From positions 13,074,835-13,138,834 of the forward strand of contig OX243821.1 in assembly GCA_945859605.1 (NCBI GenBank): a stretch of DNA of 64,000 bases. The letters are read 5' to 3'. Both the position numbers and the translations under genes were made by a program. Source of the DNA: Lumbricus rubellus. Its lineage: Eukaryota > Annelida > Clitellata > Crassiclitellata > Lumbricidae. Shown here one piece after another: positions 1-64,000 of this stretch (positions are counted from its first letter, which is position 1; every line of letters begins with the position of its first letter). The notes beneath the pieces are model-generated. The model worked only from the letters and a program-made list of their open reading frames with translations. It was not told the DNA's origin and did no database searches.

Positions 1-67
1 CTCTATTTCAACTATCCTACTATTACAGAACCTTGATCTAGCTTTCATCGTACTCTCAAACGTTTGT

Positions 68-137
68 TTCATAAACCCAGCTACCATTTTAGCCATAAAA
101 ATCCTCATCCAGCTTCCATTTCTGAAGCATTTCTCAC
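68..137. repeat. GACAAC-family minisatellite fragment
   Basis: Two or three diverged copies of CATCCAGCTTCCATTTCT, the reverse complement of the AGAAGCTGGAT unit found in the GACAAC elements elsewhere in this window. No terminal repeat is visible, so this is a fragment possibly cut by the window edge. Confidence 0.6.
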
Positions 138-140
138 TGG

Positions 141-1201
141 CCTACGCGAAAGTTGCCCCGTTTAGGACTTCCTTGAGGTTTTTAAGCACACATTTTACGA
201 CCATGTCCCGTCTCCTCTATATGCGGTGCCTCCTTGGTGGGGCTACACTAAAGCTGAGGACAAAACAAGGCTCAACAAATTTCTGCAAAGAACTCGGCGA
301 ATGGGCTATCTGCCGGAAAATACGCCCGACGTCTTGGACACGGTTCGCGAAGCAGATGACAAACTGCTCAATTTCAGTCTGCAGCAATTCATACCATGTC
401 CTGGCCATACCAGTAGACCTATAATTACAATTATAGGCTACATGCAGCCTATTATAGGCCCCAGGAGACGTTAGAAAAGGAACTAGCGATGCTTCATATA
501 AAAGCTACCCAATGAATCTTTAGTCTTGGAGACATGATCGTCTGGGTTAACAGACGACGGTTTTCAGATAACTTGTTTCAACATGAATTATTTATTGACC
601 TTTCTTTTTGTAATTTTCAATGAAATATGTTGTTTAAGATTGAGGAAAGACGGAGACGGTTAGACGTGATCTTATGTAAATGAGACACATGCTATTACTG
701 TGCCAAGATACAAACACAAAATCTGTCTAGACACATAATCAATACGTTAACTGCAAATTATTGCTGTTTATCAGGCGCTCCTGTTGAGTGTTCGCAATGT
801 CCCCTTTAATTAGTTCAATATGAGATTCCAGACTAGACTTGCATTCATTGCGCGATTGAAAAACATGGAAAAATTGTGAAAAATACGAATTACATTTTTA
901 ACTAGTGTTCGAAAACACTGTAAAATATTTGACCGTGTTTAAAGTTCAGTTGTTTAAAAATTTGATTATTACATCTCCAAACTAACTATAATTATGAACT
1001 TGATCATGTTAGTGCAAAGCTGGTTGCTGTGCTTTAATTTCAGAATATATACTAGACTGTATCGTTCATTCGTTCTTACATGTAGTGGTAAGCAAGAACG
1101 TGAAAATTCATTGGTCTAATTTGCATAAATGCTTTGTCACAAATTCTGCAATGGTTTTTCCTCACCGTGACTTTGCATGTGCTACTTCAAATCTCCAGCT
1201 T
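141..1201. other. Non-coding AT-rich stretch
   Basis: Short overlapping open frames between 170 and 480 have no recognisable motif or good splice context. I see no gene and no clear repeat here. The last 60 bases resemble decayed zinc-finger coding sequence belonging to the 3' side of the adjacent minus-strand gene. Confidence 0.5.
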
Positions 1202-4093
1202 TCACAAATGTTTCTTGACATTTGTATGACTTTCTTCTGAATGCCTTTGTTGATGTGCCTTTAGTTCAGAAGATGTCTTAAATGTACGTTCGCATAACGT
1301 GCATTTGTGTGGTTTATATCCGGTGTGAGTTCGTATGTGATATGTTAGCTGATCCCTCCTTCCAAAAGTTTTATCACACAGCTCACACTGATATGGTCTT
1401 TCTCCAGTGTGGGTTCTTATGTGGGCACGTAAATGACCTTTGGTTAAATATGTTTTCCCACATATTTTGCACTTGTGTGGCCTTTCTCCTGTGTGGGTCA
1501 ACTCATGGTTACTCAGACTACTTCTATATGAATATGATTTAAAACATACTTGACATTTGAATAGCTTTTCTCCTGCGATAGTTTTTTCATGGTGACCTGT
1601 ATTGTTTTGGCGTGTAACTGCTTTACAAAAGAGTTCGCATTTGTCAAGATTTTGTGGAGTATGTAATCGTGCATGGAACTTTAGTTGCCTAATTGTCACA
1701 AACATTTTCTCACAAATCTCACACTTATGAGGTTTTTCACTAGCACTGTGAACTAAAGCATGAAGATTCAATGATCTCATTTCTTTAAAAGCTTTCTCAC
1801 ATACTTTGCACTTGTGTGGTTTTTCATCACTGTGACTTTTCATGTGTTGCTTCAAATCTCCAGATGTCACAAATGCTTTCTCACAGCATTGACATTTGTA
1901 TGACTTTTCTCCTGTGTGCCATCGTATATGTAGTTTCAGTTGAGAAGATGTTCTAAATGCTTTCTCACACAATGTGCATTTGTGCGGTTTATCTTCTGTG
2001 TGGATTTTTCTGTGAATCGTTAGTTGATTCCTCCTTGCAAATGCTTTATCACACAATTCACACTTGTATGGTCTTTCTCCAGTGTGCTTTCTCATGTGGT
2101 CAATTAGGTAACTACTCCTTAAATATGTTTTTCCACAGTGTCTGCACTTGTGTGGTCTTTCTCCTGTGTGGTTCATCTTATGGGTACTCAGACCACTTCT
2201 ATGTGAATATGATTTAAAACATACTTGACATTTGTATGGTTTTTCTCCATTGTGGGTTTTTACATGGTCATCAAGTTTACTACACTGTGAATATGCCTTT
2301 CCACATAAATCACACTTAAAAGGTTTTTCTACCATGTGGTTCCTCATGTGGCTATTCAGAGTACTACTCCACAGAAATGATTCGTGACATAATTGACATT
2401 TGTATGGTTTTTCTCCAATGAGGGTTATTTCACTGTAACTATTAATGTTTTTGGCTTCAACGAATGCTTTTCCAAATTGTTCGAGTTTGTAAAGCTTTTC
2501 TCTTTTTTTGTGGATCCGTGCGTGGACATTCAGTTGTTTAATCGTGTTAAAACCTATCTCACAAATCTCACACTTGTGACGTTTTTCACGCCTGTGAACC
2601 AAAACGTGATGATTCAATGCTCTAATTTCTTTAAACGCTTTGTCACAGATGTTGCACTTGTGCGGTTTTTCTTCCTTGTGACTTATCATGTGTTGCTTCA
2701 AATCTCCAGATGTCACAAATGCTTTCTCACAGCATTGACATTTGTATGACTTTTCTCCTGCATGCCTCTGTTGATGCACCTTCAGTTCAGAAGGTGTCTT
2801 AAACGCACCTTCACATAGCGTGCATTTGTGTGGTTTATATCCAGTGTGGGTTCTAATGTGCAGCTTCAGTTCATAAGATACTTTAAAGGTTCGCTCACAT
2901 AACTTGCATTTATGTGGTTCATATCCAGTGTGGGTTCTTACGTGACATACAAGTAGATTCTTCCTTTCAAATGCTTTATCACACAATTCACACTGGAATG
3001 GTCTTTCTCCAGTGTGCTTTCTCATGTGGTTAATTAGTTGAATTTTTCTTATAAACGTTTTCGCACATTGTTTGCACTTGTATGGTTTTTCTCGTGTGTG
3101 GGTCCTCTCATGGTCAATCAGAGCACTTCTATATTTGTATGATTTCAGACATACTTGACATTTGTGTGGTTTATCTGAATAGTGGGTTCGTGCATGGTCA
3201 TCTAATTCACTTCTCTGTGAATATACTTTTCCACATACTCCACACTTTAATGATTTTTCCACCATGTGGATTTCCACGTGGTTATTTAGAGTACTACTAC
3301 ACAAAAATGATTCGTGGCATACTTCACATGTGTATGGTTTTTCTCCAATGAGGGATCTTTCATGGCAACTCACATTGCTTTTCTTTGCAACAGCTCCTTT
3401 TTTTAATTGCTTGCATTTGTAATGTTCTTCTACAGAATGCTTTCGTACATGGGCATTCAGTTGTTTACGCGCTGCGAACATTTTCTCACAAATCTCACAC
3501 TTATGAGACTTCTCAACACTGTGAACAAAAACGTGATTATTCATTGATCTAATTTCTTTAAAGGCTTTATTGCACACTTTGCATTTGTAAGGTCTTTCGT
3601 CACTGTGACTTTTCATGTGCTGCTTAAAATTTGCCGATTGTGCAAACGCCTTGGAACAAATTTGACATTTGTATGGCTTATCTCCTGAATGCATTTTTTT
3701 ATGTATCCAAAGCTCAGAATGTGATTTAAATGCTTTTTCGCACAACTGGCATTTGAGTGGTTTGTCTCCAGTGTGGGTTCTTATGTGAAATGTTAGTACA
3801 TCACTCCTTGCAAATGCCTTTCCACACAATACACACTGGTATGGTCTTTCTCCAGTGTGCATTCTTGTGTGGTAATTGAAATGACTCTTTACTGCAAATG
3901 CTTTTCCACATAGTTCACACTGGTATGGTTTTTCTCCAGTGTGACTTCTCATGTGGTTGCTTAATTTAGAGAGTACTGGAAATATCTTTCCACATACATC
4001 GCATGTCAGAATTTTCTCAACTGTTTGCTTTCCAATATCTCTTTCATAATCCTTTGCTGGTCCTAACTGACACTGTTCTTGGACTTCATTCAT
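1202..4093 (-). CDS. C2H2 zinc-finger protein, 33 finger units
   Basis: A 963-residue single-exon protein made almost wholly of C2H2 zinc fingers (C-x2-C-x12-H-x3-H) joined by TGEKP/TGERP-type linkers, so a nuclear DNA-binding regulator is likely. I count 33 finger units. Units 8, 19 and 29 have lost zinc ligands (for example YKCKQLKKG and DKCELFCK) and recur every 10-11 fingers, so the array grew by block duplication. About 30 residues precede the first finger; no KRAB, SCAN, BTB or ZAD domain is seen, though an upstream exon could supply one. The C-terminus is odd: after HQQRH the frame runs into KKHL and a stop, whereas DNA just downstream still resembles the next finger in another frame. 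A small deletion has therefore probably trimmed the array. The start is the first in-frame ATG. Confidence 0.88.
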   Translation of the reverse strand: MNEVQEQCQLGPAKDYERDIGKQTVEKILTCDVCGKIFPVLSKLSNHMRSHTGEKPYQCELCGKAFAVKSHFNYHTRMHTGERPYQCVLCGKAFARSDVLTFHIRTHTGDKPLKCQLCEKAFKSHSELWIHKKMHSGDKPYKCQICSKAFAQSANFKQHMKSHSDERPYKCKVCNKAFKEIRSMNNHVFVHSVEKSHKCEICEKMFAARKQLNAHVRKHSVEEHYKCKQLKKGAVAKKSNVSCHERSLIGEKPYTCEVCHESFLCSSTLNNHVEIHMVEKSLKCGVCGKVYSQRSELDDHARTHYSDKPHKCQVCLKSYKYRSALIDHERTHTREKPYKCKQCAKTFIRKIQLINHMRKHTGERPFQCELCDKAFERKNLLVCHVRTHTGYEPHKCKLCERTFKVSYELKLHIRTHTGYKPHKCTLCEGAFKTPSELKVHQQRHAGEKSYKCQCCEKAFVTSGDLKQHMISHKEEKPHKCNICDKAFKEIRALNHHVLVHRREKRHKCEICEIGFNTIKQLNVHARIHKKREKLYKLEQFGKAFVEAKNINSYSEITLIGEKPYKCQLCHESFLWSSTLNSHMRNHMVEKPFKCDLCGKAYSQCSKLDDHVKTHNGEKPYKCQVCFKSYSHRSGLSTHKMNHTGERPHKCRHCGKTYLRSSYLIDHMRKHTGERPYKCELCDKAFARRNQLTIHRKIHTEDKPHKCTLCEKAFRTSSQLKLHIRWHTGEKSYKCQCCEKAFVTSGDLKQHMKSHSDEKPHKCKVCEKAFKEMRSLNLHALVHSASEKPHKCEICEKMFVTIRQLKFHARLHTPQNLDKCELFCKAVTRQNNTGHHEKTIAGEKLFKCQVCFKSYSYRSSLSNHELTHTGERPHKCKICGKTYLTKGHLRAHIRTHTGERPYQCELCDKTFGRRDQLTYHIRTHTGYKPHKCTLCERTFKTSSELKAHQQRHSEESHTNVKKHL

Positions 4094-4340
4094 GATAATA
4101 TTATGTATGTTGACTTTGAAGAGAATAAGTTTCTTTTATTTCTTTTGCTATAAACTGTCTGGTATTCTTCTCGCTACTTTCAGAGACAAAATCAATTTCT
4201 TCCAGTGAAATCTGTGAAAACAACACGCATGAATTTTTTTAACCTAAATGAACAAAATCACTGGTTATTATTTTAATATTTCAGATGTAATCAAATGCAT
4301 AGATATGTCAACTCTAAGAACATTTTTGCAAAATTATTTT
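4094..4340. other. 5' flank of the zinc-finger gene
   Basis: AT-rich sequence upstream of the minus-strand zinc-finger gene. It presumably holds the promoter or a 5' UTR intron, but I cannot point to a TATA box or a convincing upstream exon. Confidence 0.3.
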
Positions 4341-4354
4341 ATAATGTCAATATA

Positions 4355-4585
4355 AAATGGAAGCTGGATTAATGAAAATCAGATTTTGACTAGATGTAAG
4401 TTGGATTGATGAAACAAAATTTGACATGACAACATTTGTTTGCTATTTGAATAAAAGCTGGACAATTGAAACAATTTTTTTAATGGAAGCTGGATTGATG
4501 AAAAATAATTGTATTCCAAATAGAAATTGGATTGATACAAACAATTGTTGCTAATATTTAAATAGAATCTGGATTTATGAAAAGT
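4355..4585. repeat. GACAAC-family minisatellite array
   Basis: About five diverged tandem units of roughly 45 bp, each containing a variant of GGAAGCTGGATTGATGAAAA followed by an AT-rich spacer. The CGACAACTSGTC terminal blocks are absent, so this is an internal fragment of the element seen complete at 7735-8351 and 39176-39737. Confidence 0.7.
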
Positions 4586-5169
4586 ATTAAATCAATTAAA
4601 TACATAAATAGGCTGGTAGATGTCATTGACAGCTCGGTAGCAGGTAAACAGCATGGAAGCCACAGATAGAGACAGACTAGAGCGGTGTGACCTATGGCGA
4701 TCGATAGCCCAATTACTCCAATCAAGAGACCATGAAAGGTATATTCTCATAAATATTAATAAGCTTAAATAAGCTAAAGAATACAACAAAATCGATTGAC
4801 CTTAAACACACGTACCCAGTGTTTATTAATTCAAGTGCAAATTGGACGCTTACCGTGTGACTGCATTGATTCTTCCACCTGTGGAGAGGCACTGCATTAT
4901 ATAATCTGACTATGGACAGTGCCAAGGTGTCGCATCACAGGTTCGCCCCTAAAAGTCCTCCAGACTCTATTTCGACACAGAAACCCCCCCCCCAAACTGT
5001 TTCAGATTAATTTCGATGTGGTAATAATACTGCAAAATAAAGACGCTCTTTCACCATTGTGTTTATATTACGTGAAAGGAAGGAGTGGTGGGGATAAAAG
5101 GGGAGTGGAGTCACTGGAGTGGGGATTTGCGTTCTTGTCAATTGTTTCAATTGCATAGTGAAATACTTG

Positions 5170-5345
5170 GGGTGGGTCCGTAGCTCAGTTGAGAGAGCGC
5201 TGGTCGATGAACTAAGAGTCATCCACGCGACCCGGGTTCAAGCCTCGTATCGTGCTATAGTGGGCCGTATTTCGTATAACCTGTACCTGTAATCATTCTG
5301 CGGTTTGTCTGATTTAAAGTTAATAAAGAAATGTTATATAACTGT
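5170..5345 (+). repeat. tRNA-derived SINE
   Basis: Begins GGGTCCGTAGCTCAGTTGAG, a good A-box region, followed by a B box (GGGTTCAAGCC) at about 5232, as in the type I Pol III promoter of tRNAs. The acceptor stem does not pair, and the sequence continues into an unrelated body and an A-rich TTAATAAAGAAATG tail. I therefore call it a SINE rather than a functional tRNA gene. Confidence 0.6.
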
Positions 5346-6464
5346 ACGTTGTAACCGCAGATTGTTCGAACATCAACAAAGAAAATATTACTGCTCTGAT
5401 CAATGAGTGAGTTACTTACTTTCGCGTAAACATTGGGCTATCGATCAGACCGCTCTATTCTGCCTCCATCTGTGACGGCCATACTGTTTACATCTACCAC
5501 TTTGCTACTTGCACAGGATGGGTGGGGGTTGTCCGGATTTTATCCTAGGATAAATCAAATCAATCAAATTAATTTTTTATTGATTTATTTAAATGGGCAA
5601 GAGCTTCCAGGGGTTTTGTCCTGGGAAGTTTTGTCCAAGAGGCTAATGTCCTACACTCACTTTCATCTAAATCCAAGTTTCGCTTAATAAACTTACGTAA
5701 ACGTGTATTTGAGCGTGGTAAATTATTCGCTCGTTGCATTATTATTATTTTTAATCAATCCAACTTTCTAGTTTGGCAGGAATCCTTCTCATTGATCCAG
5801 ATTCGGTTTAGTCATAAATTCGTCTCATCATTCCCGCTTCTATTTCTGCAGCAATTATTTTTCATCAATACAACTTCTGTTAAATTAAAAATGGTAAACG
5901 TGTAGTTTTGCGTCGTAAATTATTTTCACGTATATAATCACACAAAAAGCGTCTTAAAATATTTCTGTCAACGTGCTATTGCCTAACGGATGTATTATGA
6001 TACTTAGAATTTGTTAAAAAGAAGGAAATCGATTGAAAAATTGTAATATTTTGTCATAACAAAGCGCCGATCGAATACATTATAAAACATTACCAGCCGT
6101 TACTTTGGAAATTGTATTTAACGCGCACAATAAATTCACTAAACGAATATAATAATTATACAATATGGCGATTGATAAAAAGTTGTCACATTGCAATAGT
6201 AGCGGGCTTGGGATTCTGCCATCTAGGGAATAGTCTAGAAAACTACCTCATTACATAAAAATAATGATCTGCGTTAAAATTAACAGACCTAAGTGAGTAG
6301 TAGGCCTAAGTTAATTACTTTTAAAATTATTGTTGGACTCATTTCTATGCTAGACAATATTACCCCTCGTCCTCCCTCCCTCTTTTCCTTTTTCCTATCT
6401 TCCTCCCTCCATCCGTCCATGATGGTTCCCTGCCGAGTTCAGGATAAAATTTAAATTGACCAGT
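5346..6464. other. Non-coding stretch
   Basis: AT-rich sequence with no convincing coding exon. A pyrimidine-rich run (CCTCCCTCC type) lies around 6365-6420. Nothing else is recognised. Confidence 0.4.
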
Positions 6465-7130
6465 TTAACCCTCGGAGGCTAACCTATACAAAAATCACAT
6501 ATTGGATAACCTGGGGTATATTTTTCACCCCACACCATTTGAGGCCTATGATATAAAATTGGGCCATGTTTGACCAACAACGGCACTTAATTCAAGTTCA
6601 GCATAGATTTTGCAATCTATGAAACCTAACTAAGTTAAAATATCAGCACAATCGTCGAGTCTACGGTCACCTACACACAAGTAACGCTTTGTTGCATGCT
6701 TTCCACATACAAAGTTGCAACACGTAGGCTAGGTCTATGACATCATCGATTTCAACACTAGCAGAGTGACTATCTAACTCCAAAACATCATTACAATCAA
6801 CAATCAACAAACTCTACATTATCCTCATCACTATCATCATTTTCAATCCATTGATATCAATTCTGATATCATTTTAACGGCATTGGCTGCAGATAACCGT
6901 CGAAATCTCTTCAACACAAATACATTATTAATAACATTGGCCTTTGTATGACTTCAGTCACGTGACCGTGCATTAGATATAAAAAATTCAAAAGATGTGG
7001 AATTAAGCCAAAATCATATATGAACAGATACACAAAAGCGCATAGCAGAATTTCAAAGCAGTAAAAAAATTCAGTGCAAATACTGACAGTGGGGTGAAAA
7101 AAACACCCCAGGTTAGCCTCCGAGGGTTAA
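6465..7130. mobile_element. piggyBac-type MITE, TTAA target site
   Basis: The left end reads TTAACCCTCGGAGGCTAACC and the right end is its inverted complement finishing GGTTAGCCTCCGAGGGTTAA. Both ends carry TTAA, the piggyBac target duplication. Next to each terminal repeat is a second inverted motif, GGGGTGTTTTTTTCACCCC on the right and a close copy about 30 bp further in on the left. No transposase is encoded in the 666 bp, so it is non-autonomous. Confidence 0.8.
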
Positions 7131-7264
7131 CCCACAAATCCCTCGCCACCAATTTGCTCGTACGAAGCTTCAAACGCCTATGCAATCGATAAGCTTAGAG
7201 ACAGTTTCTTCCTTTGCAGGCCTGTAGCCAAGGACTCTCTATAAGCGGTCCTGACCCTATAGGC

Positions 7265-8703
7265 CAGTGATTTTCAACCGGGGTTCCGCGGAACCCTACA
7301 TGTGGTTCCGCGAGCGTCAGCCAGAGGTTCCGTGGCAGTTCGATATAAAATTTTAAATACCAACTGAAATCACAAAAATGTTAGCAATGAGAGTAGAATT
7401 CTTTCACATCTCTCAGTCAATCTCACTCAAATAATATTTTGACGAGTAAATGTCGTTTCTATATAGGCTATTGCCCTAGCCTAGCCTTTGTCGTTATAGG
7501 CCAATAGCATATTAGCCTATAATCCAATGAATGAATCTGTTCATTGCTTGCTATTCGGAAAAAAAACTATGCATCAAATGGGAATCTATTATAGGTGGTC
7601 TACATTTTCAACTGTTGTTGAGACAAACAATGCATTTTTATGGTCAGGAACTATTCGGACGCTCTATTCTTAGCAATTACTTCCCATAAGAATCAGCTAT
7701 TTTCATTTTTCAATATTCTATCTATCTGTCAGATGGTTCCACGACAACTGGTCTACCGACAACTCGTCTAACGACAACTCGTCTCCGGACAATAATTGTT
7801 ATTGGTCTAACGACAACTGGTCTACAGACGAATAGTATTGATGAAATAGAAGCTTGATTTACGAGAATGGTGTCTTAGCTTAAATGGAAGCTGGACTGAT
7901 GATTTTCATTCATGTATTCCAACATGCACCCATTTCTACTTCAAATCTAAAAATACCTCCATCCAGCTTCTATTTCTCGCCTGTTATTTTAGTCGATCCA
8001 GCTTCTATTTCAAATCTAAAAATACCCTCAATCCAGCTTACATTAGCCTACTTACGCGGTTTTCTTATCCATCCAGCTTCTATTTCAGATCTAGAAATAC
8101 CTTCATCCAGCTTTTATTTATCATGCGTTATTTTCGTCAATACAGCGTCTATTTCACCTGTAAGAGAACCATCATCCAGATTCCATTTCTCTTGGTTTTT
8201 TTTGATCAATCCAACCTCCATTTCACCTCTAAAAACTGTCATCCAGCTTCCATTTCTCAAGCGCTGTATCATTGTCAGTTGTCGTTAGACGAATTGTCCG
8301 GAGACCACTTGTCGGTAGACGAGTTGTCGTTAGACGAGTTGTCGTGACACCCTGTCGGTTGTATGGATAGCCTGGATAGGCCTATAGACGTGTGCGCAAA
8401 ACAGCAGAAATGCAGTTGTTCTCTATCAGTATTTTGTTATGGGCCTATATATCCTACTCTTTTAGAGTTGTAAGCATTGTATCTGCAGTGTACCCTAGTA
8501 GCCTACTATCACAGACTACATCAGAAGTGTGCACACAATGTACGTTATAAGTTAAACGTTGCAACTCTAAATACTATTTCATTTTACAAATTACAACTTC
8601 GAGTGATTTTCGAAATACTGGACTGGTGAAATGAGCAGGGGTTCCGCGAGCAAATTAGTGCTCTGAAAAGGTTCTGCAACTAGAAAAAGGTTGAAAACCA
8701 CTG
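7265..8703. mobile_element. hAT-type non-autonomous element with nested insertion
   Basis: Starts CAGTGATTTTCAACCGGGG and ends GGTTGAAAACCACTG, matching the CAGNGGTTNTCAACC termini of hAT-Charlie-like elements. It is flanked by a perfect 8-bp duplication, CTATAGGC, at 7257-7264 and 8704-8711. Subterminal GGTTCCGCGAGC blocks recur inverted near both ends. About 617 bp of the interior is a later GACAAC-element insertion. No transposase is visible. Confidence 0.82.
7735..8351. mobile_element. GACAAC element, near full length, nested in hAT
   Basis: Starts GGTTCCACGACAAC and ends GTTGTCGTGACACC. The left end carries a tandem series of CGACAACTGGTC / CGACAACTCGTC motifs; the right end carries them inverted. 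Between lie diverged units of ATAGAAGCTGGAT on the left and the inverse ATCCAGCTTCTATTTC on the right. Flanks CTGTCAGAT and CTGTCGGTT match at 7 of 9 positions, consistent with an aged 9-bp target duplication. No transposase frame; presumably mobilised in trans. Confidence 0.75.
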
Positions 8704-8889
8704 CTATAGGCTATAGCCTAACCTATTGGAAGTTTGTGAAATTGCATCTTTGGTTAAACCGTAGTTCATTATCGATATCCCGTAGTTTAGGTTGTTTAGT
8801 TAATAAACGCCTAAAATCATGAATATAACGCGCCATAAAACGCGCTATTCCAATTTCTGAACATTCGCAGCCGGAAGTAGCAATATAAA

Positions 8890-9205
8890 CCGAAGATGGA
8901 AGCTGGATTGACGAAAAACGGTACTTTTTTTATCCGACAACCAATTTCTTACATTCGATGACAAATATTTAGTGACGAAATAGAAGCAGGATTTTACGCA
9001 TGAGGGTCGGTTAGGGCTCAGGTTAGGCGTCGTGAGGGTCGGTTAGGGTTAGTTTTAGGGTTAGTGTAGTCATTCTGCTGAAAATGAAGCTGGATTGATG
9101 AAAAACGCTTGAGAAGTAGAACCTGGATAAAGGCATTTTATACCTGAAATGGAAGCTGGATAAAGGCATATAAATTTATAGTTGAAATGGAAGCTGGATT
9201 GAACC
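8890..9205. repeat. GACAAC-family array with TTAGGG-like insert
   Basis: Several AGAAGCTGGATTGATGAAAA-type units occur at 8895-8995 and 9080-9205. Between them, 9002-9065 is a degenerate series of GGTTAGGG / GTTTTAGGG motifs resembling interstitial telomeric repeats. Confidence 0.6.
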
Positions 9206-9642
9206 TGGCGATCCAGAAATTACTTGTATATCATTTATACACATGCAAATAATTTAACAACCTCACTTTTTGGCCAAATAATTAAACAACCTAAACTAGC
9301 TACGGTTTAACCGCATCTTTTTTCCTCGAACCATCCTGAAACGAAATGATTTCCTTAGTTTAAGGTTATTTTCAGACGCAGTCCAAAAATGTTAATCGAC
9401 ATGACCTAAATGAAATAAACGACTGTAGCCTAAGCTTATAATAGGCCTAGCCTAATTTGAACGGCTTTTCTCAACTGTTGTCTCTAACTAAAAAGTGCAG
9501 ACTCTAATCTTGGAAAATGATTTTGAAAACGTAGACTAGTAATGGAAACGCATGAAAACCTTTCCGACAAAATGAATGTTTCTCTACAGTCCGCGATATC
9601 CTTAATTAGAGGACTTCCATAAATAATCTTAAACCCTAATTA
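9206..9642. other. Non-coding stretch
   Basis: AT-rich sequence with scattered TAGGCCTA motifs. No gene or defined repeat recognised. Confidence 0.35.
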
Positions 9643-10092
9643 GGACCGTCCATAAAGTACGTCACGCTATTTTTGACCATTTTTGACCCCTCCCCCTGTC
9701 ACAAATCTCGGACCCCTCTAAAGTACGTCACACTTTCGAATTAAAAAAAATTAACACCGCAAGGCTATTATACCCAGGTAGCACGCAAACGTTTTTTCAA
9801 CGTATACATAAAACAAGACTTCGCAACAGCATTGCTAGCGCCCCTAGCGAGAGGAATCGTGAACAACACATTCAGGGGATACGCATTTCATGCTATTTTG
9901 ACATAAAACTAATTCAAATGTTTAAAAAAATGAAAATTATTTTTAAAGGTATTAAATAATTTTACTAAATTTTTAAAAAATTAGAAATAATTTTTTTAAA
10001 TGTGTGACGTGACACATGGCCTGACCCCTCCACCTGTCACACTTTCTTACACCCCTCCCCCCTGGAGCGTGACGTACTTTATGGACGGCCCC
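9643..10092. mobile_element. 450-bp MITE with inverted GGCCGTCCATAAAGTACGTC ends
   Basis: The left end GGACCGTCCATAAAGTACGT and right end ACGTACTTTATGGACGGCC are inverted repeats of about 24 bp, continued by a second inverted block (ACCCCTCC..CCTGTCAC) inside. TTA flanks both ends and could be a 3-bp target duplication. The interior is AT-rich without an open frame. I do not assign a superfamily. Confidence 0.7.
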
Positions 10093-10380
10093 TTATGCGG
10101 TATCAGTGTATCACATAATATTATTAAAGGTCAGCAACCAAGTCGGCAAAGGAAAAACTATGACTATAGAACAATGCTCTAGAAATTCTTTCTCTATTTC
10201 AAACAATTCATCACATGTAGCACACCCAAGAGATTTAGACGAAAACATTTTGGCAACCACAGAGTTTTATATGCTGATATTGGCACATTCAGCATATTCA
10301 GTAAACGACCTGAAATTCCGCTAGACTCCAGATCCATAGGTGTTGTTTTCTAAACGTTCACCTGATTCATCAACAGCGCC

Positions 10381-10477
10381 TGTAGGCCTACTAACAAATG
10401 TGGTGAACTGCTGCGATACCTCATTAGTAATGATCGAGGTATCGCAGCAGTTCACCACATTTGTTAGTAGGCCTACA
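10381..10477. repeat. Perfect 42-bp inverted repeat (hairpin)
   Basis: 10381-10422 is the exact reverse complement of 10436-10477, with a 13-base loop at 10423-10435. The arms begin TGTAGGCCTACTAACAAATG. I find no mismatch over 42 bp. It could be a recent foldback duplication or a hairpin RNA precursor; nothing in the flanks decides which. Confidence 0.9.
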
Positions 10478-10889
10478 TTACTTCCCATTCCAATACCATG
10501 TGGCTTTGTTCCTGTTAAACTGCTTTGCTGAATAAATGTTCTTGATATTGTAAGGTTTCCTGAATGAGTACTGTTGATTCTCAATAGCATGAGCTCTACT
10601 GTGTCTATGTAGAGTTACAAGTTCATTGCATTCTTTATTAGAAATCTCACATATATAATGTTCTTATTCTGCATGCGTTCTTCTAATTCTCTTAAAAAAT
10701 TAAGTACTTACAACCGCAAATGGTTTCTCACATGCCTGACATAATGCATGGCTTCTCTCCAGCATTGACTCTCGTAAATTTTGAGGTTTCAGATGGCTAC
10801 AGTCATGAAATGATTTCTGACAGATGGCACGTACAATTTTATGATATTTCGTTAGCATGGACTCTCCTGTGTCTATTCAAATGATAGGC

Positions 10890-12032
10890 CTACACGTGAA
10901 GAAACGATTTCTGGCATAACAGGCACATGTATGGCTTTTCACCGGAATGGATTCTCATGTGCCGATTCAGTACACCAGCTTGAGCAAATGATTTCTGACA
11001 AAGACGACAGTTATACGGTTTTTCACCAGTATGGATTCTCGTGTGTCTCTTCAGTTCACTACTTTGAGCAAATGCCTTCTGGCATAATTGGCACATGTGC
11101 GGCTTTTCACCAGTATGCATTCTCGTATGTGTTGTCAGATTACTGCAACGAGAAAATGTTTTCTGGCATAGGCCTAAATGGCATTTGTATCTTTTTTCTC
11201 CAGAATGGATTCTTATGTGCACATTCAGATGATCACACCGAGCAAATGTTTTACGACATAACTGACACATGTATGGCTTTTCGCCAGTATGTGTTCTCAT
11301 ATGTATTTTCATATCACCACGACTAGAAAATGTTTTCTGACATGTCAGGCATATGTGCGGCTTTTCGCCAGTGTGTGTATTCATGTGCGCATTTAGCTGA
11401 CCACGACGCGCAAATGTTTTCTGACATAACCTGCACAAGTATGGTTTCTCGCCAGTATGCGTTCTCATGTGTGCATTTAGATGACTATATTGAGCAAATA
11501 TTTTCTGACATAACAGGCACGTGTGTGGTTTTTGTCCAGAATGGATTCTCATGTGCGTATTCAGATGACTAGCTCCTGCAAATGATTTCTGACAAAGATG
11601 GCAGTTATACGGTTTCTCACCAGTATGGGTTCTTGTGTGTATTTTCAGATCATTACATTGAACAAATGCTTTCTTACAAAACTGGCATTCTTATGGCTTT
11701 TCACCAGTATGGGTTCTCATGTGTACATTCAGATTACTACACTGAGCAAATGTTTTCTGACATAACTGACATATGTATGGTTTTTCGCCAGTATGTGTTT
11801 GCATGTGCATTTTCAGATGAGTACAACGAGAAAATGTTCTTTGGCATAACTGACACTTGTATAGTTTTTCGTCAGTACAGGTATGGTTTCTCGTGCGCAC
11901 CACCAAGTCACCTGCTGCAGTAACTGATTTCTCACATAACTCACATTTGTACGGTTCCTTTCCGTTATGAGTTCTGAAGTGCATCTCCATACTACAACCC
12001 TGATCAAAGACTTTGAGTACTATCGCTGGCAC
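10890..12032 (-). pseudogene. C2H2 zinc-finger gene, broken
   Basis: About 12-13 C2H2 fingers with TGEKP linkers run from roughly 12000 down to 10890. They form one continuous frame except for an in-frame TAA at 11688-11690, in the linker-finger boundary KP-stop-ECQFC where relatives have KPY. Downstream of that stop the array resumes for eight more fingers. One finger has a two-residue insertion between its cysteines (CHLGLCQ). The last stops at SFLHV, after which decayed finger sequence continues past further stops to about 10710. The most N-terminal finger has lost ligands. A pseudogene fits best; if the TAA is an assembly error or polymorphism, a roughly 380-residue protein would be possible. 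No DNA-binding partner domain is seen. Confidence 0.75.
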
Positions 12033-12290
12033 CTGTATATTGAACTACTCTATCACATGATTAATCGTATTAGCCATCAGGTCTCTTGCTCAAATGATAA
12101 TTTCGCATTTGGAAATTGAAGCGGAGTGGAGAAAATGAATCCTTGTATAAAAGGAGAAGGAATGGATGAATTGTTGCCAACCTGTGTAGGATTCATTAAA
12201 AATAATTAGGTGAGAGTGCACATTAGCGTATTTACTTAGCCTATTCGCCTTTGCATGCCATGGGTTTCGGTGTTTATCAGATAGCCTACA
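12033..12290. other. 5' flank of the broken zinc-finger gene
   Basis: No exon or repeat recognised. Confidence 0.3.
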
Positions 12291-12294
12291 AGAC

Positions 12295-13012
12295 TAGTCG
12301 GATTGACGAAAAGAATTCTTCCAAAATAGAAGTTGGATTAATAAAAATAAATTTTTACTGAAATAGAGGTGGGATTTATTAAAACAATTTTGCTTAAATT
12401 AAAGCTGAATTGATGAACAATAATTTTTAATTAAATAGGTGATTTTGATGACTAAACAGAAGTGTGGTTGATGAAACGAATTCTTGCCGAATTTTTGCCT
12501 AAGAGGTAGTTGGATCGATGAATATGATTCCTGTCAAACTAGAAGTTGGATTGTTTAAGAATAATAATGCTGCAACGAGCCAATAATTAAATACGCTAAA
12601 ATGCAGTTGTACGAGTTAATAATTTACGACTCTAAAATACATGTCTACCAATAAATAATAGGCATGGTAAAACTTCAGTTTAGGTGCGTAAGTTATTTCT
12701 CATGATTTCAAACTGGATAGTTGTCTGAAATTATCTTTAACACTGTAACAAACATGTCATCATCACATGTTTCATCCAGCTTCCATTTCTCAAGCGTTAG
12801 TTTCGTCAATACAGCTTCTATTTCAGCCATAAAATACTTTCACCCAGCTTTTATTTCTCAAGCGTTAGTTTCGTCAATCCAGCTGCTTAACTTGAAGCTG
12901 GTTTGATAAATATCTTCTTGTTAAAATTGGAGCTGGATCGCTGTAAATAACGTTTGATTAACGGAAACCGGAATACGTATTTTTACACCTGAAATAGAAG
13001 CTGGACGTAATT
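12295..13012. repeat. Scattered GACAAC-family minisatellite units
   Basis: Diverged copies of AGAAGTTGGATTAATAAAAA type lie on the plus strand at about 12310-12560 and 12890-13012. The inverse, CATCCAGCTTCCATTTCTCA, lies at 12770-12895. The opposed orientation of the two halves matches the layout of complete elements, but no CGACAACTSGTC ends remain. Confidence 0.6.
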
Positions 13013-13108
13013 AGAGTAAGCAAGTGAGTAAGTAGGCCCTAAGTCAGTACAGTAAGCAAGTGTATACATTGAAAAATAATTTACGCACTTAAACTGAAGT
13101 TTTACCAT

Positions 13109-13208
<100 letters not shown>

Positions 13209-13826
13209 ACCAAGGGACCAGTGCCCGTAGGTGCCCGATGCCATTCTCGTTATTCCGCGCCAGGTTTGTCTCTCCAAGGCAGCGTGTGTCAGGTCCTGCA
13301 GTGGTGCTCCGCACCATTCTATTATGTTGTCCAGCCATTCTTTGTGTGGTCGTCCTTTACCATAGGCATGTGTTTCATTGGTCCAATAATTTGGAACGCT
13401 GAAACGGTAGATTACCGAATAATTAATACATGTATGTGGTTAGGCGTAATTAAGTAGGTTACTGTAATTTGCAATTGCAGCAATATTAATATTATTGTGA
13501 TCGACCAGTTGACAATGTTTAACTTACACCGATAATATTATTATTATGCTTATAATGGCACATTGCACTGCAAGGGCAACGCAATTCAAATTGTAAAATA
13601 TATCGATAAATCGACTATTTACTGGAATTAATATTCGAACACTAGCCTAGATAATGTAACCTTATCTGGTAGCCAGCGCGCTGATAATTGCGACGTCATC
13701 ATTTTTTGAGTTTGGCAGTGTTGCCACTGAGGTTTCCGAAATAAACCCAGATTTCCTTCCAAAAATCCCCAGAAAAACCCAGACCATTCATAATTATAAG
13801 CCATTTTATAACCTCTTTGTTCAAAT
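13209..13826. other. Non-coding stretch
   Basis: No exon with credible splice sites recognised. AT-rich with short TATTAT runs. Confidence 0.35.
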
Positions 13827-14155
13827 GGGTCCACGACAACTGGTCCAACGACAACTCGTCCAACGACAACTCGTCCACGGACAACTGGTCCACCGACAAC
13901 TCGTCCACTGAAATAGAAGCCGGATTAATGAGAAAACGCTTGAGAAATGGAAGCTGGATGAAGGTTTTTACGGGTGAAATAGAAGCTGGATTGATGAAAA
14001 ACCGCTTAAGAAATGGAAGATGGATCAAGTTTTTTCCCTATCTGAAATAGAAGCTGGATGCATGTTGAGACACATGATGAAAATCGTCAATTCAGCTTCT
14101 AATTAAGCAAGAAAACCACTAGACTTTTTTCATAAACCCAGCTCCTATTTCATTG
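13827..14155. mobile_element. GACAAC element, left end and array
   Basis: Starts GGGTCCACGACAACTGGTCC followed by five CGACAACTSGTC-type motifs, then ATAGAAGCTGGATTGATGAA units, then inverse units near 14090-14150. The right terminal block is missing, so this is a truncated copy. Confidence 0.7.
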
Positions 14156-14247
14156 TCCTCCGATTGGAAGTAGGCCTAATTTACCATGGAGGATGGGAAA
14201 GAAAAGGAGCTGCAGTGCAGTTCTAAAAATTCCTTAAAACAGCCCTG
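14155..14247. repeat. Fragment of ACTGCAC MITE family
   Basis: Shares CCTCCGATTGGAAGTA and GCAGTTCTAAAAATTCCT followed by AAAACAGCCCTG with sequences at 42768-42965, 28745-28905 and 57500-57690. CAGGGCTGTTTTAAGGAATT appears to be one terminus of the family. Confidence 0.55.
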
Positions 14248-14723
14248 TAGTGCGGGAAACAATATTATTATAGCTTACCGCATTCATATTAAAAGTTAAC
14301 GACAGGCAATTGCACACTTTACAAAAGGGGTCGGTAGCCTGTTTTTATCAGCTTAAATGCTACCGTTGCAGTGTGCAATTAAAAATATCTAATTATAATA
14401 AATGTGTTGGGAACATTTTATAGAAGTCTTAAAGTCTTAAACCATCTCTGTGAGCGATGCAGTCATTATTAGGCCTAATTTTTGATGAGTTGCAAAATTA
14501 GGATGCCACAGTTAGTGTGCATATCCAACAAATTAAAAATAATAATTGGAGGCGACACTCTGAAGTCTTAAATCATGACCATTAGCATTGAAACATGTGC
14601 ATTTTTGTTTAGATGACAACTCTGACGGCTTTTATTAGGCCTATTGTACAGCGTGGAGAGTTTAAAACAGCATAAACAACATGAGGGGGGATTTTGAAGT
14701 CTTATGCCACGACTATTAGCACT

Positions 14724-15428
14724 TCGTCGCCTGACAATTATCTTCGCGTATGTCCACTTTTGTGAATTCCGAGAAAAACGAGTTTGAAGTTTCGCAACTT
14801 TGGACGCCAAAATAATATATCCAGTGCAATAAAACTTCAAGCAAAGACGTCATATTAAAGCATCGACATTAATTAATGGATGTTGCACTAAAATTAAACT
14901 AAAACTTAGAGTGGTTTTTGTGAAATTTTTGGAAAATGTTGTATAAAATGGATTTTATTCAATTGCAAGTCATCCTGACGTGAGAAAATTTTGAAAAAAT
15001 ATGCAATAATAAAAGAAAGCAATACACAATCAACTGTGACTTTGTTCGTTTCAATTTTCGCAAGTTTAATACCCTTTTTTAAATAAAAGAACGTTTTTAT
15101 TTTCTGGACATACGACACTATGATACAACGAAGTGGGATGTCGTATCTCCATGGTCCAATCAACGACGAGCTTTTCTGGACATACGACAATGCACTTTTA
15201 AACCGTGAATGCGGCACTGGAGATACGGCAAAATAAATTGGAGATACGACAAAGTAACACTGAAATTGGACATACGACAAGTAGTTTTTGTTGAATATCT
15301 TTAAAACGACTCCTCGTATCTCCTAACGGTTAACAGTGAGGAAAGAGAAGCAAATTTTTGCTACAAAACAAGTCTAAACTCGATTTTGACAAAAATGGAC
15401 ATACGCGAAGATAATTGTCAGGCGACGA
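14724..15428. mobile_element. 705-bp foldback MITE with TCGTCGCC ends
   Basis: The left end TCGTCGCCTGACAATTATCT is inverted at the right end (TAATTGTCAGGCGACGA), and the match continues through CTTCGCGTATGTCCA. Inside, GGACATACGAC and GGAGATACGAC motifs recur several times in both orientations between 15105 and 15290. No coding capacity. Superfamily not assigned. Confidence 0.7.
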
Positions 15429-16433
15429 CTTAAATAATTAGCAATTTGGAAACAAACGACAGTCTAATATGCTGCCTAAATGCTATAGTGCAGTGTGGAA
15501 ATTCAGAAAATTTCGGCAGTGGGGGAGGAGCGCATCTCCTCCCCAAATCCGTCCCATCCTCGCTGCCATTCATCAGCGCCTCGTGCCTCGGCGATCATCA
15601 TTTGGCCGCTAGTCTATCCCAAACCCAATAGGCAGAAGATAGGAAAAAAATGATATATTGGTTGCATATATTCGCCGCTTGCAACTCGTCATCATCGCGG
15701 ATCGCAAATGTCAGAAATAAATAAAAATTGACGAATTTTATTTGCGATATCATTTTTAATTCGTAAATCGACCAAACAACGTCTGGTGGACCCATAAAAT
15801 ATATTTGCGCTATAAAATAAAGCACTAAAACGGATCAAATTAATTAAATGCAAGTGACTGCTTGAATAGTTGTTTTCTCACGGTGGTCCATATAACCCCA
15901 GGGTCCATGCAACCCCAAGTTACCCTACTTCACCCCACACACCTATGAATTAAAACCAAACTCCGCCCATTCTTATAGGCCTATTTGCTACAAATTGCAA
16001 TGCGATCGGAAGTAGAACTCAAGTTATCCACTTTCCTATAATATTATTATAATAAGCATTTAGATGAGCACTGTGTTAATCGTTCTTGTGTAAGAAGTGT
16101 TTAGCATATTAAGGATGGGAACTTCCGAGAAGCATATACATTTGTAGGCCTATATAGCTCAAGACCATGAAACAGTTGCCCCAATTATTAGGCCTATGTT
16201 CCATAATGAAAACATTTTATAAAGTCTAAACTTAATTTGCATTCAATTTTTTAAGAAAAAGATCGTCAACTGCCGAATGAACCAATGAAAACGAATGAAG
16301 TTCCATCTCATATGCGACGGTAAGATGAGCATTGATTGATCTTGAATAAATACCACCAATGTAGACCTACATGTAGGTAATAGTAGACCTACAAAGCGTA
16401 TTCCATTGTCATCTTACTTAAAGTGGTCGTCGA
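15429..16433. other. Non-coding stretch
   Basis: Short frames around 15446-15825 have no recognised motif. TAGGCCTA-type motifs are frequent. No gene supported. Confidence 0.35.
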
Positions 16434-16696
16434 CAGGGGCGGATCCAGAGGGGCTTATCCGGCCATGGCCCCCCATTTAGGAATGCCCATGTATCGTGCC
16501 CCCCATTTGGATTGAGCATGTAAAAACCTGTATGATTTTCCCGAAATTTTTGGCGGATGACTAAAAGAAGGTCATCAACTTTTTGGCGGATGAAAAGGTA
16601 TGATTTTCTGGGCGGACACGAATTTTTTCACCAGACCCAAGGCGTAGAATTTTTTGCCCCCCCCCCCCCCGTTAAAAGTTTCTGTATCCGCCCTTG
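16434..16696. mobile_element. hAT-like MITE, CAGGGGCGGATCC ends
   Basis: Runs from CAGGGGCGGATCCAGAGG to GTATCCGCCCTTG, flanked by a perfect 8-bp duplication GTCGTCGA at 16426-16433 and 16697-16704. Inside are GGCGGATGACTAAAAGAAGG motifs and a poly-C run. Another member with its own 8-bp duplication lies at 62795-63163. Confidence 0.78.
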
Positions 16697-17411
16697 GTCG
16701 TCGACACGATCGAGTGATGCTCTACGTGGTAATTATGATAACTTGGCGCTGCGGAAGTACCGTAGGCCTATAGCCTAGGCCTATATTTAATGGAATTCTG
16801 GGTTATCTGTCGCTCTAGCGTTCTAAAAAGAATTGACCAGTGTGTGAGTTTCAGCGCGCAGGCCTATTCTGGTCGAATTGGCCAACAGAATAGACCTGCA
16901 ATAATAATTGTGAGCTGTTATTGTCGATAGGAATTCTAGCTATGTGCGGGAGTTAGATTGATGACAGTAATTTTTGCACAAATAGAAATGCATTTTAAAA
17001 CGGTTCTTGCCTTAACTAGATTTGTTCTTTTCATCAATCCGACTTCTATTTAGTGAGATTGTTTTCGTCAACCCAACTTGTGTGCGACCAACGCTAGACC
17101 CCACGTTATTTACGAATTATTAAGAGAATGGAAAGCGACAGATTACATGTTTGGACTACTGTGAAGTAAGTTCATTTTAGACCCTGTTAACTGAAACCGC
17201 GCAGTTTTAAGCGACGCTTCGTTTGAAGATCTGAGGACTAAAATAATTAACCATTCCTTAACATATGGTCTGAGCAGTTTAAATCTCTTCTAAGATAATT
17301 TATTTGGTAAGTGACTAGGCCTCATAAACTTCTAGACATCCACCATTGTCCAGTAGGCTATTGGCCTACAACCTTCCAGTGCCAAAGTTGCATAATTTGT
17401 TTAAATTTCAG
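16697..17411. other. Non-coding stretch 5' of the F-box-like exon
   Basis: Contains a few GACAAC-family minisatellite units at about 16930-17085 and otherwise unrecognised sequence. Upstream exons of the gene at 17412 were not found. Confidence 0.35.
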
Positions 17412-17665
17412 TTGCACAATCTGCCATTGGAGATGTTGGACATGATCTTAAAAAAGTCCTATTTATGCCAAATATTGAATGCAACGGCAAAGCAAAGAGA
17501 CGAAGACGTTAACTCTTTAATGCTGAGATGGTAGTAAATGGTATGGGAAATCATATACCCTCCGGCATTAAAGGGTTATAATGTCTCTCATGTCAGCTGA
17601 CGTCTGTTTCTATCGACGCATTACCAGAAAACGGTTCAAGAAGGCAATCTGGTGTCACCTGAAAG
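17412..17665 (+). pseudogene. F-box-like exon split by a MITE
   Basis: A pyrimidine-rich acceptor (AAATTTCAG) precedes coding sequence reading LHNLPLEMLDMIL, which fits the L-x-x-LP-x-E-x-L-x-x-I start of an F-box. The family binds Skp1 in SCF ubiquitin ligases. At 17509 a 71-bp piggyBac-type insertion starting at TTAA interrupts the frame and brings a stop. Beyond it the frame resumes with MSLMSADVCFY and ends at a GTCAGT donor (17666). If the insertion plus one TTAA copy is removed, the two halves join in frame without a stop. The exon would then start in phase 0 and end in phase 1. Either the exon is dead or the insertion has become an alternative C-terminus. The F-box call is from a short motif and is tentative. 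Confidence 0.5.
17509..17579. mobile_element. 71-bp piggyBac-type MITE inside an exon
   Basis: Left end TTAACTCTTTAATGC, right end GCATTAAAGGGTTAT, the last base of the right TTAA having mutated. The interior GAGATGGTAGTAAATGG is shared with the element at 38408-40066, whose two ends are intact TTAACCCTTTAATGC and its inverse. Confidence 0.8.
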
Positions 17666-17881
17666 GTCAGTTGCCTTCCTGGAGTTGTTGTCAATGGATT
17701 ATTTTAATAACACAGTTTAATTACCTGTATACGCTTGCATGGGCGTCACATTGCTCCAGAGAGCAGTGGTGGCGTTCCTCAGCAGCTCTGCTCACTAGGG
17801 TATACAGAGGGTATATAACGCCCCTTCCCTGCCCTGTCCCCGTGTGCTATATAATTATGTAGAAAACAATCGGACAATTAC

Positions 17882-18409
17882 CAGGGAACATTACCTGGAT
17901 GAAATAGAAGCTGGATTTATGAAAATGGTTTTCTAGCTTAAATGGAAGCTGGAATAATGATTTTCGTTCATGTATTTCAACATACATCCAGGTTGTACTT
18001 CAAATCTGAAAATACCTTCAATCAGCATCTATTTCTCGCTTGTTATTTTCGTCAATATAGTTTTTATTTCAGATATAAAAATACCCTCATCCAGCTTCCA
18101 TTACTTAAGCGTTTTTTCATCAATCCAGTTTTTATTTCAGATCTAGAAATACCTTCATCCAGCTTTTATTTCTCATGCGTAATTTTCATCAATACAGCCT
18201 CCATTTCACTTGTAATTTACAGGTGAAATGGAGTTTTTACAGGCTGTAAAAACTTTCATACAGCTTCCATTTCTGAAGCACTGGATCAGTTCTCTGTAGA
18301 CCAGTTGTCGCTCGACGAATTGTCCGCAGACCACTTGTCGCGGTAGACTAGTTGTCCGCAGACCACTTGTCGGTAGACTAGTTGTCTGTAGACCAGTTGT
18401 CGTGACACC
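17882..18409. mobile_element. GACAAC element, right end and array
   Basis: Plus-oriented ATAGAAGCTGGATTTATGAA units are followed by inverse CATCCAGCTTCCATT units, then seven inverted GACAAC-type motifs ending GTTGTCGTGACACC at 18409. The left terminal block is missing or unrecognisable. The flank TGTTTATAC has no partner on the left, consistent with truncation. Confidence 0.7.
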
Positions 18410-18785
18410 TGTTTATACGTACCATTTCACACCAAGAAAATATGTATGCAACTTTCCCCCAGAAAATTCTACAAGTTACTCTTGTTTAGATGTACCGTAC
18501 CCTACATATACTACATTTAGTACATAATGGCCTATGCCAGATTTCCCTGCCCGAAGAAGAACTGCACTGCGAAGCCATGAGGCGCTAAAAAATAAGGTAT
18601 CAGAAAATTTCCGCTGAAAGGGTGGCCGTGGTTTCTGACTCGACGTTTGCCATCCGCTCCCACCCAAATCTGCCGTCGTTTGCCCACCCTCCCTCCCGAT
18701 GAACCTGAATTCCCCCCCCCCAAGTAGGGAACTAGATCAAACACTCATTTGAAACGGATTACATAGGCCTAATTGTGACTTGTAG

Positions 18786-19039
18786 ATTATTATAGGCAGG
18801 CCAAGAAACGATCTTCCATCATAAGAAACAACAGAGATTATCTCTTGCAGAACATTCAACCAAATGACAAGTTAATCGCCTCACTGTTGTCTCTCAATTG
18901 TATAACGGATGGACAATGTCAATTTATTCAACGACAACGTTTAGAACGAGATAAGAACGATGAGCTTTTGCATACCGTGGCAACTTTCGACGAAGCAAAG
19001 TTTGCAACTTTTGTCAAAATAATGTCTTCGAGAAACTGA
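18786..19039 (+). pseudogene. CARD-like exon, tandem copy 1
   Basis: A TTGTAG acceptor is followed by a frame with RSSIIRNNRDYLL, LIASLLSLNCITDGQ, RDKNDELLHTV and FATFVKIM. This is the helix spacing of a CARD death-fold domain, which mediates homotypic assembly in apoptosis and innate immunity. The frame ends at TGA (19037). One base out of register, sequence just beyond reads SVARIIENGGGG, which resembles the usual CARD helix 6 and tail, so a frameshift near 19037 is likely. It is nearly identical to copy 2 starting 361 bp downstream. The entry phase (1) would accept the phase-1 donor of the F-box-like exon, but that linkage is conjecture. Confidence 0.55.
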
Positions 19040-19146
19040 CCAGACGAGTGTTGCTAGGATCATAGAAAACGGAGGAGGTGGTTCCAAGTACAAACTTTAT
19101 TTAGCCTAAAGGCCAATCTAAAATGGTGATATATTTTGACTTGCAG

Positions 19147-19550
19147 ATTATTATAGACGGACCAAGAAAAGATCTTCCATCATAAGAAACAACAGAGATT
19201 ATCTTTTGGAAAGCATTCAACCAACTGACAAGTTAATCGCTTCGCTGTTGTCTCTCAATTGTATAACCGATGGACAAAGTCAATTCATTCAACGACAACG
19301 TTTAGAAAGAGATAAGAACGATGAACTTTTGCATATCGTCGCAGCTTTCGACGAAGCAAAGTTTGCAACTTTTGTCAAAATAATGTCTTCGAGAAACTGG
19401 CCAGACGAGTGTTGCTACAATCATAGAAAACGGCGGAGGTGGATCAAAGCACAAACTTTATCTAAAGGGTTTTTAATAGTTAACATCAGAGCTGAAAGTG
19501 AGCTGGGTCGGTCCGGGTCTGCGACTGCCAGACTGGCATCGATTTTATAG
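19147..19550 (+). CDS. CARD-like exon, tandem copy 2
   Basis: A TTGCAG acceptor precedes a CARD-like frame almost identical to the copy at 18786, including LIASLLSLNCITDGQ and FATFVKIMSSRNW. Here the first-copy stop is absent (TGG for TGA) and the frame runs on through a basic stretch (HRKRRR) to 19550. As in copy 1, the CARD-like tail VARIIE seems to lie one base out of frame, so this copy may also be damaged. The C-terminal 60 residues have no recognisable domain and run almost to the long-TIR element at 19561. No clear donor follows the domain. Function as an adaptor is inferred from the fold only. Confidence 0.5.
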
Positions 19551-19560
19551 ACCTGCTGCC

Positions 19561-21729
19561 TAGGGTGGAGTGAAAAACATGAAATTGATATTTCAGAATC
19601 GGCTGGGGGTGCAAAAGTTGTGTACTGGGCACAGTAGTTTGGGTGTAAAATATTATTGGATTTGGTTGGGTTCTTGACGTGCCCCAACGCCCCCCAAAAA
19701 TGACGAAATGGCTCGATTTCGCATTTGTAAAATATTATTGGATTTGGTTGGGTTCTTGACGTGCCCCAACGCCCCCCAAAAATGACGAAATGGCTCGATT
19801 TCGCATTTTCATTTTAAATTTGTTTATAATAACAATATTTTATTTTTTGCTACTGTGATTTTATTATGGTGATATCTTTGGATAGTAATCTACATAATGA
19901 AGGGATAACTCCAAGAATGGCAGCCAAAAAGTCAAAAACAAGACGAACCAGTAGGCATCCATGGAGTCTTTGAGATTCCTACGGAATTGCTTCAAACTGT
20001 GTTTCCACACCAGACGACATGCTGTATAGGGTGGAGTGAAAACTATGGGTAAAATATTTTTTTAGGAATCCATAATTTGCAAGAGGGTGCATAACTTGTA
20101 CATAGATGCTAGTAGCGCCAGGATAAAATATCGCGCCTCTAATATAATGTCTGAAGGTGTCCCAACTCTCAAAACCGATTCCAATGTAAAAAAATTCAGA
20201 TTTTCCTATGTGTTCAATCGTCTATAATAAGCGGTAACGTCGCTGATATGAGCAGAATAAACTTTCAATTATTATTCTAAAGAACACATTGACTAATTGA
20301 GGTCCTCCAATTGAAGTTAGTTTGATTAGAAACATTCAACGAAATTTTTCTTTCCATTTTTGCCTACCTCGATTCCGTAAAGATATGGTATCCTTTGGAA
20401 TGCCACATTTCATAGGCCTATAATTTCTTTCCTTGTTTTAACACTTCGAGCAGAATATTCTCAGGATGTCCGAGGAAGGTATTTTTTGTATAACTGGACC
20501 AACAATCTCCATCATATCTTTGAACAAGTAGGCTATCTTGAAAATGCAATCCTTCGATGAAGATGTCGTAAACCTTTGTGCACGAAAATCAGGTCTGATG
20601 TGGAAAAACATTTGATCATAGGCCAATGCCTTCATGATGAATTTATATGTGTGACAAGTTGTTCAGATGGTTCCAATGATGCTAGTTAGAAGCATATAAT
20701 TCTTTGAGCAGTTGTGGGTCACCTTGAATGAATTGCTGAACCTGGGTTTCGATTATAGAAACTTAATTTGTACAGGGCATTCATAGGCTGGCATAGTATG
20801 ACATGTGTTGAACAAACACTTCTGATCCATGGTTAGAGGACCATTATCAACAAATGGATAGTTGTTAATTGCAATTGATGTAAAGGGAACTATGGGCATG
20901 TTTTCACATACCTGGATTGCTTTACGAAATGGACCAGAAATCTCTCAAGGACCGTGCTCTTACACCATTGAGTTTCTGTAGCAGATGTCTCAAAGGCAAT
21001 TTGTTTGCAGGCAACAAACAAAAGAACCACTGTAGTGGACTCCCTTACTTATATTTCAAGCAAGCAAATAACACCTCCTACGTTACCAGTATTAGCATTT
21101 ATTAGTGCCAAGCATTTATTGGTGCCATCTGCCCTTAAATGGTTAAGGCAGATTTCTGTACTTGGCGTGAAACAGCCTAAATATTTTCACATACTCGCTT
21201 GTGAGATATCGTTGAGATTGACGTTTTACAGTAGGCTATAATCCACCCTCCTTCAATGAAATGTGCCACCAGTACTGCAAAAACAGCCATTGCGGGATCC
21301 CTTACGTGCTTCTATAATTTCTTGTCATCATGAATGAACAGGAAGAACTTCATCATGTCAGCGCATGTGGAAACACAGTTTGAGGCAATTCCGAATAGGA
21401 ATCTCAAAGAATGGATGCCTACTGGTTCGTCTTGTTTTCGACTTTTTGGCTGCCATTCTTGGAATTACCCTTCAATATGTAAAGTACTAGCTAAAGATAT
21501 GACCATAATAAAATCACAGTAGCAAAAAATAAATTATTGTTAATATAAAAAAAATTAAGACAAAAATGCGAAATTGAGCCAATTCGTAATTTTTGGGGGG
21601 CGTTGGGGCACGTCAAGAACCCAACCAAATCCAATAATATTTTACACCCAAACTACTGTGCCCAGTACACAACTTTTGCACACCCAGCCGATTCTGAAAT
21701 ATCAATTTTATGTTTTTCACTCCACCCTA
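19561..21729. mobile_element. 2.2-kb DNA element with very long TIRs
   Basis: Starts TAGGGTGGAGTGAAAAAC and ends with its inverse, TTTTCACTCCACCCTA. The inverted similarity extends inward for several hundred bases: 19561-20010 against about 21340-21729, including CTTGACGTGCCCCAACGCC blocks and CCAAGAATGGCAGCC. The left arm carries a tandem duplication (about 19645-19800), and a further terminus-like AGGGTGGAGTGAAAAC lies at 20028. Flanks share TGCTGCC but not at the exact boundary, so the target duplication is uncertain. No transposase recognised. Confidence 0.72.
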
Positions 21730-22412
21730 CCAGTGCTGCCGGGTCTCAGTAGGCCTAGACTCAGTGGGGTCGCTTGTTTACCAAACATCAGTTGCGTATG
21801 ACTAAAAAAGGTCGTGAGGGGCCAAAAGTAGGTAAAAATGATAAAAGTTTGAATTTTTTGGGCAAATGACTAAAAAAAGGTCGTCAGAATATATTTCCGG
21901 TCAAAGGCATCGGCTCGTCCGCCAAAGTCAGACCTGACAACTTTTCCAACCCACTTTCAGCCCTGGTTAACATAATTTGCGTTTTAACAATAATGAGCGG
22001 ATAATATTCAAATCAAATGTCGTTAAAATCGTTCTAAACTGGGCAATTTCTAGCAAATTATGCCTTATCGCGACATCACTGACATTTAGGCCTACTAGCA
22101 TTTAAGCCATTGTGTAATTTTTCATTATCACAACGTGGAATCTTCTAAATAATAATTTAAAGGTCGCAGTGGCACCTTCATTGCAAACTTAATTTTTAAA
22201 GGACGATAGAAAGCCATTCATGGGCATGATTGTTTTGGTCTAGTAGAAGAAAGATTTCTCTTAAATTACCCGAAGCATCGTAGGCTATCAGCTTAGTTGA
22301 CGTATTTGAAACGTGTTTTATTCAACCGCAGTTCCGGTCATTTTAGGCTAATTTTTGCGTCCGAATATCATACTAAAGGGGATTGACATTTGACAATATT
22401 TTTTGCTTTCAG
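21730..22412. other. Non-coding stretch
   Basis: Contains GACTAAAAAAGGTCGTCA motifs (21800-21930) that belong to the CAGGGGCGGATCC MITE family. No exon seen. Confidence 0.4.
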
Positions 22413-22744
22413 GTGTTAGGCCTATAAAAATGCAAGTGGAAACTCGTGATGCAAAGTGCACAGCAATAATGATATCAAAGCTATTTGACCAAAATTTTGA
22501 AGATCGTAGAAAAAGAACCAAAACAAAGCCAGATGAAAATGATGAGCTCAGCAGTGAACCGTGGGATATGAACGACATCGAATTCCTTTACTCGCAAGTA
22601 GGCACACATACTGAGGAAACCATTGACTCTGAAGTGGACACACAGACTGATGAGGCCGTCTGGATGTGGTGTCGTTCACAGACAGCAATTGATTCAATAA
22701 AGAGTCTGTACGAATCGAATGATCTGAGTGACAAATTCTTTTGA
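22413..22744 (+). CDS. Putative terminal exon, acidic protein
   Basis: A strong acceptor (TTTTTTGCTTTCAG) precedes a 110-codon open frame ending at TGA (22742). It encodes MQVETRDAKCTAIMISKLFD, then a basic KKRTKTK-like stretch, then an acidic low-complexity tail with the repeated pattern EVDTQTDEAVWMW. Entry phase is 1, like the CARD-like and F-box-like exons upstream on the same strand, so it could be their 3' exon. I recognise no family. Confidence 0.35.
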
Positions 22745-22794
22745 AATCTTCACCGATCTTTTTCAGAGGCTATCAACATTGACATGGATCAATT

Positions 22795-23215
22795 CATAGT
22801 TGTAAAAGGTTTTTCCAGTTTTTTTATTCTCTCCCAAAAACGTCGATTTTTTCTTTTTTCCCATCGTTTTCTTATCGTTTTCTAAAAATTTCTTTAACTT
22901 TATTTATTTACTTTCTGTTATTATTTTCTTTAATTTTATTTTTTTCTGATATTCCTTATGTTTTCCGCCAACTTCCAAGAATTCAGCTACCGTAACTAGT
23001 TATTATTTCATCGTTTAACATCATCTTAAGAGATAGCCTGCGTGTAGTAGGTTCCTAATCAAGGTTTTTAAGGTTAAAATGCGGTTTTGGATGTAGCAAA
23101 GTCAAATTATTTCCGTTTCCGTTTTTTATCGTTTTTTGTGTTTTTTTATTTTTTCGAAAAATTACGTTTTCCCCCGGTTTTTATTTTGTTTCCATCGTTT
23201 TTTACATCTAGGGAT
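22795..23215. repeat. T-rich dispersed repeat
   Basis: A run of TTTTTTATTCTCTCCCAAAA and CATCGTTTTCTTATCG type sequence begins AGTTGTAAAAGG and ends CGTTTTTTACATC. A shorter copy lies at 28645-28745. No coding content. Confidence 0.5.
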
Positions 23216-23386
23216 CAATTCATTAAAGAAGACAATTATCAAGATAGCCTATTGTGAACAAACTCATCATAGATACAATATAAAACGCGCAATGAACATA
23301 CACGTTTAATGAAAACATAAGAGACATATAGGCCTACATGTATAAGAGATCGGAACGGAGATTTACGCGTGAGGGAATACGCTCAC

Positions 23387-23533
23387 AATCTTATTTATAA
23401 CCCTGCCGGATGGACCATTTGCCTGTTCCTTCAAAGTCCTGATGGCTGTGTGCCAGACTAATCCTGTAGACTGCATGGTCCTTCTGGCCTGTATAACGTT
23501 GGGGTGCATGCAATATTCTAGCATGAAGGCCGT
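23387..23533 (-). CDS. Orphan coding exon, unknown family
   Basis: A 147-bp open stretch sits between an acceptor (TTACTGTTTCAG) and a donor (ATT followed by GTGAGC), phase 0 at both ends. It encodes 49 residues starting TAFMLEYCMHPNVIQARRTM and including GLVWHTAIRTLKEQ. Composition looks like a globular protein and no repeat relation is seen. I found no partner exons in phase on the minus strand nearby, so it may be a lone captured exon or belong to a gene with long introns. Family unknown. Confidence 0.35.
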
Positions 23534-24312
23534 CTGAAACAGTAATAGGCTACGTGTATACAAAAGCGCCACGATTAGCTATTTATGCTAGATCTGTCTG
23601 TCAACTGCAAATATAGGCCTACCCTACTCGTAAAACGTGTAGCGAGTTAATTGCCTATTTTAGTGTTAGCAGATTCAACTTTCTTCTCACCAGTAACCTT
23701 CAATACCCCAAAAATATGGATTTACACGCACGTGCAAGCATACAAATTTAGCATTTGATACATAGGAACATAGCTATTATACATGTAATAATATTTGTAT
23801 CCTATTAGTCAACATACATGTAGATATACACATTTTGTTAATGTAGCTTTTATATAGAAAAAATATGATATATTTATACATAACGATTAAAGTCTACTCA
23901 TTATATTTGCATAATTTTATGGCACAGGCATGTACATGTACATAATTAAAATCACATGTACCAAAATTTAATTACCAGTGTGTTTTTCTCATTATATAAA
24001 CATGTAGCTTATAAATAATTTATATAGTTATATAAGATGCATGCTTTGTAATTTTTATATCTCTACATTTAATTCCGTCGACATGCTGAATATCTCACAT
24101 GACACTGACAATAATTGCAGGCTATAGGCTAGCAGTGCTGATTGGTGTGTCAGATGCGCTTGATAATTTTCCGAATTGCATGCATGATAGTGCAATGCAA
24201 TCACCTCGCTGCATATCGAGACGATTGCGAGAGCACAGTTGTCTGGTGATGATATTCGCAAGTCGAGCGTTCTCTGCAGGCGTCAGATGTTCACTCATAG
24301 ATCAAGACAATC
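23534..24312. promoter_or_regulatory. Upstream region of the PDGF/VEGF-like gene
   Basis: AT-rich sequence with many ATACATGTA-type motifs, then more GC-balanced sequence from 24100. It should contain the promoter and 5' UTR of the downstream growth-factor gene. I cannot place a transcription start. Confidence 0.3.
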
Positions 24313-24426
24313 ATGAAGGCATTGAGAGAGGATCGTCGTTTATCGATGTCAAAGTTCCGCTTTCCAACGCTGGTGTGGTTGATGGTGATAAGTTACTTCT
24401 ACTCGTCACCCGTTCTCTCATCCAAG
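24313..24426 (+). CDS. PDGF/VEGF-like exon 1: signal peptide
   Basis: Encodes 38 residues from ATG to SSK, ending at a GTAAGC donor in phase 0. The hydrophobic core LVWLMVISYFYSS followed by small residues is a typical secretory signal peptide. A second in-frame ATG at 24346 (MSKFRFP) would give an equally good, shorter signal. I chose the first ATG because no in-frame stop separates them. Confidence 0.72.
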
Positions 24427-24479
24427 GTAAGCAAACAGATCAATCTTCTTCTCTTCTTTTTTATTCTCTTCCGTCAGTC

Positions 24480-24735
24480 GAGTGACGACGACGAGGCTCC
24501 CACATGACTTCTCCAAATTTCTCTGTTTCTGATGAGATCCTTTGCTCTTGACATGTCAATATTCATCTCTTTCAGGTCTTCTCTTACGTTATCCATCCAG
24601 GTTTTAGGTTGCTTCTCTCCTCCTCTACGTGCCCGTTCAAGGCCGCGAGGGGTAGTCATTTTTCTTCCATTCACTCCACATGGCCGAACCATCTGAGCCT
24701 TCTTTTTTATGATTTTGTCCACCAAAGCTCAGTTC
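24480..24735 (-). mobile_element. LINE 3' end relic
   Basis: The minus-strand frame includes KTWMDNVREDLKEMNIDM and IRNREIWRSHVG, the C-terminal tail typical of endonuclease/reverse-transcriptase non-LTR elements. The 3' part (TCGAGTGACGACGACGAGG in the plus strand) is shared with the relic at 52390. It sits in intron 1 of the growth-factor gene. Confidence 0.68.
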
Positions 24736-24823
24736 AGTGGCTTAATTTTATGACAAACACGCAACAATATCGTAATGTCATAATTATCACACGCCTAACA
24801 GGAAGTAGCAAGTAACAGCGACA

Positions 24824-24857
24824 CATTCATTCATTCATTCATTCATTCATTCATTCC
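24824..24857. repeat. (CATT)n microsatellite
   Basis: About eight CATT units. Confidence 0.9.
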
Positions 24858-25055
24858 GGAAATGTGCGCAGAAGTCTTATTTTGCTCATTTTTAGATCTA
24901 TATCAAAATAGGAGAAATAGTAGACTACGTTTTTGCAATTTCGAAATCTCACATAATTTTGATTAAATTCACTGTTTCAATATTATAATTATGTTAGGCT
25001 ATCAGGATTTCGTAAATGTCATGGTTGTAGTTTTTTTATAAATTGTGTATTACAG

Positions 25056-25149
25056 CAGGCGGTTTCGGTGAAGAAGTGGAAGGAGCTGAGCGCCGTCAAA
25101 GACACTAAGGAGTTCATCTACGAACACGTCGACTCACGACCACTTTATG
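25056..25149 (+). CDS. PDGF/VEGF-like exon 2: propeptide
   Basis: Acceptor TGTATTACAG, donor ATG followed by GTAGTG, phase 0 to 1. Encodes a charged segment with VKKWKELSAVKDTKEF, of the kind that precedes the cystine-knot domain in PDGF/VEGF proteins. A second acceptor three bases downstream (CAG) would drop one glutamine. Confidence 0.72.
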
Positions 25150-25289
25150 GTAGTGTTTCAACATTGGTTTTCATTCAGTTGACCTACTTTGCACTTTCTT
25201 CTTGGATAACTTCCGTAAATTAGTTACATGATTGTAATAATTGTAATATACCGTCAGAAAGTATTATCATGAGGCGCTTTTCAAAGCGC

Positions 25290-25545
25290 ACGGTATAGCA
25301 TGACATTGGCATGGCATGATACATTAATGTGGGACACGGTTGTGTGTTTAAGGGTAGCCTATGTTTGGTGCATTGAAGACGGAAGGTTGCAGGTTCGAAT
25401 TCACCTCAAACCGCCGCGTAGGGACCCTGAGAAAGTAGCCTACTTCATTTGCAATTGCTCATGCTTTCTGCGTGAAAGTCCGATTCAGTGTCCGCGTTGT
25501 AGTCAGGAACGCCACTGAGTAAATTCTCTAAGGGATTCCATAACA
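25290..25545 (+). repeat. tRNA-derived SINE copy
   Basis: Contains the B-box-like GCAGGTTCGAATTCACCTCA, then CCGCGTAGGGACC, GCGTGAAAGTCCGATTCAG and a CCATAACAAGCGC tail. The same order occurs at 25617-25815, 29705-29900, 59908-60340 and, inverted, at 37355-37570. I infer one SINE family with a tRNA-like head. Confidence 0.6.
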
Positions 25546-25616
25546 AGCGCTCATACATGGGCCTACATAGGCCTACATCAATAATTATGATATGTTATGA
25601 TCTTGAATGAAATTCG

Positions 25617-25815
25617 AGGGGCACAGTGGTGTAGTGGTGGCGTCGTTGCCTTGGAGCCGGAAGGTTTGAGGCTATAGAATCCACCTCGCCTTGGGCAAGT
25701 CCCTCACTCACAATTGCTCAGCGTTTCGGCGTGAAACTCCGATGCAGTGTCTGCTCTGCATTCGGGAGCGCCTCTGAGTAGAGAGAGCTTAAGGGTCGCT
25801 ATAACAAGTGCACAT
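25617..25815 (+). repeat. tRNA-derived SINE copy
   Basis: Head GGCACAGTGGTGTAGTGGTG, decayed B-box region GGTTTGAGGC, then GCGTGAAACTCCGATGCAG and a GGTCGCTATAACAAG tail, as in the neighbouring copy at 25290. Confidence 0.6.
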
Positions 25816-25869
25816 ACAAGTATTATGCGTTTCCTGTATTGATATAATCGGTTGTTTTGAAATCCTTAG

Positions 25870-25920
25870 GAGCTACATATTCACCAAATGGGCCAAACAT
25901 CTTCAACGTTAACGCTTCGG
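25870..25920 (+). CDS. PDGF/VEGF-like exon 3
   Basis: 51-bp exon, phase 1 to 1, between acceptor AAATCCTTAG and donor GTAAGT. Encodes GATYSPNGPNIFNVNAS, a linker before the growth-factor domain, with a possible N-glycosylation site at NAS. The 17-codon symmetric exon could be skipped without a frameshift. Confidence 0.68.
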
Positions 25921-25944
25921 GTAAGTAACTTAACGAACGACCAA

Positions 25945-26215
25945 CTTCTTTTTCTTCTTTAGGTTAGCTGCCTCTCGGCGCCACTCTTCTCTTTTTCTTT
26001 GAGTTTTCCACATCCGTACTCCATCATCCAATCCAAGAACTTTTCCCCAGGTCTTCCTCTTCCCCTCTTCCCCTCTATTTTGCCCTCCCCTATGTCTCTT
26101 TGCAAGGAGTTGCCTCTCAATAGGTCCTGTCCAGTTCTTCTGTCTTGTTCTAATTGTATTCATCAAGGATCTTTCCTCTTCCACCTTCTTCAGTACTTCT
26201 TCGTTTGATTTATGT
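25945..26215 (-). mobile_element. LINE 3' end relic
   Basis: The minus-strand frame contains LMNTIRTRQKNWTG and a basic segment ending REEWRREAANL, the tail of a non-LTR retrotransposon polyprotein. It is from a different family than the relics at 24480 and 52390. It lies immediately after exon 3, in intron 3. Confidence 0.65.
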
Positions 26216-26412
26216 TTTGTACAGCTGAACGACCAACAACATTCACTAAATATATATAGGCCTACGCCTCCGAATAAGTCACACGAAATTACTATTTGCT
26301 ATAGTCTTCTAATTGGAGGAGGTACTAGTTGCAGTTTTTAAATGCAAATAATTATACCACACACATACACAAACACACACACTGGACTTGTTGCTATAGG
26401 CCTACCCCACAC

Positions 26413-26514
26413 GGTTCCACGACAACTGGTCCCCAGACAACTCGTCCAACGACAACTCGTCCACCGAAATAGAAGCCGGATTAATGTTGTCGTTGGACGA
26501 GTTGTCGTGGAACC
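26413..26514. mobile_element. Miniature GACAAC element (102 bp)
   Basis: Runs from GGTTCCACGACAACTGGTCC to GACGAGTTGTCGTGGAACC, with a single AATAGAAGCCGGATTAATG unit between. It keeps both termini and almost nothing else, so it is a minimal deletion derivative. The flanks (ACCCCACAC and CTCATTTTT) do not match. Confidence 0.75.
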
Positions 26515-26614
26515 CTCATTTTTGGCGTTAAGTGTCAATAGAAGATGAATGAAACGATATCTTTGTTTTAGTAGAAAGTCGATGGGTGGAACCCTTTTCT
26601 GCCTATATTGAAGT

Positions 26615-26735
26615 GGGTCTTCATCTATAAATGGAAGCTAGATTGATTAAAAACTTCTTGATTAACTAGAAGCTGGAGTGATGAAAATAATTTTACCTTA
26701 AATAGAAGTGGGTTTGATAAATATTCTCGATTATA
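26615..26735. repeat. GACAAC-family minisatellite units
   Basis: Three or four diverged units such as ATGGAAGCTAGATTGATTAA, just upstream of the ATG microsatellite. Confidence 0.55.
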
Positions 26736-26775
26736 ACGGACTTACGTTGTATATATATGATTATTATTTTAAAAT

Positions 26776-27357
<582 letters not shown>

Positions 27358-27599
27358 GTGGTGGCAGGTTCATTGACTTTATGAGTGAGGTGGTTTTCCC
27401 GTTGCCTTCCTCACAGACAATGATGGGTAAGCAACTTGCCCAAGGTCGCTCCGCAGCTTGCGCCCCTGCGTCCAACACGTGCTAGCCCGATATATCTAAA
27501 TATCTTAATATAAACTTCCAGCCCGGGGCTTGAACCGCAGTTCTTTGCAGCGAACAGACGTATGCCGCTCTCGCAGTTAAAAATGAGAGATTTAAAATA

Positions 27600-27670
27600 A
27601 GAACTGTTGCTATAATGGAAGCTGGATTGATGAAGGTGATTCTTGCCAAGGAGGAAGTTGGATTACTGTG
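27600..27670. repeat. GACAAC-family minisatellite units
   Basis: Contains ATGGAAGCTGGATTGATGAA and a diverged second unit. Confidence 0.5.
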
Positions 27671-27783
27671 TACGGACCCTGAGCAGGAAAAACATCTAGC
27701 GCCAAAACGACAGTGCTGTTTAAAGGTCACGTAGACTACCTATATTATAATAACTGTATATCATTCGTCATTCTTCCTTGCAG

Positions 27784-27804
27784 GTTTCAATCATGAAGCA
27801 GTTG
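27784..27804 (+). CDS. PDGF/VEGF-like exon 4: 21-nt microexon
   Basis: Seven codons between acceptor TCTTCCTTGCAG and donor GTGAGT, phase 1 to 1, reading GFNHEAV. It is supported by two strong splice sites and by exact phase match to exons 3 and 5. Being symmetric, it can be skipped without a frameshift. Confidence 0.6.
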
Positions 27805-27934
27805 GTGAGTAGCCTAGGCTATTTGCACTCTATTATAACCGATTCGATTACCAAATAGGATTATCAAGGCATACAGATACTAAGTTACTACATCAGTTAC
27901 CGAATTGAAAGATGAGGATTCATTCAATCATTAG

Positions 27935-28130
27935 ATGCATTTATATAGCGCCTTTCAAGAAGCTACTCAAAGGCGCTCCCAACCTCAGTGCTGCCAACTA
28001 AAACTGCTTTAAGATGAGACAGGAAAGCCCAAGAAAGATTTTTAGAAAGAGAGCGAAGTGTCAGAGGAAGACCTTTCTATATTGAGGGTCCTACCACCGA
28101 GAAAGCACGGTTCTGCATAGTAGAAGTAGG
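27935..28130 (+). repeat. SINE-like repeat with GCGCC tail motif
   Basis: TTTATATAGCGCCTTTCAAG followed by AAGGCGCTCCCAACC resembles the conserved tail module of several animal SINE families, also seen as GCGCTATATAAAT at 42155. Only part of a unit is recognisable. Confidence 0.4.
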
Positions 28131-28404
28131 CCTACTATACCGTATATACGAGCAAAATGGACTGAGCGCAGACTTTGTTCATCATGATGATGATGTTGAT
28201 AATAAAATAATAATACTTCTACTATAATAATCGTCACCACCACCACCATCACCACCATCATCACAAATTCTAAATAAACTCGAGAGAGGCGCACTCTACC
28301 TTAAACGCAGACGCAAATAGGTCAAGACAATAATACCGTAAACTGTTTAGTGTTACGCAACGAATCTGTTATTCATTTTTATAAAGCTATCGTCGCTGCA
28401 CTAG

Positions 28405-28577
28405 TGACTGAAACGGCAAGATGTCTGCCACAGGAGCAAGTTGTGGCGATTCCTGCCAACAGCGATCCAAGCATCACACACTGGCCTACATGCACAAGAC
28501 TCGCTCAGTGCGGTGGTTGCTGTTTTTCGGATGTTCACGAGTGCATAGCGGTCAGGACAGAACCAGTGACAATTCAT
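28405..28577 (+). CDS. PDGF/VEGF-like exon 5: cystine-knot core
   Basis: Phase 1 to 0, acceptor GCTGCACTAG, donor CAT followed by GTAATG. It encodes the diagnostic core: RCLPQEQVVAIP, then PTCTRLAQCGGCC (the P-x-C-x5-C-G-G-C-C signature) and ECIAVRTEPVTIH. These supply six of the eight conserved cysteines; the last two (ECDC) come from exon 6. The family forms antiparallel disulfide-linked dimers that bind receptor tyrosine kinases outside the cell. This is the strongest identification in the window. Confidence 0.93.
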
Positions 28578-28644
28578 GTAATGGGTTCTTAGCTCATCTG
28601 ATCTAAGAAAAAACTAATTTTATCAACTCTGAAATGATCTGTTA

Positions 28645-28905
28645 ATAGCATAGTTGTAAAAAACTTTCCCCCCGTTTTTTATTCTCTCCCAAAAAACGTG
28701 GTTTTTTGTTGTTTTTTCATCGTTTTGTTCTCGTTTTTTAACAACGCCTTCTTTCCTTTCCCATCCTTCATGATAATTTACTTCCAATCGAAGGACAATC
28801 ACCATTTTTGGCTAGTTTTAGCTGTACAGAAATGCTCCTACAACTGCACAAATCCATTTAGAACTGCACATTTTGTGTACAACTGCACGTTAAAAAAGCC
28901 TTCGG
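28645..28905. repeat. T-rich repeat plus ACTGCAC MITE
   Basis: 28645-28745 matches the T-rich repeat at 22795. 28745-28905 is a copy of the ACTGCAC MITE (CAACTGCACAAATCCATTTA and TTTTGTGTACAACTGCACG). The block 28745-29095 recurs inverted at about 57305-57665, upstream of the duplicated exon 6. Confidence 0.65.
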
Positions 28906-29217
28906 GGATCCAACCACCTTAGCCTTTCTTATGACCACACAGTAGGGTCCTCATCACAACCCCCGACTCCACATAAATCAACATGAGATCATTCAGTTGC
29001 TTCAGCGCCAAAAAGAACACCCGGGTTTTCTGCAAGTATCTTGACCAGAAGTAGGTATAAGAATTATTAAATAAATTTACACAGGCTTAAAGGCAATTCA
29101 TATTTACGTATAATTATTCGCAAAATTTCTGAAGCTGGGCAGCATGACGCGAGCCCTGTTCAGATCCCTAACCCTCCAGCAACTCTCACACTGCGTGATT
29201 GGCTTTCTTTCTGGCAG

Positions 29218-29516
29218 GTGGTGAAGGTCGTCGAGCCAGACAGTGATTCCGGTAAACTTGGGTACAAAGACGTGGAGAACATAACCTTGACGAAGCACCT
29301 TGAATGCGACTGTCGCTGCCGCATCCAAGCGCACCACTGCAACCCTGTGAAGCAGGACTACAACGAGCAGAGCTGCAGCTGCAGATGCCGTAACGAGAAC
29401 GAGGCTACGTCCTGTCCATCGCAGAAGAGATGGGATGACAAGGAGTGCGCATGCGTCTGCCAGAGTATAATACTCAACTGTCTCGATGATGAATTCTTCA
29501 GCTACAGTTCGTGCAG
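29218..29516 (+). CDS. PDGF/VEGF-like exon 6a: knot end and CxC tail
   Basis: 299 bp, phase 0 to 2, acceptor TTTCTTTCTGGCAG, donor GTAAAT. It starts VVKVVEPDSDSGKLGYKDVE, then HLECDCRC, the closing cysteine pair of the knot. Next comes a cysteine-rich tail with CNP, SCSCRC, TSCPSQKRWDDKECACVC and NCL, the spacing of C-terminal CxC motifs in VEGF-C/D and invertebrate VEGF/PVF proteins. Reading through the donor gives an immediate TAA, so a retained intron would produce a shortened ligand. A copy about 97-98 percent identical lies at 57750-58048. Confidence 0.9.
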
Positions 29517-29629
29517 GTAAATTCATACGAATCAAGAGAATGAATTCGGTTTGTGAAGGTTATTTATTTAATAAGGATGAATAGACAATTTCGTGAAGCT
29601 ATTCTGTCGGGATATGAGTCTAGACGACC

Positions 29630-29905
29630 GATTTCCATCAATCAAACTTCCATTATTTTTGGCAGGCTATTATTTTCTTTAGTCCTGCTTCCAATTTATA
29701 TTAGTCGTGGCGTCGGTACCTTGGAGTCGGAGGGTTCCAGGTTTGAATCCGCCCCAAACCGCCGCTAGGGACCTTGAGCATTGCAAGTTCTTTACTTGAA
29801 ATTGCTCTGGAGCTTCGCGCTGAAACTCTATCCGACGCACTGTGCACGCTGTAGTCGGGAGCGCTTCTGAGTAGTGAGCTTGAAGGAGCGATATGGAAAT
29901 AGAGA
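29630..29905 (+). repeat. GACAAC-type fragment and tRNA-derived SINE
   Basis: 29630-29700 holds CATCAATCAAACTTCCATTA units. 29705-29900 is a SINE copy: CCTTGGAGTCGGAGGGTTCC, AATCCGCCCCAAACCGCCGC and GCGCTGAAACTCTATCCG. Both recur in the downstream duplication (59840-60340), so they predate it. Confidence 0.6.
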
Positions 29906-30442
29906 AACATAAATAAATACTGCAGTATAAAATTATTTAGCGAAGTGAACAACGGCTTTACCGATACTGCTTTTGCTCTGATCGCCTACAACATGCAACG
30001 GTATTTCTCTTGGTATTCGCTCACTGTATCTCTTCAGCTATTCAAACGGAGTTTTTCTGCCGATATCCAACAAGGAGTTTAACCTAACATTCTGGGGGAA
30101 CTACTAAGAATACACATTCATATAGGAGTGTGCACTGTGTCCTTTTATTTCACTGCAATAGTTTTACTATATTTTCCTAACTGACTTGCCTTTCTATTCT
30201 ATTATGCCCGTTAAGAATTATTACTTCATGACTGTCGGCCATAATACACCAGTGTAGCCCAACGATCTGGCCAGTGGAACTTTCACTGTTCTTCATTCCC
30301 TTTTAGGTCTCTTGGGTAAACCGACACATTCGACTAACTATGATGATTGTGTATACGACTATAATAGCCTACAGTAGGCTAACTGTAATGAATTGGTTGT
30401 GGGGGAAAATTGTATGTTATATTACGTGATTTTGTTCTGTAG

Positions 30443-30548
30443 TTGTCAGGAGATGGGAACACCAGAAGAGTTGCAGACTGATCCCCCTCAGACCGAGGTG
30501 GCGCCGCCCCCCGCTGCCTCCGACCCATGCGCCAAGGCAAGGCCGTAG
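30443..30548 (+). CDS. PDGF/VEGF-like exon 7a: terminal exon
   Basis: Acceptor TTTTGTTCTGTAG accepts phase 2. The 34 codons read CQEMGTPEELQTDPPQTEV and AASDPCAKARP before TAG at 30546. The final GGCCGTAG and the following CAGGATTTTATTTC belong to a MITE end also present in the second copy at 60982, so the stop codon is donated by a transposon. At 61483-61695 related sequence continues instead with ARVTCRAGY, so the ancestral protein was probably longer. No obvious AATAAA was located; AATAAA-like sites occur at 30632 and 30680. Confidence 0.65.
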
Positions 30549-31809
30549 CCAGGATTTTATTTCGGGCGTGTATAGAACAGCCAGGGCTCTGGAGACAGTA
30601 AACCTACATGTGCAACTGTGCATGCTTGCAATAAATTATGTTGGTTTCGTAAGACATTAGAACGCTGGAACGATTGAAAATAAATTATTCCAATAAATTG
30701 TGGGGCAAGTTGGTTGCATCCGCCAACCTGCACCGCCATCTTGCCCCCAACAGGTCCACACACAAAGTTTAGGGGCTGTGATTTGCGCACCGTAATTTGG
30801 ACACACAAAATTCATCAATAACAACTCAAACAAAACAACATATTTCTCAAATTTTTGGCATTCGCGGGGATTTAGATAAACGCTATTTTATAACAGCGAG
30901 ATGTTTTAGATGTAAATATAAACGTTATTTTTATGGAGGGAGAAAGGAAAGAAAACACATTAGCACGCTGTCGTTATTCAACAAAATGGAGAACTGCCCT
31001 TGCTTTATCAATTAGCCTTCTGCTAGACTGTTTCCCTGCCATGCATTATAATGTTATTGCGCAACAAACATAGGCCTATTGTTCCTCTCCCAACTTGCCA
31101 AGACTTACCCTACAACCACAGATTCTTACGGCAAACATTGTGGAGGTGTAGCCTACGCATCGAGGTGGTATAGCACGTATCAAGGTTAAGTCTTCGTTAA
31201 GATGGTGCAATACATTTGCTTCGTTTCATCCATCTTTCCTATTTTCTTACAGTTCAACAGAAATGTAGACTATAGCTATAGTCGATCCTGTAATACAACG
31301 TATATAATGACCATTTGTTCATCTGGAAAACCTACTTATTTCCATTACAGACGATTTTCAGCACGTGCGCGAACATTGAATTCGTCGCATTCCTCTGTGT
31401 TCTGTCTTCTGTATTCTGTGTTCATCAACTTGAACATGTTTTTACAAATCCATCGCCTTTCCAAAGTTATCCGTGGAAAATGAGTCTGGGTTTGGTCGAA
31501 TCCACCACCACGGCACTCGAGGATTAAGCTACAAATAGCCTACAATAAATAAACTCATCATTGTCGTTTTTAAATTACCGTATCGTCATGCGCGCTTTCG
31601 TCGGCGCGCATTTTATCCTGCCCTCCTTTTGTTGCCGCGTGCGTTTGTTGGGCCACCACGTGCACATTGTTCCTATGGCGACGCGATTTTGTTTCACTTT
31701 TCACGAAAAATGTGCGAGGATTAGATCTAATAATTATTATGATAGCATAATTATAGTTTTGCATGAAGGAAAAATTTATTGTTTAATTTATTATATAATT
31801 TTTAAAAAA
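30549..31809. other. Intergenic stretch between convergent genes
   Basis: Separates the 3' ends of the plus-strand growth factor and the minus-strand CARD gene. It should contain both 3' UTRs. Open frames at 30797-31483 have no recognisable motif. Confidence 0.4.
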
Positions 31810-32720
31810 TTAAATAAAAATTGCTTCAATCGATCGATGCTCAGAGAATTGAAAAACCTTAATCAGTCCATCATAGCCCCATTCGGATTCAATCAGAAGC
31901 GGTCGACTAGTCGAACCATCCAGAATAATCTTCCGTGGGTATCGCAATCCGTGCCTTTCTTCTGCCAGAATTTCTCTCCTGAATTGCAGATTTGAATCCA
32001 ATAACAAAACTCGTCTGTTCCCTTGATCGACGACTAACACAAATTCATTTCCATCGACGTACAAATAGACTGGATGATTTATTTGTCCGATGCTTTGTCC
32101 ACGTTTTCCACCGAATGACTTCATCAGTTTTCCACGAGCGTCCACAATACACACTCTGTGTATATCATAGTCGCGGGATCCATGACAGACCACGAAATGA
32201 CCATTGGCCAGTTTTATGGCATGCAGTGGAAAACGAATTCCTGCATCTGATAGATCTATTTCACGGATCAATTGTCCATCCGGAGAATATTCGTTTAATT
32301 TATGTCTTTTAAAACCAGATAAGATGACATTCGATTCGGCTGTAACTGATAGACCATGTCCAAAATCGTCTCCTGTTGACCATTTCCTTGTTAACTTTCC
32401 ATATCTATCAACTTTATAGATTTCATTCGACTTATGGGTACCTGAAAAGCCTTTGCAATAAAATATGTAGAGGCACATGTTTCTGTTGCACGATGTAATG
32501 TCTAGTGGATCAACCAATTCGTTCAAATTAAATACTTTACTGAAACGCAATTCTCTCAAATCATAGACTTCAATCTCTGAACTCCAAGCACTGACAACAA
32601 ACAATTCGTTGTCTAAAATGGTCAGGCCGCTGATCGATTTATCTCTCTCTCTTTCTGCGTTTGTTCTGATCGTCCATAGTAAAACTGGGTCAGATTTGTA
32701 TAATTCCTCTGGCAGTGCAG
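31810..32720 (-). CDS. Exon 7: NHL-like beta-propeller, C-terminus
   Basis: Acceptor GCGTCTGTTTTCAG, phase 1 in, stop TAA at 31810-31812. About 303 residues with repeating propeller strands: SGLTILDNELFVVSAWS, HGLSVTAESNVILSG, HAIKLANGHFVVCHGS. The clearest NHL blade is INHPVYLYVDGNEFVLVVDQ followed by GNRRVLLLD. NHL propellers in TRIM and related proteins bind RNA or protein ligands; here it is the likely recognition module. Repeat count (about six) is estimated by eye. Confidence 0.85.
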
Positions 32721-32822
32721 CTGAAAACAGACGCATGTAAACTTATTGAAAAATTTTACATTTCGTGTTTTAAATCTTTAATCAGAAGAGGGATCGAGAG
32801 AACATAATTATCCAAGCACAAT

Positions 32823-32895
32823 AGTAAGTAAGTAATTACGTAGGTAGGTAAGTAAGTAAGTTAGTAAGTAAGTAAGTAAATAAATAGTCAGGTAG

Positions 32896-32968
<73 letters not shown>

Positions 32969-32970
32969 CA
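32823..32970. repeat. (AAGT)n microsatellite
   Basis: An imperfect to perfect AAGT tetranucleotide array in intron 6. Confidence 0.92.
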
Positions 32971-33749
32971 AGTAAATAAGAATATTCTTTATTAGACCAC
33001 CAGTGTAGCCTATATATATATATATATATATATATATGATATATAAAACATTTATGCAAAGTTATACACATATTCGAATAATAAAACTTCTTCTGGCAAA
33101 AAATCAACACTAGGAAGACTGTTAGATTATGTGGCCTGTGTCGGGTATTGTATTGAGTAGCCTTATGAGGAGGGAGGAGGTCATGAAAAATGTGACAAGG
33201 TTAAAAGAATAGAGCGGAAAAGAGCAGATCTCAGCTCTAGAACAGAGTGGGTCAAAACTAGGAAAATCGGTAGGAACGAAGCTTGAGCGGGTCAATTTGT
33301 TGAAAAGACCGTTAAGACGTTTACGATCCATGGCATTGGCAAACCCTCAGCAAACAGGGGAGGCATAAAGTAGGTTAATCCTGCATGCGATTATAGGCTA
33401 GTAGCTCTAGCAACGTCAAACAGACGTTGACCATGGAGGCCGTAGGCGACCAAAACACGTAAAGCAAACATGGATTACCGGACTTTACAAGTTTACAGCA
33501 TATTTTGTTAATGTGAGTCACAAAGCCAATCCGATCAGATATGTTGACACCCAAAACTCATCTGCTGTACCCTATCGATGCCCGAGATGGGGTGAGGGAG
33601 AGCAATGGATTTAGACCTAGGCCGCCTGGATGATCATTTCACTTGTCTTATAGCTTGGTTTATTTTTAGATTGCTAATGTGTGTCAATGGTCATCATTTA
33701 CAGCTTCTATGATGCTAGCCGATGAGCAGTATAGGGCCTAAGAAACAAA

Positions 33750-33960
33750 TTCGAAGTGGGAGAATGGTTTCAGATTGTGACGGGAGTGCGACAGGGATGC
33801 TATCCCCTTGAATTTGTCCGTGGTCTCAGACTGGATAATGACGAGAGTGACGAAGGATGCTTATATTGGACTGAGATGGGTGCATGGTGAGAGGCTAGGG
33901 ATGTTGACTTCGCAGATGACATCGCCCTGTTAGACAATACCTAGGAGGTCAATTAAAGCC
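33750..33960 (+). mobile_element. Non-LTR reverse transcriptase relic
   Basis: Plus-strand translation gives WFQIVTGVRQGC and, after decay, DFADDIALLDNT. These are the VRQGC and FADD (catalytic YxDD-equivalent) motifs of LINE reverse transcriptase. The roughly 50 residues between them are shortened and contain stops, so it is dead. Confidence 0.7.
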
Positions 33961-34059
33961 AATTAAAGATAACATGCAGAACACAAGAAGATGCGCAAAG
34001 ATATAATTTTTATTCTAAGCTGTAACCTACTTTTGTTGAGTTTTAATTTAACTAATGAG

Positions 34060-34192
34060 GACATTTGGACTGGATGACTAAAAAAGGTCATCAACTTTTT
34101 GGCGGATACGAACAAAATTTGTCCCACACCAAAGGCCAATAATTTTTGCCACCCCCCCCCCCCCTCTTCCAAAGTTTACGTATCCACCCCTG
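34060..34192. repeat. CAGGGGYGGATCC-family MITE, right end
   Basis: GACTAAAAAAGGTCATCAAC, TTTTTGGCGGATACG, a poly-C run and the terminus GTATCCACCCCTG match the right half of the hAT-like MITEs at 16434 and 62795. The left end is missing. Confidence 0.6.
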
Positions 34193-34863
34193 CACGGGAC
34201 ACACAGGGCCGATTAAGGGACTGCCCCAGCGAAACTAAGAACATGAGTATTTCAAATAGATGCTTTTGCGCGCAAAAGTATTAATTATTACTTCCACGAA
34301 TTTCCTGTTTGTTGTCACGTTGTTAGTTGCTTGTTATTATAAAAAAAATATTGAAAGTGTCCAAAAATATGTTGCGCGAATGTCATATCAAAGTCGAATA
34401 TCATCATTGTAAAAACGGTTCGCGGACGTTTCGGAAGCTAGATTTATTCAATTTATTCCTTGTGTCCGTGGACGAATCGTCCGTTGACGAAACGTCCGCA
34501 TACGCTAAAACAATGCTTTTAAGAGAAGGCGTCAACTGTGACGGCTCTGCCGTCGCCATATTCAGTTTTAATTATCAAGGTGTCGTTTAACGTGAAACAG
34601 AAAAAGAGTTATATGTGATAATATTCAGGAAAAACACCGAAGGAATTTCGAACATCTGTTTCTTAACGGTGATTAGCACTGATTTTATAGTCATTTTGCG
34701 GCAAGAAGGCGCGGGAAAGCATCAAATGACGCCAGCATTCACTATTTAACAACAAATGTAGCAACCTAAAAAATCGCCTAGAATTTATTCAATAAGAACT
34801 TAGTAATTTAAGGTGCTTACGCAGAGTCTACGCATACCGGTAATTTAAAGAGTAATTGTCTAC

Positions 34864-35952
34864 CTTGAGCAACAAAGGCAATATTACTGCCGTCAGGCTT
34901 GTGATCGAGCTGTTGGACTGCTGCATGACTAAGTTTGTCCTCTAACTCTTGCTTTCGATGTTTCGCATTGTCCATCTCTTCTGGTGACTTCAGTATTCGA
35001 TCATTGTGCAGTGATATTTCAACCGCTGCGTCGTTTTGAGGTCCAATTGGTTCTTTTTCAGTATACTCTACTCTTCTTTTTGTCTCTTGTACTTGTGTTA
35101 GAAGAACCCTAGTGTTTTCCTGTGCCTCAAGTGCTTGATTTCTCAGATAATTCCAGTTCTCGTTCTCTTCTCTCAATAGCTCGCATGCTTCCCTCAACCT
35201 TTCATTTTCTGTTCGCAATGAAATCAACTTAGTATTGTTTTCTTCCAAAAGGTTATCCAGGTCACGAATTTTCTGCTGGTAGTAGAGCTTATCGCTCTCC
35301 GCTTTATTCAAACTGTCTTTCATTTCCATAATAATGGTGCTGTTCAGAAGCTTCTCGTCATCAAGTCGTTTGCATTTCGTTATTTCATTTTGAATTTGGT
35401 TCTTCAATTGTTCTATTGTATCTTCAAATTTCATTCGATCTTTCTTGCTTTGCAACTTTTCACTGGCCAATTCTTGTTGTAATGAATCCAGCTGTGTTCG
35501 CAAGACTTCATTTAACGTTGCAGCAGTCGAGTACTGCCTCAACTTTTCATTTTCTGTTCGCAATGAAATCAACTTAGTATTGTTTTCTTCCAAAAGGTTA
35601 TCCAGGTCACGAATTTTCTGCTGGTAGTACAGCTCATCGATCTCCGCTTTATTCAAACTGTCTTTCATTTCCATAATAATGGTGCTGTTCCGGAGATTCT
35701 CTTCATCAATTCGTTTGCATTTCGCTATTTCATTTTGAATTTCGGTGTTCAAATTTTTTATCTTATCTTCAAATTGCATACGGTCATTCCTTTCACTGGC
35801 CAATTCTTGTTGTACTGAATGCAGCTGTGTTCGCAAGATTTCATTTAACGTTGCAGCTGCTGAGTATTGCCTGGCGCTTTTCCGCAACTGCTCAAGCTCG
35901 ATGTTGGTCTCCACATTTCCGTCGGCAGTTTCTCTCCTCGTCTGATGGCATT
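34864..35952 (-). CDS. Exon 6: coiled-coil segment with internal duplication
   Basis: 1089 bp, phase 1 to 1, acceptor TTATTCTATACAG, donor AAG followed by GTAGAC. The 363 residues are almost wholly heptad-like and rich in E, K, N, Q, L, a long coiled coil likely to drive oligomerisation. Two tandem segments of about 115 residues are near-identical. Both contain TLNE(I/V)LRTQL, IIMEMKDSLNKAE and YYQQKIRDLDNLLEENNTKL. The matching DNA is almost unchanged over more than 100 bp (about 35210-35340 against 35540-35690), so the duplication is recent or homogenised. The C-terminal 90 residues are less regular and lead to the propeller. Confidence 0.85.
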
Positions 35953-36309
35953 CTGTATAGAATAACATTGATAATTAGCGATAGGCCTATACATGTAAAT
36001 AAAGAGGACACTGAGTGTGTCTGTATGACCGAGATGCATTTCCACAGTTTTCGAGCTTTTCACTCCAAACTTTCACCATTGTGTCGGTCTCGGCATGGGA
36101 CACCCCGTGGGGGTGGCGAATCTCTGTCACCATGGGGGCAAATGGTGGTGGGGCGAAAATCAAAATTTTTGCACATTGTGTGTTTGTGTGTCACTTGCAT
36201 TTCCACACTTTTTGTGCTTTTAGCACCACATTTTTGCGGATTGTGGGTGTATGTTTCACTGGCATTTCCACAGTTTCTTTTAACCTTTTAACTGGAGGGG
36301 GCGAGGTGT

Positions 36310-36450
36310 GATGGATGGATGGACAGACCGACGGACGGACGGACGGGGGAGGGAAGGAGAGGGAGAGAGAGGAGGGAGGGAAGAGAGGGGAAGGGGATGG
36401 TAGGAGGCAGAGGAGGGAGAGACGGATTGAGGGACGGATCGACGGAGGGA
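36310..36450. repeat. Purine-rich tract with GGAC repeats
   Basis: GACGGACGGACGG followed by a GGAGGGAAGG-type run on the plus strand. Such tracts can form triplex DNA; no function shown. Confidence 0.8.
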
Positions 36451-37354
36451 AGGAGCGAATGGGGCGTCGAGAAATGCCTGTCCTCTGGCGTTGATTGGTC
36501 CAATTGTTTAAAAAGCCGACGGGAATAAATGGTACGATTGCATAAATCGTGCGTAGGCTACTATAGTAGTTTTTCTGGCATCAGCCAGTTCCGCAGCACT
36601 TCCCGTCCGGATGGAGGTTGTGGCTGGCTAAGTAAGAGGGAGCCACAGTGTCGGAGGGCGGATTTGAGGGCGAGGGTACATGCAACTGTGACGTCCCAGG
36701 TCAAGCAACGACCTGAGTGCCACGGATTCAGTGCAAGGTCATCTGCTTTTTTTCTCAACCGACCTTGACAAACCCGGAGGTTCCTTAACTACTGGATGCC
36801 CACCTGAATGAAACCTCCGCATATAAAGACCCCATGTCGGCCAATTGAGACGCCATAATTTTATGTGAGCCTTCAGTGATTTAACTGGGTGGGAGGCCTG
36901 CAACCAGTGGTCCTCTGTCAGAGATAGATTAAGAATCAAGCAGAGACCAGTTCTCAAAACAGAATCTTATTTCTTGAGAAGAGGATGGTCCGAACAGGGA
37001 CCACAGCGGAGGATGTGCATCAGGTTAGGGGAACTAATTGAGCATCTCAGTAGAATAAGAGCGTCGTGTTTAGTGACGCTTACCAATCTGGACAAGGCCA
37101 GAGATAGCTCGGAGCATCTTGTTCAAGACAGGTCATGAGTGAATCCATCGTGGAGAGTGGGATGCCAAAAAGGAAGGCCTTTTCCGGTGCAATGATTGAA
37201 AAGCGACTGATTGGTTTGGCTAATTGCGAGTCGATATATGTGCCAAATGCGTTGGCGCGGAAGGTGTGCGACACAAGGTAAGATCATGAAGGTCAATATC
37301 AACTGCACTATTACTTCACTATAGTGTGATTAAATTTGTAAACCTAATTGTTTG

Positions 37355-37570
37355 TAGACGTACTTGTTATAGCGCCCTTTCAATCACTCCACTCACAGGC
37401 ACTCCAGACTACAGCGTGGACACTGCACCGGCGTTTCACGCCGAAGCGCTGAGCAATTGCGAGTCAAGGACTTGCCCAAGGTCTCTACGCGGCGACTTGA
37501 GGTGGATTCGAACCTGCAACCCTGCGGCCGCAAGTTAACGAACATACCCACTACACCACCGCGTCTCACA
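37355..37570 (-). repeat. tRNA-derived SINE copy, inverted
   Basis: Reverse complement of the family at 25290 and 25617: tail side TGTTATAGCGCCCTTTC, then TTTCACGCCGAAGCGCTGAG, GGTGGATTCGAACCTGCAAC (B-box region) and CTACACCACCGCGTC head. Confidence 0.65.
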
Positions 37571-38179
37571 AATGTAGCTTAATAACTTAATAACTTAAGT
37601 CTTAAGTGCTTCTAAAAATTCACTTTTCAATATGGCACTTCAAATGTAGCAGCCCCTTTACGCGATGGCTGCATGGGCGGAAACTTAGGGGACACTGTGA
37701 CAGGGAATGTGGTGAGGGACGGTCCATGCATTTGTCTCTCCTCCCATCGTTAAGTGTATGGACATGGACACTTCATGAATACAGTGGCGACGTTAAAATG
37801 TTAGAAGAAGAGATTTTCGTTCGAGCAAATGAATAAAAAAAGGTCACCAAGTTTTTGCAGAGAAAATGAGATTTTTTCCTGAAGATTTGGACCGAAGGAT
37901 TAAAAAAGGTAGTCAGAAATTTTGGTCGGCGCAATGATGGAAAATTTCGTCGGCGACTCAGCCAGTCTTCCGCCCGAGAGGTCGCGCCTTTCCTTTGGCC
38001 ACTCGTTCGTCCCCCACAAGTCTCCGCCCATGTCTCCGCCCATGAATGTCTTCATGTCAAAATCATTATTTATAGGGCCAATACACGCAAGAGATTTTCG
38101 AAACGGTTTCATGGTTCACTTCTTTTTAGTCTGGTAGGATATAATAGACCTATTTTAAAGTTTTATATATCAATATTAC

Positions 38180-38315
38180 CTTGAAGTAAAATATGTAAAC
38201 ACATTTTCATATTATCCTCTGGTTTATCAAAATACAACAGGGATTTGATTGCGATATCTGTCTGTAGACGAAGGTCAAGCCCTTTTAAGCTTGCTTGAAT
38301 GTTGACCCCTTTGGT
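38180..38315 (-). CDS. Exon 5: bridging exon of the CARD gene
   Basis: 136 bp between acceptor ATTTTATTTCAG and donor CAAG followed by GTAATA. It enters in phase 0 and leaves in phase 1, exactly what is needed to join exon 4 to exon 6. Encodes TKGVNIQASLKGLDLRLQTD, then IAIKSLLYFDKPEDNM and CLHILLQ, probably helical. No known domain. Without it exon 4 to exon 6 would shift frame and stop, so a transcript skipping it would encode a truncated CARD-CARD protein. Confidence 0.75.
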
Positions 38316-38830
38316 CTGAAATAAAATATCAGGATTATAATGTCAATAGTCAAAATTTTCTAACGATAACGGCCATCTCACTAACTTAGTGATTTCCATC
38401 AAGTAAATTAACCCTTTAATGCCGAGATGGTAGTAAATGGTATGGAAAATCCTACAGTGCTGGCCAAAGTATTAGAAACACATGAAAAAAACACAAAAAA
38501 GTGTGTGAAATTACATTTTCAATGCTATGCGCTAGTAATATCAGTGGTTTTTTTTAAATTGATTATATCTTTTGGTAATAGGTGGAGGTTAGTTTTAATC
38601 GAAACAAAATTTTCGGGAAATTTTCTTCTTTTCACTTAATTCAGTACATAGACAGAACATTAGAAACACACGAATCAAACTGTAAATAGTTTATGAAATA
38701 ATATTATCAATGCTCTGCGCTAGTGATATATGTGTTTTTTGAGTAGCTTATGTTATTTGCTTATGTAGGTGAAGGTCATTTGTCACTGAAATAACTGTTA
38801 TTCACGGAAAGTTTTACTTTTTCATCGAAA

Positions 38831-39890
38831 ATGGGTAAAATTAAAGATTTAACACCGCGGAAGGTTTCTGCTGTGAAAACTTTGATTAAGGAGCAGTGCT
38901 ACAGTCAGAGGGAGATTGCTAAGAAATGTGCAGCTTCTGTTAACAGAGTTAAAAGAGAATTAAGCTTAGATCTTGGACAAGATTTCTGTGAGGAAAGAAC
39001 CAAGAACAGGAAGTGTAGCGGCATGAAATCAAGGTTTTGTACTCGGACCAGACGAATTCTGATCAGACTCTGTAAATCCAATCGTAGAGCAACAAGTTGC
39101 GAGCTCTCTCGTCAGGTATCAGAGTATGGCGTAAAGGTTTCACCCAAAACTGTGAGACGCGAGTTGTGTAATGCTGGTTCCACGACAACTCGTCTACCGA
39201 CAACTCGTCTCCGGACAATTGGTCTAACGACAACTGGTCTACAGACGAATAGTATTGATGAAATAGAAGCTGGATCTACAAAAAAGGGTTTTAGCGTAAA
39301 TGGAAGCTGGATTGATGATTTTAATTCATGTATTCCGACATGCACCCATTTCTACTTCAAATCTAAAAATACCTCCATCCAGTTTCTATTTCAGATATAA
39401 AAATACCCTCATCCAGCCTCCATTACCTAAGCGGTTTTCTTATCAATCCAGCTTCTATTTCAGATCTAGAAATACCTTCATCCGGCTTTTATTTATCATG
39501 CGTTATTTTCGTCAATCCAGCTTCTATTTCACCAGTAAAAGAACCATCATCCAGATTCCATTTCTCTTGCGCTTTTCATCAATTCAACCTCCACTTCACC
39601 TCTAAAAACTATCATCCAGCTTCCATTTCTCAAGCGCTGGATAAGTTGTCAGTATATAGACCAGTTGTCGTTAGAGGAATTGTCCGGAGACCACTTGTCG
39701 TTAGACGAGTTGTCGGTAGACGAGTTGTCGTGACACCTGTAATGCTGGATTAACTGCTCGGAGTCCCGTTAAGAAAGCCAAACTCACACCAGCCAGGATG
39801 AACAAGAGGTTGCTATGGGCAAAACAGTACAAAAATTGGACTGCCAATGACTGGACGAAGGTGTGCTTCAGTCATGCACACTCTCATCAC
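38831..39890 (+). pseudogene. Tc1-like transposase remnant, interrupted
   Basis: From ATG: MGKIKDLTPRKVSAVKTLIK, then SQREIAKKCAASVNRVKREL (helix-turn-helix) and TSCELSRQVSEYGVKVSPKT, the paired DNA-binding domains of a Tc1 transposase. At residue 116 a GACAAC element interrupts it (39176-39737). After the 9-bp duplication the frame resumes with LTARSPVKKAKLTPARMNKR and YKNWTANDWTKVCFS, where the catalytic domain should begin. The DDE catalytic region is missing, deleted before the right terminal repeat. Confidence 0.8.
39176..39737. mobile_element. GACAAC element, complete, perfect 9-bp TSD
   Basis: 562 bp from GGTTCCACGACAACTCG to GAGTTGTCGTGACACC, flanked by TGTAATGCT at 39167-39175 and 39738-39746. 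The left block has CGACAACTCGTC motifs, then ATAGAAGCTGGAT units; the centre switches to ATCCAGCTTCTATTTC units; the right block has inverted GACAAC motifs. No coding potential. The coding frame of the interrupted transposase resumes cleanly after one TSD, which fixes the boundaries. Confidence 0.9.
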
Positions 39891-40357
39891 TGAAGCAATT
39901 AAAACTAACCTCCACCTGTTACCAAAAGATATAATCAATTCTAAAAACACTGATATTACTAGCGCATAGCATTTAAAATTTAATTTCACACACTTTTTAG
40001 TGTTTTTTATCATGTGTTTCTAATGCTCTGGCCAGCACTGTATACCCTCCTGCATTAAAGGGTTAATAGGCTATGTTCTGTATAAAAATTAATCTTAGAA
40101 CCAATCGCTTTCAACTTGTCTAAATTCCATTATGATTGCAAAGACTTCCTTCTCAACTGGTTGACTACTGTTGTTCAGTTTCTATCCTAAGGCTAACAGA
40201 ATCATAATGCAGTTGGACCGATAGTGAAATAAGAAAAGGTAGCCTACACTTACAAAACACTAGGTAGCCTACCGGTACCGAAGTTAAACTTATTTATTAT
40301 GAAAAAAGGCCTATACAGTTGAATAAGATCTAATCATTTCTAAGGGTTTATACATAC

Positions 40358-40644
40358 CTTCTGAATACTAGCTGTTTTCTCCTTATGGTTGGCCGTTGTT
40401 TGCTCCGACTTTGCATGTTCTTGGGCTGATTTTGATTGAATCCCTTGCTTTGATGGTGAAGCGGATGGAATACGTTTCAGTCCGGGTCTAGGAAGAGTTT
40501 TTGGCTGAAGAATTGGTTTTGAAAAATAACGAGCTGGAACAGAAATCTTTCTAGATTTCTGAACTTCTTTTGGTAGTAGCTTGTGACTTATACGCTTTGC
40601 TTCTTGAACTACTGATGAAACTGTTGCGGGGTCAGCAGATGAAC
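40358..40644 (-). CDS. Exon 4: linker of the CARD gene
   Basis: 287 bp, phase 1 to 0, acceptor TTGCGTCCACAG, donor AAG followed by GTATGT. Encodes SSADPATVSSVVQEAKRISH, then a basic Ser/Pro/Lys-rich stretch (KSRKISVPARYF, LPRPGLKRIPSASPSKQG) ending TASIQK. Low complexity and disorder-prone, a plausible site for phosphorylation or partner docking. A Tc1 relic begins only 36 bp upstream of its acceptor. Confidence 0.75.
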
Positions 40645-40680
40645 CTGTGGACGCAATCAATTTACAAAATGCATCAATTA

Positions 40681-41677
40681 CACCGTGACTCAAAAAAAGT
40701 AAGCCAAATTATTTTGCATATATCTCTAATACCTGATGACATATGATGCTACAATTTTCCAAATATTTAGAGAAGTGGACCAAGAATATGATTCCAAAAT
40801 TTCATGAAATAAAGTTGAACGGATAAAAAGATATGAATATTTAAACTTCATATACCGAAATTGCAGTTTACAAGCAATTTTCTGTCAGATTCAATAAAAA
40901 GTAAGCCAAACAATTTTTTTACATCTCTGATGTCTGATGAGTAATCATAAAAACTTTTTCCAGATATTTAGGGAATTGAACCAAGAATAGGATTCCAAAA
41001 TTTCATGTCATAAATGTGAAGGGATAGAAGGATATGGATATTTCAACTTCATCACCCGAAATTTCAGTTTTCAGCAAGTCTGTTATTGTGTAGACTTCAT
41101 TTCTCCCACATTATGGCCTCCGAACAGTCCAGATTTGAATCCTGTCGACTATAAAATGTGGAACGTGATGCAAGACCGAGCCTACCAGACAACAATTCAT
41201 GATATAAACGATCTGAAGCAATGCTTGTTGGAAGTGCGGGATGGCCTGAACCAGAGGATAATCGACGTTGCTGTTGCCATTGCAATGGCGCCAGCGCCCT
41301 CAGGCTTGCTTGCAAGCAGGAGGGGGACATTTTGAGCATCTTATTTAATTAAATTATCAAACCATACTGTTGGGGTCATATTGGTAGTTCAATTCTCTAC
41401 ATATCTGGAAAATTTTAGAATGATTAATCATCAGGCATTGAAGATAATAGGGAAACAGTTTATCGAATCTGACAGAAAATTGCTTGTAAACTGCAATTTC
41501 GGTATATGAAGTTTGAATATTCATATCTTTTTATCCGTTCAACTTTATTTCATGACATTTTTGAATCATATTCTTGGTCCACTTCTATAAATATTTGGAA
41601 AATTTTAGCTTGATATGTCATCAGGTGTTAGAGATATATGCAAAACAATTTGGCTTACTTTTTTTTGAGTCACGGTG
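40681..41677 (+). mobile_element. Tc1/mariner relic with long TIRs
   Basis: Ends CACCGTGACTCAAAAAAAGT and its inverse, flanked by TA. Inverted similarity extends several hundred bases inward. At about 41100-41335 the plus strand keeps the end of a transposase, LWPPNSPDLNPVDYKMW, the DDE/D region motif around the third catalytic acid, followed by decayed sequence to a stop. The rest of the transposase is deleted. Confidence 0.8.
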
Positions 41678-42089
41678 TAGGTGAATGCAGCCCACGGGCG
41701 CCCAACAAGGTTTAGCCTTTTCTGCAGCAGATTTACCCTTTGTCGGTGCGCAGTTGCCGACAGGGATAACACCCCATACAAATATTTATAACATGGCACA
41801 CTGACTCACCTAAGAAAAGGTTATAGGGCAACAATTAAAATCTTCGTTGGTGCGGCGCCGCCTCCTAGTTGCTATTTCTTCATATTCTAAAGAGCTCTGT
41901 CGCTCCCCTATAGGTGTGTGCACTGTACAAGAACCTCTTGCTCTCTGTTCCTCCACTCAGGGTGAACTCATCATTTCTAAATCTCAAATTTCTTTTAGAT
42001 AGCACCATGCTTTCTTTGATGTTGGTCTCGTGATATGGAATGAGCTTCCAATGTCATTTACGCCTAATGCCTGCGGTTTACTCATGCCA

Positions 42090-42175
42090 CGTTAAAACCG
42101 TCTTTCTCAGCCGGGTTTAGGTCGGGAGCGTTCCTCAATTATAACCTGAGGAAGCGCTATATAAATCTCCACAAT
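42090..42175 (+). repeat. SINE tail fragment
   Basis: GGTCGGGAGCGTTCCTC followed by GAAGCGCTATATAAATCTCC, the conserved tail of the tRNA-derived SINE family in this window. Confidence 0.5.
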
Positions 42176-42223
42176 GAATGAACGTCTCGAGTGAAGAGTG
42201 ACACATTTCACAGTGTAGCCTAC

Positions 42224-42523
42224 CTTTTCGTTTTCTGAGTTCCCTTGCCAGATGGTTTTGGCCCGAGTTTTCTAACGCTACTATAAATTTCTCAAAGTCT
42301 TCTGGGGATTTCATGATGAGCAGTTGAAGCAGTGACGAGTTCTTCTGGAAGCTATCATTTGCGCAGAGAATTGACTCTTTCTCGCGCATTGTCAACACAT
42401 TCTGTTGGTACAGCAGATTAATCAGTTCATGTTCTGTGTCCAATTTCCCTGATAATAACTCGAAATTTCGGCGAATCAAGTTTTTATGATCCGAAGCATC
42501 TCCGCTATTTGTTTCAGCAAATG
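42224..42523 (-). CDS. Exon 3: second CARD domain
   Basis: 300 bp, phase 1 to 1, acceptor TTCGTTCCAG, donor AAAG followed by GTAGGC. Encodes FAETNSGDASDHKN then a CARD: NLIRRNFELLSGKLDTEHEL, INLLYQQNVLTMREKESIL, SSLLQLLIMKSPEDFEKFIV and ALENSGQNHLARELRKRKG. Helix order and the terminal N-Q-x-x-L-A pattern are those of CARD domains. CARDs pair with other CARDs to nucleate caspase, NF-kB or antiviral signalling complexes. A symmetric exon carrying a whole domain favours exon shuffling. Confidence 0.85.
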
Positions 42524-42767
42524 CTGGAACGAATTTAACTTATTTCTTAACATCGTAAAAAAACACACCAAGAGTTGATAATAAGATATTGAATCTGAAT
42601 TCGATGTGGAATTTGAAAGAAGTAGGGCCAGTAGGCCTATGCGCTTCGTTAACACAATAAAACAGAACAAACCGCTCTAACATTCAGCTGTTTTGTGCTG
42701 AGCTGTAACCACTAGGACACCACACATGATCGTGCTGTCAAATAATGGTTTTATTAAGTTCGAGGCA

Positions 42768-42965
42768 GGGCTGTTTTTAAGGAATTTTTGGAACTGCAGT
42801 GCACAACCCCTTCTCTTTTTTCCCATCATCCATGGTAAATTACTTCCAATCGGAGGACAATGGCCTTTTTTGCTAGTTTTAACTGTACAGAAGTGCTTTT
42901 ACAACTGCACAAGTGACAAATCCATTAAGAACTGCACATTTTGTGAAGGCTACAACAGCGTGTTA
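42768..42965. repeat. ACTGCAC MITE family copy
   Basis: Begins CAGGGCTGTTTTTAAGGAAT, contains TACTTCCAATCGGAGGACAA and TTTTACAACTGCACAAG, and ends near AACTGCACATTTTGTG. Related copies at 14155, 28745 and, inverted, 57500. Confidence 0.6.
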
Positions 42966-43245
42966 CAAAAGCCCTGGTTCGAGGAGGGAACGCCATTTAA
43001 TTTGTAGGCTATACTGGGTTCTGTTGTTGGACCAATTTCATCACAAGTTGATAATGAAGGCATAGCGCATCCGTATAATCTATTAGTCAGAAATTTGCAT
43101 AATACACAGAGGAGATGGGCTACAATTGAGTACAATCCTATGCAGTAATATGGGCTTTAAACAAGTTGAAAAAGATTATTATTGGTTCTAGGAAGGGCTA
43201 TGCGCCGGTGTCGCGTGACAGTCTCCCCCTTAAAAGTCTCCCCAA

Positions 43246-43477
43246 CAGTGGCGCAACTAGGGGGGTGCTGGGGGGTGCTTGAGCACCCCCCAGGCTAAAA
43301 AGGTGACCCACACAATTTTTCCAAAACCGATGAGGTTTTTTTGGTGCGTGGGGGGGGGGGGTAGGGGTCATATTACACAATCAAGCAAGTTCCTTTGGCG
43401 CTCGATAATTCGCACCATCGGCGCTTACAATAATAATTCTGAGCACCCCCCAGGAAAATTTTCTGGTTGCGCCCCTG
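43246..43477. mobile_element. hAT-like MITE, CAGTGGCGCAAC ends
   Basis: Runs from CAGTGGCGCAACTAGGGGGG to GGTTGCGCCCCTG with perfect 8-bp flanks CTCCCCAA at 43238-43245 and 43478-43485. GAGCACCCCCCAGG blocks lie inside both ends. 232 bp, non-coding. Confidence 0.82.
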
Positions 43478-43704
43478 CTCCCCAAGACTTTATTTCGAAA
43501 CGGATTCTCCCACCCCCGGCGGATCTGTTTGAGAATAAATTGGCCCCCGGAGAATATATTCTGAAATAAATTCTACGTGGGGAGAGAATATTTCCGCCGT
43601 CCACGAAATAAACTATTCCCCGTTCAGCGTGAAATCGGCTACAGTTGCATCACATTTAGAGATGAGTATTCTAAACGGTTAGTTTACGTTGCCAGGTTAT
43701 ATAA

Positions 43705-44735
43705 TGTAACGGAATCTCAGCCGGCGGGTGGGAAGAGCGGATGCCTAACTCTCCCACCAGGTGGTAAGGCTTGCGTGTCGCACAAAGATGGCGCAAGTCC
43801 GGCCTCCGTCGTCTATCGAAGGGCTTAGCAGTGTTTCCCCAGTCGCGACGTCCGTACGAATCAACACGAAGACAAGCAGGTATTTTCAGACGATATATTG
43901 TAACACACGACTCCACACGTCAGAAGCAGGCATGCACGTGATACACCGCGAACTATCGAATCCCAGCAGCGGACGGTCATGCACCTCTCGGCAACTCCCA
44001 CAGCAATGGCTGACTACGGGGGCGCCCCACTGCGTCGAACACGGGCACTACGCGGCAGCGACGTACTGCGGCGGCGGCAAAGACAAGCACCGACGACCGA
44101 CTCTCAGCGACAACGACGGCAGCTCCCACTAGCGACTGACGGCGGCAACGACGACAGCAGCTGCTCTCGACGAACTGAAACCTCCAACACGGTGACTGAC
44201 TGAAGAACTCTCGATGACTGACTGCGTGCAAGCAGCACTTCTATTTATACAAGACCGAGGGGACAGGGGTCCGGACAGGGGTCTATGACGTCAGAGGTCC
44301 GGACCGGGGGCTGGAAGCGAAGGAGGAGGGGAGGGGACTACCACGTCAGGGATCAGGTCTGAGATCACTAGGTGCAAGGGAAGGGGAGGGGACCGCTACG
44401 TCAGAGGACCGGACAGGGGTCTATGACGTCAGAGGTCCGGTCCGAGGTCCGGGGTCTTCCCGCGCAAAGATCCGCGCATGCGCACTAAGGGGGGACCGAC
44501 GTCAGAGGTCCGTCCGAGGACTTCCCGCGCAAAGATCCGCGCATGCGCACTAAGGGGGGACCGACGTCAGAGGTCCGGACAGGGGACTTGGCGCGCAAAG
44601 CTCCGCGCAAGCACACGTGCCAACGACGGCGCGAATCGACCGCCAACGAAGCCAATTAACCGATAGCAAGATCGCGGCGGCGAAGGAGGGGGAAGGGGGG
44701 AAACTACCGCGGATGCACAGGCGAATTTCGCTACA
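43705..44735 (-). repeat. 3' LTR (element on minus strand)
   Basis: Begins TGTAACGGAATCTCAGCC in plus orientation and ends TTTCGCTACA. It contains duplicated GATCCGCGCATGCGCACTAA blocks and several GACGTCAGAGGTCCGGAC motifs (CRE-like TGACGTCA cores). No difference from the other LTR was found by eye. Confidence 0.92.
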
Positions 44736-45270
44736 TCCTTCTCCCACCACGATTCGAAATGTCCCTATTTCGAGGGGTCAGGACCCACGGGACCTCCCGG
44801 AAACAAAGACCCTCCCGTGACCGTCCGCATTAAACAATAACAGGCCAACGGGCCAATGGCAACATTCCTGCCTTTAAACGACTGCAAGTCGCAACAGTCA
44901 AACAACGTAGAAATCCAACTCGGAAGCAACGACTGTCTCTAAAATGTCCAGAGTCTCTTACAAGTCTATTCATAGAACGCAGCCAACGGGCCACAACAAT
45001 CAGATACTTAGTCTATAACACATAACATAGCCAACAGGCTAACGATACGAATCATAAAAGCGTGTTTCAACTTTGAAGCAAAGAAACAGGCCAACGAGCC
45101 ACACATAATGAACACATATAATTAACCGATGCTAAACTTAAGCGAACAAGAATGTCCATTATTCATAAAAGTCTCAAGTTAAATAGTTCACGAAGAAAGT
45201 CTCAACGTTCCAATGTTCACGTTCCACCCAAAAGTCTCAGAGTCTAATTCTCACTTCATAGTTTAAGCGT
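44736..45270. other. 3' untranslated region of the LTR element
   Basis: Starts (plus orientation) with the complement of the polypurine tract, then AT-rich sequence with repeated AACGGGCCA-type motifs. No coding content. Confidence 0.5.
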
Positions 45271-46107
45271 CTATTCGTAACGAACCGGACGACGGACCAT
45301 TCGCTTAGGTCGGCCATCCTGGTAGTTCGCAGTCAACGGCGACGAAGCATCTGCGGCGGTGGACTCGTTAGGCACACGCGTGGCAGTGTCGTTTTCCTTG
45401 TCCAGACATTCGTCCAAGCACGGACGCAGTTTGTCCACATGAGCGACGAAAGGCCGTGAATGCCTTGACTTTCGTAGTCTGTAGTTGACGTCGCCACATT
45501 GTTCTATCACGTGAAATGGACCCGTGTACATTCGCGACCATTTCGGACTGCGACCCTGGGAACGTCGAAGGGTGTAGCACCACACCCGATCACCTGGAGA
45601 GAACTTTCTCGGCCGGATGCGCAGGGCATACGCATGCTTTCGGCGTTCAGCAGAGACCCGTAGCTGTTCCGTTACCAAGCGATGCGCGTCCTCCATGTTT
45701 GAAGCTCGACCGACGTGAGACGCTACGTCGACGTCGACCATATTGTCGTCGGTCGTCATGACAACGGGTGCTTGATGCGCGCAGGTAGCGGCCGTCGTAC
45801 AAGCAGGACCTACGACGTTGCTCACAGCAGCGGCAGCTGCTGCCGTCGTACAGGCAGGACCTACAGGGCAGCTGACGGTAGCTGCTAACGTCGTTCCCAT
45901 GGCATCAGCTTCGTCAGCTGAACGAGTGACGATTTCATCGTCAACAACCAAACGAGCTGCAGTCTTTGCGTCAGGCGGGAATCGTGGGCATGAAGCAGAA
46001 TCCAACTCAGCAGAGGGTGGACCCAAAATATCGCTCCTCGAACGTTCATACTGTTCTAGTTGGGCAACCTCTCGACTTTCTCGGCGACAATAACACGCCG
46101 GCACCAC
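45271..46107 (-). CDS. Retroelement Pol remnant: integrase C-terminus
   Basis: A 278-codon frame overlapping the end of Gag-Pro by about 50 bp in another register. Residues 1-140 are Ala/Thr/Asp-rich linker. Residues from about 150 read EQLRVSAERRKHAYALRI and GDRVWCYTLRRSQGRSPKW, then YTGPFHVIEQCGDVNYRL, the GPY/F module at the end of Ty3/gypsy integrases. The tail ends KRMVRRPVRYE. The zinc-binding and catalytic (DDE) parts of integrase and all of RT are missing, so an internal deletion joined Gag-Pro to the integrase tail. Confidence 0.8.
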   Translation of the reverse strand: MVPACYCRRESREVAQLEQYERSRSDILGPPSAELDSASCPRFPPDAKTAARLVVDDEIVTRSADEADAMGTTLAATVSCPVGPACTTAAAAAAVSNVVGPACTTAATCAHQAPVVMTTDDNMVDVDVASHVGRASNMEDAHRLVTEQLRVSAERRKHAYALRIRPRKFSPGDRVWCYTLRRSQGRSPKWSRMYTGPFHVIEQCGDVNYRLRKSRHSRPFVAHVDKLRPCLDECLDKENDTATRVPNESTAADASSPLTANYQDGRPKRMVRRPVRYE

Positions 46108-47660
46108 GTTGATCCATTCCCTCTGACCAATGGGATGCGTCTACGCCCAATAAACAAAGCTCCATTCCCGAAACTCAAGCGACAACGCTGCTCTCTTAGA
46201 AAATCCATTCCCAACATTGGTTCAGAAATCTGGTCGGACACTAACAAGACAGTATGGACCACAAAACCATCCCGAAATTTAATAGGCAACCGGACCTCAC
46301 CCAGGACATTAATATCAGTGCCGTTAGCAGCCATCAAAAAGCGAGTACAAGATCGAAGCTCTAACCCCTCAACAGCTGAAGACGGAACCAGGCTTACTTC
46401 AGATCCTGTGTCGATGAGGCACATCAGCGGTCGCTCGTTGATCACTCCACGAACGTAGACGGCGTTGCTGCTGGCACGGTCGGGCAGCTTCGGACGAGTC
46501 GTGTGGTTCACCAACACGGACGTCGATGGCGCGGTTGCGTCATGTTCCGTTGTATCCTCGTCGTTCGGCGGGTCTCGGAAGCGGCGTCGCTGACGGCAGT
46601 CTCGGATCACGTGGCCAGTGCGGTTGCACCCATAGCAAGTCACGGTCCTCCTCGTAGTCTCCGGCTGACGATCTCCAGATCGGCGGTCCCCAAGACGCTG
46701 GTCGGGTCTCGGTCCATTGTCGATTGTAGACTGGTTGCGCAGATCCTGGAACTGATCGTCCATCTTCCTCTCCATTTCGCGTTGCCAACGGCGCTGGTCT
46801 TCGCGTTGCGTCGACAAGAAGCGGTCCAACGTCGACTGGAGCTGGTCGCTCGGGTCAACTTCCTGTGTTCCACGAACACGGTTCGACGGTCTCCTGCGAT
46901 CGTCGTTCTCAGAGGCTCGCTGGTAAGCCTCCAAACGTAGCGCGGTTCGGTAAGCCTCATCCAGAGTCTTCGGCTCACGTTCCCTGACTTTCAACGAAAG
47001 CTCCCGGTCTCGTAGAGCTTCCAGGAACGAGTCTCTCGCGATGATCTGCGTCGTCTCGTTCGAAGGAACGGGATAGGCCAATACAACGAGTCGGCGGATC
47101 TCGTGCAGCAGATCACTCAAACTTTCTCCGGGTCCTTGACGTCGGTAATACAACTGTGCACGGAAAGTCTCTGCTTGTCCGTCCGTCCCGTATCTCTGTC
47201 GGAGACGCTGCACAAGTTGGTTGTAGGTCACGTCGGTCTGCGCACCGAAATCCCAGAGAAGTTGTGTCGCCGCCTTCTCCAACGCGCAGCGCAGATGATC
47301 CACTCGGTCCGAGTCGGTCCACCGATTGTGACGAGCGCACACCTCGAACTGTACAAGGAAGGACTCCAGGGACCCAGTCCCATCGAATCGACCCGGCTTC
47401 ATCGGCGTCGGTCGGTTCCGCAGCAGACTTCCGAAGTTCTCCAGCAACTCCATCGACGAGTCTGTTGTCTCCTTCTTCACGCGGGGACTGGTCTCCACCG
47501 GTTCCTCGTCATCGTCGGAGTCGAGTTTCATCAGCCGGACCCGGTCCAGGTGCTTCTGCGTCGTCGCCCTTCTCGTCGCAGGCGGAGAGATATCGGCAGG
47601 CGTGCGGATCTCAAAGGGTCTCGGATACCTGATCGTGATCTCGTCGTCTTCCAGCATCAT
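46056..47660 (-). CDS. Retroelement Gag-protease
   Basis: 534 codons in one intact frame. About residues 80-260 are a capsid-like region with RFDGTGSLESFLVQFE, YYRRQGPGESLSDLLHEIRR and EAYRTALRLEAYQ. A CCHC zinc knuckle follows (CYGCNRTGHVIRDC, about residue 345), then an aspartic protease active site LIDTGSEVSLVPSSA (about 415) and a flap-like segment ending MLGMDFLRE. It packages element RNA and matures the particle. The frame shows no internal lesion despite loss of RT, consistent with recent trans-mobilisation. Confidence 0.9.
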   Translation of the reverse strand: MMLEDDEITIRYPRPFEIRTPADISPPATRRATTQKHLDRVRLMKLDSDDDEEPVETSPRVKKETTDSSMELLENFGSLLRNRPTPMKPGRFDGTGSLESFLVQFEVCARHNRWTDSDRVDHLRCALEKAATQLLWDFGAQTDVTYNQLVQRLRQRYGTDGQAETFRAQLYYRRQGPGESLSDLLHEIRRLVVLAYPVPSNETTQIIARDSFLEALRDRELSLKVREREPKTLDEAYRTALRLEAYQRASENDDRRRPSNRVRGTQEVDPSDQLQSTLDRFLSTQREDQRRWQREMERKMDDQFQDLRNQSTIDNGPRPDQRLGDRRSGDRQPETTRRTVTCYGCNRTGHVIRDCRQRRRFRDPPNDEDTTEHDATAPSTSVLVNHTTRPKLPDRASSNAVYVRGVINERPLMCLIDTGSEVSLVPSSAVEGLELRSCTRFLMAANGTDINVLGEVRLPIKFRDGFVVHTVLLVSDQISEPMLGMDFLREQRCRLSFGNGALFIGRRRIPLVRGNGSTWCRRVIVAEKVERLPN

Positions 47661-47720
47661 CTTCGGTAGACTCGTCTATTCGTCGACTGGAACAACTGCG
47701 TACCCCACTTCTGGTACCAG

Positions 47721-48751
47721 TGTAACGGAATCTCAGCCGGCGGGTGGGAAGAGCGGATGCCTAACTCTCCCACCAGGTGGTAAGGCTTGCGTGTCGCACA
47801 AAGATGGCGCAAGTCCGGCCTCCGTCGTCTATCGAAGGGCTTAGCAGTGTTTCCCCAGTCGCGACGTCCGTACGAATCAACACGAAGACAAGCAGGTATT
47901 TTCAGACGATATATTGTAACACACGACTCCACACGTCAGAAGCAGGCATGCACGTGATACACCGCGAACTATCGAATCCCAGCAGCGGACGGTCATGCAC
48001 CTCTCGGCAACTCCCACAGCAATGGCTGACTACGGGGGCGCCCCACTGCGTCGAACACGGGCACTACGCGGCAGCGACGTACTGCGGCGGCGGCAAAGAC
48101 AAGCACCGACGACCGACTCTCAGCGACAACGACGGCAGCTCCCACTAGCGACTGACGGCGGCAACGACGACAGCAGCTGCTCTCGACGAACTGAAACCTC
48201 CAACACGGTGACTGACTGAAGAACTCTCGATGACTGACTGCGTGCAAGCAGCACTTCTATTTATACAAGACCGAGGGGACAGGGGTCCGGACAGGGGTCT
48301 ATGACGTCAGAGGTCCGGACCGGGGGCTGGAAGCGAAGGAGGAGGGGAGGGGACTACCACGTCAGGGATCAGGTCTGAGATCACTAGGTGCAAGGGAAGG
48401 GGAGGGGACCGCTACGTCAGAGGACCGGACAGGGGTCTATGACGTCAGAGGTCCGGTCCGAGGTCCGGGGTCTTCCCGCGCAAAGATCCGCGCATGCGCA
48501 CTAAGGGGGGACCGACGTCAGAGGTCCGTCCGAGGACTTCCCGCGCAAAGATCCGCGCATGCGCACTAAGGGGGGACCGACGTCAGAGGTCCGGACAGGG
48601 GACTTGGCGCGCAAAGCTCCGCGCAAGCACACGTGCCAACGACGGCGCGAATCGACCGCCAACGAAGCCAATTAACCGATAGCAAGATCGCGGCGGCGAA
48701 GGAGGGGGAAGGGGGGAAACTACCGCGGATGCACAGGCGAATTTCGCTACA
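47721..48751 (-). repeat. 5' LTR (element on minus strand)
   Basis: 1031 bp, same ends and internal motifs as 43705-44735 and apparently identical. It should contain the Pol II promoter of the element, read leftwards from 48751. Confidence 0.92.
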
Positions 48752-48771
48752 ATAACAAGAAATTATATATA

Positions 48772-50447
48772 TGTAACGCTCGTAGGCCCACCTTTCTCCC
48801 GATCGGGGCGCTACTCCCGATCGTTGCCGGGGAGAGGTGGCCATACTTTCTAATAGGTGCGTTGGACCTGGGGCAAATGAACCGGTCAGACCAAATTCCT
48901 TTGGTCTCGCTCCCGTTTTCGGGTTCATTTCCCTTCGGAGGGGAAAAGTGTCATAGTGAAGCGAGGTGTTCGAGGGCCTAGGCACGGTCACTGGTCGGTA
49001 GACAACCTCCGGACCAGAGTCCGAAGTATCTGGGTTCGTTGGGCACCTATTGTGAGCGTCCTAATATTTGTTTCCTCCCATCTTTCCATCCTTTCTTCCC
49101 ATTTCCTTCTTTCCTCTTGCTCCTCGTCTCGTCTACTAGTCACCTGAGTCAGGGTCTGTCTCAATTCCATAACCTCAGTCCGTAACTCTTTTCTGTCTTT
49201 CCTGGTTTCGGTCATGTCTTCCAACATTTCCTTCAGTTGGGCCTTTATTTCCACGGATTCCTGCTTCATCCCTTTTAGGGCGTCACTCATCTTATCCAGA
49301 TGAGCCACCAGTTGGGAGTAAAGGGGGTCGAGGACCACTTCAGGGGAAATATTCCCTCCTTCTTCCTCTTCTTCCGAGTTCGAATTCCCCTCATTAATCA
49401 TTAAGGTTAGAGAAGAAGAAGCCATTGCTTTATGATAATGTAATCAAAGGAACAGACGTGGTAATGCAATGGCTACGCCTAATTAGCACAGAAGAACAAT
49501 ATAATGTGAACCACTAAACTAAATAGAAGAGACTACCTACTCTAGATTAATATATCAAAGTCATAACTATCTAAGAAAGTGCTCGTAAAGTCACAACAAT
49601 TGTTGCTAATAGTCCACTTAAGGTGCTAGACGGTTCTCTACCCGTTCGCCTAATATTCACGAGACTAATATTACAAAGTACAAGTAACCATAACTCTCAA
49701 ATATCATTCATTCATTCAGCCTATAGTAGCAAAGCGAATATACACTAGTTCAAGTACACGTGATTACACTTGCAAATATCCTTCATTCATTCAGCCTATA
49801 ATAGCGAAGCGAATATTATATAGTTCAAGTACACGTGACTACACTCTCAAATGTCACTCATTCAACACAAAGTAGCGAAGTGATATTAAATGCACAAAAG
49901 CCATAGCTTCTGCACGGAAACACCCTAGAACCCAGACAATATTTTAGTCCTTAATTAAGCAGAGGCCTACAATTAAATATCTCTTTTCTCACAAATGAAT
50001 AAAGTTCTAATTGCTACCCGTTCGAAAAGGGGCGTTTCCCGTCACTCCTCCAGACAGCATGACGAGCGAAACTCGACCAAAGGAATTCTACTGCCACAGC
50101 TGTTTCTTCCGTTGCAAGAACCGTCTTTCGTGGTTTCTTCTTCCACCGTGGTTTCGACCATAAAGCTCTTAACTCAGCGTAAATTGTCGAAGCCTAACTA
50201 CGCAATTGCACAAGACTTTCTTCCCGGTTCCACAGTCACGTGACGACCTTCTCGTTCCGTTTCAAAGACAACTCTGCCCTCGCCGTCCAGATTCAAGTCT
50301 CTTCTCCCTCCGTTCCAAGCGGAGCTCAGCTTTTATACCCCATACGCCCTCTAGCGAATAAACTATCAGCCCGCCTTAAACGCCAGCTGCCCTAATCCAC
50401 TACAGAGCAAAAACCCATCCCCCGTAACGAGGTTATAGGTCGTTACA
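48772..50447 (-). mobile_element. Second LTR-type element, gag N-terminus only
   Basis: Bounded by TGTAACGCTCGTAGG and CCTATAACGACC-type inverse ending CGTTACA, flanked by TATA on both sides. It starts 20 bp from the previous LTR element. The minus strand has a leader or LTR of about 1 kb with three diverged 70-bp units (49690-49880, GTTCAAGTACACGTGA). It then has a coiled-coil frame at 48988-49425 and ends soon after. I infer an LTR element with most of its interior deleted, but I could not find a second LTR copy, so a different class is possible. Confidence 0.55.
48988..49425 (-). CDS. Gag-like coiled-coil fragment
   Basis: 145 codons from ATG: MASSSLTLMINEGNSNSEEE then a long charged coiled coil (LVAHLDKMSDALKGMKQE, MTETRKDRKELRTEV, QEERRKWEERMERWEE), stopping at RLSTDQ. 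The N-termini of some Ty3/gypsy Gag proteins look like this. No capsid, knuckle or protease follows. Identification is by context and composition only. Confidence 0.45.
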   Translation of the reverse strand: MASSSLTLMINEGNSNSEEEEEGGNISPEVVLDPLYSQLVAHLDKMSDALKGMKQESVEIKAQLKEMLEDMTETRKDRKELRTEVMELRQTLTQVTSRRDEEQEERRKWEERMERWEETNIRTLTIGAQRTQILRTLVRRLSTDQ

Positions 50448-50923
50448 TATAGGCTACTTCTACTTCAGAAAATTTCTTCCAATAGGCCTACAGAGTTTCA
50501 GCCAGGGGAGCCTCTGTTTCGCAACGAGACTTTGTATTGGGGGGGGGACTTTATTTGTGACACCGGCTGCGCCGTCGCCGCAGACATTTCATGGGCGCCG
50601 CCGCCGATTTTTTATAATTATATTTTTCATGTCTTGCATGCTTTCGCCATAAAATGACTCCGTCAGTGCAAAATACGCTTCCGTTCAAATTCATCCTACC
50701 GCTCAATGTGCTATGACAAGATAAAATTGGAAACAGAGAACTGTGTGTGATTGTGTCGACCAGAAACGTGAAGACGAAGAGACGGGGATATCGATTTGTC
50801 TGAAAAGTGCAACTCACCGTCTAATAGAAAATGCTCATGTAACTAATTAGGCTTCAATAAATTGTTTCTATGCACTTATTTCTGAATGGTTTATTTAACA
50901 GCTAATAATTTTGTCATACTTAC

Positions 50924-51196
50924 TGTCATCACTACAGACCAACATCTGACATAGATGCATTTGGTTCGTATCTTTAATGAGTGCAAAGAAACACTCATAG
51001 ACATCTTTTGGTTTCCTGGCTATGATGCTTAGCAGCTCTTCATTGGCTCGCATTGGAGTTGATTGCAGATGCTGGATATGCTCCAACTCTTTGTACGTCA
51101 GCTTCTCTTTCTGATACATTGCTGCTATTATGTCTCCCACACAAGACAAATTGCTAGCCAATTGGTTGTATCTTGTTTGAATCTTCTGGCTATGCT
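50924..51196 (-). CDS. Exon 2: first CARD domain
   Basis: 273 bp, phase 1 to 1, acceptor TGTGTATTTGGAAG, donor GACA followed by GTAAGT. Encodes EHSQKIQTRYNQLASNLSCV, GDIIAAMYQKEKLTYKELE, ANEELLSIIARKPKDVYECF and ALIKDTNQMHLCQML. This is the six-helix pattern of a CARD with the usual LL-x-I and F-x-x-L anchors. With the exon 3 CARD this forms an N-terminal tandem pair, as in RIG-I-like receptors and NOD2, though sequence kinship to those is not implied. Confidence 0.85.
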
Positions 51197-51519
51197 CTTC
51201 CAAATACACAAGATAAGTATAATTATATTTAACAATGAGCATGTCAATAAAAACTATACGACCAAAATATTCATCTTAAATTCAAATTTAAAGAACTTTG
51301 GGCTGAAATGTGCAAAGCATTCTCACTTGGTAGGATGAGGGCTTCTATTATTTTAGCAACACAATTAGACAAAAATCATCTAACAAAATTACTCATTATT
51401 ACAATGTTAACAATCAAAAGTAATAGTATAACTGCAAAACAATTAAAAACTAAAGATCTTTTTTTCGTAATTATAATTAGGGCCTATATACAATTCAAAT
51501 TTGTTTTAAAATAAATCAC

Positions 51520-51616
51520 CCTCTTGTTGCGCAAAAGGAATGCGCTGTAGTTCTTCTTCAACAAGTTGGAGTGCAACATTCCACAGCTGATCGCTTCGTG
51601 ATGAATATCCAGCCAT
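51520..51616 (-). CDS. Exon 1: N-terminus of the CARD gene
   Basis: ATG at 51616 in a favourable context (GTCGCAATGG), 32 codons reading MAGYSSRSDQLWNVALQLVE and EELQRIPFAQQE, donor GAGG followed by GTGATT, phase 1. The split codon joins exon 2 as glutamate. The start is the first ATG of the segment; the helical N-terminus leads directly into CARD 1. Confidence 0.72.
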
Positions 51617-52389
51617 TGCGACTTCTCGGTTTCAGTGACACCGTGAAAGACTGTGCCGGAAGCTCTCTGTCAGACGAACCTTATACACCAATCAGTAGGC
51701 TATAGTCCACTTTATGATAAATGACACAAGATGATCTAGGTTTGATGGGCTTTTTGCTATAGGTCATCAGGGCCGGATTAAGACATGTTCGACATGTTCC
51801 GCCAAACAGGGGCCCCTCAATTTATGGGACCCCACGCATGCAACAAGCATATATTTTTTCGCAGTAAAAATTAGTAGAAAATCTCAAAACAAATTTTCCA
51901 ATTAGTTGAAGCTACTGATTTTAAAAATATAGACCTACAATTTTTGCACATATGTGGGTCCCTTGTTGGAGCTTCCATTTCCAGGCAGATTCATCTTAAA
52001 ATCAACCAGAAAATTAATGGTATCAAGGGCTATCAGGTGTAGGCTAACTGCTTATATGATTTTAAACATTTAATACCTCCTCTGATCGGAAATCAAGTGC
52101 TATACGACATAAAATGGCATCATTATACATGGTGGGTCATAAAAAAAGTAACCCGAAGGTTTTTGCCAATATCTTTGTCAAAAGTATGAATTTTTAAAAT
52201 GAAATTCTACAGACTTAAATGGAATTTATATTTACACATGATGGTCAGATTTCATCAAAATATTTCAAACAGAACAACAGTTATATCACTTTTATTGAGA
52301 CCACCTACTTTTTGACGATTCAAAAACGTAACGCAGCAAAAGTAGCAAAAACCATTTTATTAAGTCACGTGTCAAATTCTTCTTTTCTC
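51617..52389. other. Upstream region of the CARD gene
   Basis: Probably includes the promoter and 5' UTR. A CAGGGCCGGATTAAG MITE-like terminus lies at 51769. Sequence around 52135-52320 (TCATAAAAAAAGTAACCCG) resembles a mariner end. No exon seen. Confidence 0.35.
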
Positions 52390-53540
52390 TCCTCCGTCCA
52401 GTCGCGCCGACGATGAGGCCCTTACATGACGTCTCCACCCTGGGTGTAGTTATCATCCTTGTTCTTCTCCATGACTCCGTCTAGACGCGACGACGATGAG
52501 TCCTTTACATGACGTTAATAGTCATATAAAAGTTTCTTGGTCCTTTTACCAGGCTGTGACCATTTCTCTCCTGGTAGGGTAAGGAAGCCGTTAGGTCCTA
52601 TCGTACCTCTTCTGCCCTTAGGTGTCCTTCCAGCACCTGCCTCCTGCGTTGGCCAGCTGTTTTTGTTTCAGGGTTCTTAGTGAGCCTGTCCACCTCGTGT
52701 GACGCCCTAGGAGGTCCTTCGACCGAGGTCTTCTCCTCTGATGGCATAGCCTCACCAAGCATTCCCTAATTGGCTGTTCACCCTCCCACCGCTCTGAGGT
52801 GCAGGTCGGACTTTGGGAGTGTGGGTCAAATAATTGTTATCAAATCAACTTGATAGTGCTTCACAACTTGTGCTCAATGTGTCCACCACCAGTGACCTGG
52901 CTTGCTCTGAATATCTTTGTAAAGTTCTTGATGGTTTGTTCGTGTGTTCCACAGATTTTCTAACGTGCAGTTGTACACAAATGGCATTCTTGACTTACTT
53001 ATGGCTTTGACGATGCTTTCGCACGTGACAGCCGCCCAGCTATGGAAAATCTCCACATCTTTCTCTCTTGAGCTTTGTGTGTAGCCTCTTGTATGGACCA
53101 ACCCATCTCCCGACAGTCCTCACGTATCATGTCGACCCATCTCTTCTTTGGTCTTCCCTTTTTTTCTTTTTCCATGAACATATCCGTTGACAGCTACCTT
53201 CGGGTATCTCTCATCCCTCATTCTGGATACGTGGCCAAAGTAGCGTAGTCGTTTACTTTGGATCTTGTGTATTATATCATGTTGAATATTCAGTCTGTTG
53301 TATATCTCTGTATTCCTAATCCTATCCCTTCTCGTGACACCTTCTATCTTTCGTAAGCACGCCATTTCAAACACCATCAACCTCTGCTTCTGTGCTTCCC
53401 TCAGTGTCCAAGTCTCCGAATTGTACAACAATGCACTCAGCACCAACGTCTCATACATCTGAACTTTAGTGGTCTTTCCTATGGCATTCATTTCTGCACA
53501 AAAGGTATAGTTAGGTTGAAAATTATATGAATCTACCTCG
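52390..53540 (-). mobile_element. Non-LTR retrotransposon, 3' portion
   Basis: Minus-strand frames encode the polyprotein C-terminus: KVQMYETLVLSALLYNSETW, CLRKIEGVTRRDRIRN, RLRYFGHVSRM, then after a frameshift KKRWVDMIREDCREMGWSI. This is the tail after the reverse transcriptase in RTE/Jockey-type LINEs. Two tandem 3' ends (GACGACGATGAGTCC type) lie at 52390-52515. The RT core itself is not present; the fragment ends at the TATG microsatellite. Confidence 0.78.
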
Positions 53541-53614
53541 AAATTGTACAACTTTTTACATGATGGCCCTTCGATTCCACGTGAACAAAATATTCGATTC
53601 TGTGTGTTTTGAAC

Positions 53615-54039
53615 ATGTATGTATGTATGTATGTATGTATGTATGTATGTATGTATGTATGTATGTATGTATGTATGTATGTATGTATGTATGTATGTAT
53701 GTATGTATGTATGTATGTATGTATGTATGTATGTATGTATGTATGTATGTATGTATGTATGTATGTATGTATGTATGTATGTATGTATGTATGTATGTAT
53801 GTATGTATGTATGTATGTATGTATGTATGTATGTATGTATGTATGTATGTATGTATGTATGTATGTATGTATGTATGTATGTGTGTGTGTATGTATGTAT
53901 GTATGTATGTATGTATGTATGTATGTATGTATGTATGTATGTATGTATGTATGTATGTATGTATGTATGTATATATGTATGTGTGTGTGTTTGTATGTGT
54001 GTGTGTATGTATGTATGTATGTATGTATGTATGTATGTA
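53615..54039. repeat. (ATGT)n microsatellite
   Basis: About 425 bp of ATGT tetranucleotide with a few GTGTGT interruptions near 53880 and 53980-54005. Long IHTYIHTY and MYVCMYVC frames across it are repeat artefacts. Confidence 0.97.
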
Positions 54040-54410
54040 CGTTCGTATGCAAGCATGAATGCATGCATGCATGTATTTAGGTATCCAGCTCACCTTTCGT
54101 CAGAAATAATATTCTCCGCCGAAGAAACAAATATTGGCTATGGCCTTGTGATAGACGTATTTTACAATAAATAGCAAACACCTTTTTCTTATGATAAAAT
54201 GTTAGTAGCAATCGTATTTTTCATGAAATCAGTACGTGGGTGCAGTTTGATACCTAGATTTTCAATTAAGGAAGATACTACTTCACTGTCATGATTGCCA
54301 TGCAGCCTAGTCTACAAGTAGGCCTAACTAATCACGTGGTATCGTATAATAATTTTATGATCATATATTTATATTATATATATTTATATACATGTATATA
54401 TATATATATA

Positions 54411-55698
54411 GGGGAAGGCTGCCAAAGATGAACCAGCGCCAAAGATGGACCACTCCGTGATTGACCACAAGGATTGAAACTATATTGTATTTGTAATGTG
54501 AGGCTGTCGTATCTAGCAGGTCACAAGATAGATTGAATGAAATGATTAGACATTCGCTACGCTGAAAAACCTTCGAGAAAACAGAAAAAACGTTAATTCA
54601 CATTGCTTAATATAATAGTAGCTTGGGGGTAAAATGAGTACAAAATCGAGGCTGGACCTGCTGAAAAGTTTGGAATTCGTCTATGAACTAAGTTTTTCAA
54701 TTCTTTACAAGATACCATACCAGAAAATCCAATATCAGAACTGCTTAAAAAGTTAAATGAGTTGGAAGTGGGTGTGTGCAAGTTGCCTAAGATGAAACAT
54801 GTGTGGTCCATGTTAGGCAACTTTGCATGAACACGGTCCAGTCATCATTGATGCCCATTTTTACTAATGCAATTAGTTGCTATATATTCTGCTAAGCTAG
54901 CAGTTTTAATTTATTATAGACAGTGATGTGGTCAATGCTGAACTGTGAGAAAAATTAGAAAATTCTTTGTTTATATTTTGTTAAAAAATTTATTGTAAAA
55001 AATTACGATTTAATATTTTTTATTTTTTTTATTTACTGAAATATATTTCACTAGGCTAGCATTTGTAATTTATTATCAACAGTGATTTGGACAATGTTAA
55101 ACTGTGAGAAAAATTTGAAAATTCTTTTGTTTATGTTGTAAAAAATTATTTAAACATTAATTTTATTTAACTAAAAAAACAATTAAAATTTTTTTCTTTT
55201 TATTATTTACTGAAATATATTCTACTAGGCTAGCATTTGTAATTTATTATCGACAGTGATGTGGACAATGTTAAACTGTGAGAAAAATTGGAAAATTCTT
55301 TGTTTATATTGTAAAAAATGTATTTTTGAGTTTTTTAATTTAAAAAAATGGCAATAAAATTTTTCCCTGTTTTATTACTTTTTGAAAAATTGCATAATAT
55401 GTACTGTTAATGTAAGTTCATTTTAGCAGAAATGATTGATGAATTAAGACTGTTTGGCCGCCTTTAACAATACATTTTTTCCTTGGTCCATCTTTGGCGC
55501 CCATGCTCCTAAGATGGACCACTTTTGCAATTTTTAATTTAAAAAACATTCATTCTATTTATTTTAATGAAAATTTTATTGCATTCAAAGGTGTATCAAC
55601 ACCTAATCTATGTAACGACCGTGTTGCATGATCATTTTCAAATAATTTGTGGCGAAAACGGACGATCATCCTTACGTGGTCCATCTTTGGCAACCTTC

Positions 55699-55701
<3 letters not shown>
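54411..55701. mobile_element. 1.29-kb TIR element in a TA microsatellite
   Basis: Left end GGGGAAGGCTGCCAAAGATG and right end CATCTTTGGCAACCTTCCCC are inverted repeats, and internal CCAAAGATGGACCA blocks extend the match. TA-rich repeat abuts both ends, so a TA or TATA duplication cannot be proved. Three tandem units of about 165 bp lie at about 54885-55400, each with CTAGGCTAGCATTTGTAATT and GTTAAACTGTGAGAAAAATT-like sequence. No transposase. Confidence 0.75.

Positions 55702-55781
<80 letters not shown>
55702..55781. repeat. (TA)n microsatellite
   Basis: About 40 TA units right of the TIR element. Confidence 0.95.
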
Positions 55782-55786
<5 letters not shown>

Positions 55787-55969
55787 GCATTTTACGCCAA
55801 TAGACGTTCAGCGGCTAGCTTGTGCCGCTCAGCGTATTAAAACTCCTTGACGACCGAGTCATGTTTTATGCACGGATGAGATCACCAGTTGGTATAGCCT
55901 AAGTGCCTTGTTTTTTGTTGTTTTATCAACACGGGCCTGAGTTAATAAACGCTCTCTAAACTAACCGGT

Positions 55970-56590
55970 GTAAATGTTTCAGATTACCCCCTCCTAAACA
56001 TTACCCCCATTAAAACTGTAATTTGCATCAATCATCGCATTTATTGCACTAAAAATATCAGAAAAATCATCCCGCTTCTTGTTTCGGTCTGAAGATTTTC
56101 ATCTGTCATCCCACTTTGTGGTTTGTTGTCAATATTTTCATCTGTAACTAAAATACTAAATTGCAGCTGAAATTACACGGAGAAATGGCTTCAAGGTTAT
56201 TATTTTTTCCCGATTAAAATATTGATAACAAACCACGAAGTGGGATGACGGATGAAAATCTTCAGACCAAAACAATAAGTGGGATTATTTTTCTGATTTT
56301 TTAGTGCAATAAATGCGATGATTGACGCAAATCTAGTTCCCGGGGGTAATCTGAAACCGGTTTAAAGTTACCGGGGGGTAATGTTTAGGAGGGGGTAATT
56401 TGAAGCCTTTACAGTGTAAATGTTTCAGATTACCCCCTCCTAAACATTACCCCCTTAAAACTGTAATTTGCATCAATCATCGCATTTATTGCACTAAAAA
56501 TATCAGAAAAATCATCCCGCTTCTTGCTTCGGTCTGAAGATTTTCATCTGTCATCCCACTTTGTGGTTTGTTGTCAATATTTACACCGGT
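55970..56590. repeat. Foldback repeat, three blocks
   Basis: A block starting TAAATGTTTCAGATTACCCC and running through CATTTATTGCACTAAAAATA to TGGTTTGTTGTCAATATT occurs at about 55970-56145. It recurs inverted at 56215-56405 and direct again at 56413-56585. ACCGGTGTAAATGTTTCAG may mark a terminus. It looks like a MITE with very long arms plus a partial tandem duplication. Confidence 0.7.
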
Positions 56591-57749
56591 GCTATAAATA
56601 ACACACGGTTAGCCAATGCTATAAGTAACACACGGTTAGCCAAGTAAATGATCAACAGGTATAGGCCTACAGTCATTAATTATTGAATTGGCCGTTAAAC
56701 AGTAGTATAATTATATTATAGGCCTACCAGGTTTGCATGCAAACCAAACCAATTGAATTCCTGTTGACCTATGCCCAGTTGCCCACCTTTACTACTAGTT
56801 TTGAGAATAAGCACTAACATGCGAGGAAATATTGACTAATATAATGATAATTGAAAAACTTTCAAGTAACCTACATAAGCTACTATAATTCCTTTAAGAG
56901 CATAGGCATAGGCCTATTCGAGTGGTAGGGGTGGCGCATTTGATAACACACTAGCATGGAGATCAGAGGAGCTGCGTTAGATTCCCAAAGCCTCCGTATA
57001 GCGATAATTCATGTAACGGTTTCTTACCTGATCTGACCTATGAATAGACTAGTTTTATCACTTATCAAATAATCTGTTTTGAATTAATAGCCAGAGGCAG
57101 GCTACTCTGCTATCCATTCTGGTTTCCACTTTGGGATTGTTATAACCGATTACGTGTTGTTAATATGACCATTCGTTGCTGGGCATAGTTTTTTACCATT
57201 AAACTGACGGTTATGGTTAAGATGTTAGTAATTGAACGTGTAAGCTTATTGAGAAATATTTTTACCAAATTTAGCAAATATACGTAAATTTGAATTGTCT
57301 TTAAGCGTGTTTAAATTTATTTAATAATTCTTATGCCTACTTCTGGCCAAGATACTTGCAGAAAACCCGTGTGTTCTTTTTGGCGCTGAAGCAACTGAAT
57401 GATCTCATGTTGATTTATGTGGAGTCGTGGGTTGTGATGAGGACCCTACTGTGTGGTCATAAGAAAGGCTAAGGTGGTTGGATCCCCCGATGGTTTTTTT
57501 TAACGTGCAGTTGTACACAAAATGTGCAGTTCTAAATGGATTTGTGCAGTTGTAGAAGCACTTCTGTATACAGTTAAAACTAGCAACAAATGGCCATTGT
57601 CCCTCCGATTGCGAGCAAATTTACCATGAAGGATGGGAAAGGAAAGAAGGAGTTGTGCAGTTGTAAAAATTCCTTTAATTTAAAACAGCCCTGTGATCCC
57701 CAAACCTCCAGCAACTCTCACACTGCGTGATTCCATATCTTTCTGGCAG

Positions 57750-58048
57750 GTGGTGAAGGTCGTCGAGCCAGACAGTGATTCCGGTAAACTTGGGTACAAA
57801 GACGTGGAGAACATAACCTTGACTAAGCACCTTGAATGCGACTGCCGCTGCCGCATCCAAGTGCACCACTGCAACCCATTGAAGCAGGACTACAACGAGC
57901 AGAGCTGCAGCTGCAGATGCCGTAACGAGAACGAGGCTACGTCCTGTCCATCGCAGAAGAGATGGGATGACAAGGAGTGCGCATGCGTCTGCCAGAGTAT
58001 AATACTTAACTGTCTAGATGATGAATTCTTCAGCTACAGTTCGTGCAG
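57750..58048 (+). CDS. PDGF/VEGF-like exon 6b (duplicate)
   Basis: 299 bp, same length and phases as exon 6a, with intact acceptor TTTCTGGCAG and donor CAG followed by GTAATT. The protein differs from 6a at only a few positions (for example RIQVHHCNPLKQ for RIQAHHCNPVKQ); roughly seven nucleotide changes by eye. No stop or cysteine loss. It could serve as an alternative exon of the gene at 24313, which would need a splice of about 29 kb across the CARD gene, or be an unexpressed copy. Confidence 0.8.
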
Positions 58049-58068
58049 GTAATTGCATACGAATCAAG

Positions 58069-59730
58069 CATGGGCGCCCGCACATAGGGGCAAGGGGGGG
58101 GGGGGCACTTGCCCCCCCCTGGAAAATTGAAACTTATTTTTCCAACTACTACTTTAGGGTTTTTAACCAAAAAAAAACGCATGATAGCACTAATGAAATT
58201 ATTTATGCACACAGTGAAAGTCGGAAATCTATGTTTATAAATCTCTGTAGAAATAAACATGATCATAATTTTCTGCCTTGCATTATCAACATCTTGCTAA
58301 AAGCTGGAACAGTGACCATTGGCTGTTAACTCTCCGGCAGGCGCCCTTGCAAATAGTATTTTTTATATCGATTATGGCCTACTTGATTGGAATCTCGCTG
58401 TCATGCAACCTTTCTCAACTGCACAAAATTAAGTAGGCATATCAATAGAGGAACACTTGCACCTTGAAACTAACACCTATTTTTGTTCACTTATTCATTC
58501 ATTCAATAGACTTATAATATTACAGCGCCGTTTCATGAACCAACTTTTAACATCTACTTTTTATTTATTTTTAAATTTTTCTTCGCACTAAAGAAACTCA
58601 GACTTGTTGTCCTCGAGACCAAAGTCTTGGTCTCGAGTGCGCTCGAGTTCGGTTTTAAAAGGCTTGGTCTTGGTCTTGGTCTTGAGAATAAAAGTCTTGG
58701 TCTTGGTCTTGGTCTTGAGGGCCAAAGTCTTGGTCTTGATCTTGGTCTTGAGGTTCAAAGTCTTGGTCTTGGTTTTTCAAGACCAAGACCAAGACCTGCC
58801 TTCACGATAGTATCATAATTATATTATAATAATAACTAATAAAATACAGTTTAAAATTATAATTATATAGTAGAAAATGAAATCATGGTATAATATGGCA
58901 GTTCATGTAGGCCTAATACAATATAAACAGCAACTAAAAACTATAATTTTGTCAAATTTTCTGAGGAAAATTATTTTATTTCTGGGCGCTTTCTTCGCTT
59001 GAAATGTTCAGATACGCCATGGCAGGATTTTAAAAAAGATTCACGATTTCTAAATTTATATCCAGTGCTTGAAAAGATGCTGTGCGTGCCAGCAACTTCA
59101 GCACATCTAGAACGTATTTTTTTCGCATGGTGGAAATTTCATGAGGCCACACCGGGCACGCCTTTTTGGTCAGAAAATTCTGAGTGAATTGGTTCTGCTA
59201 AAATGCAACAGCCATTTGCAATAACATTGCACATAATCACATTAAGAAGTTTTGTAGGCACGAACTGAACTCGGAATTCTCTGCAGTTTGGTTATAGAGT
59301 TGCTTTGTTTGAATAAAATACGTTTTCATTAAGATAGCAGAACCTGCATTTTCGCAAGGTCTTGTCTTGGTCTTGAGCCCAAAAGTCTTGGTCTTGGTCT
59401 TGAGGTTCAAAGTCTTGGTCTTGGTCTTGGTCTTGAGGTTCAAAGTCTTGGTCTTGGTCTTGGTCTTGAGGTTCAAAGTCTTGGTCTTGGTCTTGGTCTT
59501 GAGGTTTGAGGTCTTGACAACAACACTGAAGAAACTATTCATATTAAAGCTGATACACAAAATGAAACTGAAAAATTTGCATTAAGAAACCTCATTGAAA
59601 AATAGGCTACTCGTGCTTTTAATTTCCAGCTCTGCATTTTTCAAGATCTTGCTACTAAAAAATTTACGGTAACTGTGATCATCGGATAAAATTTGCCCCC
59701 CCTCTGCAAAAATTTCTGCGGGCGCCCATG
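58069..59730 (+). mobile_element. hAT element, degenerate
   Basis: Ends CATGGGCGCCCGCA and its inverse TGCGGGCGCCCATG, flanked by a perfect 8-bp GAATCAAG (58061-58068, 59731-59738). Inside, the frame at 58999-59187 keeps NLYPVLEKMLCVPATSAHLE followed by RIFF, the C-terminal dimerisation (hATC) motif of hAT transposases. It then loses the expected RARLS region by frameshift. Two GGTCTTGGTCTTGAGG minisatellites lie at 58640-58790 and 59365-59515. The equivalent site in the first exon-6 copy is empty. Confidence 0.85.
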
Positions 59731-59839
59731 GAATCAAGTGAATGAATTCGGTTTATGAATGTAATTATTTATTCAATAAGGATGAGGGGGCCATTTTCAT
59801 GAAGCTATTCGGTCGGGATATTGGTCTAAACGGCCGATT

Positions 59840-60340
<501 letters not shown>

Positions 60341-60888
60341 GAGAAATATAAATAAATGCTGCAATGTGAAATTATTTAGCGAAGTGAACAACGGCTTTAC
60401 CGATACTGCTTTGCTCTGATCGCCTACAGCATGCAACCAGTATTTCTCTTGATATTCGCTCACTCTATCTCTTCAGCTATTCAAATGGAGTTTTTCTGCC
60501 GATATCCAACAAAAAGTTTAACCTAACATTATGGGGAACTACTATGAATTCACCTTCATAATAGGAGAGTGCACTGTGCACTGTGTCCTTGAATATCACT
60601 GCAATAGTTTTACTCTATTTTCCTAACTGACTCGACTTTCTATTGTATTATGCCCGTTAAGAATTTAATACTTAATTTTCAGTCGGTCATGATTCATCAG
60701 TGTAACCCAGTGTAACCCAACGATCTGGCTAGAGGTCTTTCACTGTACTTCAGTCACTTTTAGGTATCTTGGGTAAACCGACATATTCGACTAACTATGA
60801 TGATTTAATTACGACCTGTACCGTAATGAAATGGTTGTGGGATAAAATGTTATGTTAATATATTAGCCTACGTGATTTTGTTCTGTAG

Positions 60889-60994
60889 TTGTCAGGAGAT
60901 GGGAACACCAGACGAGTTGCAGACTGCTCCTCCTCAGACCGAGGTGGCGGCGACTCCCGCTGCCTCCGACCCAAGCGCCAGATCATGGCCGTAG
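60889..60994 (+). CDS. PDGF/VEGF-like exon 7b (duplicate)
   Basis: Same acceptor TTTTGTTCTGTAG, phase and 34-codon length as exon 7a, reading CQEMGTPDELQTAPPQTEV and ending SARSWP then TAG (60992). One cysteine of 7a (DPC) is serine here. As in 7a the stop lies in MITE sequence. Confidence 0.6.
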
Positions 60995-61399
60995 ATAGGA
61001 TTTTATTTCTGAGGTGTTTAACAGCTAGGGTTGTACTACAGTACTGGTAAATTTTGATGTGAGCACACGCAGCGGCTGGACATTTTTTTTTACTTTTTCG
61101 GCTTTTTTCAGTCATCGAAATTTTTACCTTTTTTAATCATCACACGCTTTTTGTCAAATGTTTCTCCTGAAAATCATTCACTGTGGCGATAAACGATCTA
61201 ATTTTTGTCTTCTTCTAAAATTTAACAATCTTCAGCTGGTTTTGTGCTGCCAATAGGCTACATTGCACACTGTTAGACCTATAGCCTAATAGGCCTAATA
61301 GTTCTTACATTATGTGCTAGAAAATGCATTATATTATTTTTTACATTTTACATTCCGGGGGGTGTTCAAACACCCAAACCGCCCCCTAGCCACGGCCTT
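60982..61399. mobile_element. MITE inserted in duplicated exon 7
   Basis: The left end TCATGGCCGTAGATAGGATT and right end CCCCCTAGCCACGGCCTTG are imperfect inverted repeats. Exon sequence GCGCCAG flanks both sides (60975-60981, 61400-61406) as a probable target duplication. Codon register is preserved across the insertion if one copy is removed. Confidence 0.65.
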
Positions 61400-61401
61400 G
61401 C

Positions 61402-61695
61402 GCCAGGGTGACCTGTCGTGCATGCACGGTAGCCTACAGATGAAAAGAACGCTTACTGAATGCATTTGCATCGATGATAAATGCTCCCCCTCAGACAGGG
61501 GCTGCGGCGACCCCCGCTGCCTCCGACCCATGCGCCAGGGTGACGTGCAGGGCAGGGTACAGACCGGTCAGCACGGGCGTCTCTTGCGTCTGTCGCATTC
61601 AGACGAGAAGTTCGGCGATCAGAGCGAGGTCAGCCGTCGGAAACAATCGCCATTGGTCGAGAGGAAGCAGCGACTTCGACCTTGACCTTGACTGA
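61402..61695 (+). pseudogene. Downstream part of ancestral growth-factor exon 7
   Basis: In the same register as exon 7b: ARVTCRACTVAYR, a TGA at 61441, then a second repeat of the exon starting MINAPPQTGAAATPAASDPC. It continues ARVTCRAGYRPVSTGVSCVC and a basic tail to TGA at 61693. This shows the tail that exon 7a and 7b lack, with further cysteines. I found no acceptor in the required phase 2 for the second repeat, so it is probably not translated. Confidence 0.5.
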
Positions 61696-62794
61696 TCCGA
61701 GTGAAGGTCAAAGGATTTTATGTAGCGCCTCAACAAGCGATTTTCTCCTGAGTAGAAACCTTGAAGGAGCGCTATATCAAATTCTCAGTAAATAAATAAA
61801 CAACATACATGTACTGCTTACTGACTTGCTTTAATGTAACTAAGTAACGATAATCACGATTAGATTGAGCAAAATCCATAAATTCGTGATTAATTATTTT
61901 GGTAAATCGAAAAATAGTGGTATGAATATTTACATATTTTCACCCTTGGTTCATTATTAACATCTGGATTTTTTTTTTAAATGGCAACAGTAAATAACCA
62001 GCGATTAACCATTATTATGAAGCAGCCTACCATGATGAAAATCATCGGTCTGACCATTCTATTGGTTGCCGTTTACAACACAGTGGATAGCGGTTTGTCA
62101 TCTCGAATATGGTATAAACGGTAGCACATTGGATAGCACAATGTCATAGGGATCGGCGGACCCGAGTTTGAACCCCATACAATAGACATGCTTTGTAGGC
62201 TGCTATTAGCGCCGTGCATTGCAGGCTGCCTGTTCTGTTAGAAATTTAAAAAAATAAGCTTAGTTAGGATTTGATGTCTTCTGTGATTATTTTGTGTTCT
62301 TGTAATTCGTTTCAATTGCATGGCGGTAGGCCTACACTGTTACCGTATGCGGTATGTCAACTGGATTGTTCAAAAAAGGAATAAATATTTCAATAAAAGA
62401 ATATTAAGCTATATTTTATGAAAGAAATAGGCCTAGATGCGGCAATAAAATGGAGACCTGGCGTGGACCTATTTGACGCATACCAGGAGCTCATCAATAT
62501 TGATGCTCTTGATTACAATTTCAGTGAAGCTGCTTAATCTAATCTTCAATACCATATTACATGTATATCCCTAGTTAATAGTTATCCTTTTTCACCCATA
62601 GGCTATAGCCTAATAATAGGCCCTAATTCATAGGTAGAAATTGCAGGCTTAGAATTGTTCATAGGCCCAATAAGCCTAAAATCTCTCTTCATGTAGCAGG
62701 TAAAATTTATTCGGCAGATGAAACGTAGGCCCAATACTTTCGCAGAATTCAGCTTTCTTGTCTCTACCATCGTTATTCATTTTTACCAATCGGC
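61696..62794. other. Non-coding stretch
   Basis: A SINE-like tail (GGAGCGCTATATCAAATTCTC) lies at 61770. The rest is AT-rich with no recognised exon. Confidence 0.4.
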
Positions 62795-63163
62795 CAGGGG
62801 TGGATCCAGGGGGCCAATCGGGCCATGGCCCCCCATTTAAAACAGTCATGGGACGTGCCCCCCCATTCCGTTTGAAATTAGCAATACGAATACGGTTGTT
62901 ATGGCATATTGAGCCCCCCCCCCCCGTTAAGAAAATTGCATGGGACATAGCCCTTATCTGATTTCAAGTGGAGGACTTAAAAAAGGTCATCAACTCTTTT
63001 TTGCGGATGAAAAGTACTTTTTCCTCAACCAAAGACCGATGACTAAAGAAAAAAAGGTCATCGACTTTTTTGGCGACCAACAACGAATTTTTCCCCTGTC
63101 CCAAGATCTCAAGATCTAAGATTTTGCCCCCCCCCCCTTGGAACAGTTCTGGATCCGCCACTG
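62795..63163. mobile_element. hAT-like MITE, CAGGGGTGGATCC ends
   Basis: Runs from CAGGGGTGGATCCAG to CTGGATCCGCCACTG with perfect 8-bp flanks CAATCGGC (62787-62794, 63164-63171). It contains GACTTAAAAAAGGTCATCAA and poly-C runs like the element at 16434. Confidence 0.82.
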
Positions 63164-64000
63164 CAATCGGCATTTTGTTCTGATGACGGTATGAAAACTT
63201 CTTGACAAAGTTTACCTACCGATGGCCAAGTGCACGTGGACGACATGAACAGTTGTTGGCTCAATATAGCACAATCGATCAATAGACCTATTACCGGTAT
63301 AATGCAAGTTCAAAGTGAACTTAACTTCCCGCTTGACTTCCTCTATAGTCGCTGCGCACATGCGAAACATCATCTAGGATAATTATCTGACCGGTAGCGG
63401 AGCTACATGTAGGTACGAGGTTGATAATAATTTTATGTGATTATCAAATAACCTTTGATAACAGCGAAGCCCCTAGGCCTATAGCCTGTCCAAAAACGCG
63501 ACATGACCTCAATCAACGCTTCACTAGTTTATTGAACGCTTGACTGCATAGAAAAGATGGCCTCTATAATTATTGTTTCCTTAGCATTCGACTGTGCAGA
63601 AGAGATACCGGTATCTAGATAGCCTCTTCATCTGAAAGGCCAAAATACATGTCTAACGCATACACTGAAGTCAAGATTTTATTTCGCGTCACGCTTATGA
63701 TTAGAGCCTAGACCTATTGTACTAATGTACGTTATCATTGCAGGATTCATAAACAAGCTATCGGTGGAAAATTAGGAGCTTCACCTTTGCATCGAGATAG
63801 CCATATATAATCACCATCACCTGAATTATAAAATAATTAGGCTGACCGCCGATCAATTGTTAACAATTGGTTATTGGGGATAACGAGTTTCACATGTGCG
63901 CAACGATTGTCTAGATAAGCGGGAAGTTTAGTTCACATTGAACTTTGTTATATACGATTTGGACGAGAATATTGAAAATACAAACAGGTAAAAAGAAACT
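63164..64000. other. Non-coding window end with inverted repeat
   Basis: GTTCAAAGTGAACTTAACTT at 63308 is inverted as AAGTTTAGTTCACATTGAAC near 63924, together with CCCGCTT/AAGCGGG. This could mark a foldback element of about 640 bp. No gene seen. Confidence 0.4.

What the first reader, a model, noticed from the sequence alone, without database searches (positions are those of the whole stretch)
31810..51616. Tandem-CARD, coiled-coil, NHL-propeller protein assembled from seven exons
Seven minus-strand exons found independently by splice signals join with matching phases into one 1030-residue frame. The order CARD-CARD-disordered linker-coiled coil-NHL propeller puts a death-fold effector pair on a TRIM-NHL-like chassis: the RING/B-box is replaced by CARDs. 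From family knowledge, CARDs nucleate signalling filaments, coiled coils oligomerise, and NHL propellers bind RNA or protein. Inference: a ligand-gated CARD-nucleating sensor, comparable in logic to Apaf-1 (CARD plus propeller) but without a nucleotide-binding module. I know no described protein with this order.
Basis: partly seen in the sequence, partly recalled or inferred. Interest (0 to 1): 0.85.

Follow-up and report, generated by a model that had tools for sequence, protein, structure and literature searches.

The report
Tandem-CARD member of giant NHL-receptor family
This animal gene encodes a protein with two death-signalling (CARD) domains, a coiled coil and a propeller, and it belongs to a family of at least 130 propeller loci, most of them in one chromosome region, whose propeller varies strongly on one face, which is what one would expect of a large set of immune sensors.

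Summary
Seven minus-strand exons join in phase into 1030 residues: CARD, CARD, linker, coiled coil, six-bladed NHL propeller. Every exon has a homologue in paralogous loci of this genome, and one paralogue keeps exons 2-7 in order. A public contig encodes CARD, a charged stretch and NHL in one frame.

The larger finding lies outside the window. The genome holds at least 130 such propeller loci, 120 on one contig. Upstream of eight without a CARD match I found RING or RING/B-box (3), kinase (3), CARD (1) or nothing recognised (1): the propeller appears to be a shared module with swapped signalling modules. In 50 propellers amino-acid change concentrates on the top face, in 25 of 25 disjoint pairs, while synonymous change is nearly equal. 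CARDs are more constrained.

Best explanation: an intracellular receptor family, propeller as diversifying sensor, CARDs as output. Transcription, ligand and CARD assembly are untested, relaxed constraint is not excluded, the phylum is undetermined. No paper listed by ten searches is described as reporting CARD-NHL proteins.

The parts
51520..51616 (-). Exon 1: ATG and 32 residues, ends in phase 1
   Evidence: ATG context read; model; homologous exon with ATG in L040 (69% over 32 aa; ATGGCTGG context)
50924..51196 (-). Exon 2: CARD 1, phase 1 to phase 1
   Evidence: Pfam CARD 5.1e-9; 14 other matches in the own genome at 58% identity or more: 13 on C4, 1 on C20
42224..42523 (-). Exon 3: CARD 2, phase 1 to phase 1
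   Evidence: Pfam CARD 4.5e-9; AlphaFold six helices, pLDDT 84.9; best PDB match Apaf-1 CARD; homologues on C4
40358..40644 (-). Exon 4: basic linker (net charge +13 of 95 residues), no known domain
   Evidence: composition; homologous exons in L039 (37%, 6.6e-10) and L041 (37%, 0.003)
38180..38315 (-). Exon 5: 136 nt, phase 0 to phase 1, no known domain
   Evidence: constrained scan; homologous exons in L041 (53%, 8e-11) and L039 (49%, 5e-7)
34864..35952 (-). Exon 6: coiled coil, phase 1 to phase 1
   Evidence: heptad test; homologous exons in L041 (2.6e-31) and L039 (2.1e-29)
35192..35872 (-). Tandem duplication inside exon 6: two units of 336 and 348 bp, 88% identical
   Evidence: self-blastn
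31810..32720 (-). Exon 7: six-bladed NHL propeller and stop codon
31775..31792 (-). Two AATAAA polyadenylation-type signals 17 and 29 nt behind the stop
   Evidence: A+T-rich stretch, so weak evidence
43705..48751 (-). LTR retrotransposon inside intron 2 (not part of the protein); its two 1031-bp LTRs are identical
   Evidence: self-blastn; gag/protease and integrase-end domains in the two frames scanned

Best explanation
The gene is a dispersed member of a large, modular family of intracellular receptors that share one sensor, an NHL propeller. The propeller's top face (D-A and B-C loops) contacts ligands that differ between family members, and that face is the part that diversifies. The coiled coil makes the protein oligomeric and, as in CARD9/CARD11, may help to hold the CARDs inactive. 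Ligand binding releases or clusters the two CARDs. They then act as a platform for CARD-containing partners, leading to cell death or inflammatory signalling. Sister genes carry RING/B-box or protein kinase modules instead, so one sensor type feeds several output pathways. Shown here: gene model by homology, domains, family, different modules upstream of related propellers, top-face bias, more constrained CARDs. Inferred: that the upstream modules of the other loci are spliced to their propellers, ligand binding, release mechanism, CARD assembly, immune role.
For: Seven-exon model with homologous exons in paralogues, collinear and in the same phases. CARD and NHL at the two ends of one uninterrupted 622-aa frame on a public contig. 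At least 130 propeller loci with the window's own, 120 on contig C4 at 1.35-20.76 Mb. 24 of 130, the window's included, have a CARD match upstream on the same strand within 20 kb; 0 of 130 have one on the opposite strand with no listed propeller between. RING or RING/B-box in 3, kinase in 3 and CARD in 1 of 8 further loci examined upstream. Nonsynonymous changes per site 18.2 on the top face versus 9.2 on the bottom, synonymous 7.5 versus 7.0. Top dN exceeds bottom dN in 25 of 25 disjoint pairs. 24 of the 25 most variable columns lie at the top face; top-loop net charge runs from -7 to +7. Median dN/dS: CARD1 0.21, CARD2 0.28, propeller 0.47.
Against: No transcript of this gene was available. 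Pooled top-face dN/dS is 0.64, below 1, and it exceeds 1 in only 1 of 25 pairs. Of 280 codons only one (residue 30 of the propeller) keeps a nonsynonymous excess after Bonferroni correction; 9 do at an uncorrected 0.05, where 14 would be expected if every site were neutral. Relaxed constraint on the top face is therefore not excluded. 106 of 130 propeller loci have no CARD match upstream within 20 kb, and 12 of 130 had one downstream on the same strand, which I read as the next gene of the array. The 11.05-11.23 Mb subfamily that is closest in its CARDs shows no convincing NHL exon in the one gene read there, only a 56-residue match at 7.6e-5. The middle of P0002 fails my heptad test. No partner protein was identified.
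Confidence: 0.53

Rival explanations
1. A fixed CARD-coiled coil scaffold of the BCL10/paracaspase or apoptosis pathway. The propeller only localises or autoinhibits it, and its top face varies because it is under relaxed constraint.
For: CARD then coiled coil then C-terminal regulatory part is the CARD9/10/11/14 layout. PMC5978004 (passages and section 10 read) describes autoinhibition by sequence behind the coiled coil in vertebrate CARD-CC proteins. Top-face dN/dS is below 1.
Against: A fixed scaffold does not need 130 copies of its propeller in one genome, nor kinase and RING versions. Sequence comparison of both CARDs to solved structures gave RAIDD, Apaf-1 and a designed protein, not CARD-CC proteins, though none of these hits is significant (best 0.034). 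The same paper found that C-terminal deletion did not activate the sea anemone CARD-CC.
Confidence: 0.15
2. An RNA regulator: the propeller binds RNA as in Brat or LIN-41/TRIM71, and the CARDs condense the bound RNA or couple it to translation control.
For: Closest solved folds include RNA-bound Brat and TRIM71/Lin41 propellers.
Against: Brat-type binding uses a positively charged top face (recalled). Here the top-loop net charge is 0 in the window protein and ranges from -7 to +7 among 50 propellers, and this face is the most variable part.
Confidence: 0.1
3. A self/non-self (allorecognition or gamete) or stress-damage recognition family rather than a pathogen sensor; same sensing logic, different ligands.
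For: Clustered, diversified families also serve allorecognition in invertebrates (recalled). Nothing here identifies the ligand.
Against: CARD, RING and kinase outputs are typical of innate immunity (recalled). By eye the window protein has no secretion signal or membrane segment (not tested with a predictor), and no Pfam family but CARD passes its cut-off.
Confidence: 0.12
4. The model fuses two genes: a CARD-CARD protein (exons 1-4 or 5) and a coiled coil-NHL protein (exons 6-7).
For: A 19.8-kb locus with an 8.4-kb intron holding a 5-kb retrotransposon; no transcript seen; an in-frame ATG lies just upstream of exon 6.
Against: Phases match at all six junctions. A paralogue repeats exons 2-7 in order within 11 kb and L041 repeats exons 2-6. 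Splice positions agree, including an exon 6 start that is nearly identical in DNA. P0002 has CARD and NHL in one frame.
Confidence: 0.06

Closest known systems
TRIM-NHL proteins (TRIM2/3/71, Brat, Thin, Mei-P26)
   Different: No RING and no B-box; two CARDs instead. Large clustered family with a fast-evolving propeller, whereas group 1 TRIMs are described as highly conserved, with mean human-mouse Ka/Ks 0.13 (PMC2533329, passages read; that NHL TRIMs fall in group 1 is recalled).
CARD-coiled coil proteins CARD9/10/11/14 (CARMA) with BCL10 and MALT1
   Same: N-terminal CARD, then coiled coil, then a C-terminal regulatory part; same expected logic of autoinhibition and CARD nucleation (PMC5978004, passages and section 10; nucleation recalled).
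   Different: Two CARDs, a linker between CARDs and coiled coil, and an NHL propeller in place of a MAGUK module or an undefined tail. The term NHL does not occur in that paper's main text.
Apaf-1 / CED-4 and NLRs
   Same: CARD fold (best structural match of CARD2 is Apaf-1). A propeller as sensor recalls Apaf-1's WD40 propellers; a multigene family recalls NLRs.
   Different: No NB-ARC or NACHT domain; NHL rather than WD40; coiled coil instead of an ATP-driven oligomeriser.
RIG-I-like receptors and NOD2
   Same: Tandem N-terminal CARDs; Pfam's CARD_2 model hits exon 3 below its cut-off (1.1e-5; that this model stands for RIG-I-type CARDs is recalled).
   Different: No helicase, NACHT or leucine-rich repeats in the 1030 residues.
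TRIM-SPRY 'group 2' (TRIM5-like) multigene families
   Same: Clustered, lineage-specific expansion; fast-evolving genes with a C-terminal recognition domain (PMC2533329, passages read).
   Different: Different recognition domain (propeller rather than SPRY) and CARD output.

Membership tests
CARD domain family | Score above Pfam's curated cut-off | tested here: met
   36.5 and 36.6 bits against 23.9 for exons 2 and 3
CARD domain family | Six-helix death fold | tested here: met
   Exon 3 model: six helices, Apaf-1 CARD at TM 0.81, rmsd 1.1. Exon 2 was not modelled by itself
NHL propeller | Pfam NHL repeat above cut-off | tested here: not met
   No NHL hit for the window exon; relative P0006 is above it, P0002 just below
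NHL propeller | Six-bladed propeller most like NHL structures | tested here: met
TRIM family | RING domain | tested here: not met
   Pfam scan of the 1030 residues passes the cut-off for CARD only; no match to a paralogue's RING/B-box exon in the window at E 0.01
TRIM family | B-box | tested here: not met
   as above
TRIM family | Coiled coil before the C-terminal domain | tested here: met
   heptad test on exon 6, 0 of 200 shuffles reach it
CARD-CC (CARD9/10/11/14) | N-terminal CARD followed by a coiled coil | tested here: met
   a second CARD and a linker lie between
CARD-CC (CARD9/10/11/14) | Single CARD; MAGUK module or no domain at the C-terminus | tested here: not met
   two CARDs and an NHL propeller
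CARD-CC (CARD9/10/11/14) | Binds and nucleates BCL10 | not testable with these tools
   needs biochemistry
Apaf-1 / NLR (STAND) | NB-ARC or NACHT ATPase | tested here: not met
   no such Pfam hit listed up to E 10 in the 1030 residues
RIG-I-like receptor | DExD/H helicase behind tandem CARDs | tested here: not met
   no helicase hit listed up to E 10

The most novel reading that the evidence does not exclude
The window gene belongs to a new class of animal innate immune receptor, a repertoire on the scale of NLRs. One fast-evolving NHL propeller is the variable sensor, encoded by an exon that begins in phase 1, and it is combined by exon shuffling with interchangeable outputs: single CARD, tandem CARD, RING/B-box ligase and protein kinase. 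At least 130 propeller loci exist in one genome, 120 of them on one contig within about 19 Mb. Ligands are read by the top-face loops, and the CARD versions nucleate signalling assemblies directly, without a nucleotide switch.
Probability: 0.4. Interest if true: 0.93.

Novelty: new variant of a known kind. Interest (0 to 1): 0.82.

Why it matters
How animals without antibodies recognise many microbes is a long-standing question, and the large repertoires known to me rest on leucine-rich repeats, SPRY, immunoglobulin or scavenger-receptor domains (recalled). A family of at least 130 propeller loci with CARD, RING and kinase modules upstream would add another recognition fold. It would give a natural experiment on how one sensor is wired to cell death, ubiquitin and phosphorylation, and a CARD activator without an ATP-driven switch. 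It is directly testable: the variable residues lie on one face of a domain whose relatives have been crystallised.

Tried and rejected
A search for relatives with words from the whole protein found none; restricted to the propeller it found P0002 and a bacterial-looking P0003 that matches over only 19% of the query, and P0002 as query led to P0004-P0007. Two searches of solved structures failed because the frame was wrong and were replaced by one search with both CARDs. The idea that P0005 carries an F-box was dropped: Pfam shows none. P0004's TMEM154 match is below Pfam's cut-off and probably reflects its single membrane-like segment. I had called the middle of P0002 a coiled coil by eye; a heptad test did not bear this out (at the two thresholds 165 and 200 of 200 shuffles reach the observed value), so I now call it a charged stretch. 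The same test on the frame between CARD and propeller of L083 gave 0 and 7 of 200. I lowered the main confidence slightly for that.

The two-gene model was considered and set aside on paralogue evidence. A misalignment artefact for the top-face signal was considered and rejected, because synonymous change is hardly raised there (7.5 versus 7.0 per site).

The phylum was to be inferred from the mitochondrial code, and B-box exons were to be mapped genome-wide; neither search was ever answered (below). A hunch from a recurrent TAGGCCTA motif that the genome is an echinoderm's is recalled lore and untested.

Rows dropped before counts: in the pairing test I entered 51 of the 79 rows (E up to 0.0036; recounted) and the rows down to E of about 0.1, leaving out the 15 weakest of 149. 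In one search loci L040 and L070 hold the same CARD1 exon, so its 16 sequences are 15 distinct ones. The strand control (random strands: mean 15.3, maximum 22 in 1000 trials, against 24 observed) ignores that arrays run in one direction and is weaker than it looks. In one search only frames on the propeller's strand were listed; both strands were searched only with the six queries.
Full report
WHAT IS IN THE SEQUENCE. I read the splice contexts of six exons directly and found the small fifth exon by a constrained scan between exons 4 and 6: four candidates passed, one of them 136 nt long as required. The joined frame gives 1030 residues and a stop. Intron phases are 1, 1, 1, 0, 1, 1, so both CARD exons and the coiled-coil exon are bounded by phase-1 introns and the propeller exon begins in phase 1, the pattern expected of shuffled modules (inference). 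Two AATAAA motifs follow the stop.

INDEPENDENT COPIES. A protein from an unnamed public contig, P0002, has 51% identity over the propeller. In one uninterrupted 622-residue frame it has an N-terminal CARD (2e-6, above cut-off), a stretch of which half is D, E, K or R, and the propeller. That stretch looks helical but fails my heptad test, so I do not call it a coiled coil. Its propeller is at most 56% identical to those fetched up, so P0002 is none of those copies; its species is unknown. In L083 of this genome the CARD, middle and propeller frames are kilobases apart, so P0002 may come from a spliced transcript (inference). P0004-P0007 carry the same kind of propeller with other N-termini, in which Pfam recognised no CARD.

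THE FAMILY. The window's own assembly is held: 787 Mb in 368 contigs; the window is C14:13074835-13138834. It contains at least 150 CARD matches (150 of 466 candidates scored). The propeller exon gives 140 matches from 130 scored of 780 candidates, which merge into 130 loci with the window's own, 120 of them on contig C4 between 1.35 and 20.76 Mb. These are lower bounds, and how many are intact genes was not established. The CARD1 exon has 14 other matches at 58% identity or more, 13 on C4 and one on C20; CARD2 homologues lie beside most of them. In the paralogue at C4:3.17-3.18 Mb (L039+L035) exons 2 to 7 are all recognisable, in the same order and strand; L041 shows exons 2 to 6; L040 shows exon 1 in front of exon 2. 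Their splice contexts agree with the window's in position and phase where I read them, with one GC donor behind exon 3 of L039. This supports exons 4 and 5, which have no domain. In the gene of L041/L040 a convincing NHL exon was not found, only a 56-residue match at 7.6e-5.

Of 130 propeller loci 24 (the window's included) have a CARD match upstream on the same strand within 20 kb, 13 have two or more, and none has one on the opposite strand without another listed propeller between. Random strands gave a mean of 15.3 and a maximum of 22 in 1000 trials; random positions a mean of 5.0 and a maximum of 12 in 300. In the earlier, smaller count 12 of 130 also had a CARD downstream on the same strand, which I read as the next gene in the array.

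SWAPPED OUTPUTS. I read about 10 kb upstream of 8 of the 106 propeller loci without a CARD match (5, 3; not a random sample). Three have RING or RING/B-box exons: L084 and L082 by Pfam RING (L084's B-box at 1.4e-4 lies just below its cut-off; none listed for L082), L089 by 68% identity to L084's exon. Three have protein kinase exons: L085 (8.9e-16) and L086 (7.8e-10) by Pfam, L087 by 43-54% identity to L085. One, L083, has a P0002-like CARD (4.6e-7) followed by a coiled-coil-like frame. One, L088, shows nothing recognised. All hits are on the propeller's strand. L086 belongs to the locus whose propeller scores best against the window's (63%). Upstream position on the same strand does not prove one transcript. 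Two tandem-CARD paralogues also hold an extra exon X of about 141 residues, 44% identical to each other, without significant Pfam match, behind the coiled coil.

WHERE SELECTION ACTS. For 50 propeller exons (30, 20) a parsimony count on a FastTree tree gave an overall ratio of 0.56. Using strand positions of the model, nonsynonymous changes per site were 18.2 on the top face (D-A and B-C loops and adjoining strand halves) and 9.2 on the bottom face; synonymous changes were 7.5 and 7.0. None of 20,000 label permutations and 1 of 275 circular shifts reached the difference. In 25 disjoint closest pairs the top dN exceeded the bottom dN 25 times (sign test 3e-8), with pooled dS 0.41 and 0.39. Of the 25 most variable columns all but position 78 lie at the top face; top-loop net charge ranges from -7 to +7 while bottom loops stay negative. 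Against this: the pooled top-face ratio is 0.64 and exceeds 1 in 1 of 25 pairs. Nine codons show nonsynonymous excess at an uncorrected 0.05 (eight on the top face), fewer than the 14 expected if all 280 were neutral, and only residue 30 survives Bonferroni. CARDs evolve under stronger constraint: median ratios 0.21 (CARD1, 80 usable of 120 pairs) and 0.28 (CARD2, 44 of 136) against 0.47 for the propeller (1066 of 1225). The CARD and propeller sets come largely from different loci.

HOW IT MOST LIKELY WORKS. The propeller is the sensor, reading ligands with its top face; the coiled coil oligomerises; the CARD pair is the output, assembling with CARD partners. Vertebrate CARD-CC proteins are held inactive by sequence behind the coiled coil and activated when it is deleted, although a sea anemone CARD-CC was not (PMC5978004, passages and section 10 read). 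A comparable release upon ligand binding is my inference. That sister loci have RING or kinase modules upstream suggests one sensor type feeding several pathways.

WHAT IS KNOWN. I ran ten searches of the paper library. No title or abstract start that they listed describes a CARD-NHL protein. Some lists were cut: one search showed 20 of 1,061 papers, 10 of 88. I read passages of PMC11639872, PMC5978004, PMC5094078, PMC2533329 and PMC8998645, one section of PMC5978004, and of the rest, among them TRIM reviews that mention both CARD and NHL, only the listings. A coral study reports expanded NHL genes and, separately, abundant CARD proteins, not a fusion in the passages seen (PMC11639872). Lophotrochozoan RIG-I-like receptors show comparable N-terminal domain grafting (PMC8998645). 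The library lacks most subscription papers, so absence is not proof.

VERDICT. Observation confirmed. The chassis idea is supported and greatly extended; the sensing mechanism is plausible but unproven.

Noticed in passing
window 43705-48751: LTR retrotransposon in intron 2 with two identical 1031-bp LTRs (a recent insertion, inferred); gag/protease and an integrase C-terminus were found in the two frames scanned, no reverse transcriptase in those two.
   Followed up: partly
window 18780-22741 (+): Neighbouring plus-strand CARD-like exons in two near-identical copies by eye (about 18.8 and 19.14 kb; the second scores 0.0022 for CARD, below cut-off) and a 102-residue frame at 22436-22741 that matches L007 on contig C8 at 38% (1e-14), where a CARD of similar sequence also lies.
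   Followed up: partly
L035:617-1039, L039:9501-9923, L040 minus strand 9959-9537: Exon X, about 141 residues, 44% identical between two paralogous tandem-CARD genes, bounded in L035 by what look like phase-1 splice sites, no significant Pfam match; no similar frame found in the window at a significant E-value.
   Followed up: partly
L085, L086, L087: Protein kinase exons upstream of NHL propellers on the same strand: a possible kinase-NHL receptor type.
   Followed up: partly
G000 contigs C8, C7, C17, C2: Further groups of CARD exons away from the propeller cluster: the genome is rich in CARD exons.
   Followed up: no
window 1202-4135 and 10890-12044 (-): Long C2H2 zinc-finger frames: a 977-aa stop-to-stop frame at 1202-4135 (by eye) and frames at 10890-12044 (the part 10890-11690 confirmed by Pfam).
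   Followed up: partly
window 35192-35872 (-): Tandem duplication of about 340 bp inside the coiled-coil exon, 88% identical: the coiled coil was lengthened by duplication.
   Followed up: yes
P0004 (public contig): Propeller of the same kind behind a single membrane-like segment (by eye): possibly a membrane-anchored version.
   Followed up: no
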